The notes beneath the pieces are model-generated. The model saw only the letters and a program-made list of their open reading frames with translations. It had not been told where the DNA came from and ran no database searches. The translations under genes and the position numbers were made by a program. A stretch of 64,000 bases of DNA, from contig NZ_CP040751.1 of NCBI RefSeq assembly GCF_008001235.1, forward strand, positions 124,001 to 188,000. The letters run 5' to 3'. The number at the start of each line of letters is the position of its first letter. Positions within the stretch are counted from its first letter, which is position 1. The DNA comes from Salidesulfovibrio onnuriiensis (GTDB lineage Bacteria; Desulfobacterota; Desulfovibrionia; Desulfovibrionales; Desulfovibrionaceae). Of this stretch, positions 1 through 64,000 are shown piece by piece.

Positions 1-558
1 CACCAGTTCGCAAAGGATGTGGCCCGCCGCAATGTGGGTTTCCTGAATGCGGGGCGTGCAGCCGGACGGGGCCTTGAAGCAGGTGCACATGTCGTGCAGC
101 GTGCAGGCGTTTTCTCCGGTCATGGCATAGCTGACCATGCCCATCTTTTCGGCCGCCTCCACGCAGGCCACAATGTTGGGCGAATTGCCGCTGGTGGAGA
201 TACCGATGAACACGTCGCCTTCGCGGCCCAGCGCCTTGATCTCGCGCAGGAACACGTCCCGGTAATCGTAGTCGTTGCCCACGGCGGTGAGAATGGAGTT
301 GTTGGCGCCCAGAGCCAGCCCAGAGAGCGGCTCCCGCTCCATGGTAAAGCGGGACACGAACTCCCCGGCCAGATGAATGCTGTCGGCAAAGCTGCCGCCG
401 TTGCCCGCAAAGACGACCTTCCCACCCTTGCGCAGACTTTCGGCCACGGCAAGGCTCATGTCGCGAATCACGCTTATTTGATCGGATTCAAGCAGCCTTT
501 GTTTGACGTCGATGCTGTCCTGAATCCGGGAAATGATGAGTTCATTCAAGGTTGCCAT
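1..558 (-). CDS. SIS-domain sugar isomerase, phosphoheptose isomerase-like (C-terminus cut by window edge)
   Basis: The frame is open from the ATG at 558 to base 1, giving 186 residues with no stop, so the C-terminal few residues lie outside the window. It has a SIS fold of the GmhA type: GNGGS at residues 52-56, followed by an Asp, a His and the conserved Glu at about 66 (ADSIHLAGEF), then a STSGNSPN phosphosugar loop and QETH near residue 170. GmhA enzymes convert sedoheptulose 7-phosphate to D-glycero-heptose 7-phosphate in the cytoplasm. An AGGA ribosome site lies about 8 nt before the ATG. It is last in a three-gene minus-strand run with an SDR and a TIM-barrel epimerase. A non-heptose substrate is possible, because no other heptose gene is visible. 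Confidence 0.85.
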   Translation of the reverse strand, partial: MATLNELIISRIQDSIDVKQRLLESDQISVIRDMSLAVAESLRKGGKVVFAGNGGSFADSIHLAGEFVSRFTMEREPLSGLALGANNSILTAVGNDYDYRDVFLREIKALGREGDVFIGISTSGNSPNIVACVEAAEKMGMVSYAMTGENACTLHDMCTCFKAPSGCTPRIQETHIAAGHILCELV

Positions 559-597
559 GGCTATATCCTCATATATAAAAAATGGTTCGTCCGGGGA

Positions 598-1425
598 CTA
601 CCAGCAGGTGCGGCCGCCGTCCACGGACAGGTTGGCTCCGGTCATGTAGGACGAGGCGTCCGAGATCAGGAAAAGCACCGCCCCCTTGTACTCGTCCACC
701 GCAGCCATACGTCCCATGGGAATCAGGTTGGTGAGCCGGCCCACGAAGTCGTCGGGCTGGCCGGCGTACACGCCGCCCGGGGCCAGGGAATTGACCCGCA
801 CACCCTTCTGAGCCCAGTAGGTGGCCATGTATTTGGTCAGGCCCATAAGCCCGTGCTTGACGATACTGTAAGTCACGGGTTTGACCGGCTGCTCTTTCTC
901 GTCCAGGCCTTCCTGGCGGTAAATGCGCTGGTCCGGAGCAATGACGCCCAGGTCCGAGGCGATGTTCAGGATGGAGCCTCCGCCGTTTTCTGCCATGTGG
1001 CTGCCAATTACCTGGGCGCACAGAAAGGCCCCGGTCAGCCCGACGGCTATGTCGCTGTTCCACATGTCCAATGCGAAATTCTCGAAACGGCTCCAGGAAA
1101 ACCCCTTGGAAGCGTCCACCTTGGGATCGTTGGCCGCGTTGTTGATGAGCCCGTGCACCCCGCCGTGGGCGGAAAGCACCTCGGCGAAAGCCTGCTCAAT
1201 CGATGCGCGATCCGTAATGTCCACCCGTGCGCCGGAGCAGCGCCCCTCGTGGGATTCACCCAGCCCCCTGGCAACATCGTCGGCATTGGGGATAATGTCC
1301 CAGAGCACGGCCGTGCCTCCGGCCTCCATGACGGCCTCGGCATGCTTGCGCCCCAGCAGGCCGCAGCCGCCGGTAATGATCACCACCTTACCCTTCAGGG
1401 CGTAGCGGTCCATGACACTTTCCAT
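598..1425 (-). CDS. SDR-family NAD(P)-dependent oxidoreductase
   Basis: This is a 275-residue short-chain dehydrogenase of classical length. The Rossmann motif TGGCGLLG is at residues 18-25, NNAAN is in the middle, and the catalytic YSIVK (YxxxK) comes after a serine-containing strand. The C-terminus ends in the usual SVDGGRTCW-type tail. The ATG at 1425 was chosen because AAGGAG lies 8 nt upstream; a second ATG at 1413 also fits the family N-terminus. A 22-nt gap separates it from the upstream epimerase gene and 39 nt from the SIS gene, so the three are probably one operon. It likely oxidises or reduces a sugar or sugar nucleotide; the substrate cannot be read from the sequence. Confidence 0.88.
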   Translation of the reverse strand: MESVMDRYALKGKVVIITGGCGLLGRKHAEAVMEAGGTAVLWDIIPNADDVARGLGESHEGRCSGARVDITDRASIEQAFAEVLSAHGGVHGLINNAANDPKVDASKGFSWSRFENFALDMWNSDIAVGLTGAFLCAQVIGSHMAENGGGSILNIASDLGVIAPDQRIYRQEGLDEKEQPVKPVTYSIVKHGLMGLTKYMATYWAQKGVRVNSLAPGGVYAGQPDDFVGRLTNLIPMGRMAAVDEYKGAVLFLISDASSYMTGANLSVDGGRTCW

Positions 1426-1447
1426 ATATCTGCTCCTTGAAATTTCG

Positions 1448-2305
1448 CTAGCCCAACCAATCCTGGACCATGGCGCCATAGCGGGCCACAGCACCGGCGT
1501 GGTCGCCGTCCTCGGCCCGTGCGGTCTGCAGGATGTAGTTGCCTGTGTACCCGGCCTCTTCCAGGCCCCGGATGGTTTCTCCAATCTCGGCCACCCCCGC
1601 GCCCAAGGGAACGGTTGTTCCAAAGTCGGGAAGCCTGTCCTTGATGTGCACGTTGAGGATGCGATCGGTATAGAGGGCGAGTTCCTCTCGACACTTAAAG
1701 CCGAAGGCTGCGCTGTTGCCGGTGTCCAGGTTGACCCCGAAGCAGGCTTCGTCGAGCCTGCGGATAAAACGGTTCAACTCGCCGGGCTGGTAATCGGACT
1801 CGAAAACGATGCCCAACCCGTGCTCGACCAGGAAAGGTCTCACGTTCTTCATTTCCGCGACAAGCCCGTCTTCCATGGCGCGGTCCTCCAGGCGTCCGTC
1901 GTCCACCAGGGGAATGCAGATGAACTTGCATTGAATGCGGCGGCAGGCCTCAAGGACATTCTGCATGTCGCTGACCAGCTGTTCGCGCTCGCTCCCCTTT
2001 GCCTTGTAGAACGGGGCCTGCATGAACAGGTCGCCGGTAAGGCTTGGAATGAAAAGACCGTGTTCACGGCACAGCGACAGGATGGCGGTTCGCCCCTCTT
2101 CGTTCATGATGGGGTTTTCGTAAAGCCGGTCGTGGTCCAGGGTCCATTCCATGAGGCGCACGCCCAGGCTCCGGGCCACGGGGAATTCCTTTTGCCAGTC
2201 ATCCCAGGGAAAGGCCTGTATCCGGCCGTCCACCAGATCGCACAGGCGGCCCTGCATAAACCCGATTCTCGGGGAAAGATTCGAATTGGTCATGGCGATG
2301 TCCAT
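1448..2305 (-). CDS. sugar phosphate isomerase/epimerase, xylose isomerase-like TIM barrel
   Basis: The 285-residue product matches the AP endonuclease 2 / xylose isomerase-like TIM barrel family. Visible features are a metal-site glutamate in IVFESDY, NLDTGN, and the paired NVHIKDR motif near residue 215, where His and Asp are usual metal ligands. Such enzymes isomerise or epimerise sugars or inositols in the cytoplasm. Two starts are close: ATG at 2305 and ATG at 2293 (MTNSN). Neither has a strong ribosome site; a GGAC lies before the second. It leads the minus-strand trio with the SDR and SIS genes, which suggests a short sugar-conversion route feeding the adjoining surface-glycan locus. 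The substrate is unknown. Confidence 0.82.
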   Translation of the reverse strand: MDIAMTNSNLSPRIGFMQGRLCDLVDGRIQAFPWDDWQKEFPVARSLGVRLMEWTLDHDRLYENPIMNEEGRTAILSLCREHGLFIPSLTGDLFMQAPFYKAKGSEREQLVSDMQNVLEACRRIQCKFICIPLVDDGRLEDRAMEDGLVAEMKNVRPFLVEHGLGIVFESDYQPGELNRFIRRLDEACFGVNLDTGNSAAFGFKCREELALYTDRILNVHIKDRLPDFGTTVPLGAGVAEIGETIRGLEEAGYTGNYILQTARAEDGDHAGAVARYGAMVQDWLG

Positions 2306-2371
2306 ATATGAATTCGTAGAGGAAGAAAAGGCATAGAAAAGCCGTGCTGCCGGGGCTTCAGCGCAGTCGGC

Positions 2372-2400
2372 TTGACAAGGAATTGTGAAGTGCGTAGTTG
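2372..2400 (+). promoter_or_regulatory. candidate sigma-70 promoter for the 2510 gene
   Basis: TTGACA at 2372-2377 is followed after 17 nt by TAGTTG at 2395-2400. The -35 is perfect and the -10 is poor. It lies in the divergent gap between the sugar trio and the 2510 gene. Confidence 0.35.
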
Positions 2401-2407
2401 TCTACGC
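2392..2407. repeat. short inverted repeat in the divergent promoter region
   Basis: GCGTAG and CTACGC form a perfect 6-bp inverted repeat around a TTGT loop, overlapping the candidate -10 at 2395-2400. It could be an operator half-site pair or chance. Confidence 0.25.
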
Positions 2408-2509
2408 GTTCAAAATGTATGGTGGGTCTCTTGCCTGCACCGTATTTCTTTTTCAATACGACACACCGATATCAATAGACGTATACCCTACCCACAATCA
2501 GAGAATTCA

Positions 2510-3853
2510 ATGATGAAACCTCCCGTTTGCCTGCCTCTGGAAATCCAAAATCGAGACCTGGATGGAAGGCTCTATTTTGCCGCCAAATGCGTGGAAGCCG
2601 GTTACCCCGCCCTCATAGGCATAAGAGCAAGGATTCACAGATTTTTCCGCAAGGACCTGGAAGGCCCCGTCTATTACATGAGTAAAGGCAACAAGCCCAG
2701 CGTCCCCATGCAGGAAAAAATCAAACGCATGGGAGGCTTCGTCTTTCTTCAGGACGAAGAGGGTGGAGGCGAACTCTTTTTCGACGGCGAGGTCGGCGCC
2801 GGCTTTATTCCAACGCAACACTTGGTCGATAAGGTCTTTGTTTGGGGAGAACTGCAACGCAAATACACCGAAAAACTCGGTGCGGATCCCGCAAAACTGC
2901 TGGTGACCGGCAACCCCCGCTTCGATCTCTACAAGCCGGAACGTTCCGATTTCTATAAGAAAATCAGCAAACGCCTGCCTATTCCAGACAAATTCATCCT
3001 CATCGCATCGAACCAGGAGGCCGCCAACCCACTGCTCAGCCACGAACAGGAAAAAGGACATCTTCGTTTCATCTTCGGCGACGACTTCGATGAGCAGGCC
3101 TACGACGAACGCGCCGAACGCGAAAAATACCGGCTGAACAGATTGATCGCGCTGGCCCGGAGGCTGGCGGCGACCTACCCGGACCACCACATCGTTTTCC
3201 GGCCGCACCCCGCCGAAGAGATGTCCTTTTACGACAATCTTTTTGCTGAGAAAAACATCCTGGTCACCAACGAAGGATGCTCCTTGGAGTGGATCGTCAA
3301 CTGCGACGCGTTCATTCACGTGGATTGCACTACGGGTATCGAAGCATTTCTTGTGGGCAAGGAAGTGATCAGCTATCTTCCCCCGGACCACAGGGAGGGG
3401 CTCACCGAGGCTCCCTTGGAAGTCAGCCGAATTCTCGGATCCGAAGACGATGTCGTTGAAGTGGTCGGGAAAGCGCTTGCACAGGACGGACGCTCCACCC
3501 TTCCGCCCGAAGAGAAAAGGCGAAAGGAAGAGAAATTGAGCCAACTGTTTGCTAACATTACCATGGAATCGGCACCCGCAATGATTGCGACCTTCGCGGA
3601 ATTCCCCTGGGAGGGAACCCCGCAGCGGCTCAAACCCAAATCCCTGATTTACCGGTTGGCCAAAAAGCTGCGAAAAATCTGGAAAGGCGACCGGCTGAAC
3701 GAACTCGACCTACGGGCCCGGAAAAAGTTCCCCGGTCTTTCAATGAATGAAGTACGCCGAAAAATTGAACTTTTCCGGGAAGTGGAGCCGACCCTTCCCC
3801 CGATTCGTATCCGCGAGTACGACATCGACACCTTCCTGCTGGAACCCAAATAA
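2510..3853 (+). CDS. surface carbohydrate biosynthesis protein (GT-B-like, TIGR04396-type)
   Basis: This 447-residue protein resembles the surface carbohydrate biosynthesis family often found in LPS and capsule loci, with a GT-B-like or CDP-glycerol transferase-like fold. Supporting features are a GNPRFDLYKP segment near residue 140, a VFRPHPAEE motif near residue 230 typical of the nucleotide-binding half of such transferases, and DCTTGIEAFLVGKEVI, as in capsule phosphotransferases. The open frame extends upstream to 2372, but only the ATG at 2510 (a second ATG follows directly) gives the conserved MMKPPVCLPLEIQNR start. No strong Shine-Dalgarno site is visible. The acceptor and donor are unknown. 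A hairpin terminator follows at 3898. Confidence 0.75.
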   Translation: MMKPPVCLPLEIQNRDLDGRLYFAAKCVEAGYPALIGIRARIHRFFRKDLEGPVYYMSKGNKPSVPMQEKIKRMGGFVFLQDEEGGGELFFDGEVGAGFIPTQHLVDKVFVWGELQRKYTEKLGADPAKLLVTGNPRFDLYKPERSDFYKKISKRLPIPDKFILIASNQEAANPLLSHEQEKGHLRFIFGDDFDEQAYDERAEREKYRLNRLIALARRLAATYPDHHIVFRPHPAEEMSFYDNLFAEKNILVTNEGCSLEWIVNCDAFIHVDCTTGIEAFLVGKEVISYLPPDHREGLTEAPLEVSRILGSEDDVVEVVGKALAQDGRSTLPPEEKRRKEEKLSQLFANITMESAPAMIATFAEFPWEGTPQRLKPKSLIYRLAKKLRKIWKGDRLNELDLRARKKFPGLSMNEVRRKIELFREVEPTLPPIRIREYDIDTFLLEPK

Positions 3854-3897
3854 CATTCCGGCAGAACGCACACGAATACCGCTTCACCGAAACATGA

Positions 3898-3936
3898 AAT
3901 TCCCGCAGCCCTTTCCGGCCTGCGGGAATTTTGTTT
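3898..3936 (+). terminator. rho-independent terminator
   Basis: AATTCCCGCAG and CTGCGGGAATT form an 11-bp stem around an 11-nt loop, followed by TTGTTTTT. It lies between the convergent 2510 and 3938 genes and, with A's on the other side, may serve both. Confidence 0.85.
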
Positions 3937-3937
3937 T

Positions 3938-4834
3938 TCAGGATCGACTTGCCACGCTGCGAATACTCCAGTTTCCAGAGACATCGCAGGCCTCATAATG
4001 CATGAGCATACGACCATCCGGAAGCGCCAGCAGGCTCGGCTCGGAAACCACCTTCACACCGTCGCCATCGTCGGGAGCAAGGACGACGCCCTGCTTTTCC
4101 CAGGCCAACCCATCCATGGAGACCGCCGTCTTGATCAGACCAGACCCCTCCGACGGCCAGGCGGCGTAGTACATGCGCCACGCGTTCCCGGCGTGGATCA
4201 CCTCAGGGGCATACACGGCATATGCCTCGTCGGCCGCTTCCTGCACAACCCGGATACCGGGTTCAGAAATGAATTCCAGGCCGCCCAAAGAAAAGGCGCT
4301 GCGGATATTCCGCAAGCCGTTTTCAGGAGGTCCGGCTTCGTAATGATGATAATAAAGCCTGTATCCCCTTTGCAGCGGAACAATGCAGGGCGACCCCAGT
4401 GCGGCCTTGTCCGCTTCAAGACAATGCATCCTCTCCGGAGCCCACTCCAAGCCATCCCGCGAAATGGCGGCGGCGATGAAAGAGCCTTGCCCCTTTCGCT
4501 GCACCTCATAAAACATCCGTAGCCGCCCATCAGGCAGGGCTACCGTGCTCGGGCACAATACACGGTTCGTCTCACTGGAAGAAAGTCGGTACCCCTCTTC
4601 CTCTTGCCAGGTGACGCCATTCTTGGAAAACGCGCTGCGTATCCCTCCTGCGAACAGATCATGCGAAAGGGTGGAGGCGTAATACATCCGGAAGCCGCCC
4701 CGGACCGGCACGACAGTCGGCGTCTGGTTGCGCAGCGTGCGGTCTTCGGAATTCAACGAGGAGCGCCCCCCGCTGTTCCACAGCCGCCCGGGATCACGCC
4801 CCCAATTCCGCCACCAGCCCGCAGCGCCGCTCAT
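3938..4834 (-). CDS. predicted five-bladed beta-propeller glycosidase-like protein
   Basis: The 298-residue product carries repeated blades of the GH43/GH32 beta-propeller type, with recurring segments such as GGFRMYYAS, DGRLRMFYE, RGYRLYYHH and AWRMYYAAW, and SxDGxxWE-type repeats (SKNGVTWQE, SRDGLEWAP, SMDGLAWEK). There is no signal peptide, so it appears cytoplasmic. It starts 3 nt after the stop of the amidotransferase gene at 4838 and is the last gene of the hisH-hisF-pseA operon, so it probably acts on the same sugar nucleotide or its glycan. The catalytic acids were not assigned. It could be a non-catalytic sugar-binding propeller or a transferase of similar fold. Confidence 0.65.
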   Translation of the reverse strand: MSGAAGWWRNWGRDPGRLWNSGGRSSLNSEDRTLRNQTPTVVPVRGGFRMYYASTLSHDLFAGGIRSAFSKNGVTWQEEEGYRLSSSETNRVLCPSTVALPDGRLRMFYEVQRKGQGSFIAAAISRDGLEWAPERMHCLEADKAALGSPCIVPLQRGYRLYYHHYEAGPPENGLRNIRSAFSLGGLEFISEPGIRVVQEAADEAYAVYAPEVIHAGNAWRMYYAAWPSEGSGLIKTAVSMDGLAWEKQGVVLAPDDGDGVKVVSEPSLLALPDGRMLMHYEACDVSGNWSIRSVASRS

Positions 4835-4837
4835 GCG

Positions 4838-6019
4838 TTACTCGTCCCAGAGATTGTCCTTGACCCACTCGCCATTCTGTCCCTTCCACCAGACCCGCGG
4901 GTCGCGGAACGTGTCGGCAACCTGGTCGAACTTCTCTTCGGTCCAACCGACGTAGTCCAGCCAGCGCCAAAGGTCCTTGGACTTGATGTGGTCGCGTTGG
5001 CGAACGATTTCTATGGCCTCTTCCCGGGTCATTTTGCCTGCGCGGATATCCTTGCAGGTATGATCCGTGGCGCGGCCGTAACCGAACTTGATGTATTTCA
5101 TGTAGTCGTGGATGCCGTTCTCGTGCATGTCGTCCAGGTTGGACATGCGGCGGTAGGTTCGCTCAAACGGCTCCTCGGATTCCAGGAACCCGTATTCCTT
5201 CTTGACCATCTCTCCATGGACGTTGGCTTCCCAAGGAACATAGTTGGAAATAAAGATACCCCGGACGCCCACGCGGTCGATCTCCTCGTCGCTGGGGTAC
5301 ATCCAGGTAATCAGATCCTTCTTTTCGAGACTTTCACCATAGCTGGGCGCTGCCTCCAGGAAGTCGTACCATTCGTAGCCGCGGCAAAGATGCTCGTGCC
5401 TGTACCGATAGGTGAACTCCACGAAGTCATTGTAGGAATGCATGCCGCCGATATCCATGAACCCGTGTTCGCCCCAGATGATGAGCGGCACGTTGAACTG
5501 CAGGGCCACGCGGATGGGCAGGGTGAAAATCCCGCAATGGGCATGCCAGTTCATGTCACCCATCATGAGCATCCCCATCCTGTTCAGGGTTTGCAGCACA
5601 TGAATGGAGGGGGTGAAGAACATGTGGTCCACCCCGAACACTTCCTTCATGTTGCGAAGATTCTTGAGCCCGGTCGGCGTGTAGTTGTTTCCATGATAGG
5701 TCACCAGCAAGGGGTTCATGCCCATGATGTTCTTGATGACATGGGTCTGAAAATAGGAGTCCTTTCCGCCGGAAACCGGGATGATGCAGTCGTAGTTGGC
5801 CCCATCCTTGGATCTGTAGCGGTTGAGCAGCCTCGCCAGTCGGTTCTTGCGGTCTTCCCAGTCGACCTTGTCGCGCTGGCCGGAAACCCTGCATCCGGAG
5901 CAAACCCCCTCCTCGTCAAAGGCGAGGGGAATGGCCGACGAGGAGGGAGCCACACAATTTTTGCAATACTCTATCTTTTCGGGCCGGTCCGGATGCACAA
6001 GATATTTCCTATCGGACAT
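4838..6019 (-). CDS. pseA: N-acetyl sugar amidotransferase (PseA/WbpG/WbuX family)
   Basis: The 393-residue protein is a PP-loop ATP pyrophosphatase: SGGKDS at residues 83-88, preceded by two Cys pairs (C19/C22 and C40/C43) that look like a zinc site. Family members (PseA in Campylobacter, WbpG in Pseudomonas) use ATP and ammonia to turn a sugar N-acetyl group into an acetamidino group. Ammonia is supplied by the HisH/HisF-like pair encoded just upstream; hisF overlaps this start by 11 nt. Sitting inside a pseudaminic acid locus, the expected product is an acetamidino form of pseudaminic acid. The assignment to the family is firm; the exact sugar is inferred from context. Confidence 0.9.
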   Translation of the reverse strand: MSDRKYLVHPDRPEKIEYCKNCVAPSSSAIPLAFDEEGVCSGCRVSGQRDKVDWEDRKNRLARLLNRYRSKDGANYDCIIPVSGGKDSYFQTHVIKNIMGMNPLLVTYHGNNYTPTGLKNLRNMKEVFGVDHMFFTPSIHVLQTLNRMGMLMMGDMNWHAHCGIFTLPIRVALQFNVPLIIWGEHGFMDIGGMHSYNDFVEFTYRYRHEHLCRGYEWYDFLEAAPSYGESLEKKDLITWMYPSDEEIDRVGVRGIFISNYVPWEANVHGEMVKKEYGFLESEEPFERTYRRMSNLDDMHENGIHDYMKYIKFGYGRATDHTCKDIRAGKMTREEAIEIVRQRDHIKSKDLWRWLDYVGWTEEKFDQVADTFRDPRVWWKGQNGEWVKDNLWDE

Positions 6020-6794
6020 TGATTTTCTCTCTTTTCAGCTCCCGCTTTGCACGGGGGTAGGAATGCTCGGTAAAATGAAACATGTTCCCGGCGGCGATGG
6101 CGCTGGCCGGCGTATCCAGGAACACGTCGATGAAATCCTCAATGGTCGCGGCCCCTCCGCAGGCTATGACCGGCAGGCGCGTGGCCTCGCATGCCCGATT
6201 GATGGTCTCGAAGTCGTAGCCGTTTGCCTTGCCGTCGCGATCAATGGCATGCAGGAAAATTTCTCCCGCCCCCATCGTCTCACACCGTCGGATCCAATCC
6301 AGCACGTTGACGCCGGTATTCCGGGTCCCCATATTGGTGAAAAGCATGGGACTGCCGTCCACCATCCGGTAATCCGCCGAGATGACGCAGCATTGGTTCC
6401 CGTACTTGGAGGCTATGGCCTCGACCAACTCGGGGGTCTCGTAGGCTCCGGTATTCAGGATGACCTTGTCCGCACCATTGCGGATGCGCACATCAACGTC
6501 TTCGATTTTCCGGATGCCGCCGCCGAAGGTCAGCGGCATGAAACAGACCTTGGAAATGCCCTGAATGATTTCCTCTATGGAGCTGAACGAGGAGATCCGG
6601 TGATCGTCGCGACGGGCGTCATACTTCTGATGTCGGCTGATATCCACATAGATGAGTTCGTCCACATTCCACTGGTTGTAGCGGGCCGCCTCATTGACCA
6701 CATTGCCGATAATCTGATGGATCGAAAAATCCTCGGACCGCACGATAAGTCCGTTCTGGATAAAAAGGGCAGGTATCAAACGCCTTAACTGCAT
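6009..6794 (-). CDS. HisF-like ammonia-channel subunit of the sugar amidotransferase (WbuZ/HisF2 type)
   Basis: This is a 261-residue TIM barrel of the HisF family, starting at the ATG at 6794 with GGGAG upstream. Two features argue that it is not the histidine-pathway enzyme. It sits between a HisH-like glutaminase and a PP-loop amidotransferase, overlapping both by about 10 nt. In addition, the N-terminal motif that carries the catalytic Asp11 in true HisF (CLDVKDG) reads ALFIQNG here, so that Asp is a Phe. The second catalytic Asp region (ISADYR) is kept. In HisF2/WbuZ proteins the barrel is thought to pass ammonia rather than close an imidazole ring. Confidence 0.85.
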   Translation of the reverse strand: MQLRRLIPALFIQNGLIVRSEDFSIHQIIGNVVNEAARYNQWNVDELIYVDISRHQKYDARRDDHRISSFSSIEEIIQGISKVCFMPLTFGGGIRKIEDVDVRIRNGADKVILNTGAYETPELVEAIASKYGNQCCVISADYRMVDGSPMLFTNMGTRNTGVNVLDWIRRCETMGAGEIFLHAIDRDGKANGYDFETINRACEATRLPVIACGGAATIEDFIDVFLDTPASAIAAGNMFHFTEHSYPRAKRELKREKINVR

Positions 6795-7405
6795 TCCATC
6801 TCCCAAAAATTTTTCAGAAGCGCCATACCGGCGTGCTGGCTTTTTTCCGGATGAAACTGGCAGCCGAACACATTGCCGCACTCAAGGACGACATCGCATG
6901 TGGCTCCGTATTGCAGCGTCGCCGACACGCAGCCGGAGTCCTTCAGTTTGCAGTAGTAACTGTGCACAAAATAAAAGCAGAGATCCTCAGCATGAATACC
7001 GGCCAGCAGCCTGCTTTCCGGTGCCGCCTCTATCCGGCACCAGCCAATGTTGGGAACCCGCAGTTCCTCGCTGGCGGCGCTCAGGGGCTCGACCGTTCCC
7101 GGCACCAAATCCAACCCGTCGTGAACGCCCTGCTCATGACTCCGGGTAAGCAGCAGCTGCATCCCCAGACAGATGCCCAAAAGCTGCTTGCCGCTTGCCG
7201 CGTACTCGAGGACAGCCGATTTCATTCCGGTTGCATCCAGCTGGTTCATGGCCTGACGGTAAGCGCCCACGCCGGGAAGAATGACCTTGCCGCACGCCGC
7301 CACCTTCTCCGGGTCGTCTATCACCTCATTGGGAATGTTCAGATAATCCAGGCTGTTCTTGATGGAAGCCAGATTTCCGCATCCATAATCTACAATGCCG
7401 ATCAC
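6785..7405 (-). CDS. HisH-like glutamine amidotransferase subunit (WbuY/HisH2 type)
   Basis: This 206-residue class I glutamine amidotransferase has the nucleophile Cys79 in GICLGMQ and the His/Glu of the triad in FHPEKS near residue 185. It hydrolyses glutamine and hands ammonia to the HisF-like partner, whose start it overlaps by 10 nt. The start codon is GTG at 7405, with AAGGAAAGAG just upstream; no ATG fits the conserved N-terminus (IVDYGCGN). It is the first gene of the minus-strand amidination operon, transcribed away from pseC. A role in histidine synthesis is less likely given this context and the altered HisF partner. Confidence 0.88.
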   Translation of the reverse strand: MIGIVDYGCGNLASIKNSLDYLNIPNEVIDDPEKVAACGKVILPGVGAYRQAMNQLDATGMKSAVLEYAASGKQLLGICLGMQLLLTRSHEQGVHDGLDLVPGTVEPLSAASEELRVPNIGWCRIEAAPESRLLAGIHAEDLCFYFVHSYYCKLKDSGCVSATLQYGATCDVVLECGNVFGCQFHPEKSQHAGMALLKNFWEMECS

Positions 7406-7653
7406 TCTCTTTCCTTTGTTGAAGCAGGTCGTTCGATGCCGGACTGACTGATAATCAACAGCAATTCATTAATAGCCTTTGGGAGGAGAATCAAGCCGCA
7501 GGATCGTGCCCGCGCACCCTGTTCCTTCTTGCAGATTGCTACACGCTGCGTTAAGAATCCAGCACAGCATGATCCGGATGTCTCCCGTTCCAGTCCCCGG
7601 ATCCGGCCGCCCGATCCCCACACACCAACACGAGACTATAGGCGATACTTCTT

Positions 7654-8772
7654 ATGATCCCATATGGCAAACAGCATATCGATGAAGATGACATCCGCAT
7701 CGTAACCCAGGTGCTGCGCTCCGACTGGCTCACCTGCGGACAAATGGTGCCGGATTTTGAAAACGCCCTCGCAAAAGTCTGTCAGGCCGAACATTGCGTC
7801 GCCGTTTCAAGCGGCACAGCCGCCCTGCACGCAGCCATGGCCGCCCTGGGCATCGGCAAGGATGACGAGGTCATCGTTCCGAGCATCACCTTCGCGGCCA
7901 CGGCCAATGCGGTCACCTACTGCGGCGGGACCCCGGTCTTCGCGGACGTTGAGGAAGACACCCTGCTCCTCTCCCCGGAAGGGGCTGAAAAGGCCATCAC
8001 CCCGCGCACCAAGGCCATCGTCGGGGTGGATTATGCGGGCCAGCCCTGCGACTGGAGCAGCCTGCGCGCCCTGGCCGACAAGCACGGCCTGGCGCTGGTC
8101 GCGGATAGCTGCCACGCCCTTGGCGCCACCTGCGAAGGCCGACCGGTCAACGCCTTTGCGGACATGACGGTCTATTCGTTTCACCCGGTCAAGCACATCG
8201 CCACGGGCGAGGGCGGAGCCATCGCCACGGACAGCTTGGAATACGCGAACTTCATGCGCAGGTTCCGCAATCACGGCATCAGCAGCGACGCCCGTATGCG
8301 CGAATCCGCCGGCACCTGGTACTACGAAATGGTGGAGCTCGGGTATAACTACCGCCTCACGGACATCCAGTGCGCCCTGGGGCTGAGCCAGCTGAACAAA
8401 CTGGACAGCTTCCTGAAACGGCGACGGTCCATTGCGTCAAAATACGACAAGGCCTTTGCCGAAGGACCTGTCCGCCCCCTGCAGGTAAAGCCAAACCGAA
8501 CCCATGCATACCACCTCTACGTGGTCCGCGTTCCCGAACGGGACACCCTGTTCGCAGAACTGCGCGAAGCGGGCATCGGAGTCCAGGTTCATTACATCCC
8601 GGTTCACCTGCACCCATTCTACCGGAAGAATTTCGGCACAGGCCGTGGGCTGTGCCCCGTGGCCGAAGCTGCCTATGAACAAATCGTTTCCATCCCCATG
8701 TTCCCGGCCCTGCAGGACGCGCAGATTCAGACCGTTGTTGACACCTTTTCCGAGCTGCTGAAAAACAAATAA
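7654..8772 (+). CDS. pseC: UDP-4-amino-4,6-dideoxy-N-acetyl-beta-L-altrosamine transaminase
   Basis: The 372-residue protein is a DegT/DnrJ/EryC1 PLP aminotransferase. It has the N-terminal YGKQHIDEDDI signature typical of PseC, VSSGTAALHAA, DSCHALGA and the PLP-lysine segment SFHPVKHIATGEGG. PseC performs the second step of pseudaminic acid synthesis, aminating the 4-keto sugar made by PseB. The other pathway genes (pseF, pseB, pseGH, pseI) follow within 5 kb on both strands. Its promoter would lie in the 248-bp gap shared with hisH; no convincing Shine-Dalgarno site precedes the ATG. A terminator follows directly at 8772. Confidence 0.92.
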   Translation: MIPYGKQHIDEDDIRIVTQVLRSDWLTCGQMVPDFENALAKVCQAEHCVAVSSGTAALHAAMAALGIGKDDEVIVPSITFAATANAVTYCGGTPVFADVEEDTLLLSPEGAEKAITPRTKAIVGVDYAGQPCDWSSLRALADKHGLALVADSCHALGATCEGRPVNAFADMTVYSFHPVKHIATGEGGAIATDSLEYANFMRRFRNHGISSDARMRESAGTWYYEMVELGYNYRLTDIQCALGLSQLNKLDSFLKRRRSIASKYDKAFAEGPVRPLQVKPNRTHAYHLYVVRVPERDTLFAELREAGIGVQVHYIPVHLHPFYRKNFGTGRGLCPVAEAAYEQIVSIPMFPALQDAQIQTVVDTFSELLKNK

Positions 8773-8799
8773 AAAGGGCTGCCGAAAGGCAGCCCTTTT
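8772..8799. terminator. bidirectional terminator between pseC and pseF
   Basis: AAAAGGGCTGCC and GGCAGCCCTTTT pair perfectly around a GAAA tetraloop, with A and T runs on both sides, between two convergent genes. Confidence 0.92.
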
Positions 8800-9515
8800 C
8801 AAATCTCATTCCGTTCTCTGAGGACCCGGTACATGGCCTCGGCCCGCACCCAATCCTCCTCATCGTCAATATCCTGAACCCGGTGCCTCGGAATCACAAT
8901 GCCCACGGCATCGCCCATAAGAAACTCCCCCCCCGAAAGAAGAAAATCCTTTCTTGCCCAGTAGAACTGTCCTGCGTCATGCCATGCCTGAGGCAGATCC
9001 TGCGACCGGGCGTTGAGGTTCTCCGGATGAAACATCTCCAATCGGCCGTCCTCTTCCATGCGCAGGGAACGGAAAATGGGGTAGGCGAACGAGGTTACAG
9101 AAAAAGCGGCCGGAGCGTTTTTCAACGCCTCCAGGCCCGCGGCGAGATCGGCCGGCACTATGAACGGCGCGGTCGCAAACATGCAGCAGACGTTGATCAC
9201 ATTTCGGCCGTCGTCCTGTAGCTGCTGCACGGCATGCCGGATCACGGAAACGATACCCGTAAAATCGTCTGCAAGGTCGGCCGGGCGAAGAAAAGGAGTC
9301 TCAGCTCCATATTCCCGAGCCACCTCGGCAATGTCCTCATCGTCCGTGGAGACCACGACGGATTCGAAAAGACCGCTCTTCAGCGCGGTTTCAATGGAAT
9401 GCGCAATAATAGGCTTGCCAGCGAATTCCCTGATATTTTTGCGAGGGATACGCTTACTGCCACCCCTGGCGGGAATAATGGCGACATTGCCTTGATTCTG
9501 TAGCGCGATGCTCAT
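8799..9515 (-). CDS. pseF: pseudaminic acid cytidylyltransferase
   Basis: The 238-residue product belongs to the CMP-sugar cytidylyltransferases: the CTP-binding start AIIPARGGSKRIPRKN at about residues 12-27, then VVVSTDDEDIA and a C-terminal DIDDEEDW metal-binding motif. PseF activates pseudaminic acid as CMP-Pse, the donor for glycosyltransferases. It lies 13 nt downstream of pseB on the same strand, so the two are probably cotranscribed. The ribosome site is weak. CMP-legionaminic or CMP-sialic acid synthetases share the fold, but the neighbouring PseB/C/G/I genes point to pseudaminic acid. Confidence 0.92.
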   Translation of the reverse strand: MSIALQNQGNVAIIPARGGSKRIPRKNIREFAGKPIIAHSIETALKSGLFESVVVSTDDEDIAEVAREYGAETPFLRPADLADDFTGIVSVIRHAVQQLQDDGRNVINVCCMFATAPFIVPADLAAGLEALKNAPAAFSVTSFAYPIFRSLRMEEDGRLEMFHPENLNARSQDLPQAWHDAGQFYWARKDFLLSGGEFLMGDAVGIVIPRHRVQDIDDEEDWVRAEAMYRVLRERNEI

Positions 9516-9528
9516 GCGTTTTCGAGAG

Positions 9529-10545
<1,017 letters not shown>

Positions 10546-10595
10546 TCAATCTGCGTGTTTTTGACGAGAAACAATCCTGGTTATCTAGCGCAAGA

Positions 10596-10623
10596 GGCCC
10601 GTAAAACGCAAGGTTTGCGGGCC
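10596..10623. repeat. inverted repeat in the pseB/pseGH divergent promoter region
   Basis: GGCCCG and CGGGCC pair, with an inner AAAC/GTTT stem, around a GCAAG loop. There is no T-run and both flanking genes point away from it, so it is more likely a regulatory or leader structure than a terminator. Confidence 0.35.
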
Positions 10624-10651
10624 AGATCGTCATTTTCGACACTGCCCCCAG

Positions 10652-10680
10652 TTGACGGGGTTCCTGCTGTGACATTACTA
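10652..10680 (+). promoter_or_regulatory. candidate promoter for pseGH-pseI
   Basis: TTGACG at 10652-10657 is followed after 17 nt by TTACTA at 10675-10680, about 50 nt before the pseGH start. The -10 is weak. Confidence 0.3.
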
Positions 10681-10732
10681 GTACGGATATTTTTACGGGC
10701 GTAAATCCTCAACCACCGGACGCGGAGCAACC

Positions 10733-12208
10733 ATGACCCACAACCAACCGGGACAACTTCATATCCGCGCGGACGCGACCCCCGCCATGGGCGGAGGACA
10801 CGTGATGCGCTGCCTCGCCCTGGCCCAGGCCTGGAAACGACGGGGAGGGGAGGTTGCCTTTCACGGACATTTGGCGTCCGAAGCCATCAGAACCCGCATT
10901 GAGAACTCGGGCTTCACCCTTGTGCCAATAAATGCAGACTCTACGGGGGCGGCTCCGTTCGTGGAAAGGGATATGCCCGAAGAATGGGTCGTTCTCGACG
11001 GTTATCATTTCACTCCCAACGACGGCATAGCGCTCAGGCAAATGGGCTACAGAACACTTTTCATCGACGACCAGGCCCAGCATCAGTCCTACCCATTCGA
11101 CCTGGTGCTCAACCATAATGTCCACGCCAGCAATGGCATGTATCCCGAAGGGACCACCTGTCTTACCGGCCCCCGACATGCGTTGATCCGCGAAGAATTT
11201 CTCGACTGGAACAACAAGCCCCGCACCGCCCAGAGGGCATGCCCTGTCGTTTTCATCACCATGGGGGCAAGCGACCCCACGGGGACAACCTTCACGGCAC
11301 TTAAAGCCCTGAGTAATGCGTCCTTTGAAGCCGTCGTTGTTTCCGGGCCTGCGAATCCGCGTTTTACGGAACTGGCAGAAGCCTGCCGCAAAGCCCCTTT
11401 TCCGGCCAAACTCCTGGACAATCCAGCCAACTTGGCTGAGGAGATGTGGCGGGCCGACCTAGCCATAACCTCAGCCAGCGTGGTCAGCCTGGAACTGGCC
11501 TGCCTCGGGGTTCCGATGCTGGCCGTCACCACGGCGGACAACCAGACTGGGGTAGGCCGGTTCATCGAACGATCGGGAGTCGGAGTGGACTGCGGCGGAT
11601 TGGACTCCGGGCTGAAGAAGCGTCTCTTCCAGGAACTTCTTCGGCTGAAGCAGAATCCCGAAACGCTTAAAGAGATGGCGGCTGCGGGCCGAAGACTGGT
11701 GGATGGGCACGGAGCCGCCCGGGTTGTTGAACGCATGGCTCCAACAAAAATCAGCGTTCGCCCGGCGGAAGAAACGGACTGCGCCCCGATCTGGCAATGG
11801 GCCAACGACCCCGTTTCAAGAACCAACTCCTTTGACAGCTCAGAAATACCGTGGGAAAGCCATTGCAAATGGTTCACGGCCAAGCTGGAGCAAAAGGATT
11901 GCAGAATGCTCATCGGCATGAACCAAAACAATGTTCCGGTGGGGGTGGTGCGTGTCGAATTCGTCAAAGGAGAACACGTCATATCCGTTAATCTTTCTCC
12001 GCAGTTCCGCGGGGTCGGCTTGGGATCGGCACTCATCAAGGCCGGATGCGAGCACTGCTGCCGAGATGGCCGCATGGCCATTACGGCATATGTAAAACCG
12101 GAAAACGCGGCATCCCGCAAGGTTTTTGCGGCTGCGGGCTTCCTTGAACAGGAAACGCTGGACTACACCGGTGCGCAAGCGCTGCGCATGATTTTCAGAG
12201 GAGAATAA
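10733..12208 (+). CDS. pseG: PseG-PseH fusion: UDP-sugar hydrolase plus GNAT N-acetyltransferase
   Basis: This 491-residue protein joins two steps of pseudaminic acid synthesis. Residues 1-340 are PseG-like, a GT-B-fold UDP-2,4-diacetamido-2,4,6-trideoxy-beta-L-altropyranose hydrolase, with GGGHVMRCLALA near the N-terminus, FIDDQ and a C-terminal UDP-binding half (TSASVVSLELACLGVPML). Residues 345-491 are a GNAT domain, with ISVRPAEETDC at its start and the acetyl-CoA loop FRGVGLGSALI, matching the role of PseH. In most species these are separate genes. The pathway order is PseB, PseC, PseH, PseG, PseI, so the fused domains catalyse successive steps. The stop codon abuts the pseI start with no gap. 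Confidence 0.92.
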   Translation: MTHNQPGQLHIRADATPAMGGGHVMRCLALAQAWKRRGGEVAFHGHLASEAIRTRIENSGFTLVPINADSTGAAPFVERDMPEEWVVLDGYHFTPNDGIALRQMGYRTLFIDDQAQHQSYPFDLVLNHNVHASNGMYPEGTTCLTGPRHALIREEFLDWNNKPRTAQRACPVVFITMGASDPTGTTFTALKALSNASFEAVVVSGPANPRFTELAEACRKAPFPAKLLDNPANLAEEMWRADLAITSASVVSLELACLGVPMLAVTTADNQTGVGRFIERSGVGVDCGGLDSGLKKRLFQELLRLKQNPETLKEMAAAGRRLVDGHGAARVVERMAPTKISVRPAEETDCAPIWQWANDPVSRTNSFDSSEIPWESHCKWFTAKLEQKDCRMLIGMNQNNVPVGVVRVEFVKGEHVISVNLSPQFRGVGLGSALIKAGCEHCCRDGRMAITAYVKPENAASRKVFAAAGFLEQETLDYTGAQALRMIFRGE

Positions 12209-13252
12209 ATGAATATCAAATTGGGATCTCATGCCGTCGGCGACGATGCGCCAGTATTTGTGATCGCCGAGATGTCCGCCAACCACAATCATGACATGGA
12301 CCGCGCGGTGAAAATACTCGAAGCCGCGGTTGAGGCCGGAGCCGACGCTGTCAAACTGCAGACATACACCCCGGACACGATCACCATTGATAGCGACAAC
12401 CAGTATTTCCGCATCAAGGGTACCCTCTGGGAGGGACAAAGTCTGCACAGCCTTTACAAAGAGGCGTACATGCCCTGGGAGTGGCAGCCCAGACTGAAGA
12501 AGGTTGCGGACGAGCTCGGGGTCATGCTCTTCTCCTCCCCCTTTGACCATTCTGCGGTGGACTTTCTTGAGGAAATGGACGTGGCCGCCTACAAACTCGC
12601 CTCATTCGAGGTGGTGGATCTGCCCCTCATCCGCAAGATCGCTTCCACAGGAAAACCCATGATCATGTCCACGGGCATGGCCGACCTGGACGAGATCCAG
12701 GAGGCGGTGGACACATTCCATGACGCAGGCGGCAAAGGCCTTGTCCTGCTCAAATGCACCAGCGCCTATCCCGCCCTGGCCGAAGACGCCAACCTGCGCA
12801 CCATCCCGGACTTGGCCCAACGGTTCGGCGTCCCCGCAGGGCTTTCCGACCACACCCTGGGGTCCGCGGTGGCTGTCACCTCGGTTGCCCTCGGAGCCTG
12901 CGTGGTGGAAAAACACTTCACCCTGAGCCGCGAAGCGGGCGGCCCCGACGCATCCTTTTCCATGGAGCCCGACGAATTCAAGGCCATGGTCAGGGACATC
13001 CGGATCGCGGAAAAGTCCTTGGGAAAAGTCACATACGAAATCACGGAAAAACAAAAGGCGAGTAGAAACTTCCGCCGCTCTCTGTTCTTTGTCGAGGATG
13101 TGCAAAAGGGAGAGATCATCACCGGGGCCCACGTCCGTTCAATCCGCCCCTCCAACGGCCTGCACACCAGGCACCTGGAAGAGATCATCGGCAAGAAGGC
13201 TTCCCGGGACATCGAACGCGGAACCCCCTGTTCCTGGGAATTGATTGAGTAG
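12209..13252 (+). CDS. pseI: pseudaminic acid synthase
   Basis: This 347-residue NeuB-family synthase condenses phosphoenolpyruvate with 2,4-diacetamido-trideoxy-altrose to form pseudaminic acid. The TIM-barrel half carries VFVIAEMSANHNHD, KLQTYTPDTIT and a metal-site region. The C-terminal 60-70 residues form a SAF domain (RSLFFVEDVQKGEII, VRSIRPSNGLH). The PseI-type motif KEAYMPWEW separates it from NeuB and LegI. The ATG follows the pseGH stop directly, so translation is coupled. A strong terminator lies 55 nt downstream. Confidence 0.94.
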   Translation: MNIKLGSHAVGDDAPVFVIAEMSANHNHDMDRAVKILEAAVEAGADAVKLQTYTPDTITIDSDNQYFRIKGTLWEGQSLHSLYKEAYMPWEWQPRLKKVADELGVMLFSSPFDHSAVDFLEEMDVAAYKLASFEVVDLPLIRKIASTGKPMIMSTGMADLDEIQEAVDTFHDAGGKGLVLLKCTSAYPALAEDANLRTIPDLAQRFGVPAGLSDHTLGSAVAVTSVALGACVVEKHFTLSREAGGPDASFSMEPDEFKAMVRDIRIAEKSLGKVTYEITEKQKASRNFRRSLFFVEDVQKGEIITGAHVRSIRPSNGLHTRHLEEIIGKKASRDIERGTPCSWELIE

Positions 13253-13307
13253 CCCCTCAACACCACGTTCGCACCACAAACGCCTTACGCAAGCCCCATA
13301 TATGCAA

Positions 13308-13343
13308 AGAGCCAAGGGAATCACTGCCCTTGGCTCTTTTTTT
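13308..13343. terminator. terminator after pseI
   Basis: AGAGCCAAGGG and CCCTTGGCTCT form a stem with about an 8-nt loop, followed by seven T's. The element lies between convergent pseI and the 13381 gene. Confidence 0.93.
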
Positions 13344-13380
13344 CACGGAATATGGTGCCGGATCGAAATAAAATCCTTGA

Positions 13381-15039
13381 TCAGGGCTTCAGCCAGTGCG
13401 GCTTCTTGGGCTTTTCCAGCCCCAGGGACATGGTCAGCTGCTTAAGCAGGAATTTCGGTTTGAAAGCATAGCGGTAATAAACCGAAGGCGATATCGTCTT
13501 CACCGCACCCAGCACCTTCCTGAACCCGGCCACATCCGCATCGTACTTCATGAGCGCGTAGGCATCGATACATGCAATTTCCAGGTGGGCATCAAGCCAT
13601 GCCCTGGCTTTCTTCCTGTCCAGGCCACCTTCCAGGGCTTTGTCGTACGGGTTCGTGTAACAAAGAATGTTGTCGACCCTCTCTTCCGGGCTCTGGTAAA
13701 TGGAGGCATTGTTGCTGTGCAGCCGCCAGGTGGAGACCACTTCGTCGAAGACGGCCACCTTGCCGGCAAGAAGCATGCGATAGGTGCACTCCAGGTCGGT
13801 ATTCACGATGTCATAGGAATAAAAACCCAGTTCCCGCGCAAGCTCCGCATGGTACAAAGCGGTGACGTGAGGTGCGCTGAAGGAACAATCCTTGAGGGCC
13901 ATGAACGCTTCCAACCCATCAACGACCGGGGCAAAGCCGACATTCTGCCCGCCCACCTTCTCGGTGCCGTCGGAATACAGCGTGCGTTTCTTGGCGCAGG
14001 CCATGACAATTTCCGGCTCGGAGGCAATACGCTCCATGGCTTTTGCTATCCATTCCGGATCATGGATGAAATCGTCCCCGTCCAGATTGAGCACCCACTC
14101 GCCTCGGGCCCTCTCGTAAAGGCTGACGCGGTAGTTGCCCACTCTCCCCAGGTTCTCCGTATTGTGAAAGACCCTGACCCTCGGGTTGTCCTTATAGGCG
14201 GCCAATACCGCCCTTGTATTGTCTGAGGAGCGGTCGTCGCTGACCACGACTTCGAGGTTCTCATAGGTCTGGGCCAGGGCGCTGTCCACGGCCTCGCAAA
14301 CATAATCCGCCTGATTGAAGGTGGGGATCATGATGGTCACCAGGGGGCTCTCAGCGGCTTCTCCGGAAGAGCGGGATACGGCGCGCCCCGCAGGCGTCTG
14401 CGCAAGGACCTTCTCCGCATCGGCGGGGTCGGTTATGTTGAAGGTCGCCCCCTTGTGCTCCGCAAAAAATGAAAACGGCAACTCGGTAACGGACTTGTCT
14501 TCCCTGATGTCCACGGGGAAAGCGCTTTCGTCCTTGCGCCACAGCAGCCCCAGGCCCCAGTCGCAATCAAACACCGCATGACCTATCTGCGGGAAATCCC
14601 GCTGAATATGGTGAACGGCTTTCCAAACATCGCCGGTCCAGGCACCGTCGTGGAATTCACGGGTGGCATGGAACTCTTCCTTGGGCAGGCAGTCGTGCAA
14701 AAAGATCAGACCATTTTCACTCAGGCAATTGAAGGCGTTCGAGACATCCTTGATGACCTGCTCGTAGAGATGAAGCCCATCAATAAAAATGACGTCGAAT
14801 ATCTCGTTGTTCTGAGAAAAGAACTCGTCACTTGTTTCAGGATGAATCGTCACGTGCCGGAGGTTCGGGAGCAAGTGCGGAGGCAGCTGGTCCGTCCGGG
14901 GAACGGGGTCCACCCCGACCTTCCTGGGAGCATGGACCCGGCAGAGGTTGTCTCCACGCCTGATGCCGATCTCCAGATACCTGCCTTGCGGATAATACGC
15001 CAACAACCTCTGAGCCAATGAAATTCTGTTCTGAATCAT
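13381..15039 (-). CDS. fusion of class I methyltransferase-like domain and family 2 glycosyltransferase
   Basis: The 552-residue product has two parts. The first 200 residues look like a SAM-dependent methyltransferase of the Methyltransf_24 type (YLEIGIRRGDNLCRV, IFDVIFIDGLHLYEQV, FLHDCLP). From about residue 232 a GT-A family 2 glycosyltransferase follows (VTIMIPTFNQADYVCEAVDSAL, VVSDDRSSDNT, and LDGDDF as the DxD metal motif). The ATG at 15039 was taken because the frame upstream to 15129 lacks family features; its ribosome site is weak. It closes the pseudaminic acid locus and could transfer a sugar onto flagellin or a surface glycan. Donor and acceptor are not readable. Confidence 0.85.
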   Translation of the reverse strand: MIQNRISLAQRLLAYYPQGRYLEIGIRRGDNLCRVHAPRKVGVDPVPRTDQLPPHLLPNLRHVTIHPETSDEFFSQNNEIFDVIFIDGLHLYEQVIKDVSNAFNCLSENGLIFLHDCLPKEEFHATREFHDGAWTGDVWKAVHHIQRDFPQIGHAVFDCDWGLGLLWRKDESAFPVDIREDKSVTELPFSFFAEHKGATFNITDPADAEKVLAQTPAGRAVSRSSGEAAESPLVTIMIPTFNQADYVCEAVDSALAQTYENLEVVVSDDRSSDNTRAVLAAYKDNPRVRVFHNTENLGRVGNYRVSLYERARGEWVLNLDGDDFIHDPEWIAKAMERIASEPEIVMACAKKRTLYSDGTEKVGGQNVGFAPVVDGLEAFMALKDCSFSAPHVTALYHAELARELGFYSYDIVNTDLECTYRMLLAGKVAVFDEVVSTWRLHSNNASIYQSPEERVDNILCYTNPYDKALEGGLDRKKARAWLDAHLEIACIDAYALMKYDADVAGFRKVLGAVKTISPSVYYRYAFKPKFLLKQLTMSLGLEKPKKPHWLKP

Positions 15040-15169
15040 AATGCCTACAATGTGGTCTATTTTATGAATAGTGCATACTGTGAAACCGTTTAGCGCCGAC
15101 CAATAAAATACTATTGACAGGCGAGCCACCTTATAGCGTTAGCAATTCTTCATCAATGTTTTTATCAAC

Positions 15170-15203
15170 CGGGCGTCCCTCAAAGCTTTGCGTGGGGCGC
15201 CCG
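15170..15203 (-). terminator. possible terminator of the glycyl radical enzyme operon
   Basis: CGGGCGTCCC and GGGGCGCCCG pair with one wobble around a 14-nt loop, 5 nt after the 15208 stop. No T-run follows on the minus strand, so termination strength is doubtful. Confidence 0.4.
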
Positions 15204-15207
15204 CGCG

Positions 15208-15792
15208 TCAGCGCAAATATCTTTCCTTATCCTTATTTGAATATTCATTCCACTCTCGAAGTTCCCACTGAGATGGATTATTTGTCTTATCATTTAATTT
15301 ATTAATATATTTATTATAAGTTTTTTCATCTGCATCTGGCCACTTGGGCAATGCGCCTTGAGATTTTTGGGCAGTATCAATATCCAGATTTCTCAGGACA
15401 ATACTATCAATCGGACAATGAGGAGGTTCATGCTTAATTATTCCAGCACACCAAAGATATTTCAGATACATATTGAGTAATTTCTGAGCGACTCCAAAAG
15501 TCATCTTGCCTTTAAACAGGCAACTTTTTAAATCATCCTCCATTGATCTCTCGACCAAAGATTCTATGTTCGCAAGATGCTCCTTTTCATCAACTTTTCC
15601 TGCAACATATTTTTTCTCAAGGTCGTACAAGAAGTCCTGAAAGGTGTAATATACGAAATAGCGCTCATTATCTTTAGCACCTTTCACATACGTCTTCCGC
15701 ACCCTGTTTGCCACGGCAGCAGACCACGCATTGGAAAAGAAAACGTCGCGTAAAAAGCCAAGTTTCAAATCATCGATCTTTGTTCCAGACAT
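15208..15792 (-). CDS. hypothetical protein coupled to the glycyl radical enzyme
   Basis: This 194-residue protein has no catalytic motif that I recognise. It is Lys-, Tyr- and Asp-rich and markedly more AT-rich than its neighbours. A hydrophobic middle segment, FGVAQKLLNMYLKYLWCAG, is followed by PPHCPIDSIVL; I have the impression of an uncharacterised family with this FGxAQKxLNxYLKYLW...PHCP pattern, possibly HEPN-like, but cannot prove it. The ATG lies 2 nt after the glycyl radical enzyme stop, with GGAG inside that gene's end, so it is translated from the same message. Its composition suggests separate acquisition. The function is unknown. Confidence 0.72.
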   Translation of the reverse strand: MSGTKIDDLKLGFLRDVFFSNAWSAAVANRVRKTYVKGAKDNERYFVYYTFQDFLYDLEKKYVAGKVDEKEHLANIESLVERSMEDDLKSCLFKGKMTFGVAQKLLNMYLKYLWCAGIIKHEPPHCPIDSIVLRNLDIDTAQKSQGALPKWPDADEKTYNKYINKLNDKTNNPSQWELREWNEYSNKDKERYLR

Positions 15793-15794
15793 AA

Positions 15795-18152
15795 CTACCC
15801 CAACTCCTGTTCCGTTCTGCTGATAATCTCTTCCTGATGATCCCTGTCCAGATCCACGAAGTAGTCACTGTACCCCGCAACCCGCACCAGCAGGTTCCGG
15901 TACTCGTCCGGGTTCTCCTGGGCCAGCCGCAGGGTTCTGGTGTCCACCACGTTGAACTGGATGTGGTGCCCGCCCAGGGTGAAATAGGTGCGCACCAGGC
16001 CGCAGAGCTTGTCCAGGTCGCGGTCCGTGGCCAGCACGCTGGGCAGGAAGCGCTGGTTCAGCAGGGTGCCGCCGGACTTGGCCTGATCCATCTTGCTCAA
16101 TGATTTGACCACGGCCGTGGGCCCGTTGCGGTCCGCCCCGTGGGATGGAGAGGTGCCGTCCGACTCGGGCAGATGCGCCCTGCGCCCGTTGGGCGTGGCC
16201 CCGAGCATCTTGCCGAAGTAGACGTGGCAGGTGGTGGAGAGCATGTTCAGGTGGTAGCGCCCGCCCTTGGTGTTCAGACGTCCGTCAATGGTCTGGAACA
16301 GGGACTCGTAGACCCGGCGCATGATGTCGTCGGCCCGGTCGTCGTCGTTGCCGAAAAACGGGGTCCGGTTCCAGAGCCGCAGCCGCAAGGGTTCGGCCCC
16401 CTCGAAATCGTTTTCGAGCGCCTCCAGCAGGTCGGCCATGGACAGGCCGCCCTCGAACACATGGGTCTTGAGCGCGGAAAGGCTGTCCGTGACCGTGCCG
16501 ATGCCGCAGCACTGGATGTAGCTGGTGTTGTAGCGCGGCCCGCCGTCGTAGTAGTCGCGCCCCTTGTCGATGCAGTCGCGGATGACCACGGACAGGAACG
16601 GCGCGGGCGAATGCTTGGCGTACATGCGCTCGATGTAGTTATTGACCCGCACCTTGAGGTCCACCACGTGTTCCAGCTGGCGGACAAAGGCGTCGTAGAG
16701 TTCCTCGTATGTTTCAAAGGCCTCGGGGTCTCCGGTTTCCAGGCCCACCCTGCGGCCCGTGAGCGGGTCCACGCCGTTGTTGAGCGTGACCTCCAGCACC
16801 TTGGGCACGTTGAGGTAGCCGGTGAGAATGTAGGCCTCCTTGCCGAACGCGCCGGTCTCGATGCATCCGCTGGTGCCGCCCTCGCGCGCATCCTCCACGA
16901 ATTTTCCCGCGCGCACCTGCTCCATGACCACCAAATCCGAATTGAACACCGAGGGATAGCCGTAGCCCTGGCGGATGACCCTGGACGCGGCCCGCAGCAG
17001 CCGTTCGGGCGTACGCTCGCTCACATGCACGCTGGGCTGGGGCTGCAGCAGATGCAGGTCGTCCACCACCTCCAGGATCAGGCTGGAAACCTCGTTGCTG
17101 CCGTCCGAGCCGTCCCGCTTCAGCCCGCCGATGTTGATCTGGGTGAAATCGTTGTAGGTGCCGCTCTCCTTGGCCGTGACCCCCACCTTGGGGGGTGCCG
17201 GGTGGTTGTTGACCTTGATCCAGAAGCAGCTCAGCAGCTCTTTGGCCGCCTCGCGGCTCAGGGTGCCGTCAGCAATGCCCTGCTCGTAGAACGGTCCCAG
17301 GTGCTGGTCCAGATGGCCCGGGCTCATGGCGTCCCAGCCGTTGAGCTCGGTGATGGCGCCCAGGTGCACGAACCAGTACATCTGGAGAGCCTCCCAGAAG
17401 TCGCGCGGCCGGTGCGCGGGCACGCGGCGGCAGACGTCGGCCATGCGCCGCAGTTCGGCCTCACGCGCCGGGTCGTCGGTCTGGTCGGCCATGTGGTCGG
17501 CCAGCTCCGCATGACGGGCCGCGAACAGCATGACCGCGTTGCAGGCGATGTCCATGGCCTTGAGCTGCTCGGCCTTGTCCGAAGCCTCGGCGTCGTTCAG
17601 GAAATCCAGTGCGGCCAGCCTGCCGGTGATGCGCGCCTTGAAATCGAGCATGCCCGTTTCGTAGATGATGCCGTCCAGGGCCGTGTGCCCGGGGGCGCGC
17701 TGTTCCATGAACTCGGTGAACAGCCCGCACTCGTAGGCGGCCTTCCAATCCTCGGGCACGTGGCTGAATACGCGGTCGCGCATGGACCGGCCCTGCCAGT
17801 ACGGGATGACCACGTCCTCGTAGGTCCCGATGTCTTCCTCGGCAACGTCGTAGCGGGCCATGGACCGGGAATTGAGGATGCGCAGGTCCTCGGCCGAATG
17901 GCAGGTAAGCTCAGGGAAGGTGGGCACGGCCTTGGGGCGCGGCCCGCGCTCGCCCACAATGAGTTCCAGTTCACCGATGTACAGGGTCTTGCGGGCGCAC
18001 AGCTCATGGAAAAACCTGGCCCGGAGCACGGGCAGGGAGTATTTGCCGTAATTCTCGCGGTAGAATTCCGTCTCCATGACGGCCCGTTCGATGGAGATGG
18101 AGGGCACGGCCTCGAAACTTTCCTTCCTGAGTCTTTCTATACGCTCGTTCAT
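15795..18152 (-). CDS. glycyl radical enzyme, probably trans-4-hydroxy-L-proline dehydratase type
   Basis: The 785-residue protein is a glycyl radical enzyme. The radical glycine is in RVAGYSDYF about 25 residues from the C-terminus. The thiyl cysteine is in GGTSGCIETG near residue 430, with Glu two residues later, as in the dehydratase and lyase branch (HypD, CutC, IslA) and unlike the Cys-Cys of pyruvate formate-lyase. The surrounding GKEAYILTGYLNVPK and the RVAGYSDYFVDL tail remind me most of HypD, which dehydrates trans-4-hydroxyproline to pyrroline-5-carboxylate; that substrate call is moderate. The ATG at 18152 has GGGAGG 6 nt upstream. The activase gene ends 1 nt before it. Oxygen-sensitive and cytoplasmic. 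Confidence 0.9.
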   Translation of the reverse strand: MNERIERLRKESFEAVPSISIERAVMETEFYRENYGKYSLPVLRARFFHELCARKTLYIGELELIVGERGPRPKAVPTFPELTCHSAEDLRILNSRSMARYDVAEEDIGTYEDVVIPYWQGRSMRDRVFSHVPEDWKAAYECGLFTEFMEQRAPGHTALDGIIYETGMLDFKARITGRLAALDFLNDAEASDKAEQLKAMDIACNAVMLFAARHAELADHMADQTDDPAREAELRRMADVCRRVPAHRPRDFWEALQMYWFVHLGAITELNGWDAMSPGHLDQHLGPFYEQGIADGTLSREAAKELLSCFWIKVNNHPAPPKVGVTAKESGTYNDFTQINIGGLKRDGSDGSNEVSSLILEVVDDLHLLQPQPSVHVSERTPERLLRAASRVIRQGYGYPSVFNSDLVVMEQVRAGKFVEDAREGGTSGCIETGAFGKEAYILTGYLNVPKVLEVTLNNGVDPLTGRRVGLETGDPEAFETYEELYDAFVRQLEHVVDLKVRVNNYIERMYAKHSPAPFLSVVIRDCIDKGRDYYDGGPRYNTSYIQCCGIGTVTDSLSALKTHVFEGGLSMADLLEALENDFEGAEPLRLRLWNRTPFFGNDDDRADDIMRRVYESLFQTIDGRLNTKGGRYHLNMLSTTCHVYFGKMLGATPNGRRAHLPESDGTSPSHGADRNGPTAVVKSLSKMDQAKSGGTLLNQRFLPSVLATDRDLDKLCGLVRTYFTLGGHHIQFNVVDTRTLRLAQENPDEYRNLLVRVAGYSDYFVDLDRDHQEEIISRTEQELG

Positions 18153-18153
18153 A

Positions 18154-19062
18154 TCAACCTCCCACGCGAACATTCAGCCCGTGGCGCTTGAGTATGGTGA
18201 CGGCCCGCTCCACCCGGCCGTTCTCGAATCTGGGGATATCGCTGCCGGGGTAGTCCATCCCCAGCTTGGCGTACTTGCTCCTGGCCGCCGCATGGTAGGG
18301 CAGCACGTCCACCCGATGGACCCCGGGCAGCCCCGCCGCGAACGCGCCCGTGGCCTCCAGGTTGGCCTCGTCGTCATTGATGCCGGGCATGAGCGGGATG
18401 CGCACGGCCATGTCCTTTCCCGACGCGGCCAGGGCCGCGATGTTGGCCAGGATGTCCGTGTTGGACACGCCCGTGTACTTTCGGTGCGTCTCGTCGTCCA
18501 TGTGCTTGAGGTCGAAAAGGAACAGATCCGTGGCCCCGGCCACATCCAGCAGCACGCCGCGCCCGGCGAATCCGCTGGTATCCACGGCCCGGTGCACGCC
18601 CAGGCCGCCGCAGGCCATGAGCAATTCCTTGAGAAAAGAAGGCTGCATGAGCGGCTCGCCCCCGGAAAAGGTCACGCCCCCGCCGGTCTGGTCATAGAAG
18701 GGCATGTCCTTGCGCACGGCCTCCATGACCGACTCCACGCTCTCGCGGCTGCCGGTGCGCTCGTGGGCCAGGGCTGGGCAGACATCCACGCAGGTCCCGC
18801 ACTGGTCGCAGGCCCCCCTGTCGCGGGAAATCCCCTGCTCGGTCAGGGTCAGGGCCCGTTGCGGGCAGGCCCGGACACACTCGCCGCAGCCCACGCACCT
18901 GTCGGCCACGGTGACCACGTCGATCTTCGGGGAAAGGCCTTCGGGATTGTGGCACCAGGCACAGGACAGCGGGCAGCCCTTGAGGAACACGGTGGTCCGG
19001 ATGTTGGGGCCGTCGTGGATGGCGTAGCGCTTGATGGCGAATATGGTTCCCTGCGTGCTCAT
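18154..19062 (-). CDS. radical SAM glycyl-radical enzyme activating enzyme
   Basis: This 302-residue activase has the radical SAM cluster motif CPLSCAWC (CxxxCxxC) near residue 30. Two four-Cys ferredoxin-type iron-sulfur motifs follow (CVGCGECVRACP and CDQCGTCVDVCP), then FSGGEPLMQ. This architecture fits activases of the dehydratase and lyase branch rather than the short pyruvate formate-lyase activase. It installs the glycyl radical on the 15795 product using SAM. The ATG at 19062 was chosen for GAGG 5 nt upstream; longer in-frame ATGs exist up to 19119. It is the first gene of a three-gene operon. Confidence 0.93.
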   Translation of the reverse strand: MSTQGTIFAIKRYAIHDGPNIRTTVFLKGCPLSCAWCHNPEGLSPKIDVVTVADRCVGCGECVRACPQRALTLTEQGISRDRGACDQCGTCVDVCPALAHERTGSRESVESVMEAVRKDMPFYDQTGGGVTFSGGEPLMQPSFLKELLMACGGLGVHRAVDTSGFAGRGVLLDVAGATDLFLFDLKHMDDETHRKYTGVSNTDILANIAALAASGKDMAVRIPLMPGINDDEANLEATGAFAAGLPGVHRVDVLPYHAAARSKYAKLGMDYPGSDIPRFENGRVERAVTILKRHGLNVRVGG

Positions 19063-19362
19063 GGGCCTCATCGGTTTTTCGGTATTCCTCTGCATAAGCC
19101 GGTTGCTAATTCCGGGCAAGACGCTTGGCGGGGCCCCCGAATATTATTTCCCGGCCGCAGGAATGCGACCCGGATTTTGTAAAAGGCAGCCGCCGCAAGC
19201 CGAAGAAACCACAGCCTGCGGGCGGACGCTGCGTGGGAGACAAAAGTATAAACCAGGCTTTATTTCGTCAACTTACTGAACAGATTGGATATTATAATAC
19301 CAGCCCCACACGGTATGCAGTATGAAGGAAACTGAACAGCCCCGACAAGCATGGAGTCCCCG
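19063..19362. promoter_or_regulatory. divergent promoter region between the activase and the diguanylate cyclase
   Basis: These 300 bp contain no gene that I can support. A perfect TATAAT lies at 19293-19298 on the plus strand, about 65 nt before the cyclase start, with no good -35. No known riboswitch was recognised on either strand. Confidence 0.4.
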
Positions 19363-20961
19363 ATGCCCACGCTCCTGAAAAACAAGCCTTTGCTCATCGT
19401 TTCCGCATTCATCATCCTGTCCGACCTGCTGTTCATCGCCATCAACTATTATTCAGCCCTCAACGCCGTCAACGCGGATACCCGGCGCTGGGCCAAAGAG
19501 GCCCAGCACGTCTTCGCCCTGAGCATGGAGGCGAAAGCCACGAGCATGCAGCAGCTGGCCTCCTTCGTGGCCAACATCCCCCAGGTGCAGAAGCTCTTCC
19601 ACCAGGCCCAGCTCGTCAATGACCAGCCCGATTCGGCGGCAAGGGAGGCCGAGCTTTCCGACATCCGTTCGCGGCTCCACGCCTTTGTCGAACCAAGCTG
19701 GCAGCAGATGACCTCCCAGTACGACGTACGCCAGCTGCACTTCCATTTCGGGCCGGGGTCGACCTCGTTCCTCCGGGTCCACCGTCCCGAAAAGCACGGG
19801 GACAACATGGACGAAGTCCGCTACACCGTGGTGGACGTCAACCGGCTGCACCGGCCGGTGAAGGGCTTTGAAACCGGCAGGGTCTATTCCGGTATCAGGG
19901 GAGTCGTCCCGGTTTCCATGCCGGACAAGGACGGCCGCGCCACCCACGTGGGAGCCCTGGAGGCGGGCACCTCGTTCACGGTCATGCTCAAAGCCCTTGC
20001 CGCGGAACTGGACAGCAACATCGCCGTGCTCCTGCATGAAAAGCACATCAGGCAAAACATGTGGCCCGAGTTCGTCAAGAAGCACTTCGGCGAGAACAGG
20101 ACCGTGGACGATTATTACGTGGAATGCAGCACCGCCCCCACGCCCCGTGATTTCCTTTCGCAATCGCCGGTGACCACCCTCCTGAACTCGGGCCATGGGG
20201 CCGAATTCCTTGCCGGGGACACGCCCATCCAGGTCGGCGTTTTCCCGCTGCGGGACTACCGGGGCACCATCGATTTCAACCTCCCCGACTCCGGGGCCGT
20301 GGTCATCTGGAAGGACGCCACCGAAAAATGGGACCTGCTGCGCAAAAGCCTGTTCAACAACATCCTGTATTCCCTGGTCGCCCTGTTCTTTGTCGAGGCC
20401 GCCCTGGTCGTGGGCTGGCGGCTTTCCCAGCGCCACCTCAGGACCATCATCCGCAGGCAGACCCGCAAACTGCGGGAACTGGCCACGCACGACGCCCTGA
20501 CCGGGATCTACAACCGCAGGGCCATCGAACGGATCCTCATTGAGGAAACCCACCGGGCACGGCGGCACGGCTCCCCGTTCGCGGTGCTCATGTTCGACAT
20601 CGACCACTTCAAGCGGGTGAACGACACCTTTGGCCACAATGCCGGGGACGAGGTTCTCCGCAAGGTGAGCGAAACCGTGACCTCCCTGGTCAGGACCACG
20701 GACCGGTTCGGCCGCTGGGGCGGGGAGGAGTTCCTGCTCCTGGCCACGGACACCGATATCGAGGCGGCCGCCGTCCTGGCCGAGCGTATCCGCGAGGCCG
20801 TGGCCGAAACGCGCTTCACCACGGCGGAGCCCGTCACCATCAGCCTCGGCGTCGCCCGGTACCAGCCGGACGAGACCTACGAAAACCTCGTGCAGCGGGC
20901 CGACACCGCCCTGTACAAGGCCAAGGACAGCGGAAGAGACAGAGTCTGCGTGGCCGACTGA
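19363..20961 (+). CDS. membrane diguanylate cyclase with Cache-type sensor (GGDEF)
   Basis: This 532-residue protein has a first membrane helix at about residues 6-30 and a periplasmic double-Cache-like sensor to about 330. The segment FLRVHRPEKHGDNMDEVRYT matches dCache_3-type sensors. A second helix at about 332-354 is followed by a GGDEF domain. The catalytic motif is GGEEF at residue 453. The product-inhibition I-site RxxD (RTTD) lies exactly five residues before it, so an active, feedback-controlled cyclase making c-di-GMP is expected. The ATG at 19363 has GGAG 6 nt upstream and is preferred over the ATG at 19351. It stands alone on the plus strand. Confidence 0.93.
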   Translation: MPTLLKNKPLLIVSAFIILSDLLFIAINYYSALNAVNADTRRWAKEAQHVFALSMEAKATSMQQLASFVANIPQVQKLFHQAQLVNDQPDSAAREAELSDIRSRLHAFVEPSWQQMTSQYDVRQLHFHFGPGSTSFLRVHRPEKHGDNMDEVRYTVVDVNRLHRPVKGFETGRVYSGIRGVVPVSMPDKDGRATHVGALEAGTSFTVMLKALAAELDSNIAVLLHEKHIRQNMWPEFVKKHFGENRTVDDYYVECSTAPTPRDFLSQSPVTTLLNSGHGAEFLAGDTPIQVGVFPLRDYRGTIDFNLPDSGAVVIWKDATEKWDLLRKSLFNNILYSLVALFFVEAALVVGWRLSQRHLRTIIRRQTRKLRELATHDALTGIYNRRAIERILIEETHRARRHGSPFAVLMFDIDHFKRVNDTFGHNAGDEVLRKVSETVTSLVRTTDRFGRWGGEEFLLLATDTDIEAAAVLAERIREAVAETRFTTAEPVTISLGVARYQPDETYENLVQRADTALYKAKDSGRDRVCVAD

Positions 20962-21064
20962 CCCTCTCCCGGCCCATGAATGCCCGTGGGCCATCCCGCC
21001 CTGCGGACTCCATGATTTCTTTCCTGCCGAACATGCCGCCAACCCTGAATATCATTGCCGCCGA

Positions 21065-21093
21065 TTGAACCAGGGGTATCAATACTGTATAGT
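21065..21093 (+). promoter_or_regulatory. sigma-70 promoter for the 21150 histidine kinase
   Basis: TTGAAC (21065-21070) is followed after exactly 17 nt by TATAGT (21088-21093), about 57 nt upstream of the start codon. A GTATCC direct repeat overlaps the downstream side. Confidence 0.6.
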
Positions 21094-21149
21094 ATCCCGT
21101 AGTATCCTGACTGAGGCCCCGGAACGCACCCCGGCAAAAGGCAACCGCC

Positions 21150-23468
21150 ATGCCCCGGATCCGTCGGAACATGAAAAGGCTTCCCCTCTGGGCAAAGCTC
21201 TTTATCGGCACCTCGCTGGGCACCCTGCTGGTGGTGGCGGCAAGCAGCCTGCTGCTCTTCTGGGTCATCCATTTCTCCGTCGAGCAGGACATCCGGAAGC
21301 ACCTCACCCGCAGCACGGCGTCCATACGCGACCTTGTCCGGACCACGGTGAACACGGCGATCCACAACCACCTGCGGGCGGTGGCCGAAAAGAACAGGGA
21401 TATCGTCGCCCATTTCCACGAGCTGGCCCGGCAGGGACGCATGAGCGAGGAGGAGGCAAAGGCCAGGGCCGCCGAAGTGCTCCTGAGCCAGCCCATCGGA
21501 AAGACCGGGTACCTGTTCTGTGTGGACAGCAAAGTCATCATGCGAGTCCACCCCAAGGCGTCCATGCATGGCGCCGACGTCAACCAATTCCCCTTGAGCA
21601 AGATCCAGCGGGAGCTGAAAAACGGGTATGTGGAATACGAGTGGGCCAACCCCGGCGAGTCGGCTCCGAGGCCCAAGTCCCTGTACATGGCCTATTTCGA
21701 GCCATGGGACTGGATCATCTCCGCCTCCTCATACCGTGAGGAATTCCTGGAGCTGATCCGGCTGGACGACTTCCGGGAAAGCGTTCTTGCCCACACCATC
21801 GGCGACACCGGGTACTCCTTCATCATGGCCGACAACGGCACGCTGATCATCCATCCCAGGTACGAAGGCGTCAATGTCCTGACCTCCACCGACCCCATGG
21901 GCAACGCCTTTCCGGGGGGGCTGCTCAAGGGAGACAGCGGCACCATAGCCTACGACTGGATCAACCCCGGGGAAACAAAATACAGGAAGAAAATCGCGGT
22001 CTACGATTCGATCCCTGAACTGGGATGGATCGTCGCATCCACGGAATACCTCGACGAGGTGGAGCGCCCGCTCCACCTGCTGACATACGTGGTGACCGCA
22101 ACGACCGTGGGCATGGTGCTCCTGCTCTTCCTCATGTCCTGGAGGGTCGCCCGGGTCGCGACCAGGCCGCTGCCCTCCCTGATGCAGGCCTTCGAGGAAG
22201 GCGCGGGAGGCAAGCTTTCCCTGCGCATGGACGAGGAGCTGGGCGGAGAATTCGGGAAGTTGGCGGCATACTACAACCACTTCATGGACAACCTGGAAGC
22301 CTCCCGCGACCGGCTCGCCGAGTCCGAGGAAAAATACCGCACGATCTTCGAACAGGCCGTTGAAGGCATGTTCCAGGTCCTGCCCGAGGGAATATTTGTG
22401 AGCATCAACCCGGCCATGGCCCGCATCTTCGGGTATTCCGGCCCCGAGGAGATGCTTGCGGAAGTGGGAAACATCACCAAGAGCCTCTATGTCGAGCCCA
22501 CGGACAGGGAAAAACTGTACAGGGAGCTGCTCGACAAGGGGAAGGTGCTCGGTGTTCCCATCCGCCTGCGGCGTCGCGACGGCAGCATCTTCTGGGGCGA
22601 AGTGTCCGAGAGGATGGTGCTGGACCACAACGGCAGATTCGTCCTTGTGGAAGGCATCCTCAAGGACGTCACCGCACAGCACGACTTCATGGACAACCTC
22701 GCCAGGACAAAGGCGGAGGCGGAGGCGGCCAGCCAGCTCAAGTCGGATTTCCTCATCATGATCTCCCACGAGATGCGCACCCCCCTGACCTCCATTCTCG
22801 GCTTTGCCCGGATGATCAAGCGGCAGTTGCAGTCCAAGGTGGTGCCCGCCATTGATCCGGCGGACGAGGACACTTTCAGGACAATCGAAAAAGCGGCCGG
22901 AAACCTGGCCATCATGGAAACCGAAAGCTCCCGGCTGGCCAAGCTGATCGACGACATGCTCGACTTCGCCGGGCTGGAGGCCGGTGAAATCATTCTGTGC
23001 GTCAAACCGGCCAACCCCGGGGCCCTGGCGGAACAGGCCGTGGAAGCCGTGTCCGGCTCCGCTGCCGCCAAAGGACTTTCATTGGAACTGGATACCCCGG
23101 CGCAGCTGCCCGACGTCGTGGCGGACCGCGACCGCATCTTCCAGGTGCTCACCCATCTCCTGGGCAATGCCGTGAAGTTTACTTCGGAAGGCGGGGTGAC
23201 CCTTTCGGCCGTCCCGCGGGAAGAGGAAATGGAATTCATCATCAGGGATACGGGCGCCGGAATCCCCCCGGAATCCCGGGAACGCATATTCGACCACTTC
23301 ACGCAGCTCGGGGACCCCTTGACCGACAAGCCCCGGGGGGCGGGGCTCGGGCTGGCCCTGTGCCGGAGCATCATTGCCCTGCACCGGGGCCGCATCTGGG
23401 TCGAATCCGAACCGGGCCAGGGCAGCGCCTTCCACTTCACGCTTCCGTTGTCAAAGGGCGGGGACTGA
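21150..23468 (+). CDS. Cache-HAMP-PAS sensor histidine kinase
   Basis: The 772-residue protein starts with a membrane helix (about 17-40). A periplasmic double Cache-like sensor follows to about 305 (repeated GDTGYSFIMADNGTLIIHP-type blocks), then a second helix at about 310-331, a HAMP linker and a PAS domain at about 396-515. The kinase core follows: phospho-acceptor His in SHEMRTPL near residue 539, N-box HLLGNAVKF, G1 DTGAGIPPE and G2 GAGLGLALC. No receiver domain is fused and no response regulator gene is adjacent, so it is an orphan kinase here. The ligand is unknown; Cache sensors of this kind often bind small organic acids or amino acids. Confidence 0.93.
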   Translation: MPRIRRNMKRLPLWAKLFIGTSLGTLLVVAASSLLLFWVIHFSVEQDIRKHLTRSTASIRDLVRTTVNTAIHNHLRAVAEKNRDIVAHFHELARQGRMSEEEAKARAAEVLLSQPIGKTGYLFCVDSKVIMRVHPKASMHGADVNQFPLSKIQRELKNGYVEYEWANPGESAPRPKSLYMAYFEPWDWIISASSYREEFLELIRLDDFRESVLAHTIGDTGYSFIMADNGTLIIHPRYEGVNVLTSTDPMGNAFPGGLLKGDSGTIAYDWINPGETKYRKKIAVYDSIPELGWIVASTEYLDEVERPLHLLTYVVTATTVGMVLLLFLMSWRVARVATRPLPSLMQAFEEGAGGKLSLRMDEELGGEFGKLAAYYNHFMDNLEASRDRLAESEEKYRTIFEQAVEGMFQVLPEGIFVSINPAMARIFGYSGPEEMLAEVGNITKSLYVEPTDREKLYRELLDKGKVLGVPIRLRRRDGSIFWGEVSERMVLDHNGRFVLVEGILKDVTAQHDFMDNLARTKAEAEAASQLKSDFLIMISHEMRTPLTSILGFARMIKRQLQSKVVPAIDPADEDTFRTIEKAAGNLAIMETESSRLAKLIDDMLDFAGLEAGEIILCVKPANPGALAEQAVEAVSGSAAAKGLSLELDTPAQLPDVVADRDRIFQVLTHLLGNAVKFTSEGGVTLSAVPREEEMEFIIRDTGAGIPPESRERIFDHFTQLGDPLTDKPRGAGLGLALCRSIIALHRGRIWVESEPGQGSAFHFTLPLSKGGD

Positions 23469-23510
23469 CGCGCCACTCCTCCCCGTTCGCACGGCCCGAG
23501 GCACGAAAAA

Positions 23511-23540
23511 AACGGCCCATGACAAAACATGGACCGTTTA
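23511..23540. terminator. bidirectional terminator between the histidine kinase and mscS
   Basis: AACGGCCCATG and CATGGACCGTT pair with one mismatch, with an A-run before and TTTATTG after, between convergent genes. Confidence 0.8.
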
Positions 23541-23566
23541 TTGTCTCATAATGTTCTCAGGAGCAC

Positions 23567-24622
23567 TCAGCCTGCGGGAATCGCCTGGTGGTAGACGGTC
23601 TGGGTGGGGAAGGCCATTTCCAATCCCGCCTCGGTAAAGCGTTTCAGGATGGACATGTTCACCTCGGTGTTGGTTTCGATGATGTCCGAGCCCTTGTTGA
23701 TCCAGTAGATGAAGATCAGGTTCATGGAGAAATCCCCGAAACCGGAAAAACCAACCCGATGCTTGCCATCCAGGTGCGCATTGCCTGCCGCGATGTCGTT
23801 GAGGATATCTATGGCCTGCTGCATCTGCGTCTCGTCCATGTCGTAGGTCAAGCCGATGGTGGTCACCACCTTGCGCCCGGGCTCCGACGAGATATTCTCC
23901 ACGGAGGAATTCTGGAAGACCGCGTTGGGCAGGGTCACGATTCGTCCCTCCAGGGTTTTCAGCCGGGTGCTGCGAAGCCCCACCTCGACCACCGTGCCGT
24001 CGATGCCGTCGACCACGATACGGTTGCCCACCGTGAAGGGGCGGTCCGTGAATACGGTGAACCCGCCGAAGAGGTTGGAGACCATGTCCTTGGCGGCCAT
24101 GGCCATGGCCAGACCGCCGATGCCCAGCCCGGCCAGGATGGCGCCCACATCGTAGCCCGCGTTGTCCAGCCCCACGATGACGGCAACCACCCAGACCATC
24201 ATCTTCACGCCCTTGCTGACGATGGGCAGGATCTGGTCGTCCAGATCGCTCTCGGACTTGTCGGCCAGGGGCTTGATGTAGTGATGGACGATGGCGTCGA
24301 AGAATCGGGTGATAAACCAGGCGGCCGCAATGATGACCAGGATGTAGATGCCCTTGTCCAGCCAGAACTCGGCCGTTTCCGGCAGGGTCAGGCGGCCCAG
24401 GCCGATGCCGATGCCGAGCACCACGAGCCCGAAGGTCAGCGGTTCCTCGACCGTGTCCACGAGAATGTCGTCGACCTTGGTCTTGGTCCTGGCCGTCAGC
24501 TTGCGCATGACGTTCTTGAAGATCCAGTAGACGATCTTGCCCACGACCAGCGAGGCCACGATAATGCCGAGCGCGATGCTCCACTCCCATATGGTGTTGC
24601 CGTAATACGTCTTGTCCAGCAT
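23567..24622 (-). CDS. small-conductance mechanosensitive channel, MscS family
   Basis: The 351-residue membrane protein has about five hydrophobic segments (first at about 13-30). The pore-lining helix region is rich in Gly and Ala (AGLGIGGLAMAMAAKDMVSNLFGG), followed by the MscS beta domain start FTDRPFTVGNRI and the IVTLPNAVFQNSSVEN segment. MscS channels release solutes under hypo-osmotic shock from the inner membrane. The ATG at 24622 has AAGGAG 8 nt upstream; the frame extends further but without conservation. The displaced tRNA-Leu end and its terminator lie about 100 nt upstream of this gene, placing mscS just outside the predicted island. Confidence 0.92.
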   Translation of the reverse strand: MLDKTYYGNTIWEWSIALGIIVASLVVGKIVYWIFKNVMRKLTARTKTKVDDILVDTVEEPLTFGLVVLGIGIGLGRLTLPETAEFWLDKGIYILVIIAAAWFITRFFDAIVHHYIKPLADKSESDLDDQILPIVSKGVKMMVWVVAVIVGLDNAGYDVGAILAGLGIGGLAMAMAAKDMVSNLFGGFTVFTDRPFTVGNRIVVDGIDGTVVEVGLRSTRLKTLEGRIVTLPNAVFQNSSVENISSEPGRKVVTTIGLTYDMDETQMQQAIDILNDIAAGNAHLDGKHRVGFSGFGDFSMNLIFIYWINKGSDIIETNTEVNMSILKRFTEAGLEMAFPTQTVYHQAIPAG

Positions 24623-24715
24623 ATCCTCTCCTTGCAGTGATTCCGGGGATTCTGATGCAAACAATGATCTTTTTCAAGAGCGGCGGGCATATTCACGCCC
24701 ATGACCGCCCATAAG

Positions 24716-24748
24716 AAAAGGGTTCCGGCTGTAGCCGGAACCCTTTTG
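24716..24748. terminator. strong hairpin terminator beside the displaced tRNA end
   Basis: AAAAGGGTTCCGGC and GCCGGAACCCTTTT form a 14-bp perfect stem around a TGTA-centred loop. On the minus strand it directly follows the partial tRNA-Leu 3' end, as expected if it was the original tRNA terminator before island insertion. Confidence 0.9.
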
Positions 24749-24752
24749 ATTG

Positions 24753-24771
24753 CTGGTACCGAGGAAGAGAC
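24753..24771 (-). repeat. displaced tRNA-Leu 3' end (predicted attachment site, left end of island)
   Basis: CTGGTACCGAGGAAGAGAC matches the 3' end of the intact tRNA-Leu gene at 44751-44769 at 18 of 19 positions, the single change being A for G. It includes the CCA end. No other part of a tRNA is present here. Confidence 0.7.
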
Positions 24772-25048
24772 ATGAAGGGCACATTCAGTTACTAGACTGA
24801 ATATACTACTTTTTTTCTCCAGCCTTCATCATTATTCCTCGAACTTTGTACCAAGCCAATGTATCACAAAATGCCTCGGAGACAAAGTTTCATCCTGCGC
24901 AATAGAGTGCAGGAAAGCACGCCAATCCAGAGGGGGGCCAGAAGTATCTACTTTACAATGGACCTATTATACGGAAACGTTACAGGTGGGCTTCAAACCC
25001 ATCGCGCGAGCCACCCCGCAGGGCGCCCTTTTACATTTTCCTGACAGG
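24772..25048. other. AT-rich island left margin without genes
   Basis: Between the displaced tRNA end and the 25049 stop I see no supported gene. A small perfect hairpin (ATTCAGT/ACTGAAT, 24783-24802) is followed by a T-run at about 24810. The stretch may be decayed integration sequence. Confidence 0.4.
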
Positions 25049-26278
25049 CTAGAGGTCCGACCCTGAACGTCCCACTGCAATAAGGGCAATGAGCCCATAC
25101 AAGCCGGTGACAGCCAACAGGCCCAATTCCCAGTTGGGCGGATTCTTGCGAAACCGTATACGGTACACCGCCATGTACAGCCCCATGCACAAAAGCACCC
25201 CCGCGACATTCCACAACGGCCATGCATAAAAATGTTTGATATTCAATGGCTTAAAATGTGTAAAGGGGCTGTTTGCCTCTAAAGTGAACGGAAAGATCAA
25301 AGAAGCCAGTTTGTCCCGCTCCACCTTGGAAGTACGGTCAACATGCAAAACATATCGGTGTACAGGTTTCCAGTGGTTATCCAGGGCCGTGCCCTGCACG
25401 AAGTCTTCACCGCGAAGCTGCACGACGCGATTCAGGGGGGAGGTCAACAACATGACCACATCCTTGTCCGGATTGTAGCCGTCCAAAGGCAAACGAATCA
25501 ACTCGTAGTTTTTGCAAAAAACAATAAACACATCGTTTTGGGTAACGATGGCGCAATAGAACTCCCTGCGTTCGTCTTCTTTGACGAAAATGGAACGTAC
25601 AGGTTGGTCGAATCGCTTGCCCGTATTGATGCACAGCGGTTCACCACGAACCATGCGCAAATGAAAGAGCATGTTGGTATCGTCCACCAGAAAATAGCCC
25701 CAATCAAAAGGCTTGCGGGTGTCCGGTTCGCCACCAATGGCGCGAGCGGGAAATGTAAACCCGGCCTGCAGCATCGCCGAGGTGAATTGCTCGGTTTTTT
25801 CCCTGTCCACTGAGTTGGTTTCACAACGCAAAAATTCGATTCCATCCCTCAGCCGAAACATGTCCGCAGCCATCTCAAGAGAAGCACCCTCCGGCTCGGA
25901 TTCAAGCAGCATGTGCAGCCCGCATGAAGGCACATTGATGTCCTTGGGTGAAATGCGTACGAACTGCAACTGACGCGAGGCCTCTCCCGGGGTGACAGGA
26001 ACGCCGCCCACCGTCTGGGGGAATTGGTTCCACTTGACCAAAGCCGTGCGGTAGAGGAACGGTAGGGAACACATGTACTGTCGCAAGGTCAATATATTGT
26101 CTTGCTCGTCGACCGCCCCTCTGTTGCCCTGCATGACGAACCGCTCCAGCACCGGGCTATAGTAGAGAATTGGGGTGTTGACCCTGACACTGGTGGACTT
26201 GGCAAACAGGCCTGGCAGCACCATTGCCAGCACCATAACTATGACCGCTATGGCGGAAATCCGCGCGAAAGCTACCAT
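25049..26278 (-). CDS. membrane-anchored protein of unknown function (possibly DUF4857)
   Basis: The 409-residue protein has an N-terminal membrane segment (residues about 5-25), a large probably periplasmic region with few charges in a row, and two C-terminal helices (about 347-365 and 385-402). Recognisable pieces are TPILYYSPVLERFVMQG and a repeated beta-rich core; I think it is the DUF4857 type that accompanies ABC transporters, but this is tentative. The ATG at 26278 has GGGGGGAG just upstream and overlaps the permease stop by 7 nt, so the two are translationally coupled. Its partner genes suggest a third subunit or accessory protein of the ABC transporter. Confidence 0.7.
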   Translation of the reverse strand: MVAFARISAIAVIVMVLAMVLPGLFAKSTSVRVNTPILYYSPVLERFVMQGNRGAVDEQDNILTLRQYMCSLPFLYRTALVKWNQFPQTVGGVPVTPGEASRQLQFVRISPKDINVPSCGLHMLLESEPEGASLEMAADMFRLRDGIEFLRCETNSVDREKTEQFTSAMLQAGFTFPARAIGGEPDTRKPFDWGYFLVDDTNMLFHLRMVRGEPLCINTGKRFDQPVRSIFVKEDERREFYCAIVTQNDVFIVFCKNYELIRLPLDGYNPDKDVVMLLTSPLNRVVQLRGEDFVQGTALDNHWKPVHRYVLHVDRTSKVERDKLASLIFPFTLEANSPFTHFKPLNIKHFYAWPLWNVAGVLLCMGLYMAVYRIRFRKNPPNWELGLLAVTGLYGLIALIAVGRSGSDL

Positions 26279-26943
26279 GCTCCCCCCCGTTTGACCCTGA
26301 AGGCTGCCAGTTCGATGGGCAAGATCCACAAAAGACAGCCCAGTGCGTAAAGTACGATGGTGTGCTCATATGCACCCTGCATGGAAGAGGCAGTAAGTCC
26401 GTGCACAAACAAGGCCGTCACCGCTCCATGCACAAATTTATGTGGCCAGGCTGGTTCCATAACAACCAGAACCGTACCCAGGTAAGCGGGAATGCTTGCC
26501 AGCAGCCATGGGGCACAGGTAAGCACCGCAATGCAAACCGCTTCCACAGGCATGAAGGCCCCGACGATACAAGCCAACCCGCTCACTGCGGCCAGACCGA
26601 CCACCGCGGTGCAAATCAGTCCCACTCCCACCATGAAATACACGGCCTTGCGCCGGGGCACTGGCAGATGGAACAACAGGCGCAATCGATTGTCAGTGCA
26701 TTCGGGTACGAACTGGAACAAGGCAAACCATACGGATACGCACACGAACACATACCTGAGGTCCGAATAAAAAACCTTGTCCAGCAAAGCCACATCGTAC
26801 CAAAGCATGACGGGGCCGATCATCTCATTGACATGACGAAAGTCGACCAGCGCCAGGGCCAAAGCGACAAGCACCGCGGCCAAGGGCACCCAGAACACCA
26901 AACGAAGCTTCAGCCATTCCTTGTATGCCAAAGCAGCAAACAT
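26272..26943 (-). CDS. ABC transporter permease-like membrane protein
   Basis: The 223-residue hydrophobic protein has about six membrane segments (for example residues 15-33, 60-77, 100-130, 135-160 and 195-215) in the arrangement of ABC-2 type permeases, with a cytoplasmic N-terminus MFAALAYKEWLKLR typical of that group. It lies 15 nt downstream of the ATP-binding subunit and overlaps the next gene. No substrate can be assigned. Within the island it may move a product or a regulator of the receptor system rather than the main substrate, since a separate peptide importer is encoded on the other strand. Confidence 0.8.
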   Translation of the reverse strand: MFAALAYKEWLKLRLVFWVPLAAVLVALALALVDFRHVNEMIGPVMLWYDVALLDKVFYSDLRYVFVCVSVWFALFQFVPECTDNRLRLLFHLPVPRRKAVYFMVGVGLICTAVVGLAAVSGLACIVGAFMPVEAVCIAVLTCAPWLLASIPAYLGTVLVVMEPAWPHKFVHGAVTALFVHGLTASSMQGAYEHTIVLYALGCLLWILPIELAAFRVKRGGAW

Positions 26944-26958
26944 ACCTTTTTCCGCCTC

Positions 26959-27846
26959 TCAATATTTCCCGGTTATGCCGATGAAGGCGTCCTCGAAATC
27001 CATAGGCATCTCAACCATGCCCTCCACGGGAATACCCTGGCCGGAAAGATGCGTAGCCATTTCTTCCAGGCCGCAATGGCCAAACACATTGGAGAAGGAA
27101 CGCTCATGTTCCAGGGCAACCACAGGGCCGTCGATCCGCAACTGTTCCAAGGCGTCACAGGACGGCAACCGGTAGCGCTTGAAAGAGGTCATAAATTCGT
27201 CCTTACGCCCCGTCACCAAAACCTTGCCGTGCTGGATTATGATCATGCGATCAATGAGCCTATCCAAATCCTGAACCACGTGAGAGGTAAGCAGCACCGA
27301 GGTCCCGCGCTCCCGGACGTATTCCTGCAAGAAATCCAAAAACAGGCGGCGATAGCCCACGTCGAGTCCCATGGAATAGTCGTCCAGGATCATCAGCTTG
27401 GGGTTTTGGGCCATGATCAGGCCAAGCACAACCTGGGAACGCTGACCGCAGGACATGCGAGAAATCCTGCGGTCATGCGAAGCGTCCAACCGACTTACCA
27501 GATCGTAGAAAACGTCTCTTTCCCACCTTGGATAGAATTGAGAATGAAAACGCTCTATCTCCTTAATGCTCATGAAGTCGTACTGGATGAACTTCTCATG
27601 CAGCAGCCCGATATCGCGGCGCACTTCCGGGCTGATGCCATGGCTCGGCTGCCCCAGAACATGGCATTCTCCGGACAAGGGACGCAGGAAGCCCATGAGG
27701 ATGTTGATCGTCGTGGTTTTCCCAGCCCCATTCTTGCCCAGCAACCCGAATATGCCGCCCGGCTCCACGTCGAAGTCAAGCCCGTCAAGCACGACCTTAT
27801 CGCCGTATCCATGCCGCAGGTCGCGGCACGAGATAATCGGTTTCAT
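26959..27846 (-). CDS. ABC transporter ATP-binding protein
   Basis: The 295-residue protein is an ABC-2 type nucleotide-binding subunit. Walker A is GKNGAGKTT near residue 38, the signature is MSCGQ in place of LSGGQ, and Walker B reads LMILDDYSMGLD. The residue after the Walker B Asp is normally the catalytic Glu; here it is Asp, which in other ABC proteins lowers hydrolysis. The switch His is in LLTSHVVQDLD. It lies 9 nt after the receptor gene stop and 15 nt before the permease, in one minus-strand operon. Confidence 0.92.
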   Translation of the reverse strand: MKPIISCRDLRHGYGDKVVLDGLDFDVEPGGIFGLLGKNGAGKTTTINILMGFLRPLSGECHVLGQPSHGISPEVRRDIGLLHEKFIQYDFMSIKEIERFHSQFYPRWERDVFYDLVSRLDASHDRRISRMSCGQRSQVVLGLIMAQNPKLMILDDYSMGLDVGYRRLFLDFLQEYVRERGTSVLLTSHVVQDLDRLIDRMIIIQHGKVLVTGRKDEFMTSFKRYRLPSCDALEQLRIDGPVVALEHERSFSNVFGHCGLEEMATHLSGQGIPVEGMVEMPMDFEDAFIGITGKY

Positions 27847-27855
27847 GTTCGTCTC

Positions 27856-30321
27856 CTAGAAGGTGTAGGAAGCGCCGGCCCAAAATTGGCGACCTGCAGC
27901 CCTGTTGCTTTCCTTGTCGATAATGGCCGTATCGTCAAAAACGTTGTCAATGGTCAGATCAAGCTGAAGCGCTTGGCTGGCGTTACTCCACAGCTCATAA
28001 CCAAACTTCCAGTCCCATATGACGGAAGGGGAGAGCGTGGCGTCCTCGTACTTGAGATATTTCTCGCCGCCGACAACCTGGGTTCCTTTGGCAAAGATGG
28101 TCTCCACCTCCCCCAGATAACGGGTTACATTGGTGAACTTCAGTTTGTCGAAGAACGTGCCTTCGTAAGTGAATGTTCCCACCCAGGGACGGTTGAAATT
28201 GCTGGCCGGCATCTGGCTTCTATCGATGAGCGAGCCGTTGTAATACACCTTGTCGTAGTTGATGGACGAGGAAGATCCGTCGTTGTTGGAGTCGGAGAAA
28301 TCGTTGAAGTTGGTCTCCTGATCCGAATGAGTGATCCCCAGAGAGAAGCGATGATCGTCGATGGTCTTTGCCAGCTTGAGCGTATACCCCCAGTATTCCG
28401 TCTCGCCGTCGTTGGTCAGTTTGTACTTCCAAATGCCGGATATGTTCTTCATGCTTGTCGCAAATTGTTCATGTCCCTTGCGTTTCACCCACTCCAAGGA
28501 CGCATCCAACCCAAAGAGGTCGCCTCGGACTCCGAACATCAATTCGTCAGAATACGGAGTGTTCAGTCCGTCGAGGGAATAGTCGTATTGGCTGGATGTC
28601 GTTGCCGTCCAGCTGGACAAGTTGCCCGCCCCGTCAATGGTGCGGGAATAACGCTGCAACGGATTACGCACCCGAAGGGCATAGGAAAGAAGGTTTGCGC
28701 CATAATATCGGTTCGCGCCCGCGGTGAACACGAGATCCTGATCCCCCAACACGTCCAGTTCCGCAGTGAATCGAGGAGCCAAGTTGATGTTTTCCAACAA
28801 ATCATCGTATTCCAAACGCGCCCCTGGACGAACCCTGAGCCGCTTCCAGGACAACTCGTCCTGCATGTAGTAGGCAAAGGAGTTGTACCCAGTGCTGCGT
28901 TTGCCCTTTGCCTGCATACTTTTCAAGCGGGTGTACTGCTCGCCGGCAATGACGCCTCCTTCACCGTTGTCGATCACATTGCCCGACGTTGTGGGGCTGT
29001 AGTAGGTGACGAAATCGTTTTCCTGATCGTAGACCCCGCTTACGTTTTCATAGACAAATCCCGAATTGAGCACATTGCTGGAGGACCACATTGCGACGGG
29101 CACGGAAACGTAATCCATCGCCATGGTCAGATCGCGCTGGCGGGTATAGGTGGATCCGTAACCGCCTTCATTGGCATTTGTGGAATGACTGCCCCACTGG
29201 GTGGAGGTGGTGCCGCCGCCCTTGGTCCAGGTAATATGTTCCGTGGCCTCGGAATCGCGTCGCGTTTCAGTCTCGGAAAAGGCGGTGGTCAAAGTGAAAG
29301 TGCCTGGTTCCAGTTCATTTTCGTATTTCAACGTCACTTTCCGCGTGGGTTTCTCCAGCTCATAATCCGAGTCCTTGGTATCCGCTACGAACTTGGTGGA
29401 TGAATAGGTGTCGAAAAGCACCGAGATATCGAGAGAACTCTTGTCGGTAACATCCAGGGAAAGCTTACCGAACACATCATTTTTCGTGCTGTACTGGTTC
29501 CGCCGGTCTTCCATATAGAACAGGGGCACCGTGGAGTGCTTCAAACTGTAGGACAGAATGGCCCCCGCGGTATCCGACATGGGGAGATCCATATAGGCCG
29601 AAACGTTGTGTTTGCTAAATTTCGGATTGCCCTGGCTATTCGTTGTGGATCCTTCAAATTCCTCCCGATCCGCCGGCCGCTGATTGGCCCACGTGTCCCG
29701 GGTGTGCTGATAAGATATCTTACCGCCGAACTCGCTCGCAGGTTTTCGGGTCTCGGCATCCACCATACCGCCCACGAACTGACCGTATTGGGCCGGAACG
29801 TTACTGCTGTAAACCGTAATGGACTCCAGCAATTCAGTATCGATATAAGCGTTTTCCGCCTCACCGTAGACAAGACCGTTGGCCGGGGTCTCATCAATAC
29901 CATAAGGATCAATGCGGTTGTTGTTTGAGACCCCGTCAATTGAGAAATTGTTCTCGTAGTATTTACCGCCGGAAATGGAGATCTTCGGTGCAAGGATGCT
30001 GCCGCCGTTCAACGAGGATCGAGAACTGTCATCGAACTGGACGTTGGGCATAACCTTGAGGGCCTCGGTCACGCTGCCCGTTGAGTTGGGCATGCGTTCC
30101 AAGCTCTGTCGATCCAGGGCGGCCTTACCGCTTTCATCCCTTTCCTCATCCACGTCCACCGCTTCGAGACGAACCACATTTTCCGTTGCGTTATCATTCC
30201 TGCCCACCTCGTTGACGGCTTCTTCCGAAGCATATGCCGGAGAAAAGGCAAGCCCTCCCAAAAGGCACAGTATCAGCCATGATGTTTTGTTTTTCCTGTT
30301 GAAAAAACCAAATAAACTCAT
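27856..30321 (-). CDS. TonB-dependent outer membrane receptor
   Basis: The 821-residue receptor starts with a signal peptide (hydrophobic residues about 14-30, cut near SPAYASEE). A plug domain follows to about residue 190, with LERMPNSTGSVTEALKVMPNV and the SIDGVSNNNRIDPYG region, then a beta-barrel that ends in a terminal Phe (GASYTF), the usual outer membrane protein signature. A GGGGGGA ribosome site precedes the ATG, and a Fur-box-like sequence lies 22 nt upstream of the start. The ligand is unknown. The adjacent M16 protease and peptide importer argue for a protein or peptide ligand carrying iron rather than a small siderophore. Confidence 0.93.
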   Translation of the reverse strand: MSLFGFFNRKNKTSWLILCLLGGLAFSPAYASEEAVNEVGRNDNATENVVRLEAVDVDEERDESGKAALDRQSLERMPNSTGSVTEALKVMPNVQFDDSSRSSLNGGSILAPKISISGGKYYENNFSIDGVSNNNRIDPYGIDETPANGLVYGEAENAYIDTELLESITVYSSNVPAQYGQFVGGMVDAETRKPASEFGGKISYQHTRDTWANQRPADREEFEGSTTNSQGNPKFSKHNVSAYMDLPMSDTAGAILSYSLKHSTVPLFYMEDRRNQYSTKNDVFGKLSLDVTDKSSLDISVLFDTYSSTKFVADTKDSDYELEKPTRKVTLKYENELEPGTFTLTTAFSETETRRDSEATEHITWTKGGGTTSTQWGSHSTNANEGGYGSTYTRQRDLTMAMDYVSVPVAMWSSSNVLNSGFVYENVSGVYDQENDFVTYYSPTTSGNVIDNGEGGVIAGEQYTRLKSMQAKGKRSTGYNSFAYYMQDELSWKRLRVRPGARLEYDDLLENINLAPRFTAELDVLGDQDLVFTAGANRYYGANLLSYALRVRNPLQRYSRTIDGAGNLSSWTATTSSQYDYSLDGLNTPYSDELMFGVRGDLFGLDASLEWVKRKGHEQFATSMKNISGIWKYKLTNDGETEYWGYTLKLAKTIDDHRFSLGITHSDQETNFNDFSDSNNDGSSSSINYDKVYYNGSLIDRSQMPASNFNRPWVGTFTYEGTFFDKLKFTNVTRYLGEVETIFAKGTQVVGGEKYLKYEDATLSPSVIWDWKFGYELWSNASQALQLDLTIDNVFDDTAIIDKESNRAAGRQFWAGASYTF

Positions 30322-30342
30322 CCCATCCCCCCTTCATTAGAT

Positions 30343-30361
30343 GAAGATGATAATCATCCTC
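30343..30361. promoter_or_regulatory. Fur-box-like operator upstream of the TonB receptor
   Basis: By eye this 19-mer matches the Fur consensus GATAATGATAATCATTATC at 15 of 19 positions, including the whole central TGATAATCA. It lies between the protease stop and the receptor start. Confidence 0.6.
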
Positions 30362-30429
30362 ATCATAAACAGACAACAAATCAAAAGGATGAAAACATCC
30401 CTCCATTGGGCACCAATAACATGTATAAA

Positions 30430-31491
30430 TTATTGCAAATCCGGCGGAAGAACCGTGAATACCGCAGCCTTTTCAGGTACAAAATACCTTTCGGCCAAAT
30501 CACTCAGCTGTGCAGCCTCGGCTTCACTGATAATCTGTGAAGCCTTTGCCGCCCGCATGAACGCATCCCTATGGCCACTTGCGACCTGAAGGAGTTGATA
30601 TCGCCAGAACCCGAGACGGCTGGCCAGCTTCACACGCAGACCCAAGGCCTGCTTTCTGGCGCGGTCAAGCTCTTCGTCGATGACACCATTGCTGGCCAAA
30701 TCGACTAAAATGGCGCGTACGGCCTGCTCCACCAGTTCATGCTTTCCGGCCTCGGTTTCCACCTGTACGGCCATGTAACCATAGCCTGGAAACTCTTTTG
30801 GTTGCATAAGATATGCTACTGGCGAGTAGGCAGCCCCAAGCGTTTCACGCAAAGTTAGGCGCAAGCGATCGGCCACGATACGCCGCAGCAGGCCCAGGAG
30901 GATTTCATTCTCCTGGGCTTCGTCCCCTGCAACAGACACGGGCAGCGCCATAATCACACCGGCTTGGGGAAGCGCCCTATTAATACGCGCCATGGAGCGC
31001 TCTCCGGCCGGAAAAGCCAGATGCATCGATTCCCGCGAAGTTCTGGTCCGTTGCTGCATTGTTCCGAAGAAACGACCCACCGCCTTTTCCACGATTCCCG
31101 GAACAAAATCCCCAGCCACGCACAAGGTCACCGGCCCCTGTTTGAACGCTGTGGCCACAAACCCCCGAACTTCCTCCAGGCTGAATCCTTTTACCAGCGA
31201 ATAGTCCAAGTCTGCCAAATACCCGGTTCCGCCAGCAAGAAACCGCCGTCCTTCAGAGGCAAACATCCCCGCGCATGTACCCGCCTGGCGCACACCCTCG
31301 TTTTTGAGCATTGCCAAAGCGGAGCTATATTCATTTTCACGCACCACAGGATCCAACAACGCCGTACGCAGCAGGTGCATGGCCAGGTCCAGGTCGCTGT
31401 GCAGGCAGGTAACGGTAAGGACCATCCCTGAGGGTCTCATCTGCCAAGAAATATCCACCTTGCGGCCCGCCAGCACCTGCGACTGTTGCAA
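30430..31491 (-). CDS. C-terminal half of an M16 metalloprotease (continues the 31497 frame after a -1 shift)
   Basis: This 353-residue frame has no credible start: its first possible codon is TTG, inside a continuous M16 sequence. It carries the second and inactive halves of an M16 protease, including the RxxL-type region LRLTLRETLGAAYSPVAYL and the C-terminal ELDRARKQ segment. Read upstream, the frame continues as GIGRLTRLQQSQVLAGRK, which joins smoothly to the 31497 product after a one-base step back at the G6 run. The whole protein would be 966 residues, close to PqqL-type proteases of about 930. Either a programmed frameshift, a real disruption or a homopolymer sequencing error separates the two frames. 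Confidence 0.85.
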   Translation of the reverse strand: MQQSQVLAGRKVDISWQMRPSGMVLTVTCLHSDLDLAMHLLRTALLDPVVRENEYSSALAMLKNEGVRQAGTCAGMFASEGRRFLAGGTGYLADLDYSLVKGFSLEEVRGFVATAFKQGPVTLCVAGDFVPGIVEKAVGRFFGTMQQRTRTSRESMHLAFPAGERSMARINRALPQAGVIMALPVSVAGDEAQENEILLGLLRRIVADRLRLTLRETLGAAYSPVAYLMQPKEFPGYGYMAVQVETEAGKHELVEQAVRAILVDLASNGVIDEELDRARKQALGLRVKLASRLGFWRYQLLQVASGHRDAFMRAAKASQIISEAEAAQLSDLAERYFVPEKAAVFTVLPPDLQ

Positions 31492-31496
31492 ACGAG

Positions 31497-33329
31497 TCAG
31501 CCTGCCAATCCCCCCTGATTCAATACGTCCAGGGAGAACCTCGCCAAGGCCTGCCCGCGGTCATCCATGGAAACGGTACCAGGCCCGAATTCGAGACTTA
31601 TTTGCACACGGTTTTTCTCCACGTCCGTAGGTTTCATGAGCAGGGACACTCCGTTGGCGAAATCAATGCGCTGGTAGGTGTATGGCGCTGCCTGAGACGT
31701 CTCGTGCAAACGTTCCAGCACATTGCCCGGCTTTCCAGGAACAGTCAGATACGGGAACTTCACTTCGGCCTCGCCCTTCCAGGGTTTCACCTCCGCCCTT
31801 GCCGCCTTGTTCCAGGCGGTCAAAATGGCCATCTCGGGTGACACATCAGCCTTCAAATCCACGCCGGAGAGGCTGACTATGCGATTGCCGGCCCCCCAGG
31901 CCGATCGGAAAGACTTGTTCACATCATCGAGAACAACCGTGGCCAGCATTGGAGTGAACACGTCCAAGGTTTGCTGCGGGGACTGGTAAACCCGATCCTG
32001 GTTCATGCAGAGCACGATTTCATTGGCAATATCAGAATTATCGCGAGACAACTCGCGCTTAACTCCCTGTTTGAAATAATTGGCAAAAAACTTCTTGGCC
32101 CGCATCAGTTCTGGCTTGGTGAATCCAAACTCAAGAGCACGACGAAGCTCGTTCTCCAGAAGGGACAAGGACTCCTCCCAGCGCCCCTTGCGGGGCATGG
32201 CCATCATCCGGGCGTCGGGCATCTGGCCAAAGGCTTCGGTAAAATATGTAAAGCTCTTAAGCATGGGGGAATCTTCCCGGTTGGCCAAGGTCATCAGCCG
32301 AGCCTGCATCATGTGCGCGGCCAGCTGCTCATCAAGCATGGCGCGCTGCACGGCCAAGGAATCCCGCTCGTGCCTGCGCGGGTGGATGGCTTCAACCACG
32401 AGCATGCCCGTGGTACCAGAACGACGGTCGTAGTAGGCGTTCACGCCTTTGAGGCGCATATCGCCCCATGCAGGGATAGCGGGGCGTTCGGCCCGAGGGC
32501 CCGCTTTTGCGAAAACCTTTTTGACCAAGCCTTCCACGGTGCGCACGTCAAAGTCTCCCACGGCAATCAACACGGCCAGTTCCGGCCGGTACCAAGCGTC
32601 ATAGAAACCGCGCAGGATGTTTGCGTCCGCACCTTTAATAACTTCTTCCGTTCCAATGGTTGGGTACACAAACCGGGAACCAGAGAGGAGGAAGCGCACC
32701 CGGCGTTGCGACGCCCGAAAGCTTTCCGAATCCCGTGCGGTTTTTTCCTTGAGTATAACGCCGCGCTCGCCGTCCACCTCTTCCTCAAGGAGGAGCGCAC
32801 CATCAAGAAAATCCTCAAGTACAACAAAACCGCGTTCAACAACCTTCATGTCTGTGGTGGGCACTTGAAGCTTGTATACGGTCTCCTGCATGGCGGTATG
32901 GGCATTGGCGTCCGCGCCGAAACTCATGCCGATGGACTGGAAATATTTAATGAGTTCGCCAGGCGGGAAATTGCGGGAGCCGTTGAAAACCATGTGTTCC
33001 ATGAAATGGGCGATCCCAGCTTGGGAATCAGTTTCCATGAGGGATCCAACCTGCATGTTCAAGTAAAGTGAGGCCCTTTCCTTGGGGGACCCATGATGCA
33101 GCAAAACATAGCGAAGCCCGTTTTCCAGCCGCCCGAAGACGGCATCCTGATGCGGCTCAAGAGTGGAGTGCTCATGGGGCCAGGAACCATCCAGCCACCA
33201 CCCTTCGGACTTCGACCCCGCCTGAGCGCAGTTCGTTCCCGGAAACAAGAAAGCCCCTGTAAAAAACAGAAGCAATGCGTACAAAAATGCAATGGACGAC
33301 ACCGAGAACCGATGTGATGCAGTAGGCAT
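31497..33329 (-). CDS. periplasmic M16 metalloprotease, PqqL/FusC-like, N-terminal frame
   Basis: The 610-residue frame begins with a signal peptide (hydrophobic residues about 11-30). The zinc-binding HxxEH motif is HFMEH at residues 108-112, and the third ligand Glu188 lies in VDGERGVI at the usual spacing, so the active half is intact. It ends in DVLNQGGLAG and a TGA only three codons past a G6 run. The rest of the protease follows in the -1 frame (see 30430). M16 proteases of the PqqL/FusC type degrade imported iron proteins or peptides in the periplasm. It is divergent from the yejA-like gene and has a Fur-box-like site in the shared promoter region. Confidence 0.88.
   Translation of the reverse strand: MPTASHRFSVSSIAFLYALLLFFTGAFLFPGTNCAQAGSKSEGWWLDGSWPHEHSTLEPHQDAVFGRLENGLRYVLLHHGSPKERASLYLNMQVGSLMETDSQAGIAHFMEHMVFNGSRNFPPGELIKYFQSIGMSFGADANAHTAMQETVYKLQVPTTDMKVVERGFVVLEDFLDGALLLEEEVDGERGVILKEKTARDSESFRASQRRVRFLLSGSRFVYPTIGTEEVIKGADANILRGFYDAWYRPELAVLIAVGDFDVRTVEGLVKKVFAKAGPRAERPAIPAWGDMRLKGVNAYYDRRSGTTGMLVVEAIHPRRHERDSLAVQRAMLDEQLAAHMMQARLMTLANREDSPMLKSFTYFTEAFGQMPDARMMAMPRKGRWEESLSLLENELRRALEFGFTKPELMRAKKFFANYFKQGVKRELSRDNSDIANEIVLCMNQDRVYQSPQQTLDVFTPMLATVVLDDVNKSFRSAWGAGNRIVSLSGVDLKADVSPEMAILTAWNKAARAEVKPWKGEAEVKFPYLTVPGKPGNVLERLHETSQAAPYTYQRIDFANGVSLLMKPTDVEKNRVQISLEFGPGTVSMDDRGQALARFSLDVLNQGGLAG
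31509..31515 (-). other. candidate -1 ribosomal frameshift site (G GGG GGA)
   Basis: On the minus strand the zero-frame codons read CAG GGG GGA TTG GCA GGC TGA. The heptamer fits X XXY YYZ exactly, and slipping back one base gives the reading frame of the C-terminal M16 half with no residue lost. No clear downstream pseudoknot was worked out. Confidence 0.5.
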
Positions 33330-33619
33330 GAGCGAGCCCTATCCCCTTCGAAAATTGAAATTGCAGCCAGACCTAACTCGAATAAAAACAAACGGAATTC
33401 GAGAGTGGGCACGAACCGTTCGCAGGAAGGGGGGTTACAATCATACACTCATCCTGTCAATAACGATTTTCATTTTCATAATCATTATAGTATGGGAAGG
33501 CCCGCAAACTGGAGATTTTATATCCAGATCAGCACTTGACGGTGATTCTCAATATCGACTATGACCTCCCCTTATTGAGTTGCAACACTGAACGCACAAA
33601 ACATTTATTTGGACCGAAC
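33330..33619. promoter_or_regulatory. divergent promoter region between the M16 protease and the peptide importer
   Basis: This 290-bp stretch without genes holds the Fur-box-like site at 33471-33489. It has a plus-strand -10-like TATAGT at 33486-33491 overlapping that site, and a minus-strand TTGACA at 33455-33460 with a poor -10. Repressor binding would plausibly block both directions. Confidence 0.5.
33471..33489. promoter_or_regulatory. second Fur-box-like operator
   Basis: This 19-mer matches the Fur consensus at 14 of 19 positions, with an unbroken ATAATCATTAT core. It lies 142 nt before the protease start and 131 nt before the importer operon. Confidence 0.55.
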
Positions 33620-35452
33620 ATGCTTTTTCGTCGAACACTTTCCACTTTCCTCCTACTGCTCGCCTTGTGCTCTCAGGCGTCTGCACAACCAGTAACCGTC
33701 CTGTCTCTGGACAGCACCGAACAAAATGCCGCACTGACGGACCACCTGCCCTACGTTGAGCCCGACGCCCCCAAAGGGGGGGGCATACGCCTCTCGGCCA
33801 CAGGGAGCTTTGATTCCTTCAACGCGTACATCCCGAGAGGAATACCGGCAGCGGGGACCCCCTTGGTAACCGCAACCCTGACCGCCTCGTCACGCGACAA
33901 CCCGTACGTACAGCACCCATATGTGGCCCAGAGCTTCGAGGTGGGGCCGAATAACGAATGGATTGAATTTCACCTCAATGCCCGCGCGAAATTTCACGAC
34001 GGTATCCCGGTCACCGCCGACGATGTTGTTTTCACTTTCAATACGATCATGGCCGAGGGAAGTCCCCGCTATAAACAATACTACAAAAGCGTGAAACGGG
34101 CTGAAAAAACCGGTCCCCGTTCAGTAAAATTCGTATTCTCGGAAAAGAACAACCGTGAACTGCCGGTCATTATCAGCCAACTGCCGGTGCTGCCCGAACA
34201 CTGGTGGAAAAACCGCGACTTCTCGAAACCGGGTCTGGAGCCACCGCTGGGATGCGGGCCTTACAAAATCAAGGATTTCCATCCTGGATACAGCATTGAT
34301 TACGAACGGGTAAAAGGCTGGTGGGGAGAACACTTGGCCGTGAACAAGGGGCGGTACAATTTCGACGCCATCCGCTACGACTACTACCGCGACCGCACTG
34401 TGGCGGGCGAGGCGTTCCGGTCCGGCGAGTTTGATTATCTCATAGAGACAACAGCCAAAAACTGGATCAACGACTACAAGGGTCCCGCTTTCGACAAGGA
34501 TCTTATCCGGCGCCTGGAACTTCGCCACTCACGCAATGCCGGCATGTCCGGATTCTTTTTCAATACCCGCCGCTCCCTGTTCCAAGACCGACGGGTCCGT
34601 CAGGCTTTGGCGCTGGTTTTCGATTTCGAATGGACCAACGCGGCCCTGTTTCACAACCAGTACAAACGCTGCGACAGCTTTTTCTCCAACTCGGACCTGT
34701 CCGCCACAGGCCTGCCGGACGAGCGAGAACAAGCCATCTTGGAACCGTGGAAAAACGAACTCTCCACCGAAATTTTCACCATTGCATTCATCCCGCCCCA
34801 CGGAGACGGTTCCGGCCGCATACGCCAGCGCATAGGCACGGCCATGGAACTGCTCAATCAGGCCGGATGGACCCTCAGGGACGGAGTACTGCGCAACAAG
34901 GACGGGAAGCCCTTCGCCTTTGAACTGCTCTTGCGCTCCGGCAGCCTGGAGCGGGTGGCCCTGCCCTTCCGGCACAATCTTCAACGGATCGGCATCCACA
35001 TGGATATCGCCCTGGCCGACACCTCCCGCTACATCCGGCGCACGCGCGACCACGACTACGACATGATATACACCACGGTGCCCCAGTCGGACCATCCCGG
35101 CAACGAGCAGCGTAACTACTGGACTTCCAAAACAGTTCATACCCTGGGATCGAGCAACTGGGCAGGTGTCACCTCTCCCGTTGTGGATGCCCTGGTCGAC
35201 CGCATCATCGCGTCTGCGGACCGCGACGAGCTGATGGCCAACACACGCGCCCTGGACCGGGTTCTGCTCTGGGGCAACTACGTAATCCCGGGCTGGTACA
35301 CGCCCGTTGACAGGGTGGCTTACTGGGACAAATTCGGCATGCCCAAAGCCAAACCCAAACGGGGGGTGGACCTGTTCTCATGGTGGGTGGACAAAAAAAA
35401 GGAACAGCGCATCGCGGAAAGCGGATTCCGTAGCGAAGAGGCCAAACCATGA
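33620..35452 (+). CDS. periplasmic peptide-binding protein, YejA-like
   Basis: The 610-residue protein has a signal peptide ([22 protein letters not shown]) and belongs to the family 5 extracellular solute-binding proteins, in the large YejA branch: [25 protein letters not shown] and the later [25 protein letters not shown] segment are its hallmarks. YejA-type proteins bind peptides or peptide-like compounds such as microcin C. The ATG at 33620 was chosen because it gives the signal peptide; the open frame begins earlier at a TTG. The stop overlaps the permease ATG by 4 nt. It is the first gene of a long plus-strand operon running to 44297. Confidence 0.9.
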
Positions 35453-36546
35453 CCACCTATCTGCTGCGACGCCTGGCCCTTATGGTCCCCACCCTGCTGG
35501 GCATCATGGCCCTCAACTTCTTCATCATCCAGACCGCGCCCGGCGGCCCTGTGGACCAATTCATCGCCAAGCTTTCGGGCGAAGGTGACATGGTCATGGA
35601 ACGCATCACCGGTCAGGCGACCGAGGTAAGCGGAGGGCACGACAAGGGCGAAGGCGAGCCGTTCAACTCCCGTGATTTATCCCCGGAGTTGCTGCAGGAA
35701 ATACAGAAGCTCTACGGATTTGACAAACCACTCCTGGAACGTTTCGGCACCATGCTCAAGGACTACGCCACCTTCGACTTCGGGGACAGTTTTTTCAAGG
35801 GCCGTTCCGTGGTGGAACTCGTCAGGGAATCCCTGCCAGTCTCCATGTCCTTGGGAATCTGGAGCACGCTGATAATCTACCTTGTCTCCATCCCGCTAGG
35901 CATCCGCAAGGCAGTAAAACACGGCACGCGGTTCGACGCGGCCACAGGCATGGCCGTCATCGTAGCCAACGCCATCCCGGTCTTTTTGTTCGCCATCCTG
36001 CTCATTGTGCTCTTTGCCGGGGGCAGCTACTTCAAATGGTTCCCGCTTCGCGGCCTTGTCTCACCGGGCTTCGAGAGGCTCCCCCTAAGCGGCAAGATCG
36101 CCGACTACTTCATGCACCTGGCCCTGCCCATCGCGGCTATGGTCATCGGAGGGTTCGCCACCCTGACCATGCTGACCAAGAACTCCTTCCTGGACGAAAT
36201 CGGCAAACTCTACGTGGTGGCGGCACAGGCTAAAGGCCTCTCTGAAAAAAAGGTCCTCTACGGCCACATTTTCCGCAACGCCATGCTCATCGTCATCTCC
36301 GGTTTCCCCGCCGCATTCGTCAGCATGTTCTTTACCGGCTCGCTGTTGGTGGAGGTCATTTTCTCGCTTAACGGCATGGGGCTGCTCGGGTTCGAGGCGG
36401 CCATGCAGCGGGACTACCCGGTCATGTTCGCCACCCTGTACATCTTCACAACCATCGGGTTGGCCACCAAAATCATCAGCGATCTTACATACATATTCAT
36501 TGACCCGCGCATCGATTTCGAAAGCAGGGGGCCCCGACATGGCTAG
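35449..36546 (+). CDS. peptide ABC transporter permease, YejB-like
   Basis: The 365-residue inner membrane protein is a DppB/YejB-type permease: the N-terminal [19 protein letters not shown] helix, the long periplasmic insert after residue 45 typical of YejB, and the EAA loop region [21 protein letters not shown] that docks onto the ATPase. It overlaps yejA-like by 4 nt and the second permease by 8 nt, so stoichiometric coupled translation is likely. It forms half of the membrane channel for peptide import. Confidence 0.92.
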
Positions 36547-37567
36547 GCTTACCCCACTGACAAAACGACGGCTTCGCGCCTTCCGCACCTGTCGCCGGGG
36601 ATGGTGGTCGCTCCTGCTCTTCACCGCCCTTTTCGCGCTCTCGCTGGGTGCGGAGTTCATCGCCAATGACACCCCCCTGCTGGTGCGCTACAAGGGAGAC
36701 TTCTACACGCCGGTGCTCACAGACTATGCTGAAACCGTGTTCGGCGGAGACTTCGACACGCCCACCGACTACCGCGACCCGTACATGGCCAATAAAATAC
36801 AAGCCGAAGGCTGGATGTTCTGGCCGCCCATACGCTTTGCGGACGACACCATCGACTTCGACCTGCCTGCGCCCGCCCCCGCGCCGCCATCCCTGGCCCA
36901 CCCACTGGGAACGGACGACCAGGGCCGCGACCTGGTGGCCCGGATTCTCTATGGATTTCGCGTTTCCGTGTGTTTCGGCCTGCTGCTGACCCTTGTCAGC
37001 ACGGTGGCGGGCGTGATGGCCGGGGCCATTCAGGGCTATTATGGCGGACACATCGACATGATCGGCCAGCGCTTCATGGAAATCTGGTCCGGCCTGCCCG
37101 TGCTCTACCTGCTCATCATTCTGTCGGACATGTTCAAACCCGGCTTCTGGTGGTTGCTGGGCATCATGCTGCTCTTCAGCTGGATGGCCCTGGTAAACGT
37201 GGTCCGTACAGAATTCCTGCGCGGCCGCAACCTTGATTATGTGCGCGCGGCCAAGGCCATGGGCGTCCGCGACCGCAACATCATGTTCAGACACATCCTG
37301 CCCAACGCCATGGTGGCGACGCTGACCTTCCTGCCCTTTGTGCTCAACGGGGCAATAACCACCCTGACCTCCCTTGACTTCCTGGGCTTCGGCATGCCGC
37401 CGGGCTCACCCTCACTGGGGGAACTGCTGGCACAGGGCAAGGCAAATCTGCACGCCCCGTGGATCGGGCTTTCCGCATTCGTCGTGCTTTCCGTCACCCT
37501 GACAGTGCTCGTGTTCATCGGTGAAGCTGCCCGCGACGCACTCGACCCCAACAAAAACGCATCATGA
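36539..37567 (+). CDS. peptide ABC transporter permease, YejE-like
   Basis: The 342-residue permease of the DppC/YejE type begins at the ATG at 36539 ([15 protein letters not shown]) inside the end of the previous gene. The YejE hallmark is the long N-terminal periplasmic stretch containing [20 protein letters not shown]. Further on, [16 protein letters not shown] and the EAA loop [19 protein letters not shown] are clear. It pairs with the YejB-like permease; the stop overlaps the ATPase start by 4 nt. Confidence 0.92.
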
Positions 37568-39183
37568 CCGCACCACTACTGAACATACAGAATCTCTGCA
37601 TCGCCTTCGGCTCCAGGCCGGTGGTGAAAAACATTTGCCTGAGCGTCCGGCCGGGCGAAACCCTGGCGCTGGTGGGTGAATCCGGTTCGGGCAAATCCCT
37701 GACCGCCCGCGCGGCCATGGCCCTGCTGCCCCAGAAAGCGCAGATCACGGACGGTTCCATCACCCTGGGCGATACCGACATGTTACGCGCGAACGCAGCA
37801 AAGCTCTGCGCCCTGCGCGGCAACCGCGCGGCCATGATCTTTCAGGAGCCGCGCCCCAGTCTTAACCCGCTGCATACCGTGGAAAAACAAATCGGCGAGA
37901 CCCTGTTGCTCCATACAGGGCTCAAGGGCGGTGCTATGCGAAAACGCATCGTGGAATTGCTGGATCTCGTGGGCATCGACAATCCCCAAAAGCGCCTCAC
38001 GTCCTATCCCCATGAGTTGTCCGGTGGCCAATGCCAACGCATTATGATCGCATCAGCCTTGGCCGGCGAGCCGGACCTGCTCATTGCCGACGAGCCCACC
38101 ACGGCCCTGGACGTCACAGTACAGCGCCAGATTCTGGATCTCATTGTCGAGCTTTCCCGCAAGCTGAACATGGCCACCCTGCTCATCAGTCATGACCTGG
38201 GCCTGGTACGCCATTATGCACACAGGATCTGCGTCATGCAGGACGGCAAGATCGTGGAACAAGGTCCCACCGAGGAAGTCTTCGCCTCCCCGGCCAGCGA
38301 TGGCGCGAAACAGCTGCTCCAGGTCAGCCGGGGAATGATCCCCTCGCTACTGCCCGAAAAGAACGAAACACTTCTGGAAGTGGAGGATCTCAAAGTATGG
38401 TTTCCGATACAAAAAGGTCTGCTGCGCCGCACCAAGGATCACGTAAAAGCCGTGAACGGTGTGTCCCTAAAACTGAGCAGGGGCGAATGCCTGGGCATCG
38501 TGGGCGAGTCCGGTTCGGGCAAAACAACCCTGGGGCTTTCCGTACTGCGCATGCTACAGAGCACCGGAGCCGTCACCTTTGACGGGCTGCGCATCGACGG
38601 ACTCAAGGGCGAAAGACTGCGCTCCCTGCGCAAACGCATGCAGATGGTCTTCCAGGATCCGTTCGGTTCCCTCAGCCCGCGTATGAGCATTGAACAGATC
38701 GTGTCCGAAGGGCTGACCGCGCACCACACACTAAACAAGGCGGAACGCGACCGCAGGGTGGACGAGACTCTGACTGAAGTGGGCCTTTCCCCGGACATGC
38801 GCGACCGCTACCCCCACGAATTCTCAGGCGGCCAGCGCCAGCGGATAGCTATTGCCCGCGCCCTGATACTGCGGCCCCAGTTCATGGTGCTGGACGAGCC
38901 CACCTCGTCTCTGGACCGTAGCGTCCAGTTCCGCATCATGGGACTGCTGCGCGGGCTGCAGGTAAAGCACGGCCTGTCCTATCTCTTCATCACCCACGAT
39001 CTGCACCTTACACGGACCTTCTGCCACAGGGTGCTTGTCATGCGCGCAGGCCGCATCGTGGAAGCAGGCCCCACGCAGACCGTTTTCGATACACCCCGGG
39101 CAAACTACACCCAAACACTTCTTGACGCAGCAGACCTATCCGGTCCTGCCGCGTCCTCAACCGCAAAGGAATACATCTCATGA
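37564..39183 (+). CDS. peptide ABC transporter ATPase with two fused nucleotide-binding domains, YejF-like
   Basis: This 539-residue protein carries two complete ATPase halves. Each has Walker A (GESGSGKS, GESGSGKT), a signature motif (LSGGQ, FSGGQ) and Walker B with the catalytic Glu (LLIADEPTTALD, FMVLDEPTSSLD). The second half starts at about residue 265. YejF-type fusions energise peptide import with the YejA, YejB and YejE partners encoded just upstream. The stop overlaps the DUF3450 gene start by 4 nt, tying the importer to the TonB module in one message. Confidence 0.93.
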   Translation: MTAPLLNIQNLCIAFGSRPVVKNICLSVRPGETLALVGESGSGKSLTARAAMALLPQKAQITDGSITLGDTDMLRANAAKLCALRGNRAAMIFQEPRPSLNPLHTVEKQIGETLLLHTGLKGGAMRKRIVELLDLVGIDNPQKRLTSYPHELSGGQCQRIMIASALAGEPDLLIADEPTTALDVTVQRQILDLIVELSRKLNMATLLISHDLGLVRHYAHRICVMQDGKIVEQGPTEEVFASPASDGAKQLLQVSRGMIPSLLPEKNETLLEVEDLKVWFPIQKGLLRRTKDHVKAVNGVSLKLSRGECLGIVGESGSGKTTLGLSVLRMLQSTGAVTFDGLRIDGLKGERLRSLRKRMQMVFQDPFGSLSPRMSIEQIVSEGLTAHHTLNKAERDRRVDETLTEVGLSPDMRDRYPHEFSGGQRQRIAIARALILRPQFMVLDEPTSSLDRSVQFRIMGLLRGLQVKHGLSYLFITHDLHLTRTFCHRVLVMRAGRIVEAGPTQTVFDTPRANYTQTLLDAADLSGPAASSTAKEYIS

Positions 39184-39962
39184 ACCTGAAACGATTACGC
39201 ACACTCGGCAAGGCGGCAGCGCCGCTGTTTGCGGCCTGTCTGCTGCTGACAGCCCCGGCACCTGCCACGGCAGCTTCCCAAGACATGGCCCAAAAAATGG
39301 TGGATGACGCCATTGCAGCCGAAACCAGCGCCCAGAAGCAACAGACCCGTTGGAACGCCCAACGCGCCGCCATGCTGGAGGAAATCCGCCAGCTCAAAAG
39401 CGAGAACCTATGGCTCTCCTTCCAGGAAAAGAAATACTCCCGGTACGTCGGCTCCATTGAGGGTAAGATCGCGGAACTGCAACGCATCAAGGCCGAACTG
39501 GAACGCATGGAGCAGGAGCTCGAACCGCTTCTCTACAGCCTGGTGGACCGCCTTACCGACGCGGTGCAGACGGATCTGCCTTTCCTCAAACAGGAACGCA
39601 CCCGGCGCCTGGATTTCCTGCAGCGCACCCTGGACGACCACGAGCTTTCCAACGGTGAAAAGCTGCGTCGCATCCTGGAGGCTCTGGAAGTGGAAACCGC
39701 TTACGGCCGAAGCGCTGAGATGAGTGAGCAAACCATCCAGCTGGACGGCAAGCCCACCCAGGCCAGGGTTTTCCGGGCCGGGCGCCTGGGCCTGTACTGC
39801 CTGACCCCGGACCAGGCCACCGCAGGCCGGTATGAACGCAAGGCAGCCGGTTTCGTGACCATGGACTCGGAATTCGTGCGCCCCCTCACCGAGTTGCAGA
39901 CCATGATCGAGCGAAAACGCTACACCAATTTCATCTACCTGCCCGTGAAGGAGGTCCGCTGA
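39180..39962 (+). CDS. DUF3450 periplasmic coiled-coil protein of the TonB2-type module
   Basis: The 260-residue protein has a signal peptide (residues about 1-31, cut near ATAAS). A long heptad-rich coiled coil follows (about 40-120: EIRQLKSENLWLSFQEKKYSRYVGS and the IAELQRIKAELERMEQEL region), then a C-terminal domain ending TNFIYLPVKEVR. This matches DUF3450, which in Vibrio-type TonB2 loci precedes ttpC. It is probably periplasmic and helps the TtpC/ExbB/TonB complex; the exact role is not established. Overlaps on both sides are 4 nt and 1 nt. Confidence 0.85.
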   Translation: MNLKRLRTLGKAAAPLFAACLLLTAPAPATAASQDMAQKMVDDAIAAETSAQKQQTRWNAQRAAMLEEIRQLKSENLWLSFQEKKYSRYVGSIEGKIAELQRIKAELERMEQELEPLLYSLVDRLTDAVQTDLPFLKQERTRRLDFLQRTLDDHELSNGEKLRRILEALEVETAYGRSAEMSEQTIQLDGKPTQARVFRAGRLGLYCLTPDQATAGRYERKAAGFVTMDSEFVRPLTELQTMIERKRYTNFIYLPVKEVR

Positions 39963-41383
39963 TGCGTTTTCTCTGCGCCATCATCACCCTGCTCCTCCTG
40001 AGCCTGCCCGCAGCGGCGGCCGAGGAGCAACAAGCCGCTCCCTCCCCGCAGGAATCCACATGGAACACAACCGTGGGCGAAGTGGAAAAGCTACGCGACC
40101 ATACCAAAGCCGAGGCCGCAACCACCCTGCGGAACATCACTCAGGAACGGCAGGAAATGGAACGAGAACTCAAGGCACTGCGCGCCGAAAAACAAAGCCG
40201 CAGCAACAACTACGAATCGTTGCTCAAACGCTTTGAAGAGCTGACCCAGGAAAAGCAGGCCTTGGATACGGAACTGGACAGCCAGCAGGACTCCATGCGC
40301 CTCATCGAGGGCGCGGTACGGACCTCGGCCAAACAGCTTCGCAAGCGCGCCTTGAACAGCCCGGCCACCGCAGAGCATCCTGGCCGCCTGGGCGAGTTGG
40401 ACCGGCTGCTGGACGCTGACCGTTTCCCCGGCCTGGAATCCATTCAGGTCCTCACGGGCATATGGTTCCGCGAGATGGCCGCATCGGGCGAGGTGCGCAC
40501 GGGCAAGAACCTGTGCGTGGCCCCGGACGGCGGAAGCAGGGAGGGAACCGTCACGCGGATGGGTACCCTGGGTGCGTTCTTCACGGACAACGATGGTCAT
40601 ACCGCCTTTCTGCGATCCAGCGCAGAAGGACGCCTGGAAATCGTGTCTGGCGACTTTGCCGGTGCCGTGGACGCGGCGGAATCATTTGCTACGGGCAAGG
40701 TTGGGGCAGCGCCCCTGGACTTTTCCGGCGGGGAAGTCTTCAAACGCTTTGGCGACGAATCAAGCTTCATGGTCTCGATCCTCAGCGGCGGCGCGCTGGT
40801 CTGGCCCATCCTGCTCGTGGGGCTCATCGGTTTCGCCCTGGCCTCAGAACGTTTCTTCACCCTGAGCCGTATCCGCACCTGCCCGGATTGCAAGATGGGC
40901 ACGGCCCTGGAATGGGCCCTCAAAGGCGACCTGAAACGATGCGCCTCCTGCCTGGGCGACAAGGGCAACACCCCCACCTGCCGAGTGCTCAAACACGTGA
41001 TTCTGCACTCGGGCGGCACCCTGGTGAGCATGGAAAAGGGGCTGCAGGAATCCATCCTGCAGGAAGTCCCCAAGCTGGAACGCTTCCTGCCCACCATCAA
41101 CATCCTGGCCGCCGTGGCCCCACTGCTGGGCCTGCTGGGAACCGTCACCGGCATGATCGGCACCTTCCAGGTCATCACCATCTTCGGCACCGGCGACGCG
41201 CGCATGATGTCCGGCGGCATTTCCGAGGCATTGATCACCACCCAGCTCGGCCTGGCCGTGGCCGTGCCCCTGACCCTTATGCACCACTTCCTGGAACGAA
41301 AGGTAGACCGCATGGTTTCGGACATGGAGGAAAAGGGCACCACCCTGGTGGCGCGAATCATCGCCTCGGAAAAGGGAGAATAA
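39962..41383 (+). CDS. ttpC: TtpC-like long ExbB/MotA/TolQ-family proton channel protein
   Basis: The 473-residue protein has a signal peptide, a periplasmic coiled coil (about 40-110) and a globular stretch, then an ExbB/TolQ core from about residue 268 with three membrane helices (the first at VWPILLVGLIGFALASERF; the second and third around AAVAPLLGLLGTVTGMIGTF and TTQLGLAVAVPLTLMHHF). The long periplasmic N-terminus before an ExbB core is the defining feature of TtpC, the extra subunit needed by TonB2 systems in Vibrio. Gene order (DUF3450, TtpC, ExbB, ExbD, TonB, TPR) matches that system. Confidence 0.88.
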   Translation: MRFLCAIITLLLLSLPAAAAEEQQAAPSPQESTWNTTVGEVEKLRDHTKAEAATTLRNITQERQEMERELKALRAEKQSRSNNYESLLKRFEELTQEKQALDTELDSQQDSMRLIEGAVRTSAKQLRKRALNSPATAEHPGRLGELDRLLDADRFPGLESIQVLTGIWFREMAASGEVRTGKNLCVAPDGGSREGTVTRMGTLGAFFTDNDGHTAFLRSSAEGRLEIVSGDFAGAVDAAESFATGKVGAAPLDFSGGEVFKRFGDESSFMVSILSGGALVWPILLVGLIGFALASERFFTLSRIRTCPDCKMGTALEWALKGDLKRCASCLGDKGNTPTCRVLKHVILHSGGTLVSMEKGLQESILQEVPKLERFLPTINILAAVAPLLGLLGTVTGMIGTFQVITIFGTGDARMMSGGISEALITTQLGLAVAVPLTLMHHFLERKVDRMVSDMEEKGTTLVARIIASEKGE

Positions 41384-41386
41384 CCC

Positions 41387-41968
41387 ATGCTCACGCAACT
41401 CATGAACCACCTGCGCGACGGGGGAACGGTCATGCTGCCCATCGGGCTGCTGGCCCTGGCCCTGTGGTGGCTGGTGTTTCTCAAGGCCCGCGAACTCTGG
41501 GACCTGATCAGCCGCAAGCGCACGCCCGAAGAAGTCCTGCACCAGGAGCAGGACGACTGGCAGAGCGCCATCGCCAGGGACTACCTGACGTCGCGCTCGG
41601 GCAGCGAGGAGCTTGACGTGGAGCTTTCCCGGGTGCTGGTGGACCGCTACGCCGGAGTGGCAGAAAAAGGCATCCCCACCATTCTTGTGCTGGCCGCAAC
41701 CGCACCGCTCCTTGGGCTGCTGGGCACGGTCACCGGCATGGTGGACACCTTCGAGGTCATCGCCCAGTTCGGCACGGGCAACGCCAAAGGGTTGGCCGCG
41801 GGTATCTCCCAGGCCCTGATCACCACCCAGAGCGGCCTGATAGTGGCAGTGCCGGGCATGGTGGTGGGCGGTCTGCTCTACCGCAGGGCCAGCAAGCTCA
41901 AGGCAAAAATGGAACTCTTTCTGGGCGGCGTGGAGCGCATCGCCGCAGGCAAGGAGGCACGCGCATGA
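41387..41968 (+). CDS. exbB: ExbB/TolQ-family proton channel subunit
   Basis: The 193-residue protein is the short ExbB of the module: a first helix at about 15-33 (MLPIGLLALALWWLVFLKA), a cytoplasmic loop, and the paired helices with the conserved AAATAPLLGLLGTVTGMVDTF and TTQSGLIVAVPGMV segments. Together with ExbD it uses proton-motive force to energise TonB. It lies 3 nt after ttpC, and its stop overlaps exbD by 4 nt. Confidence 0.93.
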   Translation: MLTQLMNHLRDGGTVMLPIGLLALALWWLVFLKARELWDLISRKRTPEEVLHQEQDDWQSAIARDYLTSRSGSEELDVELSRVLVDRYAGVAEKGIPTILVLAATAPLLGLLGTVTGMVDTFEVIAQFGTGNAKGLAAGISQALITTQSGLIVAVPGMVVGGLLYRRASKLKAKMELFLGGVERIAAGKEARA

Positions 41969-42378
41969 GCGCCTATTCCCCTTACCGCAAAAAACGCGAC
42001 TCGGGCACGGGCATCAACATGACCCCGCTCATAGACATGGTCTTCATTCTTCTCATCTTCTTCATCGTCACCACCAGTTTCGTGAAGGAGTCGGGCGTGG
42101 ATGTGGAACGCCCGGTGGCCAATTCTGCCGAACGCAAGGAAAACGTCAGCGTGGTGGTGGGCATCGACCCCACGGGCACCATCTGGCTGGACGGCAAAAG
42201 CATCGACATCCGATCCGTGCGGCCCTGGATGGAGCGTTTCGTGGCCGAGACACCCGAGGGCGTGGTCGTGGTGGCCGCCGACACCAAGGCAGAAAGCGGC
42301 ATTCTCATCAAGGTGCTGGACGCCTGCCGCGAGGCCGAGGTCAAGAACGTGAGCGTGGCAGCGAGGAAACCTCAATGA
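41965..42378 (+). CDS. exbD: ExbD/TolR-family biopolymer transport protein
   Basis: The 137-residue protein has one membrane helix carrying the conserved Asp24 in INMTPLIDMVFILLIFF (Asp25 in E. coli ExbD), which is needed for proton use, and a periplasmic domain ending in the VLDACREAEVKNVSVA segment. Overlaps with exbB and tonB are 4 nt on each side. Confidence 0.95.
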   Translation: MSAYSPYRKKRDSGTGINMTPLIDMVFILLIFFIVTTSFVKESGVDVERPVANSAERKENVSVVVGIDPTGTIWLDGKSIDIRSVRPWMERFVAETPEGVVVVAADTKAESGILIKVLDACREAEVKNVSVAARKPQ

Positions 42379-43067
42379 GCTCAAAGGCCATGAAACGACA
42401 CGCGGTATCCGGCATGGCCGCGCTGGCGGCTACCGTGGGCCTGTTTATGCTGCCGCTTCTCATGTCCAGGCTACAGGCCGCCACCCAGCCGCCGTCCGAA
42501 TACGGTTCGGTAAGCCTGTCCAGCACACCCGCCCCGAACCGGGATACGGAAAGCGACACACGGGACGCCCCGGACCAGACCGAGCCGGAGAGGGTACAGG
42601 AGTTTGCGCCGCCCACCCAGGACATGAGTTTCACCCCGCAGCAGCCCACAGCCCAGCTGGACCTGCCCGACGTGGAGTTCACCATCAATCCTCAGCTTAC
42701 CGCGGGCATGGCCCTGCCCGCCCCGGCCGCACTTTCGGCCATGGCCGCTCCCGCACCGGCCGCGCTGTCCGGAGGTTCCCTGAGTATCGGCGAACTGGAC
42801 AATACCATTGCCCCGATTTTCAGTCCTGCGCCGAGATACCCGCGCGACGCCAAGCGACGCCGCATCGAAACTACGGTGCAGGCCAAACTGCACGTAAACG
42901 AACAGGGCAACGTCACCAAAGTGGAGGTGATCAAGGGTCCCTATTCGGACCTCTTCGCACCTCAGCTGCGCAGGGACCTGATGCGCTGGCGCTTCAAGCC
43001 CGGCACCAAGGACGGAAAGCGGGTCAAATGGCACGCCATCGTTCCCATCAACTTCAACCTGGACTAA
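42375..43067 (+). CDS. tonB: TonB protein
   Basis: The 230-residue protein has an N-terminal membrane anchor (about 13-33), a Pro- and Ala-rich periplasmic spacer (about 35-135) and a C-terminal TonB domain with PRYPRDAKRRRIETTVQAKL, VNEQGNVTKVEVIKG and a final RWRFKPGTKDGKRV strand. It would transmit energy to the receptor encoded at 27856. The spacer is short compared with E. coli TonB (239 residues total) but similar to TonB2-type proteins. The anchor lacks the usual SHLS-like His motif, as far as I can see. Confidence 0.9.
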   Translation: MSSKAMKRHAVSGMAALAATVGLFMLPLLMSRLQAATQPPSEYGSVSLSSTPAPNRDTESDTRDAPDQTEPERVQEFAPPTQDMSFTPQQPTAQLDLPDVEFTINPQLTAGMALPAPAALSAMAAPAPAALSGGSLSIGELDNTIAPIFSPAPRYPRDAKRRRIETTVQAKLHVNEQGNVTKVEVIKGPYSDLFAPQLRRDLMRWRFKPGTKDGKRVKWHAIVPINFNLD

Positions 43068-43070
43068 GCC

Positions 43071-44297
43071 ATGCGTTGTTTCCCCACAGCCCTCGCCCTG
43101 TGGCTCCTGCTCATCCTGTCCGCGCCCGTAACGGTTTCGGCAAACGACATGGCTCGGCCCATGACCGAACAGACCCGGCTTCGACTTTCCAAGGCGCATA
43201 AATGCATAAAAATGGACAAACCAGAATGCGCCCGCCAGATTCTGAGCAGATACATGGAAACCGCATCGCGGCCCCACCCCTATGGCGTGGTGCTCTACGG
43301 CAGCCTGCTCCTGGAACAGCATGAGCTGGCCGAGGCCGCCAGCGTGTTTGAACGGGGCTACGAGAATTATCCAAAATGCAGAGAGATCGTGCACAACCTG
43401 GCCGTGGTACGCTACGAGCAGGAAAGATACAGCGAGGCGGGCGAGATGTTCCTGAAAAGCTGCGCCCTGGCCGAGAGGCCCACGCCGGAAATCCGCTACC
43501 AGGGGGCCGTGTGTTTTTACCAGGCGGAACTCTACAAGCAGGCACACGAGGCTGTCAGCCCACTGCTGAACCTCAAGCAGGTCAAAAAGAACTGGGTGCG
43601 CCTGGCGGCCCACTGCCTGATCCAGCTCAAGGACTGGCCACGGGCCGAAAAAACACTGGTCCGATTCCTGAAGGTCTCCCCGGCCGAACACGAATACTGG
43701 AAACTCCTTGCCAACGTGCGCATTGAGCGCAAGCAGTACACGCGCGCCGCAGCAGCCCTGGAGATTGCCTATCGCATAAAGCCGCCAAGCGAGGAGGAAC
43801 GCCGCAGTCTTTCCCAGCTCTACCTCTATGTGGACGCGCCCCTGCTTGCGGCCCATGCCCTTAAGGACGATTTCAAGGGAACGCCGCCGCCCAAGGTCTG
43901 CGACCAGTTGGCACGGGCCTATCTCACGGCCGGACGAATTGAACCGGCGTTGGGAATGATAGACCTGGCAATCCAGCAGGAAAACACGGCCGAACGCTGG
44001 CTTACCAAAGGCAAGATCCTATACGGCAAACGGCGTTACGCAGAAGCCGAGGGCGCACTGAAGCAGGCGGTCAAGCTCAAGGAAAAAAGTGGATTGGCCC
44101 ATTTTCTCATGGGCATGAGCCTGTGGGAGCAACAGAACTGGCAAGAATCCAGAGACTGGTTCAAACGGACAGGGCAGTTCAAACGCTATGCGAAACGCGC
44201 GGACAGGGCCATCAAGTCTATCGACAGCATGATTGAGAGTGAACGCCAGAGCCGTCTGGCAACAATTGATGGCGAAGACCCACACCAGCTCCCCTGA
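43071..44297 (+). CDS. TPR-repeat periplasmic protein of the TonB2-type module
   Basis: The 408-residue protein has a signal peptide (about 1-24) and around nine tetratricopeptide-like helical repeats through the rest, for example AEAASVFERGYENYPK, EAGEMFLKSCALAER, RAAAALEIAYRIKPP and AEGALKQAVKLKEKSG. A TPR gene follows tonB in Vibrio TonB2 clusters too, which supports the call. It is likely periplasmic and structural; its partner is unknown. It is the last gene of the plus-strand operon, 3 nt after tonB. Confidence 0.85.
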   Translation: MRCFPTALALWLLLILSAPVTVSANDMARPMTEQTRLRLSKAHKCIKMDKPECARQILSRYMETASRPHPYGVVLYGSLLLEQHELAEAASVFERGYENYPKCREIVHNLAVVRYEQERYSEAGEMFLKSCALAERPTPEIRYQGAVCFYQAELYKQAHEAVSPLLNLKQVKKNWVRLAAHCLIQLKDWPRAEKTLVRFLKVSPAEHEYWKLLANVRIERKQYTRAAAALEIAYRIKPPSEEERRSLSQLYLYVDAPLLAAHALKDDFKGTPPPKVCDQLARAYLTAGRIEPALGMIDLAIQQENTAERWLTKGKILYGKRRYAEAEGALKQAVKLKEKSGLAHFLMGMSLWEQQNWQESRDWFKRTGQFKRYAKRADRAIKSIDSMIESERQSRLATIDGEDPHQLP

Positions 44298-44712
44298 AGC
44301 TTAGGCGTCCAAGGCAACTGCAGTCAAAAGTCCCGCCCGCTATCAAAAAGCTTAACGGTGCGTGGAACTTAACATACTTAAATAAATAATTTTCAGCACC
44401 TTAAAACTGGACTGGCTATAGCACCCAGTGGTGATATGCCTCATAAAACCTAGAATGCGTTTGAGGAGGCTCATACCAAGCTTTCAGAGGAACGAGACGT
44501 TTAAGCAAACCAAAAACTAGCTGGAGATAGTCTTCATATCCCCACCTCACTGGCTCGATTCTTTTGATGTCATAGCGCACTATCAGTTCATCAGTTTTTG
44601 GGCCACAACCTAGAAGGCTTGATTGTAGTGGGATGCAATCCCAGCATATATTTTTCTATTTGTGGGGCAGATATGGGGCAAACTACCGATCCCCCCTTAA
44701 AATCATCAAAAA
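44298..44712. other. non-coding right margin of the island
   Basis: This gap without a supported gene is AT-rich compared with its surroundings. It contains the direct repeat TGGGGCA-gata-TGGGGCA at 44662-44679, 73 nt from the tRNA end. A short open stretch at about 44576-44733 (plus) has a KIIKKAAHDL-like tail; I could not identify it and an integrase remnant is only a guess. Confidence 0.4.
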
Positions 44713-44741
44713 AGCGGCTCACGATTTAATCGTAAGCCGCT
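44705..44741 (-). terminator. terminator of tRNA-Leu
   Basis: AGCGGCTTACGAT and ATCGTGAGCCGCT pair with one mismatch around TAA, followed on the minus strand by a T-run (A's at 44705-44713). It starts 10 nt after the tRNA 3' end. Confidence 0.88.
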
Positions 44742-44751
44742 GATTTTATTC

Positions 44752-44838
44752 TGGTACCGAGGGAGAGACTCGAACTCTCAAGGCCTTGCGACCGGCGGAT
44801 TTTGAATCCGCTGCGTCTACCAATTCCGCCACCCCGGC
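44752..44838 (-). tRNA. tRNA-Leu (anticodon CAA)
   Basis: This is an 87-nt gene with an encoded CCA end. The acceptor GCCGGGG pairs with CCTCGGT using wobbles; the D-arm has GGTAGACGC; the anticodon stem GCGGA/TCCGC holds the loop TTCAAAA with CAA; there is a long class II variable arm; and the T-arm is GAGAGTTCGAGTCTCTC. It lies 48 nt downstream of the 44886 gene. Its last 19 nt are repeated at 24753, marking the island attachment site. Confidence 0.96.
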
Positions 44839-44885
44839 ACGGAAGGCATCCTACATAGAGGATATGGGTTGCGCATGTCAACGAT

Positions 44886-45260
44886 TCAGTTGGGTTCCGG
44901 GGAGGATTCCGGCTCCGTTCCCGGTTCAAATTCCATGGGGATCCGATGCCGCAGCAGGGCGATGACACCGTCCGAATCCTCCACCGTGAAGCCGATGCGC
45001 CACCAGCGGCCCGTGCGGTGGGCGACAAAGATGCGGTCCCGGCCCGGCCTGCCCGAGTCGCCCGGGAACCAGGTGCGGAAATCGCCGGTGCCGTGGATGC
45101 GCCAACGCCCGCTCCACAAGGTGGGCCTGCGCACTGCCACCTTTCCTATTTCCGAAAGCTCCACCCGTTTGTCCCTGCCCAGGGGAAAGGAATAGCCGTG
45201 AAAGGTGATGCCGGTTTCATCAATGGTCACCAGCCCGTCCGAATAAAGAAAATCGCTCAT
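44886..45260 (-). CDS. hypothetical small protein with PH-like beta domain
   Basis: The 124-residue protein is mostly beta-strand in character (SDGLVTIDETGITFHGYSFP, KRVELSEIGKVAVRRP, RIFVAHRTGRWWRIGFTVED), which suggests a PH-like or GRAM-like fold. There are no membrane helices and no catalytic motif. I do not recognise a named family. It lies just upstream of tRNA-Leu on the same strand and may share its transcript. Confidence 0.7.
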   Translation of the reverse strand: MSDFLYSDGLVTIDETGITFHGYSFPLGRDKRVELSEIGKVAVRRPTLWSGRWRIHGTGDFRTWFPGDSGRPGRDRIFVAHRTGRWWRIGFTVEDSDGVIALLRHRIPMEFEPGTEPESSPEPN

Positions 45261-45347
45261 ACCATCTCCGCATGACTTGACGCTTCCCGCGCGCCGGAAC
45301 TACTCTCGGCCCAACGCCACCCGTCCGAAAACCAAAGGATTCCGCCA

Positions 45348-46049
45348 ATGCTTCCAGTGGGTTCTCTTGCCAATGCCGCCGCCATCATCCTGGGCAGCCT
45401 CGCTGGCTGTCTGCTGCACAGCCGCTTTCCCGAACGCATCCGGGTCATCGTCTTCCAGGGCCTGGGCCTGTGCACCCTGCTCATCGGTCTGCAGATGGCC
45501 TTCAAGGTGCAAAACATTCTGGTGGTCATTTTCAGCATCCTGCTCGGCGGCATCACCGGCGAACTACTGCGGCTGGACACCCTGTTCGAGCGCCTCGGCA
45601 ACCGCTTCAAGACGGCGGTTAAATCCGAAAACCCGAAATTCACCGAAGGGCTGATCACGGCCTCGCTCATCTACTGCATCGGGGCCATGGCCATTGTCGG
45701 CTCGCTCGAGGAAGGTGTTACCGGCGACCCCACCGTGCTGTACACCAAGGCCATCCTGGACGGATTCGCCTCCGTGGCCCTGGCCTCCACCTTCGGGTCG
45801 GGCGTGCTCTTCTCCTTTATCCCGGTGCTCCTCTACCAGGGGGCCCTCACCCTGTTCGCGGGCTTTTTCCAGCAATACTTCTCGCCCGAGCTCATTGCCC
45901 AGCTTTCGGCCACGGGCGGCCTGCTCATCGTGGGCATCAGCATCACGCTGCTGGACATCAAGGAAATCAGACTTTCCAACCTGCTGCCCGCCCTGCCCTT
46001 CGTGGTGGCGCTGGTTCCGCTGGCGGACTGGCTGCAGACGCTCTTCTAG
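45348..46049 (+). CDS. DUF554 membrane protein
   Basis: The 233-residue integral membrane protein has about six hydrophobic helices. It begins MLPVGSLANAAAIILGSLAG, the usual DUF554 start, and keeps the GIQ/GLQMAFK and IYCIGAMAIVGSLEEG segments. The function is not established; a transporter role is assumed for the family. The stop overlaps the convergent 46046 gene by 4 nt. Confidence 0.9.
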   Translation: MLPVGSLANAAAIILGSLAGCLLHSRFPERIRVIVFQGLGLCTLLIGLQMAFKVQNILVVIFSILLGGITGELLRLDTLFERLGNRFKTAVKSENPKFTEGLITASLIYCIGAMAIVGSLEEGVTGDPTVLYTKAILDGFASVALASTFGSGVLFSFIPVLLYQGALTLFAGFFQQYFSPELIAQLSATGGLLIVGISITLLDIKEIRLSNLLPALPFVVALVPLADWLQTLF

Positions 46050-46240
46050 TCGTCCCGCTTCCCGTCCGGCCTTTCCCCGTCCTTGTCCAGGCCGTGGTCC
46101 TCGCCCCGGTCATAGACGTGCTCGTCGTAGTCCTGGCCCCGGTAATAACCGGATTCGGTGTATTGGCGTTCGGGACTCTTTTTGCGGTCCTTTCCCGCCA
46201 CCAGATTGCGGATGAAATGAAAAACGAAAAACGGATTCAT
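46046..46240 (-). CDS. small charged protein coupled to the CPA2 antiporter
   Basis: The 64-residue protein has a hydrophobic N-terminus (MNPFFVFHFIRNLVAG) and a strongly charged, Tyr/Asp/Arg-rich tail. Its ATG overlaps the antiporter stop codon in an ATGA arrangement, which argues for real, coupled translation. No family is recognised. It could be a small membrane-associated partner of the antiporter; chance cannot be excluded at this length. Confidence 0.5.
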   Translation of the reverse strand: MNPFFVFHFIRNLVAGKDRKKSPERQYTESGYYRGQDYDEHVYDRGEDHGLDKDGERPDGKRDD

Positions 46241-48240
46241 GGCTGCTCCTCACAAACAGGCCTGGTGAACAGCCAGGCCTTGGCCGTGATTTCCCGGCGT
46301 TCGCCGAACACGTAGACCTGGTCCTCCCGCTGCAGGCGGAACCGGCCGTCCGGGTTGCGGTGTAGTTCCTCCCCGCGCATGACGGCCACGGCCGTGAGCC
46401 CGTGTTCCTTGCGCAGGGCCGCCTCCTCCAGGGTGCGCCCGTCCAGGGGGGCCTGCGGGCAGATGGTGAAGATGGACAGGTCCATGTCCGAGAACCTGCC
46501 CAGCTTGATGAGCGGGGAAGGCGGCTCGTGGCATTCCTCCAGGAAGCAGCCGTAGCCCTCGGCCCGGATCTCCTCGGCGAACCGCTCCACCTCGGCGCGC
46601 GGCACCAGGTACCGCGCCAGCACCCGGCTGAACAGCTCCATGGAGCTTTCCAGATCCTCGGGCACCACCTCGTCCGCTCCCAGGTCGTAGAGATCGCGCA
46701 TCTCCGTGTGGAAACGGGTCCGCACGATGATGTGCAGGGACGGGTTGATGCGCTGGGCCAGGTCCACGATGCGCCGCGCCCCGGCCGCGTCCGAAACCGT
46801 GATGGCCAGCACGCGCGCCGCCTCCACGTCGGCATGGTGCAGCACCTCCTCGAAGGAGGCGTCGCCGTAAAGGATGTTGCGTCCGGCCTCGCGTTCGCGG
46901 GCCACGGTCTCGGCATTGACGTCCAGCACCACGTAGGGGATGCCGGCCACCTCGGCGGCGCGGGCGATGTTGCGGCCGCCCAGCCCGAACCCGCTGATGA
47001 TCAGGTGGTCCCGGAGCTTTTCCCCGGAGGGTTCGGCAATGTCCTTGCGCCGGAACACGGCCCGGTCGCGCAGCCAGGGCCATTGCATGGCCCGGTCGGC
47101 CACGGCGGGGGCCAGGGAAAACAGGAACGGGGTGCACAGCATGGTCAGCACGCTGGCGGCCAGGAAAAGCTGATAGCCCTGCTCCGGGATCAGGCCGGCC
47201 CCCAGGCCCACGCTGGCCAGGATGAAGGAGAACTCGCCCACCTGGGAAAGCTGCAGCCCGGAGATGATGGCCGAGCGTCCCGAACGGCCCATGATGACCG
47301 AGGAAAGCCAGGCCACCAGGGCCTTGAGCGCCAGGATGACCACCGTGGCGACCAGCACCAGCACCGGGTGCGCGGCCACAAAGCCCAGGCTGAGCAGCAT
47401 GCCCACCGAGACAAAGAAAAAGCTCACGAACACGTCCTTGAACGGCAGGATACCGCCCAGGGCGTTGACGCTGTATTCGGACTCGGAAACGATGACCCCG
47501 GCCAGGAACGCGCCCAGGGAAAGGGAAAGGCCCAGGGCGTAGGTCAGGTAGGCGATGGAAAAGCACAGGCCCAGGGTGGTGGTCATGAACAGCACCTGGC
47601 TGCGGGTGCGCACCACCTGCCCGAGCACAAAGGGCACCACCCAGCGGGAACAGACAAAGACCAGCGCAAAGACCCCGGCCATCTTGGCCGCCAGCAGGAG
47701 CACGGTCTGGGTGAGGCTGCCCGAGACCCCGGCCAGCATGGGAATGATCAGCATCATGGGCACGATGGCCAGGTCCTGGAAGATGAGCACCGCGGTGGTG
47801 AACCGCCCGTAGGGACTGTCCGCTTCGGCACGCTCCTGCAACAGGCTCAGGACAATGGCCGTGCTGGAAAGGGCGGCCAGGAACCCGAGAAACACGCTCC
47901 GGTTGAAATCCAGGCCGCGCAGCAGGCTCAGGCCCGTCACCAGTGCGATGGTCAGCAGCACCTGGATGCTTCCGCCGCCGAGCACCGCCGCCTTGTACCG
48001 GGAAAGCTTTTCCAGGGAAAACTCCACGCCGATGGCGAACATCAGGAAGATGACGCCCACCTCGGCCAGCATCTCCACCAGATGCGCCTCGGCCACCAGG
48101 CCGAGCCCGTGCGGCCCGCACAGGGTGCCCGTGAGCAGAAAGCCCACAATGGCGGGCAGGTTGAACCGGTTGCAGACCAGCAGCACGAAGATGGCCAGCA
48201 CGAAGATGGTGACGATGTCCTGAAAAACAAGCATTTCCAT
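46237..48240 (-). CDS. CPA2 cation:proton antiporter with RCK (TrkA) domains, KefB-like
   Basis: The 667-residue protein has about 12 membrane helices in residues 1-385. The conserved pore segment FLAALSSTAIVLSLL and the FQDLAIVPMM acidic motif are both typical of CPA2 (KefB/KefC-like) antiporters. A TrkA-N nucleotide-binding domain follows from about 410 (LIISGFGLGGRNIARAAE, with the later VLDVNAETVAREREAG acidic site), then a TrkA-C domain from about 585. It likely moves K+ or Na+ against protons under NAD(H) control. The ATG at 48240 was chosen; an AAGGG lies 9 nt upstream. Confidence 0.93.
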   Translation of the reverse strand: MEMLVFQDIVTIFVLAIFVLLVCNRFNLPAIVGFLLTGTLCGPHGLGLVAEAHLVEMLAEVGVIFLMFAIGVEFSLEKLSRYKAAVLGGGSIQVLLTIALVTGLSLLRGLDFNRSVFLGFLAALSSTAIVLSLLQERAEADSPYGRFTTAVLIFQDLAIVPMMLIIPMLAGVSGSLTQTVLLLAAKMAGVFALVFVCSRWVVPFVLGQVVRTRSQVLFMTTTLGLCFSIAYLTYALGLSLSLGAFLAGVIVSESEYSVNALGGILPFKDVFVSFFFVSVGMLLSLGFVAAHPVLVLVATVVILALKALVAWLSSVIMGRSGRSAIISGLQLSQVGEFSFILASVGLGAGLIPEQGYQLFLAASVLTMLCTPFLFSLAPAVADRAMQWPWLRDRAVFRRKDIAEPSGEKLRDHLIISGFGLGGRNIARAAEVAGIPYVVLDVNAETVAREREAGRNILYGDASFEEVLHHADVEAARVLAITVSDAAGARRIVDLAQRINPSLHIIVRTRFHTEMRDLYDLGADEVVPEDLESSMELFSRVLARYLVPRAEVERFAEEIRAEGYGCFLEECHEPPSPLIKLGRFSDMDLSIFTICPQAPLDGRTLEEAALRKEHGLTAVAVMRGEELHRNPDGRFRLQREDQVYVFGERREITAKAWLFTRPVCEEQP

Positions 48241-48301
48241 AAGACCACCCTTAGGGGTATCGGGCCCGCATGGCAAGCCCATTCGGATTTGCCGGGGCAA
48301 T

Positions 48302-48327
48302 AAAAAAAGCCCGCCTCGCGGCGAGCT
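48302..48327 (-). terminator. terminator of the 48355 gene
   Basis: GCTCGCC and GGCGGGC pair (one wobble) around GCGA, followed on the minus strand by seven T's, 28 nt after the stop. Confidence 0.88.
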
Positions 48328-48354
48328 TCCTGTCGTTCATTTCCCGTGCGGGCC

Positions 48355-48819
48355 CTATTTCTTGGCCGCGCAGCCGCCGCATCCCTTCCGCAACGGACGA
48401 ATGGGTTCATCGGGATCGAGCAGCCGGGGCTCCTCGCCGTCCTCCATGTGTCCCTTGTCGCGGGCGTATTCGATGATGTCCTCGAAAATGGTCTGCACCT
48501 CGTCCACGGGAACGTTCTCCCGCACCATGTCCCGGCGGAATTCCTCGCGGTCGAAGCTCTCGGCCCAGGGTTTCGCGCGCAGGTCGCTCCAGGCGCCGAT
48601 CTTGGGGGCCTCGATAGGCTTGCTCACCTGACGAACCGAGACCTCAAAGGCCTTGTAGCCGTAAACGTCGTCCAGGGTTTCCACAGGGTCGCAGCCGTGC
48701 AGGGCGCTGGCCTGGATGGACATGACGAGTTTGAAACCGATGCCGATCTCCTTGAAGTACCGGCCGAACCGCTCGTGGCGGGTCGCCTCTTCAAGATATT
48801 CCCTGAAATCGCGGGCCAT
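48355..48819 (-). CDS. hypothetical cytoplasmic protein with C-terminal CGGC
   Basis: The 154-residue soluble protein has no membrane helix. Its C-terminus KGCGGCAAKK holds a Cys pair that could bind a metal or form a disulfide, and one more Cys lies at about residue 43. The rest is mixed helical (REYLEEATRHERFGRYFKEIG at the start). I do not recognise the family. It is a single gene with its own terminator, 85 nt downstream of rlmN on the same strand. Confidence 0.75.
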   Translation of the reverse strand: MARDFREYLEEATRHERFGRYFKEIGIGFKLVMSIQASALHGCDPVETLDDVYGYKAFEVSVRQVSKPIEAPKIGAWSDLRAKPWAESFDREEFRRDMVRENVPVDEVQTIFEDIIEYARDKGHMEDGEEPRLLDPDEPIRPLRKGCGGCAAKK

Positions 48820-48904
48820 AAGAATACGCTCCTTTTACGAAAATGGTACAGGACTGCATACCCTCAAACCAGGCAATATGACAAGGGAAAGCCCCGAAAA
48901 AAGG

Positions 48905-49954
48905 CTATTGCTCGTCAGCCTTGAGCTGGCCGCAGGCGGCCTTGATGTCCGCGCCCATGGAGCGGCGGATAAAGGCGGTGACCCCGTGGTGCCAGAGCCG
49001 CTTTTCAAAGGCCTCCACCTGGTCCCGGTCCGGGGCGCTGAACGGCATGCCCTCGGTGGCGTTGTAGGCGATGAGGTTGACCTTGACGCGGTTCTTGTCC
49101 ACCAGCTTGGCCAGCTGGTCGGCGTGGTTCAGGGAATCGTTCACGCCCCCCAGCAGCAGGTATTCGAAGGTGATGCGCTCGCGCGGGCGCAGCGGGAATT
49201 CGGCCAGGCACTGCATGAGTTCGTCCAGCGGCACGCGGGCGGCCTTGGGCATGATCTGGGCCCGCAGCTCCTGGGTGGGGGCGTGCAGGGAAATGGCGGG
49301 CAGGGCCAGTTCGGTCTTGCCCAGGATGCGGAGCTGCTCGGGGAAGCCCACGGTGGAGACCATGGACCGCCGCCAGGAAATGCTCAGCCCGTTCTCGCGG
49401 GGCAGGGTCTCCAGGGAGCGCAGTAGGTTGTCCAGGTTCAGCAGGGGTTCGCCCATGCCCATGTAAACCAGGTTGCGGATGGGGCTGGGGCCGTCCGGGC
49501 CGCCCACGCCCTTGTCCAGCAGGAACTTGCGGCCCACCAGGACCTGGCCGAGGATCTCGCCCATGGTCAGGTTGCGCTCGAAGCCGAGCAGGCCGGTATT
49601 GCAGAACTTGCAGCCCATGGCGCAGCCCACCTGGGTGGAAAGGCACTGGGAAAATCGGTCCTTGAAGGGAATGAGCACGGTCTCGATGAGCTTGCCGTCG
49701 TGCAGCCGGAGCAGCAGCTTGACCGTGCCGTCCCGGCTTTCCTGGACCTTGGCGATGCCCGGCCAGGTGATGGTGGCGATCCCGGCCATCTTCTCGCGCA
49801 GGGCCTTGCCCATGTTGGTCATGTCCGAAAAGTCGCGCACGCCCTTCTGCCAGAGCCACTGGAAGAGCTGGTCCACACGGAAGCGCGGCTGTTTGAGGTC
49901 CTCGACCACAAAGGCTTCCAATTCGTCGTATGTCAGGTCAAGCAGGTTGATCAT
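48905..49954 (-). CDS. rlmN: 23S rRNA (adenine2503-C2)-methyltransferase
   Basis: This 349-residue radical SAM methyltransferase has the cluster motif CAMGCKFC (CxxxCxxC), preceded by FSQCLSTQVG, and the second catalytic Cys near the C-terminus in KAACGQL. VYMGMGEPLLNLDNL is a family signature. It methylates A2503 of 23S rRNA and, in some bacteria, A37 of tRNAs. The ATG at 49954 has GGAG 8 nt upstream and overlaps the DUF4911 gene stop. Confidence 0.96.
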   Translation of the reverse strand: MINLLDLTYDELEAFVVEDLKQPRFRVDQLFQWLWQKGVRDFSDMTNMGKALREKMAGIATITWPGIAKVQESRDGTVKLLLRLHDGKLIETVLIPFKDRFSQCLSTQVGCAMGCKFCNTGLLGFERNLTMGEILGQVLVGRKFLLDKGVGGPDGPSPIRNLVYMGMGEPLLNLDNLLRSLETLPRENGLSISWRRSMVSTVGFPEQLRILGKTELALPAISLHAPTQELRAQIMPKAARVPLDELMQCLAEFPLRPRERITFEYLLLGGVNDSLNHADQLAKLVDKNRVKVNLIAYNATEGMPFSAPDRDQVEAFEKRLWHHGVTAFIRRSMGADIKAACGQLKADEQ

Positions 49955-50253
49955 AATTTCTCCAGGCTCGGCACGCGCGGTTCGGGCGCCTCGAGCAGCA
50001 CCTCGATATCCATGTCGTCCCCGATCCCCTTCAGGAAGGCGCGCATCTCGCGCTCCTGGTGCGGGGTATAGCGCAGCATGAGGATACCCGTGAACTTGCT
50101 CACCACCGTGAAGATGCCCAGGTTGTCGTGGGCCTCCAGCAGGAAGCGGAACAGGGCGATCTTCTCCCGCGCGATACGCACGTACAGGCGGGAGGACCGC
50201 TCGGGCGGCGGCGGGCACGGGTAGTGCCGTTTTGTCCTGCGCGTCTTTTTCAT
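49951..50253 (-). CDS. DUF4911 domain protein
   Basis: The 100-residue soluble protein keeps the segment EKIALFRFLLEAHDNLGIFTVV and the ending ILMLRYTPHQEREMRAFLKGI, which I recognise as DUF4911, common next to RNA-modification genes in deltaproteobacterial genomes. The ATG at 50253 follows AGGG; the open frame extends further without conservation. The stop overlaps the rlmN start by 4 nt, so the two are coupled. Function unknown. Confidence 0.82.
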   Translation of the reverse strand: MKKTRRTKRHYPCPPPPERSSRLYVRIAREKIALFRFLLEAHDNLGIFTVVSKFTGILMLRYTPHQEREMRAFLKGIGDDMDIEVLLEAPEPRVPSLEKL

Positions 50254-50344
50254 GTGGCCCTGCCTAGCGCGGGTTTCCGATAAAGGCAAGCGAACAGATG
50301 CCTCCGGCGGGCTCTCCCGAGGCGTTACGTTCAAAGGCCGCCCA

Positions 50345-50767
50345 TTATTCTCCGGCCACATAGGCTGGAACGGCAATGAGAGCCAGCAGACTGCCATAAA
50401 GCAACGACAGGAAGCCCATGGCCAGCGCCGGACCTATTTTGGACAGATCGCCAATATTTCCGAGCGCTGCGACAACACCAACAATGAGATACAGAAGACC
50501 GCCGAAGAGTCCGGAAAGGATGACCGTCTTGGCGGCGGACTTCCTGAATCCGCCTGCAAGATGCGGCCCCGGTGAAAAAAGCGAGCCCACTGCGGTCAGG
50601 CTTCCGCGAAAACCGAAATTGCAGACAAGCGCACCAAAACATGTCCCTGTGATCGCGATCATGCTCGGCAGGTCGATGAAATACGCTGTTCCGCCCGAAA
50701 AAAACATGGTGGTTGCCGCAAAAAGCAACATAACCGCCAGCCCCGCATAATAACTGAATTTCATCAT
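50345..50767 (-). CDS. short MotA-like inner membrane protein
   Basis: The 140-residue protein has four hydrophobic segments. Two stretches recall MotA: FIDLPSMIAITGTCFGALVCNF near residue 30 resembles the IDIPS-GGT region, and GNIGDLSKIGPALAMGFLSLLYGSLLA near the C-terminus resembles the GPALA-LLT-YG region before MotA helix 4. The cytoplasmic loop and about half of the MotA length are missing. It overlaps the GntR regulator by 4 nt, with GGAGG just upstream. The role is unknown. Confidence 0.65.
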   Translation of the reverse strand: MMKFSYYAGLAVMLLFAATTMFFSGGTAYFIDLPSMIAITGTCFGALVCNFGFRGSLTAVGSLFSPGPHLAGGFRKSAAKTVILSGLFGGLLYLIVGVVAALGNIGDLSKIGPALAMGFLSLLYGSLLALIAVPAYVAGE

Positions 50768-51135
50768 TTGCCTCCGGCATTACAAGGCCCATCCAAAAGG
50801 CGGAGCAACTCTTCGTGCGGCATTCCCAACAGCCGAATCCGCCTTTTGAGAACAGGGAGTTCGTCGCGTACAAAACGTTCCCTTATGAAAGTGCGGCACA
50901 TTTCCGCCCCCGAAGCTTCCACCACGCTTCCCATGCCCCGCTCCGGCCGAATGACACCCATATCCCGCAAAAATGCGTGGGCATTGGCCACGGTGTTGGG
51001 CGTGACCCCCTCGACCATGGCGCATTCCCGCACCGAAGGGATCCTGTTCCCGGGCCGTAGCTCGCCGCTCGCAATACGTTCCATCAACCTTTCGGCGATA
51101 CCGAGATAAATGCGATCGGTGGTTATACTGCTCAT
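50764..51135 (-). CDS. GntR-family (YtrA-like) transcriptional regulator
   Basis: The 123-residue protein is a short GntR regulator. The winged helix-turn-helix occupies residues 8-75 (IAERLMERIASGELRPGNRIPSVRECAMVEGVTPNTVANAHAFL), followed by a small C-terminal helix pair, the YtrA arrangement. Such short regulators usually repress an adjoining membrane protein or ABC operon. Here the coupled target is the MotA-like protein gene at 50345. Confidence 0.9.
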   Translation of the reverse strand: MSSITTDRIYLGIAERLMERIASGELRPGNRIPSVRECAMVEGVTPNTVANAHAFLRDMGVIRPERGMGSVVEASGAEMCRTFIRERFVRDELPVLKRRIRLLGMPHEELLRLLDGPCNAGGK

Positions 51136-51216
51136 GGCGCTCCAGTGTGGTAGTGTTCTACAAACCTAATACACCTTCGAAAAAAAACTGCCAAGGGAAA
51201 ATGAAAACCATGCAAA

Positions 51217-51933
51217 TCAGGTGGCGCGGGCCTTTTTCCTGCGCATACGCAGATTGAGAAACTCCACCAACAGGGAAAAGGCCATGGCAAAATAGATGTA
51301 GCCCCGGTCGATGTGTTTGCCCAGGCCCTCGGCCACCAGCAGCACGCCCACCAGCAGCAGGAAGGCGAAGGCCAGCATCTGGATGGTGGGATGGTCGCTC
51401 ACGAACCGGCTGATGGCGTTGGCGAAGAAGAGCATCACGCACACGGCCAGGACAATGGCCGCGATCATGATCACGACGTGCCGGGCCATGCCCACTGCCG
51501 TGATGACCGAGTCGATGGAAAAGACGATGTCCAGAAGCATGATCTGGATGATGGCCCCCCAGTAGGAATAGGCCAGTTTGCCCACCTTGCGCTCGTGCCC
51601 GGGCTCCAATTTCTCGTGGATCTCCATGGTGGCCTTGGCCAGCAGAAACAGCCCGCCCGAAAGCAGCACCAGGTCCCGGCCGGACACGGCATGGCCGAGG
51701 ATCTCGAACCAGGGCGCGGTCAGCCCCATGATCATGCTGATGGTCAGAAGCAGCAGGATGCGGGTGATCATTGCCAGCCCGATGCCCAGCTTGCGGGCCA
51801 TTTCCCGGCGGGCGCGGGGCAGCTTGTTGGTGACCACGACCACGAAGACGATATTGTCGATGCCGAGCACGATTTCCAGCCCGGTAAGCGTGATGAGAGC
51901 TATGATATTTTCTATGGTAAACAGGCCTTCCAT
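51217..51933 (-). CDS. TerC-family integral membrane protein
   Basis: The 238-residue membrane protein has seven helices. LEIVLGIDNIVF near residue 20 and MLLDIVFSIDSVITAVGMA near residue 120 carry the two conserved Asp motifs of TerC proteins. TerC members export metals such as manganese at the membrane. The ATG at 51933 has AAGGAG 7 nt upstream. It is divergent from the 52047 gene. Confidence 0.93.
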   Translation of the reverse strand: MEGLFTIENIIALITLTGLEIVLGIDNIVFVVVVTNKLPRARREMARKLGIGLAMITRILLLLTISMIMGLTAPWFEILGHAVSGRDLVLLSGGLFLLAKATMEIHEKLEPGHERKVGKLAYSYWGAIIQIMLLDIVFSIDSVITAVGMARHVVIMIAAIVLAVCVMLFFANAISRFVSDHPTIQMLAFAFLLLVGVLLVAEGLGKHIDRGYIYFAMAFSLLVEFLNLRMRRKKARAT

Positions 51934-52046
51934 GACCGATTCTCCTTGATTTTGCCGCAGTATGCGCCAAGGGAAATCCGTTGGCAACAAAGTGCAGGTG
52001 CAAAGACGCGGTTGCGCTTTTTTGCGCCAGGCCCGATACTGCCCCG

Positions 52047-52859
52047 ATGCAAACAAGGGGAAAAGCACTGCTGGCGGGCATGGTCCTGACCCTCCTGCTC
52101 TGCGCCGGAACATGCCGGGCCGGGGAATACACCCTGACCATGCCGAGCTTCGACGACGGCCAGCACCAATACTACCACGAACTGCTCCGCCAATCCTTCG
52201 CCGCCATCGGCCACACCCTGACCATCAAGCCGCTCAAGGACTATCCCTTCAAGCGCATCATGCACATGCTGGAGACCGGAGAGGCCTCGGCCATGTATCT
52301 GATCCGGTCCACCGACCGCGACCGCCGATTCGTGCCCGTCAATGTCGGGCTGACCAACGGACTCATCGGCAAGCGCATCCTGCTGGTCCCCCCGGAAGAG
52401 GTGGACGCCTTCAAGGGCGTGCGCACCCTGGAGGACTTCCGGAAGCTGAACAGGACGGCCGGGCTGGGGGAATCCTGGTTTGACGTGGATGTCTGGCGCT
52501 ACAACAGGCTGCCGGTCAAGACCCTGGCCGACTGGCGGCTCATCTACGAGATGGCGGCCCACCGGGACCGGGGCATCGACTATTTCCCGCGCGGATTCGT
52601 GGAAATCATGGGAGAGCACGACCGGCATCACGAACTGGTCATCGAGCCGCACCTCATGCTGGTCTACAAGCGCGACTTCATCATCTACCTGAGCCAGCGC
52701 GACAAGGATCTGGCCCCGGTGCTGCGCAAGGCCCTTGTCCACGCCCGCGAATCGGGCCTCATGGACCGGCTGCTGCGCAAGCACTACAAACGATCCTTTG
52801 ACGCGCTCCGGCCCGAAAAACGCCGCGTCATCCGCGTGGCCCTGCCGCCGGGCATGTAA
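52047..52859 (+). CDS. periplasmic solute-binding-like protein (family 3 type)
   Basis: The 270-residue protein has a signal peptide (about 6-25, cut after CRAGE). A periplasmic binding fold follows: YTLTMPSFDDGQHQYYHELLRQSFAAIGH, then an LETGEASAMYLIRSTDRDRR segment, as in orphan family 3 binding proteins. No ABC permease or ATPase lies nearby, so it may be a sensor-type or scavenging protein. The ligand is unknown. The ATG at 52047 gives the signal peptide. Confidence 0.75.
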   Translation: MQTRGKALLAGMVLTLLLCAGTCRAGEYTLTMPSFDDGQHQYYHELLRQSFAAIGHTLTIKPLKDYPFKRIMHMLETGEASAMYLIRSTDRDRRFVPVNVGLTNGLIGKRILLVPPEEVDAFKGVRTLEDFRKLNRTAGLGESWFDVDVWRYNRLPVKTLADWRLIYEMAAHRDRGIDYFPRGFVEIMGEHDRHHELVIEPHLMLVYKRDFIIYLSQRDKDLAPVLRKALVHARESGLMDRLLRKHYKRSFDALRPEKRRVIRVALPPGM

Positions 52860-52944
52860 GCCCTCGAATAATAATCCGCCCCCGTTTGCAAGCCCGGCCT
52901 GCCGTGCTAAGCTGGCTTCCGATCCCCTACGAGGAGGAATGCCA

Positions 52945-53850
52945 ATGAAAATCGGAATGATCGGGCTGGGCCGCATGGGCATGAGCATGGCCCGCAGGTT
53001 CCTGCAGGGCGGGCACGAGGTGGTGGCGCTCAACCGGAGCGCGGAAAAGACCGAGCAGTTGGCGGAGGAAGGAGCGGTTCCCGTCTACTCCTTCAAGGAG
53101 CTGGTGCACAGCCTGGAACAGCCGCGCACCGTATGGGTAATGCTGCCGGCGGGCAAGCCCACGGACGCGGCCATCACCCGGCTGGGCGAACTCCTGGCCC
53201 CGGGCGACACGGTCATCGACGGCGGCAACACCTATTACAAGGACGACATCCGCCGCTCCCAGGAGCTGGAGAACAAGGACATCCGCTACCTGGACGCGGG
53301 CGTCGCGGGCGGAGCGCGCGGCCTCGAGCATGGGTACTGCCTCATGGTCGGCGGCCCCATCGACCAGTTCAAGCGCATCGAGGAAATCTTCCGCGCCCTG
53401 GCCCCGCAGGACGGCTACATGCACTGCGGCGAGGCCGGCGCAGGACACTTCACCAAGATGGTCCACAACGGCATCGAATACGGCATGATGCAGGCCTATG
53501 CCGAGGGGTTCGCCCTGCTGGAGGATTCCCCCTACGCCGAAACCATCGAGTTCGCGGACCTCGGTGCGGTCTGGAACCGGGGCGGAGTGATCCGGTCCTG
53601 GATCCTGGAACTGGCCGTGGACGCCTTCTGCAAAAACCGCCGCCTCGCCGACACGGACGGCTATGTGGACGATTCCGGCGAAGGGCGCTGGACCGTGCAG
53701 CAGGCCGTGGACACGGGCACGCCCATCCCGGTGCTGGCCCTGGCCCTGTTCGAACGTTTTTCCTCGCGCCGCCAGGACGATTTCCGCAACCGCATGCTGG
53801 CGGCCCTGCGCAGTGAATTCGGAGGCCACACGGACGAAAGCGGCCAATAG
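52945..53850 (+). CDS. gnd: 6-phosphogluconate dehydrogenase (decarboxylating), short type
   Basis: This 301-residue enzyme is of the short 6PGDH type (about 300 residues, not the 470-residue E. coli type): GLGRMGMSMARR Rossmann motif, NRS for cofactor binding, VMLPAG, IDGGNTYYKDDIRR, and the substrate region HCGEAGAGHFTKMVHNGIEYG with the catalytic Lys. It oxidises 6-phosphogluconate to ribulose 5-phosphate and CO2. GGAGGA lies 8 nt upstream of the ATG. Pgl follows 168 nt downstream; glucose-6-phosphate dehydrogenase is not in the window. Confidence 0.93.
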   Translation: MKIGMIGLGRMGMSMARRFLQGGHEVVALNRSAEKTEQLAEEGAVPVYSFKELVHSLEQPRTVWVMLPAGKPTDAAITRLGELLAPGDTVIDGGNTYYKDDIRRSQELENKDIRYLDAGVAGGARGLEHGYCLMVGGPIDQFKRIEEIFRALAPQDGYMHCGEAGAGHFTKMVHNGIEYGMMQAYAEGFALLEDSPYAETIEFADLGAVWNRGGVIRSWILELAVDAFCKNRRLADTDGYVDDSGEGRWTVQQAVDTGTPIPVLALALFERFSSRRQDDFRNRMLAALRSEFGGHTDESGQ

Positions 53851-54018
53851 ACATGGGCCTGCCGGGAGGGTCCGGCGCAACTTTATGTCGGGAATTCTTG
53901 ACACAGGTCCGCAAGGGATGCGATTTCCTCCCAAGGGAAGTCCTTGCTTCGACTGGAAAAACAGGCATGGACGGACCGAATTTCGAATATCGCGACCCTG
54001 ACCCTAACAGGATGAACC

Positions 54019-54726
54019 ATGGGACAAGTCACCATCTTCGAGGACGCTGAAGCATTGAGCCATGCTGCGGCGTCTTTTTTCGTCCAGGCCTCGCACCGCG
54101 CCCTGGAGCGTAACGGCCATTTTTCCGTGGCCCTGAGCGGCGGCCCCACCCCGAAGCGGTTCTACGAACTGCTGGCCGACGAACGATACTGGCGGGCCGT
54201 GCCCTGGGACCGCACCCACCTGTTCTGGGGCGACGACCGCGCCGTGGGGCCGGAGCACGAACACAGCAATTACCGGCTGGCCCATGAAGCCTTCATCCGC
54301 CATGTGCCCCTGCCCGAAGCCAACGTGCACCGCGTCCGGGGCGAGCTCGGGGCTGCCGCTGCCGCCGAGGATTACAGCCAGGAGCTGGTGAACTTCTTTG
54401 GAGGCGACACTCCGCCCGCCATGGATCTGGCCATCATGGGCATAGGGGACGACGGGCACACGGCCTCGCTCTTTTCCGGTTCCGAAGCACTGGCCGCCAC
54501 CGATTACGTGATGCCCGTGTTCGATCCTCCCGCAGCCCCCAGGGTGGACCGGGTCACGCTGACGTTCCCGGCCTTTGCCGCCGCGCACACCGCCCTGTTC
54601 CTGGTTACGGAAGAAAACAAGCGGGACGTGCTGGCGGGTGTGCTGAACGGCGACCCTCAGTATCCGGCCTCCCGGTTCCAGGCCCAACGGGTGATCTGGT
54701 ACGCGGGCCAGGCTGTCGCAGGATAG
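54019..54726 (+). CDS. pgl: 6-phosphogluconolactonase
   Basis: The 235-residue protein belongs to the DevB-type 6-phosphogluconolactonases (NagB-like fold): LSGGPTPKRFYELL near residue 40, FWGDDRAV, and the catalytic-region MGIGDDGHTASLFSGS. It hydrolyses 6-phosphogluconolactone, feeding the dehydrogenase encoded just upstream. The two genes form the middle of the oxidative pentose phosphate route. Confidence 0.93.
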   Translation: MGQVTIFEDAEALSHAAASFFVQASHRALERNGHFSVALSGGPTPKRFYELLADERYWRAVPWDRTHLFWGDDRAVGPEHEHSNYRLAHEAFIRHVPLPEANVHRVRGELGAAAAAEDYSQELVNFFGGDTPPAMDLAIMGIGDDGHTASLFSGSEALAATDYVMPVFDPPAAPRVDRVTLTFPAFAAAHTALFLVTEENKRDVLAGVLNGDPQYPASRFQAQRVIWYAGQAVAG

Positions 54727-54735
54727 AGCATTCTA

Positions 54736-54765
54736 GGGAGGGGGCTTCTGCGAAAGCGTTCCTCC
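54736..54765 (+). terminator. possible terminator after pgl
   Basis: GGAGG-GG-GCTT and AAGC-GTT-CCTCC form an imperfect stem around a 6-nt loop, with a TTGTTTTT run about 10 nt further on. Strength is doubtful. Confidence 0.35.
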
Positions 54766-54812
54766 TTACCCTCATTGTTTTTGCTCCTTCCACAGAGCAC
54801 GGTTTCAGCGCA

Positions 54813-54821
54813 TGTTATAAT
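54813..54821 (+). promoter_or_regulatory. extended -10 promoter for the 54921 gene
   Basis: TGTTATAAT is a perfect extended -10 element about 100 nt before the start codon. No good -35 is present, as is common for extended -10 promoters. Confidence 0.5.
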
Positions 54822-54920
54822 GTGCGCGCATCATTCCCACCGATACTGTGCAAAATACGGAGAAAGCCCGCATCAAACCATGCCGGCCCTACCGTACCGC
54901 ATCCCCGAAAGGAGCCGAGT

Positions 54921-55643
54921 ATGAAAAAAGCTCTCCTGGCCTTCATTCTTGTTGTTCTCTGCGCGCTCAGCGCCGCGGCCCAGGACATCATGATCGTCAC
55001 GGAGCACGCGCCGCCCCTGAACTACCTCAAAAAGGACGAGGTAAAAGGGTTGGGCACCGAGATCGTGGAAGCCATGATGCAAAAGCTCGGGGTGGACTTC
55101 CCCATCTTTGTGATGCCTTGGGCGCGGGGATACGAGATGGCTCTGAGGGATGCCAATGTGGCGCTCTACTCCACCACGCGCACTCCGGAACGCGAGCGCC
55201 TGTTTCAGTGGGTAGGCCCCCTGCTGAAGGAACGGTGGGTCATCTATGCGAGACAGGACTCTCACATTCGCATCGACAGCCTCGAGGACGCAAAAGAAGT
55301 GGGCAAGATAGGAACCTACATCGACGACGTCAAAGAGCAGTTCCTCCAGAAGAACGGATTCATGAACCTGGACAGCGTCCGCAACGACAGCATGAACCCG
55401 GGCAAACTCGTGGCCGGGCGTATCGACCTGTGGATCAGCAGCAGCCTCTCCGCCCCCTATTTCATGCGCCTGGCCAAGGTGAACCGGGGCAGCATCAAGG
55501 AAGTCTTCAGCTTCAATGAATCCACGCTCTACCTGGCCTTTTCCTTGAAGACCGACCCGGCCATCGTCAAGAAGTGGCAGGACGCCTACGACGAACTCGA
55601 AGCCGAAGGCGTCATCAAGGAAATCCAGAGCAAGTGGTACTAG
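54921..55643 (+). CDS. periplasmic amino-acid-type solute-binding protein (SBP_bac_3)
   Basis: The 240-residue protein has a signal peptide (about 1-20) and a family 3 binding fold: IMIVTEHAPPLNYLKKDEVKG, GLGTEIVEAMMQKLG, PWARGYEMALR and the ending YDELEAEGVIKEIQSKWY. GGAG lies before the ATG. It stands without permease or ATPase genes and resembles the many orphan family 3 binding proteins of Desulfovibrio-type genomes. The ligand is unknown. Confidence 0.85.
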   Translation: MKKALLAFILVVLCALSAAAQDIMIVTEHAPPLNYLKKDEVKGLGTEIVEAMMQKLGVDFPIFVMPWARGYEMALRDANVALYSTTRTPERERLFQWVGPLLKERWVIYARQDSHIRIDSLEDAKEVGKIGTYIDDVKEQFLQKNGFMNLDSVRNDSMNPGKLVAGRIDLWISSSLSAPYFMRLAKVNRGSIKEVFSFNESTLYLAFSLKTDPAIVKKWQDAYDELEAEGVIKEIQSKWY

Positions 55644-55749
55644 TGACAATTTTTCCCTACGCTCTCTTGCCCCTCCTTCCAGGCTCTTGACGCCCTCCTG
55701 TCCCGTTCCTATCCTGGTCGGAAAGAGAACGAAACACTGGAGACAGAAA

Positions 55750-56181
55750 ATGGACCTCACATGGCGCTACGACCTGCACGCGACTGACTGGGATGAACTC
55801 TCGAAACTCTACCGGGACGCACCGTTGGGAACAAAGTCGGCCGAGCACCTTCGGGAAGTCTTCGACAACAGCCGGTACGTCTGCTTCGTGCACGACGGAG
55901 AAACACTGGTGGGTGTCGGCCGTGCTCTGGCAGACGGACGGGACTGCTCCTACATCTGCGACGTGGCCGTTCACCCCGGCCACCAGGGCATCGGGCTCGG
56001 AAAGCAGATCGTGCAAAAGCTGATGGAGTTTTCCAAAGGCCACACCAAGATCATTCTCTATGCCAACCCCGGCAAAGAAGGCTTCTACAGGAAGCTCGGC
56101 TTCAAGATGATGAACACGGCCATGGCCATCTTCAGGGACCAGAAAGGAGCCGTGCGGGCAGGAGTTCTGCGCGACGAATGA
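55750..56181 (+). CDS. GNAT-family N-acetyltransferase
   Basis: The 143-residue protein has the GNAT core: VGVGRALADGRDCSYICDVAVHPGHQGIGLGKQI, with the acetyl-CoA loop Q-G-I-G-L-G-K, then a C-terminal GKEGFYRKLGFKMM. GGAG precedes the ATG at 55750. The substrate is unknown (amino acid, peptide or small amine). Confidence 0.88.
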   Translation: MDLTWRYDLHATDWDELSKLYRDAPLGTKSAEHLREVFDNSRYVCFVHDGETLVGVGRALADGRDCSYICDVAVHPGHQGIGLGKQIVQKLMEFSKGHTKIILYANPGKEGFYRKLGFKMMNTAMAIFRDQKGAVRAGVLRDE

Positions 56182-56232
56182 ATCTGCCCGGATTCAGATA
56201 CGCCGCCATCGGGAAAAACACAGAGAGACGTC

Positions 56233-56268
56233 AAAAAAGAGGGGCTGCCCGCATGGGCAGCCCCTTTT
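56233..56268. terminator. bidirectional terminator between the GNAT gene and glpK
   Basis: GGGGCTGCCC and GGGCAGCCCC form a perfect 10-bp stem around GCAT, with an A-run before and TTTT after, between convergent genes. Confidence 0.93.
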
Positions 56269-56291
56269 GACGATCAAGACTTGAGCAAGTC

Positions 56292-57833
<1,542 letters not shown>

Positions 57834-57868
57834 CTAATATTTTCGTAAAGGCTAGTTTCCTAGCAGTA

Positions 57869-58573
57869 TTAACCGAAGATCAGCTTGTACACATGGCAAC
57901 CGGCGATGCCACCGCAGATGGGGGCGATAACCGGAACCCAGGAGTAACCCCAGTCGCTGCCGCCCTTGCCCGGGATGGGAAGGAGAGCGTGGGCGATACG
58001 GGGGCCGAGGTCACGAGCCGGGTTGATGGCGTAACCGGTGGGGCCACCGAGGGAAAGGCCGATGGAAAGGATGTAGAAACCGACAACCAGCGGTCCCATG
58101 CCGAGAGCGAACTCGTGTGCGCCCAGAGCCATGATGATGAACAGCAGGAAGAAGGTGCCCAGGAATTCGCACAGGAAGTTTTCAAAGGTGCAGGGGATGG
58201 CCGGACCGGTGGAGAACACGGCCAGCTTCAGGCCTGCGTCCTGGGTCGGTTCCCAGTGGCACTTGTAAACCAGGTAACAGAGCACGGCGCCGATGAATGC
58301 ACCGATAAACTGGCCGGCGAGATAGTAGGGAACGAGGGCCCATTCCATGGCGCCAATGGAAGCCAGACCGATGGTGACGGCCGGGTTGATGTGACCGCCA
58401 GAAAGCTTGGAAGCGTAAACGGCAAAGGTGACTGCCATTCCCCACCCCATGGTGATGACGATCCAGCCGCTATTCTGGCCTTTGGATTTTTCCAGCAGCA
58501 CGTTTGCTACCACACCGCAACCAAACAGGGTCAAAATCATTGTCCCAATCAGTTCACTGACAAGATAATCCAT
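57869..58573 (-). CDS. glpF: glycerol uptake facilitator (aquaglyceroporin)
   Basis: The 234-residue membrane protein has six helices and both NPA boxes, GHINPAVTIG near residue 65 and YAINPARDLGPR near residue 185. The Asp and Arg after the second NPA (NPARD) mark the glycerol-conducting branch rather than strict water channels. GGAGG precedes the ATG at 58573. It sits upstream of glpK and faces a 560-bp regulatory gap. Confidence 0.95.
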   Translation of the reverse strand: MDYLVSELIGTMILTLFGCGVVANVLLEKSKGQNSGWIVITMGWGMAVTFAVYASKLSGGHINPAVTIGLASIGAMEWALVPYYLAGQFIGAFIGAVLCYLVYKCHWEPTQDAGLKLAVFSTGPAIPCTFENFLCEFLGTFFLLFIIMALGAHEFALGMGPLVVGFYILSIGLSLGGPTGYAINPARDLGPRIAHALLPIPGKGGSDWGYSWVPVIAPICGGIAGCHVYKLIFG

Positions 58574-59030
58574 ACAATCCTCCGCGACAACAAAAGTTAA
58601 GGGTTCGAACAGGCGTTCCGGTTGGAAGACGCACACCTCACACTCTAGCTTCTACACATGAACAATGACGTCCCATGTCATTGCAATTGCATGTGCTATT
58701 TTCAGCTTCCAGAATTCATATACAATTTACAGCCCTATCTCAAGAAAAATGTCGATTTTTGATCATTGTTTGGTCAATTTTGTTTCGGCTATGAAAATTT
58801 TGACTGTTTTATTGACGCATTAGACACCCAAGTTTCCTGGGCTCCTGCGGACGGATTCACAGATTTTTTCATCGCGGAAACACTGTTCTAAATCATATAT
58901 AAAATGCGGGTCAAAGTATTTTTAAAACCAATGTTTAAATCTATTAACCATTTATAATAAAAGAATAAAATTGGCAAGTGTCAGAGGTTTTATTATCGGT
59001 ATCAGGGCCGAATCAAACCCAAAAGACACG
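58574..59030. promoter_or_regulatory. regulatory region upstream of glpFK
   Basis: This AT-rich gap holds no gene. A candidate minus-strand promoter is TTGAGA (58738-58743) and TATGAA (58715-58720), 17 nt apart. The leader carries the inverted repeat AATGAC-N7-GTCATT at 58664-58682 and the palindrome TGCAATTGCA at 58681-58690. No clear GlpR operator was picked out. Confidence 0.4.
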
Positions 59031-59075
59031 ACCGACCAAGCGCCTTGTTGCGCCTGGTCGGTTGTGATTTATTTT
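59031..59075. terminator. terminator at the 3' side of glpR
   Basis: ACCGACCA-a-GCGC and GCGC-c-TGGTCGGT pair around a 6-nt loop, followed on plus by TGTGATTTATTTTC and on minus by a weaker T-rich stretch. Confidence 0.75.
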
Positions 59076-59135
59076 CTGAAAGGAAAAAAAGTGGGTGTCT
59101 TACCGATCACCAAGGGCGGCACCGGACGAAACCGG

Positions 59136-59954
59136 TCATTCCGCGCCATCGGGACAATACATCTCCACCTCGTGCCTGCGCAGGTGTTCCATGATCTCCT
59201 CGGGCGGCGGGCTGTCCGTGAACAGGCAGTCGATTTCGGAGAAACTGCCCAGGCGCACCATGGCGTTGCGTCCGAACTTGCTCCGGTCCGTAACCAGGAA
59301 AACCTTGCGGGAGTTGTTGATGATGGACCGGGCCGCACTGACCTCGCGATAGTCAAAGTCCAGCAGGGTGCCGTCCAGGTCAATGCCGCTGATGCCTATG
59401 ATGCCGTAGTCCACCTTGAACTGGCGCAGGAAATCGATGGCCGATTCGCCGACGATCCCACAGTCCCTGTGCCGGACAATGCCGCCGGCCACGAGGATGT
59501 CGATATTCTGGTTCGCGCTCAGGATCTTGGCAACATTGAGGTTGTTGGTGATGACCCGGAGGTGGTCGCGTTTGCACAGTTCCTTGGCCACTTCCTCGTT
59601 GGTGGTGCCCATGTTGATGAAAAGGGAGGAACGGGGCGGGATATGCTCCACCACCAGTTTGGCGATCCTCTTTTTTTCCTCGTGGTACAGGACCTGGCGA
59701 TCCGTATAGCCAACGTTCTCGGTGCTGACCACGGGCCCCGCACCGCCGTGATGGCGGGCCAGGCGGCCCTGATCGCACAGGATGTTGATGTCCCGGCGCA
59801 CTGTCTGGGGCGTCACGTCGAAATGGTCGGCCAACGCGCCGATGGCCATGAACCCCTGCTCCCGAACCATCCTGGTTATAAGATCGTGGCGTTTGCGGAC
59901 CGCCGCGTGTTTACCGCCGGAAGTATCCGAGTTTCCATTCTTTTCACCACCCAT
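59136..59954 (-). CDS. glpR: DeoR-family repressor, GlpR-like
   Basis: The 272-residue protein has an N-terminal DeoR helix-turn-helix (RKRHDLITRMVREQGFMAIGALADHFDVTPQTVRRDINILCDQG, about residues 20-65) and a C-terminal sugar-phosphate sensor domain (INMGTTNEEVAKEL, ISGIDLDGTLLDFDYREVSAAR, DRSKFGR). This architecture and its place beside glpFK point to a glycerol 3-phosphate-responsive repressor of that operon. AGGGGG lies upstream of the ATG. It is transcribed in the same direction as glpF, about 560 bp away. Confidence 0.9.
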   Translation of the reverse strand: MGGEKNGNSDTSGGKHAAVRKRHDLITRMVREQGFMAIGALADHFDVTPQTVRRDINILCDQGRLARHHGGAGPVVSTENVGYTDRQVLYHEEKKRIAKLVVEHIPPRSSLFINMGTTNEEVAKELCKRDHLRVITNNLNVAKILSANQNIDILVAGGIVRHRDCGIVGESAIDFLRQFKVDYGIIGISGIDLDGTLLDFDYREVSAARSIINNSRKVFLVTDRSKFGRNAMVRLGSFSEIDCLFTDSPPPEEIMEHLRRHEVEMYCPDGAE

Positions 59955-60746
59955 TAAGGCCCCCTGTCATAGTCAAAAAGTTCAATACCGAAAACAAATT
60001 GCCATCTTTTTTGAGCGAAAGTGAAAAAAAATGATGACGCACAAACCAGTTTGGGTTATGTTCTCTTCAAGTTTTCCAACTCGGAACACGAGGAATCGCT
60101 TCAAACCGGGATAGCATTTTCGTTTTTTAGCGACAAGGGAAAACAAAATTTAAAAGATTTCGAGTCGATTTCGAAAACGATCGGACCGAAACACATATTT
60201 CCGGGCAGCGGTGAAGCTTCATTTGGGGGGAGTGGATCAGGCTTTCCGGACCGCAAAGAAGATAGGGGTCTGTTTCTGAGCGTACTTTGTCTCTCCCGCA
60301 CGCTTGGAAAGGGCCCCTATCGCTGTTCAAAACCAAGACCTGACACAATCTTTCCCTGTCCACGACAGGAAACCAATCACCTCCTTGGTGTTACGACACC
60401 TCCTGGTGCGGGCCGGAAGCGAAGGATGCAGCCGGACGCTTCCGAGTCAGCCAGGGCCCGGGGCCGGAAACAGGTTTCGCATGGCAAAGGGATGCAGCCC
60501 CTGCCCGCGAAGAATGCCGAATTCCGCCCCGGACAGCCCGGCTGCCCGCCGCACCATTCACAAGCACGCAACCATACCGCAGGACTGGCACGATAATCGC
60601 TACTATTTCCACAAAGGAAATTGCCAGGCCCGGAACGGCAGAAATTACCCGGAGATTCATCAGCGATTTCAGCGTTTGGCCTCGTCCTCCTCTCGATCCC
60701 GTTTTCCCCTCCCTTCCGCCCTGGCGGCAACACACGGAGGTGCGCC
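59955..60746. other. 792-bp region without a supported gene; structured and promoter-like elements
   Basis: The left part (59955-60200) is AT-rich, with several TTTTCG/CGAAAA half-sites that could be GlpR sites. Around 60378-60443 there are perfect hairpins: GGTGT/ACACC at 60387-60400 and GGAAGCG/CGCTTCC at 60415-60443. A 10-bp direct repeat GGATGCAGCC occurs at 60424 and 60490. I recognise no known riboswitch or small RNA. An open stretch at 60021-60596 looks non-coding. Confidence 0.4.
60586..60600 (+). promoter_or_regulatory. candidate sigma-54 promoter
   Basis: TGGCACGATAATCGC fits TGGCACG-N4-TTGC with one mismatch and keeps the GG and GC dinucleotides at the required spacing. It lies 147 nt before the 60747 gene. 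Confidence 0.4.
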
Positions 60747-61070
60747 ATGAGATTGACGCAGGAACAGATGGATCGGCTGAGGGGCATGGATCTGGACCCG
60801 GACCGGGTCTCCGCGGTAAACATCACGGACATCTGGATCGACCGGGCCACCCAGGCCTCCATTGTGGAATCCGCCAACATGCTGGCGGAAGTCTACAACC
60901 TGGACCTGGCCGACGTGCGCGCGGCCCTGACACGGGAACTTTACTGGCACATGGACACCGAGGAACTCGGTATCATGATCCGGCTGGAAGACACGGACAT
61001 GGAATCCATGTACGTGCGCATCCCCGAGGGTAGATGGGGATTCCGGGAAGGGCGCAGGCTGACCCAGTAG
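60747..61070 (+). CDS. hypothetical small acidic protein
   Basis: The 107-residue soluble protein is acidic and helical (TQEQMDRLRGMDLDPDRVSAVNITDIWIDRATQASIVESANM region), with a final RIPEGRWGFREGRRLTQ. GGAGG lies 8 nt before the ATG. No family is recognised, and no membrane helix or metal motif is present. A candidate sigma-54 promoter lies upstream, so its expression may depend on an enhancer-binding protein. Confidence 0.7.
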   Translation: MRLTQEQMDRLRGMDLDPDRVSAVNITDIWIDRATQASIVESANMLAEVYNLDLADVRAALTRELYWHMDTEELGIMIRLEDTDMESMYVRIPEGRWGFREGRRLTQ

Positions 61071-61100
61071 CGGCTTAGCATGCCGTCCGCGCCATCCGGG

Positions 61101-61967
61101 CTACAGGGCTCCGGCCACCTCCAGCCAGAGGCTGGTCTCCAGCCGCTGCCGCAGGGCGGGCGTCCGCAGCCCCTCCAGCAGTTCGGGATGCCGCGAACGC
61201 AGGAAGGCCGCGGGGGCGACGGTCCTGAACCGGGCACCGCCGGAAAGCAACGCGACCAGCGCGTCCTGCTCATTGTAGGCCCGCCAGGCCCACATCTTCG
61301 GATAGGGGTCGGGAAGCAGGATGTCATGGAAGTGCACCAGCACGCCCCGCGCCAGACCGGGCAGGACATCGCGAATGATCTGATACGCATCCGTGCCCGG
61401 ATGATAGAGGTGGCTGCCGTCCACAAAAAGCATGTCCCCAGCCCCCAGCCCGGCAAAAAAGTCCGGTTCCAGATGGTTCAGGGTATGGGCGAGTATTTCC
61501 ACGCCCTCGGGAATGGCGCGCCTGCCGGAAGCAGGGTCGATGCACTGGTGCCGGGTCTGGATGTTGCCGTCCAGCACCGCCTGTTGCAGGAAGCAGGTGG
61601 AATACCCGGACCCGACCTCGATGATCCGTGACGGCCGGTGCTTGCGCACCAGGGCGTAGGCCAGTACCGCATCCAGGCCCATGAACCACTCCTGGTCGAA
61701 ATGCGCCCTGCCCCGCTCCGGGGAGCTGCGCTCCATGTACTCGTACCTGCCGTTGTACTGGGCCGCGAACTCAATAAGTTCTGCGAATTCATCCAGCTGC
61801 GCCTCCCAGCGCGCCTCCAGCCATCCAACGACGCCGTCCTCGGTATGAGCAAGCACCTCCGAGGCAAAACGGTACGGTGCGAAATACCCGAACCGCCGCG
61901 ATCCGAGCCCGTAATGGGCGCAGACCGTGCGGACCCCGCGCCAGATGCGGCCAAGTTTTCCGGACAT
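61101..61967 (-). CDS. class I SAM-dependent methyltransferase-like protein
   Basis: The 288-residue protein carries IIEVGSGYSTCFLQQAVLDG near residue 115 (SAM-binding motif I), then DMLFVDGSHLYHPGTDAYQIIRDVLPGL, as in Methyltransf_24 family members that act on sugars or macrolides. GGGAGG lies 8 nt before the ATG at 61967. The substrate is unknown. It lies between a small orphan gene and an EamA exporter, so no pathway is evident. Confidence 0.82.
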   Translation of the reverse strand: MSGKLGRIWRGVRTVCAHYGLGSRRFGYFAPYRFASEVLAHTEDGVVGWLEARWEAQLDEFAELIEFAAQYNGRYEYMERSSPERGRAHFDQEWFMGLDAVLAYALVRKHRPSRIIEVGSGYSTCFLQQAVLDGNIQTRHQCIDPASGRRAIPEGVEILAHTLNHLEPDFFAGLGAGDMLFVDGSHLYHPGTDAYQIIRDVLPGLARGVLVHFHDILLPDPYPKMWAWRAYNEQDALVALLSGGARFRTVAPAAFLRSRHPELLEGLRTPALRQRLETSLWLEVAGAL

Positions 61968-62083
61968 GGCGTCGCCTCCCTGTTCCATGCGGTTTCAGTG
62001 GATTCCCAACCTACCATGTTCTGCCGGGATTCCCATTATTACCTGAGGCATGCATCCGGTCCTCGCACCATCGCGGGCAAAGG

Positions 62084-63001
62084 CTACTCTCCCCGCCCTT
62101 CAACGACGCATTCCCGCCTGCCCGCCGTCCGCACGCGAAGGCCCGAGATAAGCGCGATGCCCGACAGCACGCAGGCGCAGCCGATGTAGTGGGTCCACTG
62201 GAGCCGCTCGTGCAACACCAGGGCGGAGAGTATGACCGCCGAGAGCGGCATGATGCCCGTGAACACCCCGGCCACGGGCGTGGGAACCGGGACAATGCCC
62301 GCGAACCAGAACAGGTAGGCCAGCACGGTGACGAACACGCCGTAATAGACCACGGCCCACCAGCCCGCCGCGCCGACACCGGAAAAATCCGTGACCGCCA
62401 GTTCATACAACCCCGCAGGCAGGAACCAGAGCAGCCCGAAAAGCGAGACCACCGTGGCTGCGGCCAGCGGCGACATGGGCTCGGGCACCCACTTGCGAAA
62501 GAGCAGGAACAGGGATTCCGCGACCACGGCCGCCAGCACCAACAGGTTCCCGGACAGGGACGAACCGGCAAGTTCGCCCTCGCCCACCATGTTCAGCACC
62601 ATGACCCCCGCCACGGAAAACAGTATGCCGGACAAGGCCCGCAGCGAGGGCCTTTCGCGCCAGAAAACCCAGCCAAGAATGCCCATGCAGGCCGGGGTGG
62701 TGCTGGTAATGATGCCTGCGGAGGCCGGGCTGGTCAGCTCCAGCCCGTAGAGCAGGAAGGTGGTGAACAGAAACGAGCCGCACAGGGCCTGGAGGCAGAG
62801 CACGGCCCAGCTCCGCCGGGAAAGGACGGGCAGGCCGCCCTCGCGCCAGAACAGAATGGGCAGCAGCAGGGCCAGGGCCAGCACGAACCGGAGCATGGAG
62901 GCCAGGAAAACCGGCAGCTGTTCCACCATGATCTTTCCGGCCACCACGGAACTGCCCACGATGACCATTGCCAGGGACAAATTAAGACACGCCTTGAACA
63001 T
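62084..63001 (-). CDS. EamA-family (DMT) exporter
   Basis: The 305-residue membrane protein has ten helices in two EamA repeats, with a second copy starting at about residue 150 (LSGNLLVLAAVVAESLFLLFRK). Family members export amino acids, metabolites or drugs by secondary transport. It is 33 nt downstream of the AraC regulator on the same strand and is probably its target. Confidence 0.9.
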   Translation of the reverse strand: MFKACLNLSLAMVIVGSSVVAGKIMVEQLPVFLASMLRFVLALALLLPILFWREGGLPVLSRRSWAVLCLQALCGSFLFTTFLLYGLELTSPASAGIITSTTPACMGILGWVFWRERPSLRALSGILFSVAGVMVLNMVGEGELAGSSLSGNLLVLAAVVAESLFLLFRKWVPEPMSPLAAATVVSLFGLLWFLPAGLYELAVTDFSGVGAAGWWAVVYYGVFVTVLAYLFWFAGIVPVPTPVAGVFTGIMPLSAVILSALVLHERLQWTHYIGCACVLSGIALISGLRVRTAGRRECVVEGRGE

Positions 63002-63034
63002 GATTCCTCCTTTGAGGAACCAAGGCTATGCCCG

Positions 63035-63883
63035 TCAGGTCCGGCTGTTTTGAACGAAGTTGCGGTATCTTCCGGGAGTGATGCCGAACTGGCGGCGGAA
63101 CCAGCGGGTCAGGTGGCTCTGGTCGGAAAACCCGCATTCGGCGGCCACGTCCGCCAGCCGCAGCGGACCGGCCAGCAGTTTCTTGGCCCGGTTGACCCGC
63201 GCCTGCACCAGAAAGGCATGCGGGGTGATGCCCAGGTCGCGCTCGAACACACGCAAGAAGTGGAAGGGGCTCAGGTTGCCGAGCCGGGCCAGGTGTTCCA
63301 GGCTCACGTCCTCGGCCGGGTTGTCCCGCATGTATTCGCGGGCCAGGCGCACGGCGCGGTGCTCGTTGCCGATGCCCGGCCAGCCGGGGCGTTCCTCCCC
63401 ATGGCGATTGATCCAGTTGACCAGCAGCCGCAACAGGCGGGTCTGGCTTTCCAGGGAAGTCGCACCGCCGCTCTCCAGGGCCGCATGCGTTTCAAGGATG
63501 GTCCGGGCCAGGTCGGCGTCCTCGAGCACGCCCTTGCGGAAATGGGGCTGGCTGGGATTGGGGGTCAGTTCGGCGGCGGCCCGCAGCACCACCTCGGGCG
63601 GTAGGTAAAACATGCGGTAGATCCAGCCCGTGTCCGTGGCCGCGTGGCCGTCGTGGGCCTCGCCCGGCACCACCAGGTTGATGGTTCCCCGGGAGGCCAC
63701 CAGGTCCGCGCCCCGGTACCGGAAACCCATGGCCCCTTGCTCGATAAACCCCACGGCGTATTCTTCGTGGAAATGGCGGGAAAAGTGCTGGGTCACGTAG
63801 CGCGCCCGCAGCATTTCCACGTCTCCCCCGATAAACGGGACCACCTTGTAGGTGGCGATCTCCTCATGCTTGCCGTGTTTCAT
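63035..63883 (-). CDS. AraC-family transcriptional regulator
   Basis: The 282-residue protein has an N-terminal cupin sensor (HFHEEYAVGFIEQGAMGFRYRG, then VVPGEAHDGH) and a C-terminal pair of helix-turn-helix motifs from about residue 180 (LEHLARLGNLSPFHFLRVFERDLGITPHAFL and LADVAAECGFSDQSHLTRWFRRQFGITPGRYR). GGAG precedes the ATG at 63883. Its neighbour, the EamA exporter, is the likely target. The effector is unknown. Confidence 0.93.
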   Translation of the reverse strand: MKHGKHEEIATYKVVPFIGGDVEMLRARYVTQHFSRHFHEEYAVGFIEQGAMGFRYRGADLVASRGTINLVVPGEAHDGHAATDTGWIYRMFYLPPEVVLRAAAELTPNPSQPHFRKGVLEDADLARTILETHAALESGGATSLESQTRLLRLLVNWINRHGEERPGWPGIGNEHRAVRLAREYMRDNPAEDVSLEHLARLGNLSPFHFLRVFERDLGITPHAFLVQARVNRAKKLLAGPLRLADVAAECGFSDQSHLTRWFRRQFGITPGRYRNFVQNSRT

Positions 63884-64000
63884 GCACCTGCTCCAGTATC
63901 CGCATACATAGGACACCGGGGGACGCTTGGGAAGGGGCGCATGGTAAAGAATAATTTCGGAAAAAACACAATACGCTGAAATGTAACGGGATAAAATAAG

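Follow-up and report, generated by a model that had tools for sequence, protein, structure and literature searches.

A tRNA-borne island of Salidesulfovibrio onnuriiensis that probably encodes an enlarged Fus-type import system with a Yej-like peptide importer

The island at approximately 24753-44769 of the window (the whole stretch of 64,000 nucleotides analysed here, positions 124,001 to 188,000 of contig NZ_CP040751.1 of Salidesulfovibrio onnuriiensis) probably encodes an enlarged Fus-type import system for a small, probably iron-bearing protein. An earlier note on this DNA had listed a TonB-dependent receptor, an M16 protease, a YejABEF-like importer and a TonB energy module at 27856-44297, and all of these genes are present there. 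The unit reaches beyond 27856, down to 25049, where genes for a DUF4857 protein, a 223-aa membrane protein and an ABC ATPase form a trio that the note had passed over. Its genes are the following:

25049..26278, minus strand: DUF4857 protein, 409 aa (PF16149, scoring 252.5 bits over frame 25049-26329; by eye, hydrophobic close to either end)
26272..26943, minus strand: 223-aa membrane protein between the ATPase and DUF4857 genes, without a Pfam match
26959..27846, minus strand: ABC ATPase of the DUF4857 trio, ABC-2/ABCA-like (family matches; Walker B)
27856..30321, minus strand: FusA-family TonB-dependent receptor, 821 aa (Plug PF07715; PDB profile matches)
30430..31491, minus strand: M16 protease, C-terminal part (PF05193; set apart by a frameshift)
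31497..33329, minus strand: M16 protease, N-terminal part (PF00675, PF05193; signal-like start by eye, HxxEH site)
33620..35452, plus strand: YejA-like solute-binding protein, 610 aa (PF00496; PDB YejA 8fsr, E=3e-144)
35449..36546, plus strand: YejB-like permease (PF00528)
36539..37567, plus strand: YejE-like permease (PF00528; start set at ATG)
37564..39183, plus strand: YejF-like double ATPase (two ABC_tran stretches)
39180..39962, plus strand: DUF3450 protein, TtpB-like (PF11932, 226 bits)
39962..41383, plus strand: TtpC-like protein (DUF3450-like part and MotA/ExbB)
41387..41968, plus strand: ExbB (PF01618)
41965..42378, plus strand: ExbD (PF02472)
42375..43067, plus strand: TonB (PF03544, TonB_C)
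43071..44297, plus strand: TPR protein, TtpD-like (TPR families)

A large antisense ORF at 26362-29403 was considered as well and set aside as mechanical.

Searched against the PDB as a profile, the receptor matched only two distinct sequences at E<=0.01, FusA (4zgv, E=4e-115) and 6ofr (E=3e-65), both near full length, and a single-sequence search had the same outcome. We take 6ofr to be E. coli YddB/PqqU, and 6b03 is presumably FusC; the accessions 6ofr/6ofs and 6b03/6brs are unnamed in the main texts of the two papers compared. The search places the receptor with FusA and YddB, a group that PMC6793856 regards as putative protein importers whose external binding site is large, and it is for this reason that we read the island as a Fus-type protein-import system. 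Its identity to the FusA-type receptor of Pantoea is only 29%, so that ferredoxin need not be its substrate. One could suppose instead that the receptor imports a small iron chelator resembling a peptide (siderophore or metal-binding peptide), which the M16 and Yej proteins would process and import; the receptor's place among putative protein importers, the lack of any other PDB receptor at the above threshold, a protease of about 980 aa that fits a polypeptide, and island Pfam matches that include no siderophore synthesis gene make this unlikely.

The profile of M16 relatives matches PqqL in the PDB (6ofs, E=6e-66), and a linked FusC/PqqL-type M16 was reported in 12 of 24 receptor clusters (PMC6793856). 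The gene is a single frame of 955-1006 aa in all 11 relatives read and is split in the window into two ORFs in different frames, a break that had escaped the earlier note. If this frameshift is real, the processing step is lost in this genome, and the island might be decaying or inactive here, which we hold to be quite improbable: dN/dS against the sister species (G021) is 0.110 and 0.116 on the two sides of the break (at dS of about 1.6, near saturation), and the other island genes align near full length with their relatives. Low and similar values on both sides lead us to consider the break recent or an assembly error. As for the possibility that any M16 near a receptor would look the same, the nearest named M16 relatives among the best 80 matches (L037 and L038, 32%) lie outside such a context, with no further island gene at their loci by tblastn, and the 10 ORFs scanned next to them were unrelated or matchless; a search without positive control found a receptor match in none of five genomes (those of L037, L038, L040, L045 and L079).

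In each of the 12 same-family loci read, the genes for receptor, M16, trio, YejABEF and TonB are clustered; these loci come from five genera and show two gene orders (G218, its receptor truncated at a contig end, is left out). A chance neighbourhood is ruled out because the gene set stays together through the change of gene order. A generic context of FusA-like receptors is ruled out too, for those read outside the family are without M16 and YejABEF. Partner genes were seen in none of the four loci read in family f4 (four of its 11 receptor-bearing genomes), and M16, trio or YejABEF in none of eight genomes from other families of the phylum, two of whose stretches end early at contig ends; nearby, three of these eight have a TonB-like match and two an ATPase-only YejF match. 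G335 carries receptor, trio and TonB2, and the stretch read there matched neither M16 nor Yej. The check proposed in the earlier note, that receptor, M16 and YejABEF keep occurring with the TonB module, is thus borne out in every same-family locus read, the module being of TonB2 type in only eight of the 12 complete loci, and the receptor family and these constant partners give good support to the notion of protein or peptide capture.

The importer has the YejABEF composition: a YejA-type binding protein, two permeases and one double ATPase. YejF is the top NCBIfam among the families listed for the ATPase (667 bits, under the curated cut-off of 834), and we therefore use the label Yej-like, by analogy and from the similarity of YejA. 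The latter also matches Methylocystis MbnE (5icq, 1e-122), which binds methanobactin, a point in favour of a peptide-like chelator as cargo. In all four genomes of genus g15, YejF is fused to TonB: a single frame of 853-866 aa encodes the two YejF ATPase domains and, across a hydrophobic segment, TonB_C (64-71 bits). The fusion would link the importer to receptor energisation.

A full route from receptor to cytoplasm had seemed new when the island was first described, and this was mostly mistaken. It is not new in that respect because Fus-type import was published in 2016-2019: fusABCD is a receptor-protease-TonB-ABC operon with such a route proposed (PMC5095587), many Proteobacteria have relatives of it (PMC6793856), and receptor, M16, SbmA, ExbB, ExbD and TonB lie together on a Vibrio plasmid. 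The island departs from the known Fus systems in its Yej importer, its DUF4857 trio and its TonB2 module. Pectobacterium fusABCD and the fus-like operon of Pantoea sp. At-9b plasmid pPAT9B03 likewise cluster a FusA-family receptor, M16, a TonB gene and an inner-membrane ABC transporter (PMC5095587); in the Pantoea operon, however, the FusD-position protein is one SbmA/BacA-type ABC polypeptide, whereas the island has YejABEF, the trio and a full TonB2 module. As it lacks a one-piece FusD ABC transporter, we do not class the island as a fusABCD operon, although it shares the TonB homologue (TonB_C, 42375-43067). The E. coli operon yddA-yddB(pqqU)-pqqL has receptor and M16 homologues, YddA being a FusD homologue, and its description in PMC5095587 mentions no Yej, trio or TonB genes. 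The Fus-like plasmid cluster of Vibrio sp. THAF190c resembles the island in receptor, M16, ExbB, ExbD, TonB and a peptide-transporter-type protein, and differs in having SbmA without ATPase, and FhuF, with no Yej or DUF4857 match at 1e-5.

Both the Pantoea operon and the Vibrio cluster encode SbmA/BacA-type proteins. SbmA had no match in the same-family loci (Vibrio SbmA as query matched none), the Pantoea FusD-position protein matched them via its ATPase domains, and the Pantoea FusB-position TonB had no tblastn match there at 1e-5. To judge from gene content, YejABEF appears to stand where fus-like loci have the SbmA/BacA-type transporter. Phazolicin enters via both BacA and YejABEF (PMC10128002), and corramycin via both SbmA and YejABEF (PMC10099666). 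Since the two importers share peptide substrates, the swap suggests, by analogy, that peptides and not a free iron-sulfur cluster may cross the inner membrane. One weak, longer match to the Pantoea FusD-position protein was noted in G028, outside its island.

The energy module follows the order DUF3450-TtpC-ExbB-ExbD-TonB-TPR. Vibrio vulnificus TonB2 (TtpB2-TtpC2-ExbB2-ExbD2-TonB2-TtpD2) has the same six gene kinds with DUF3450 first and TPR last; it serves siderophore uptake, while the island module adjoins one FusA-type receptor (PMC6957404).

The DUF4857 trio accompanies the unit in all 12 same-family loci, and G071, G084 and G466 have it too, in stretches whose reading gave no match to a receptor or to TonB. 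Walker B D-D of its ATPase is kept in 15 of 15 aligned sequences, the 223-aa membrane protein gives a 14-row alignment with 27-78% identity, and the 14-row DUF4857 profile had no PDB match at E<=1. Elsewhere (G436, G505 and G569 are excluded from the loci read) DUF4857 trios adjoin PepSY_TM, FeoB and DUF4198 genes, which again would suit import of a small iron chelator. In B. thetaiotaomicron BT3625-BT3633, a DUF4857 protein, a hypothetical protein and an ABC ATPase lie near a TonB-dependent receptor, and PepSY_TM, fimbrillin and DUF4876 genes stand where the island has M16 and Yej, a likeness by description and not by sequence; BT3625-BT3627 of that locus are 37-65-fold up on iron depletion (PMC10434189). 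The conservation of the trio here places an iron-linked ABC unit in a concrete setting.

Fur-type sites, with no strand assigned, are found at three places:

30340..30367: site(s) at the receptor promoter, up to 15/19
33459..33489: sites on the M16 side of the divergent promoter, 14/19
33538..33556: site on the YejA side, 13/19, with a 14/19 counterpart in G021

All six 19-mers with at least 14/19 identity to the Fur consensus in a plus-strand scan of the 64-kb window fall within the first two of these stretches. The same two intergenic regions carry sites in five relatives (G021, G025, G028, G226, G223). Shuffling was applied to both regions in six genomes and gave p <= 0.013 in 11 of these 12 cases, the M16-YejA region of G223 having 0.067. 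The Fur-type sites exceed chance. At motif level, then, Fur-type operators lie at the promoters on both arms, as the earlier note had it, and the genome holds four FUR-family genes. Should the system feed on protein for amino acids, the peptides being nutrient and Fur control incidental, Yej as a peptide importer would take in the fragments; the conserved sites in both intergenic regions and the strong iron regulation of the B. theta DUF4857 genes (PMC10434189) speak against this, and we hold it very improbable.

For a Fus-type system importing an iron-bearing protein, we propose that iron shortage would relieve Fur, that the receptor would bind the small protein outside the cell and that the island's TonB module would open the receptor and draw the protein inward. 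The M16 protease, if whole, would cleave it in the periplasm and free the metal; YejABEF, in the slot of the SbmA/BacA-type transporter, may take in fragments or metal-bearing peptides, and the trio might, as a guess, perform an extra inner-membrane or periplasmic task tied to the released iron. After FusC cuts ferredoxin, the free cluster was proposed to cross the inner membrane through FusD (PMC5095587, PMC13253070). Because one slot is filled by three dissimilar peptide importers (a fused SbmA/BacA-ABC protein, SbmA by itself, YejABEF), we tentatively consider that the Fus-type inner-membrane cargo could be a peptide or iron-bearing peptide and not the free cluster. The g15 fusion might then be one outer- and inner-membrane machine, the trio might handle freed iron or cluster, and the island might be a complete iron-protein-eating pathway, a wider reading that we see as a real possibility, somewhat short of probable. 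With an unrelated peptide importer at the FusD position, joined to TonB in one genus, inner-membrane cargo becomes a question that can be tested directly.

The island borders are an 18/19-bp repeat of a tRNA-Leu 3' end:

24753..24771, no strand assigned: left direct repeat, attL-like, 18/19 identity to the tRNA-Leu 3' end
44752..44838, minus strand: tRNA-Leu(CAA), with the right direct repeat formed by its 3' end (44751-44769)

The suggestion that the unit is mobile stands in part. No integrase gene is found in the window (all five Phage_integrase matches of the genome lie outside it), no mobile gene is among the eight flank ORFs scanned beside the island in G021, G025 and G028, and plasmid records gave no match at 1e-50 for the trio ATPase or at 1e-5 for DUF4857. 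Long-range transfer into the genus is unsupported, because the RpoB tree (FastTree, 19 genomes) and the receptor tree are concordant in their main groupings. The tRNA-borne character is seen in the direct repeats at both ends and in the sister species G021: DNA just beyond the left repeat is similar to its tRNA flank, and its same tRNA site is free of the island and occupied by a C5 methylase instead.

The island at about 24753-44769 of the window is a variant within the Fus kind, and, judging from its genes, YejABEF in the slot of an SbmA-type protein would set it apart. It is identified as of this kind because of the matches of its receptor: searching all PDB sequences with a four-orthologue profile gave two distinct sequences at E<=0.01, FusA 4zgv (4e-115) and 6ofr (3e-65), the latter of which we take to be E. 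coli YddB/PqqU, and the window receptor alone reached 1e-93 and 8e-56, respectively. A profile built from three whole M16 relatives matched the M16 peptidase 9ldy (1e-74), PqqL 6ofs (6e-66) and 6b03 (2e-31), presumably FusC, and the YejA-like protein matched a YejA-named chain, 8fsr (3e-144), and MbnE (1e-122). The accession 4zgv is given for the ferredoxin receptor FusA in PMC5095587. The closest known system is fusABCD, in which, according to the sections consulted of PMC5095587, PMC7593965 and PMC13253070, ferredoxin bound by FusA is drawn in by FusB and cut by FusC, and the ABC transporter FusD is the proposed importer of the cluster. The earlier note had read the island as a new capture system; capture is upheld by the FusA-family receptor, but newness is reduced, since fusABCD was already known.

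All genes which that note had named are present in the window, and the set can be extended. The leftward arm carries the M16 gene (in two pieces), the receptor, an ABC ATPase, a 223-aa membrane protein and a DUF4857 protein, and the rightward arm YejA-, YejB-, YejE- and YejF-like genes followed by DUF3450, TtpC-like, ExbB, ExbD, TonB and TPR protein genes; the gene list was right, but its leftward limit at the receptor missed the ABC-permease-DUF4857 trio (25049-27846). The M16 gene consists of two ORFs in different frames, as against a single frame of 955-1006 aa in 11/11 relatives read, and was analysed as it stands, with no frame correction; dN/dS against the sister species G021 is 0.110 before the break and 0.116 after it, with dS near saturation; either the break arose recently or the sequence contains an error. 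The island is adjoined by an MscS-type channel gene (23567-24664), for which a search of 35 other genomes of the genus at E<=1e-60 gave no match, and at 15795-19119 a PFL-like glycyl-radical enzyme neighbours a radical-SAM protein.

An orthologous M16 (62-71% identity) occurs in 3 of 35 same-genus relatives, with the whole island set beside each. The receptor profile at E<=1e-40 finds 24 of the order's 297 genomes, of which 13 belong to the window's family and 11 to one other (f4). Twelve of the 13 same-family loci were read, the thirteenth (G218) being cut by a contig end, and receptor, M16, trio, YejABEF and TonB genes stand together in 12/12, window included. In these loci, the co-occurrence proposed from the window alone holds for TonB genes in general; the six-gene TonB2 module is present in eight of these loci, from 4 genera, but not in the four of genus g15. 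Arms are divergent, as in the window, in G000 (the window's own genome), G021, G025, G028, G223 and G226; a second arrangement, seen in G111, G172, G062, G094, G119 and G130, runs M16, ATPase, permease, DUF4857, receptor, YejABEF, TonB genes. None of the four f4 loci read (of 11) has island partners. Two f4 receptors (L153 10598-13564, L161 11723-14692) have a Reg_prop/Y_Y_Y/GGDEF sensor gene as their opposite-strand neighbour, which hints at another FusA-like group that lacks partners. In a phylum sample of 395 the profile matches 12 genomes: the window's, G062, G094, G335 and eight others, in which M16, trio and YejABEF are absent from the stretches read (14-20 kb; in G612, 30 kb), with a TonB-like match in three and an ATPase-only YejF match in two. 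The G335 locus has receptor, trio and TonB2 only; directly before them is a 1060-aa protein (L165 2139-5321) with a lipoprotein-like start by eye and no Pfam match.

In the four g15 loci YejF and TonB form a single open frame (G062 862, G094 866, G119 853, G130 863 aa), with no stop codon inside any:

L158 1245-3833, YejF-TonB fusion frame
L157 17108-19708, YejF-TonB fusion frame
L159 2603-5194, YejF-TonB fusion frame
L155 3807-6368, YejF-TonB fusion frame

By Pfam, each combines two ABC_tran stretches with a TonB_C domain (64-71 bits), separated by a hydrophobic stretch (19-residue Kyte-Doolittle 1.6-1.95; window TonB 1.96). This fits a predicted layout of cytoplasmic ATPase, single membrane span and periplasmic TonB end. 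ExbB and ExbD adjoin the fusion gene in G062, G094 and G119, and in G130 lie beyond the M16 gene. RpoB of G062 and G094 is near-identical, and the four fusions therefore amount to about three independent looks; a tblastn search of plasmid records with the C-terminal 351 aa yielded a single partial match. The fusion is strong evidence that energisation of the receptor and import through Yej work together.

Island-family loci carry YejABEF where a Pantoea plasmid fus-like operon has an SbmA/BacA-type ABC protein at the FusD position, and where the Fus-like cluster of a Vibrio plasmid has SbmA without an ATPase. The Vibrio SbmA has no match in island-family loci at 1e-5, and the Pantoea protein matches ATPase domains only, except for one weak longer match in G028, outside the island. 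The Vibrio cluster (L209, plasmid pTHAF190c_b of Vibrio sp. THAF190c) also includes ExbB, ExbD, TonB and FhuF. Phazolicin (PMC10128002) and corramycin (PMC10099666) are each described, in the portions consulted, as taken up by both SbmA/BacA and YejABEF. On the simplest reading, the inner-membrane slot calls for a peptide importer, and it would therefore be peptides that cross this membrane, via YejABEF; this reading of the cargo is open to test.

Fus-like clusters with varied partners across Proteobacteria were described by Grinter 2019 (PMC6793856), whose main text makes no mention of Yej, ABC, ExbB or Desulfo; its figures or supplementary tables could list such loci. In literature mostly outside subscription journals we found no publication on YejABEF with TonB-dependent and M16, on Desulfovibrio with TonB-dependent, M16 and Fur, or on FusA with Desulfovibrio, ferredoxin, TonB-dependent and M16, and for PqqL together with YejA only one, on vesicle proteins.

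DUF4857 is present in 12 of the 395 phylum genomes. The trio is neighboured by FeoB, DUF4198 and a P-type ATPase in G466, by DUF4198, PepSY_TM, a receptor and ExbB/ExbD-like matches in G451, and by a TonB2 module in G453. Two members of the window's own family, G071 and G084, have the trio but show no match to a receptor or to TonB in the stretch that was read, and the receptor profile finds no match in either genome. The trio ATPase (26959-27846 in the window) resembles ABC-2/ABCA-type ATPases. The residue after the Walker B aspartate is usually glutamate, and is Asp in 15/15 aligned homologues; the window's one also has a variant signature motif, SCGQ. Neither the DUF4857 nor the membrane-protein profile has a PDB match at E<=1. 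Under iron depletion of B. thetaiotaomicron, BT3625 (DUF4857), BT3626 and BT3627 (ATPase), equated with the trio by DUF4857 name and gene layout, rise 65-, 37- and 40-fold, and the receptor BT3633 112-fold, according to the part consulted of PMC10434189.

The Fur-box-like sites noticed earlier are borne out as putative motifs. Six 19-mers of the window score at least 14/19, all in the receptor promoter or on the M16 side of the divergent promoter, whose YejA side has one 13/19 Fur-type site; across 12 regions in six genomes, 11 are at p<=0.013 (300 base shuffles), and the M16-YejA region of G223 is at 0.067. The genome holds four FUR-family genes.

The 3' end of tRNA-Leu(CAA) is repeated (18/19) at 24753-24771 and 44751-44769, and the rest of the window has no 20-mer with 3 or fewer mismatches to that end. 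In G021 (RpoB 92.9%) the same tRNA-DUF554 site lacks the island, whose copy there sits on another contig; the island occupies different sites in related species. The mobility claimed for it agrees with this repeat and empty site, but no integrase lies within the window. The main groupings are shared by the RpoB and receptor trees, which lend no support to distant transfer. In G021 the flank beyond the tRNA end is like the window's left side and in 4/6 other relatives, judged by eye, like the right, and therefore the original junction is not certain. GC in 2-kb windows is 0.53-0.57 in the left arm, 0.58-0.64 in most of the right arm and 0.58-0.66 outside. The tRNA-Leu has the look of a hot spot for integration; at this site G021 has a C5 cytosine methylase together with a short ORF (L169 12889-14329).
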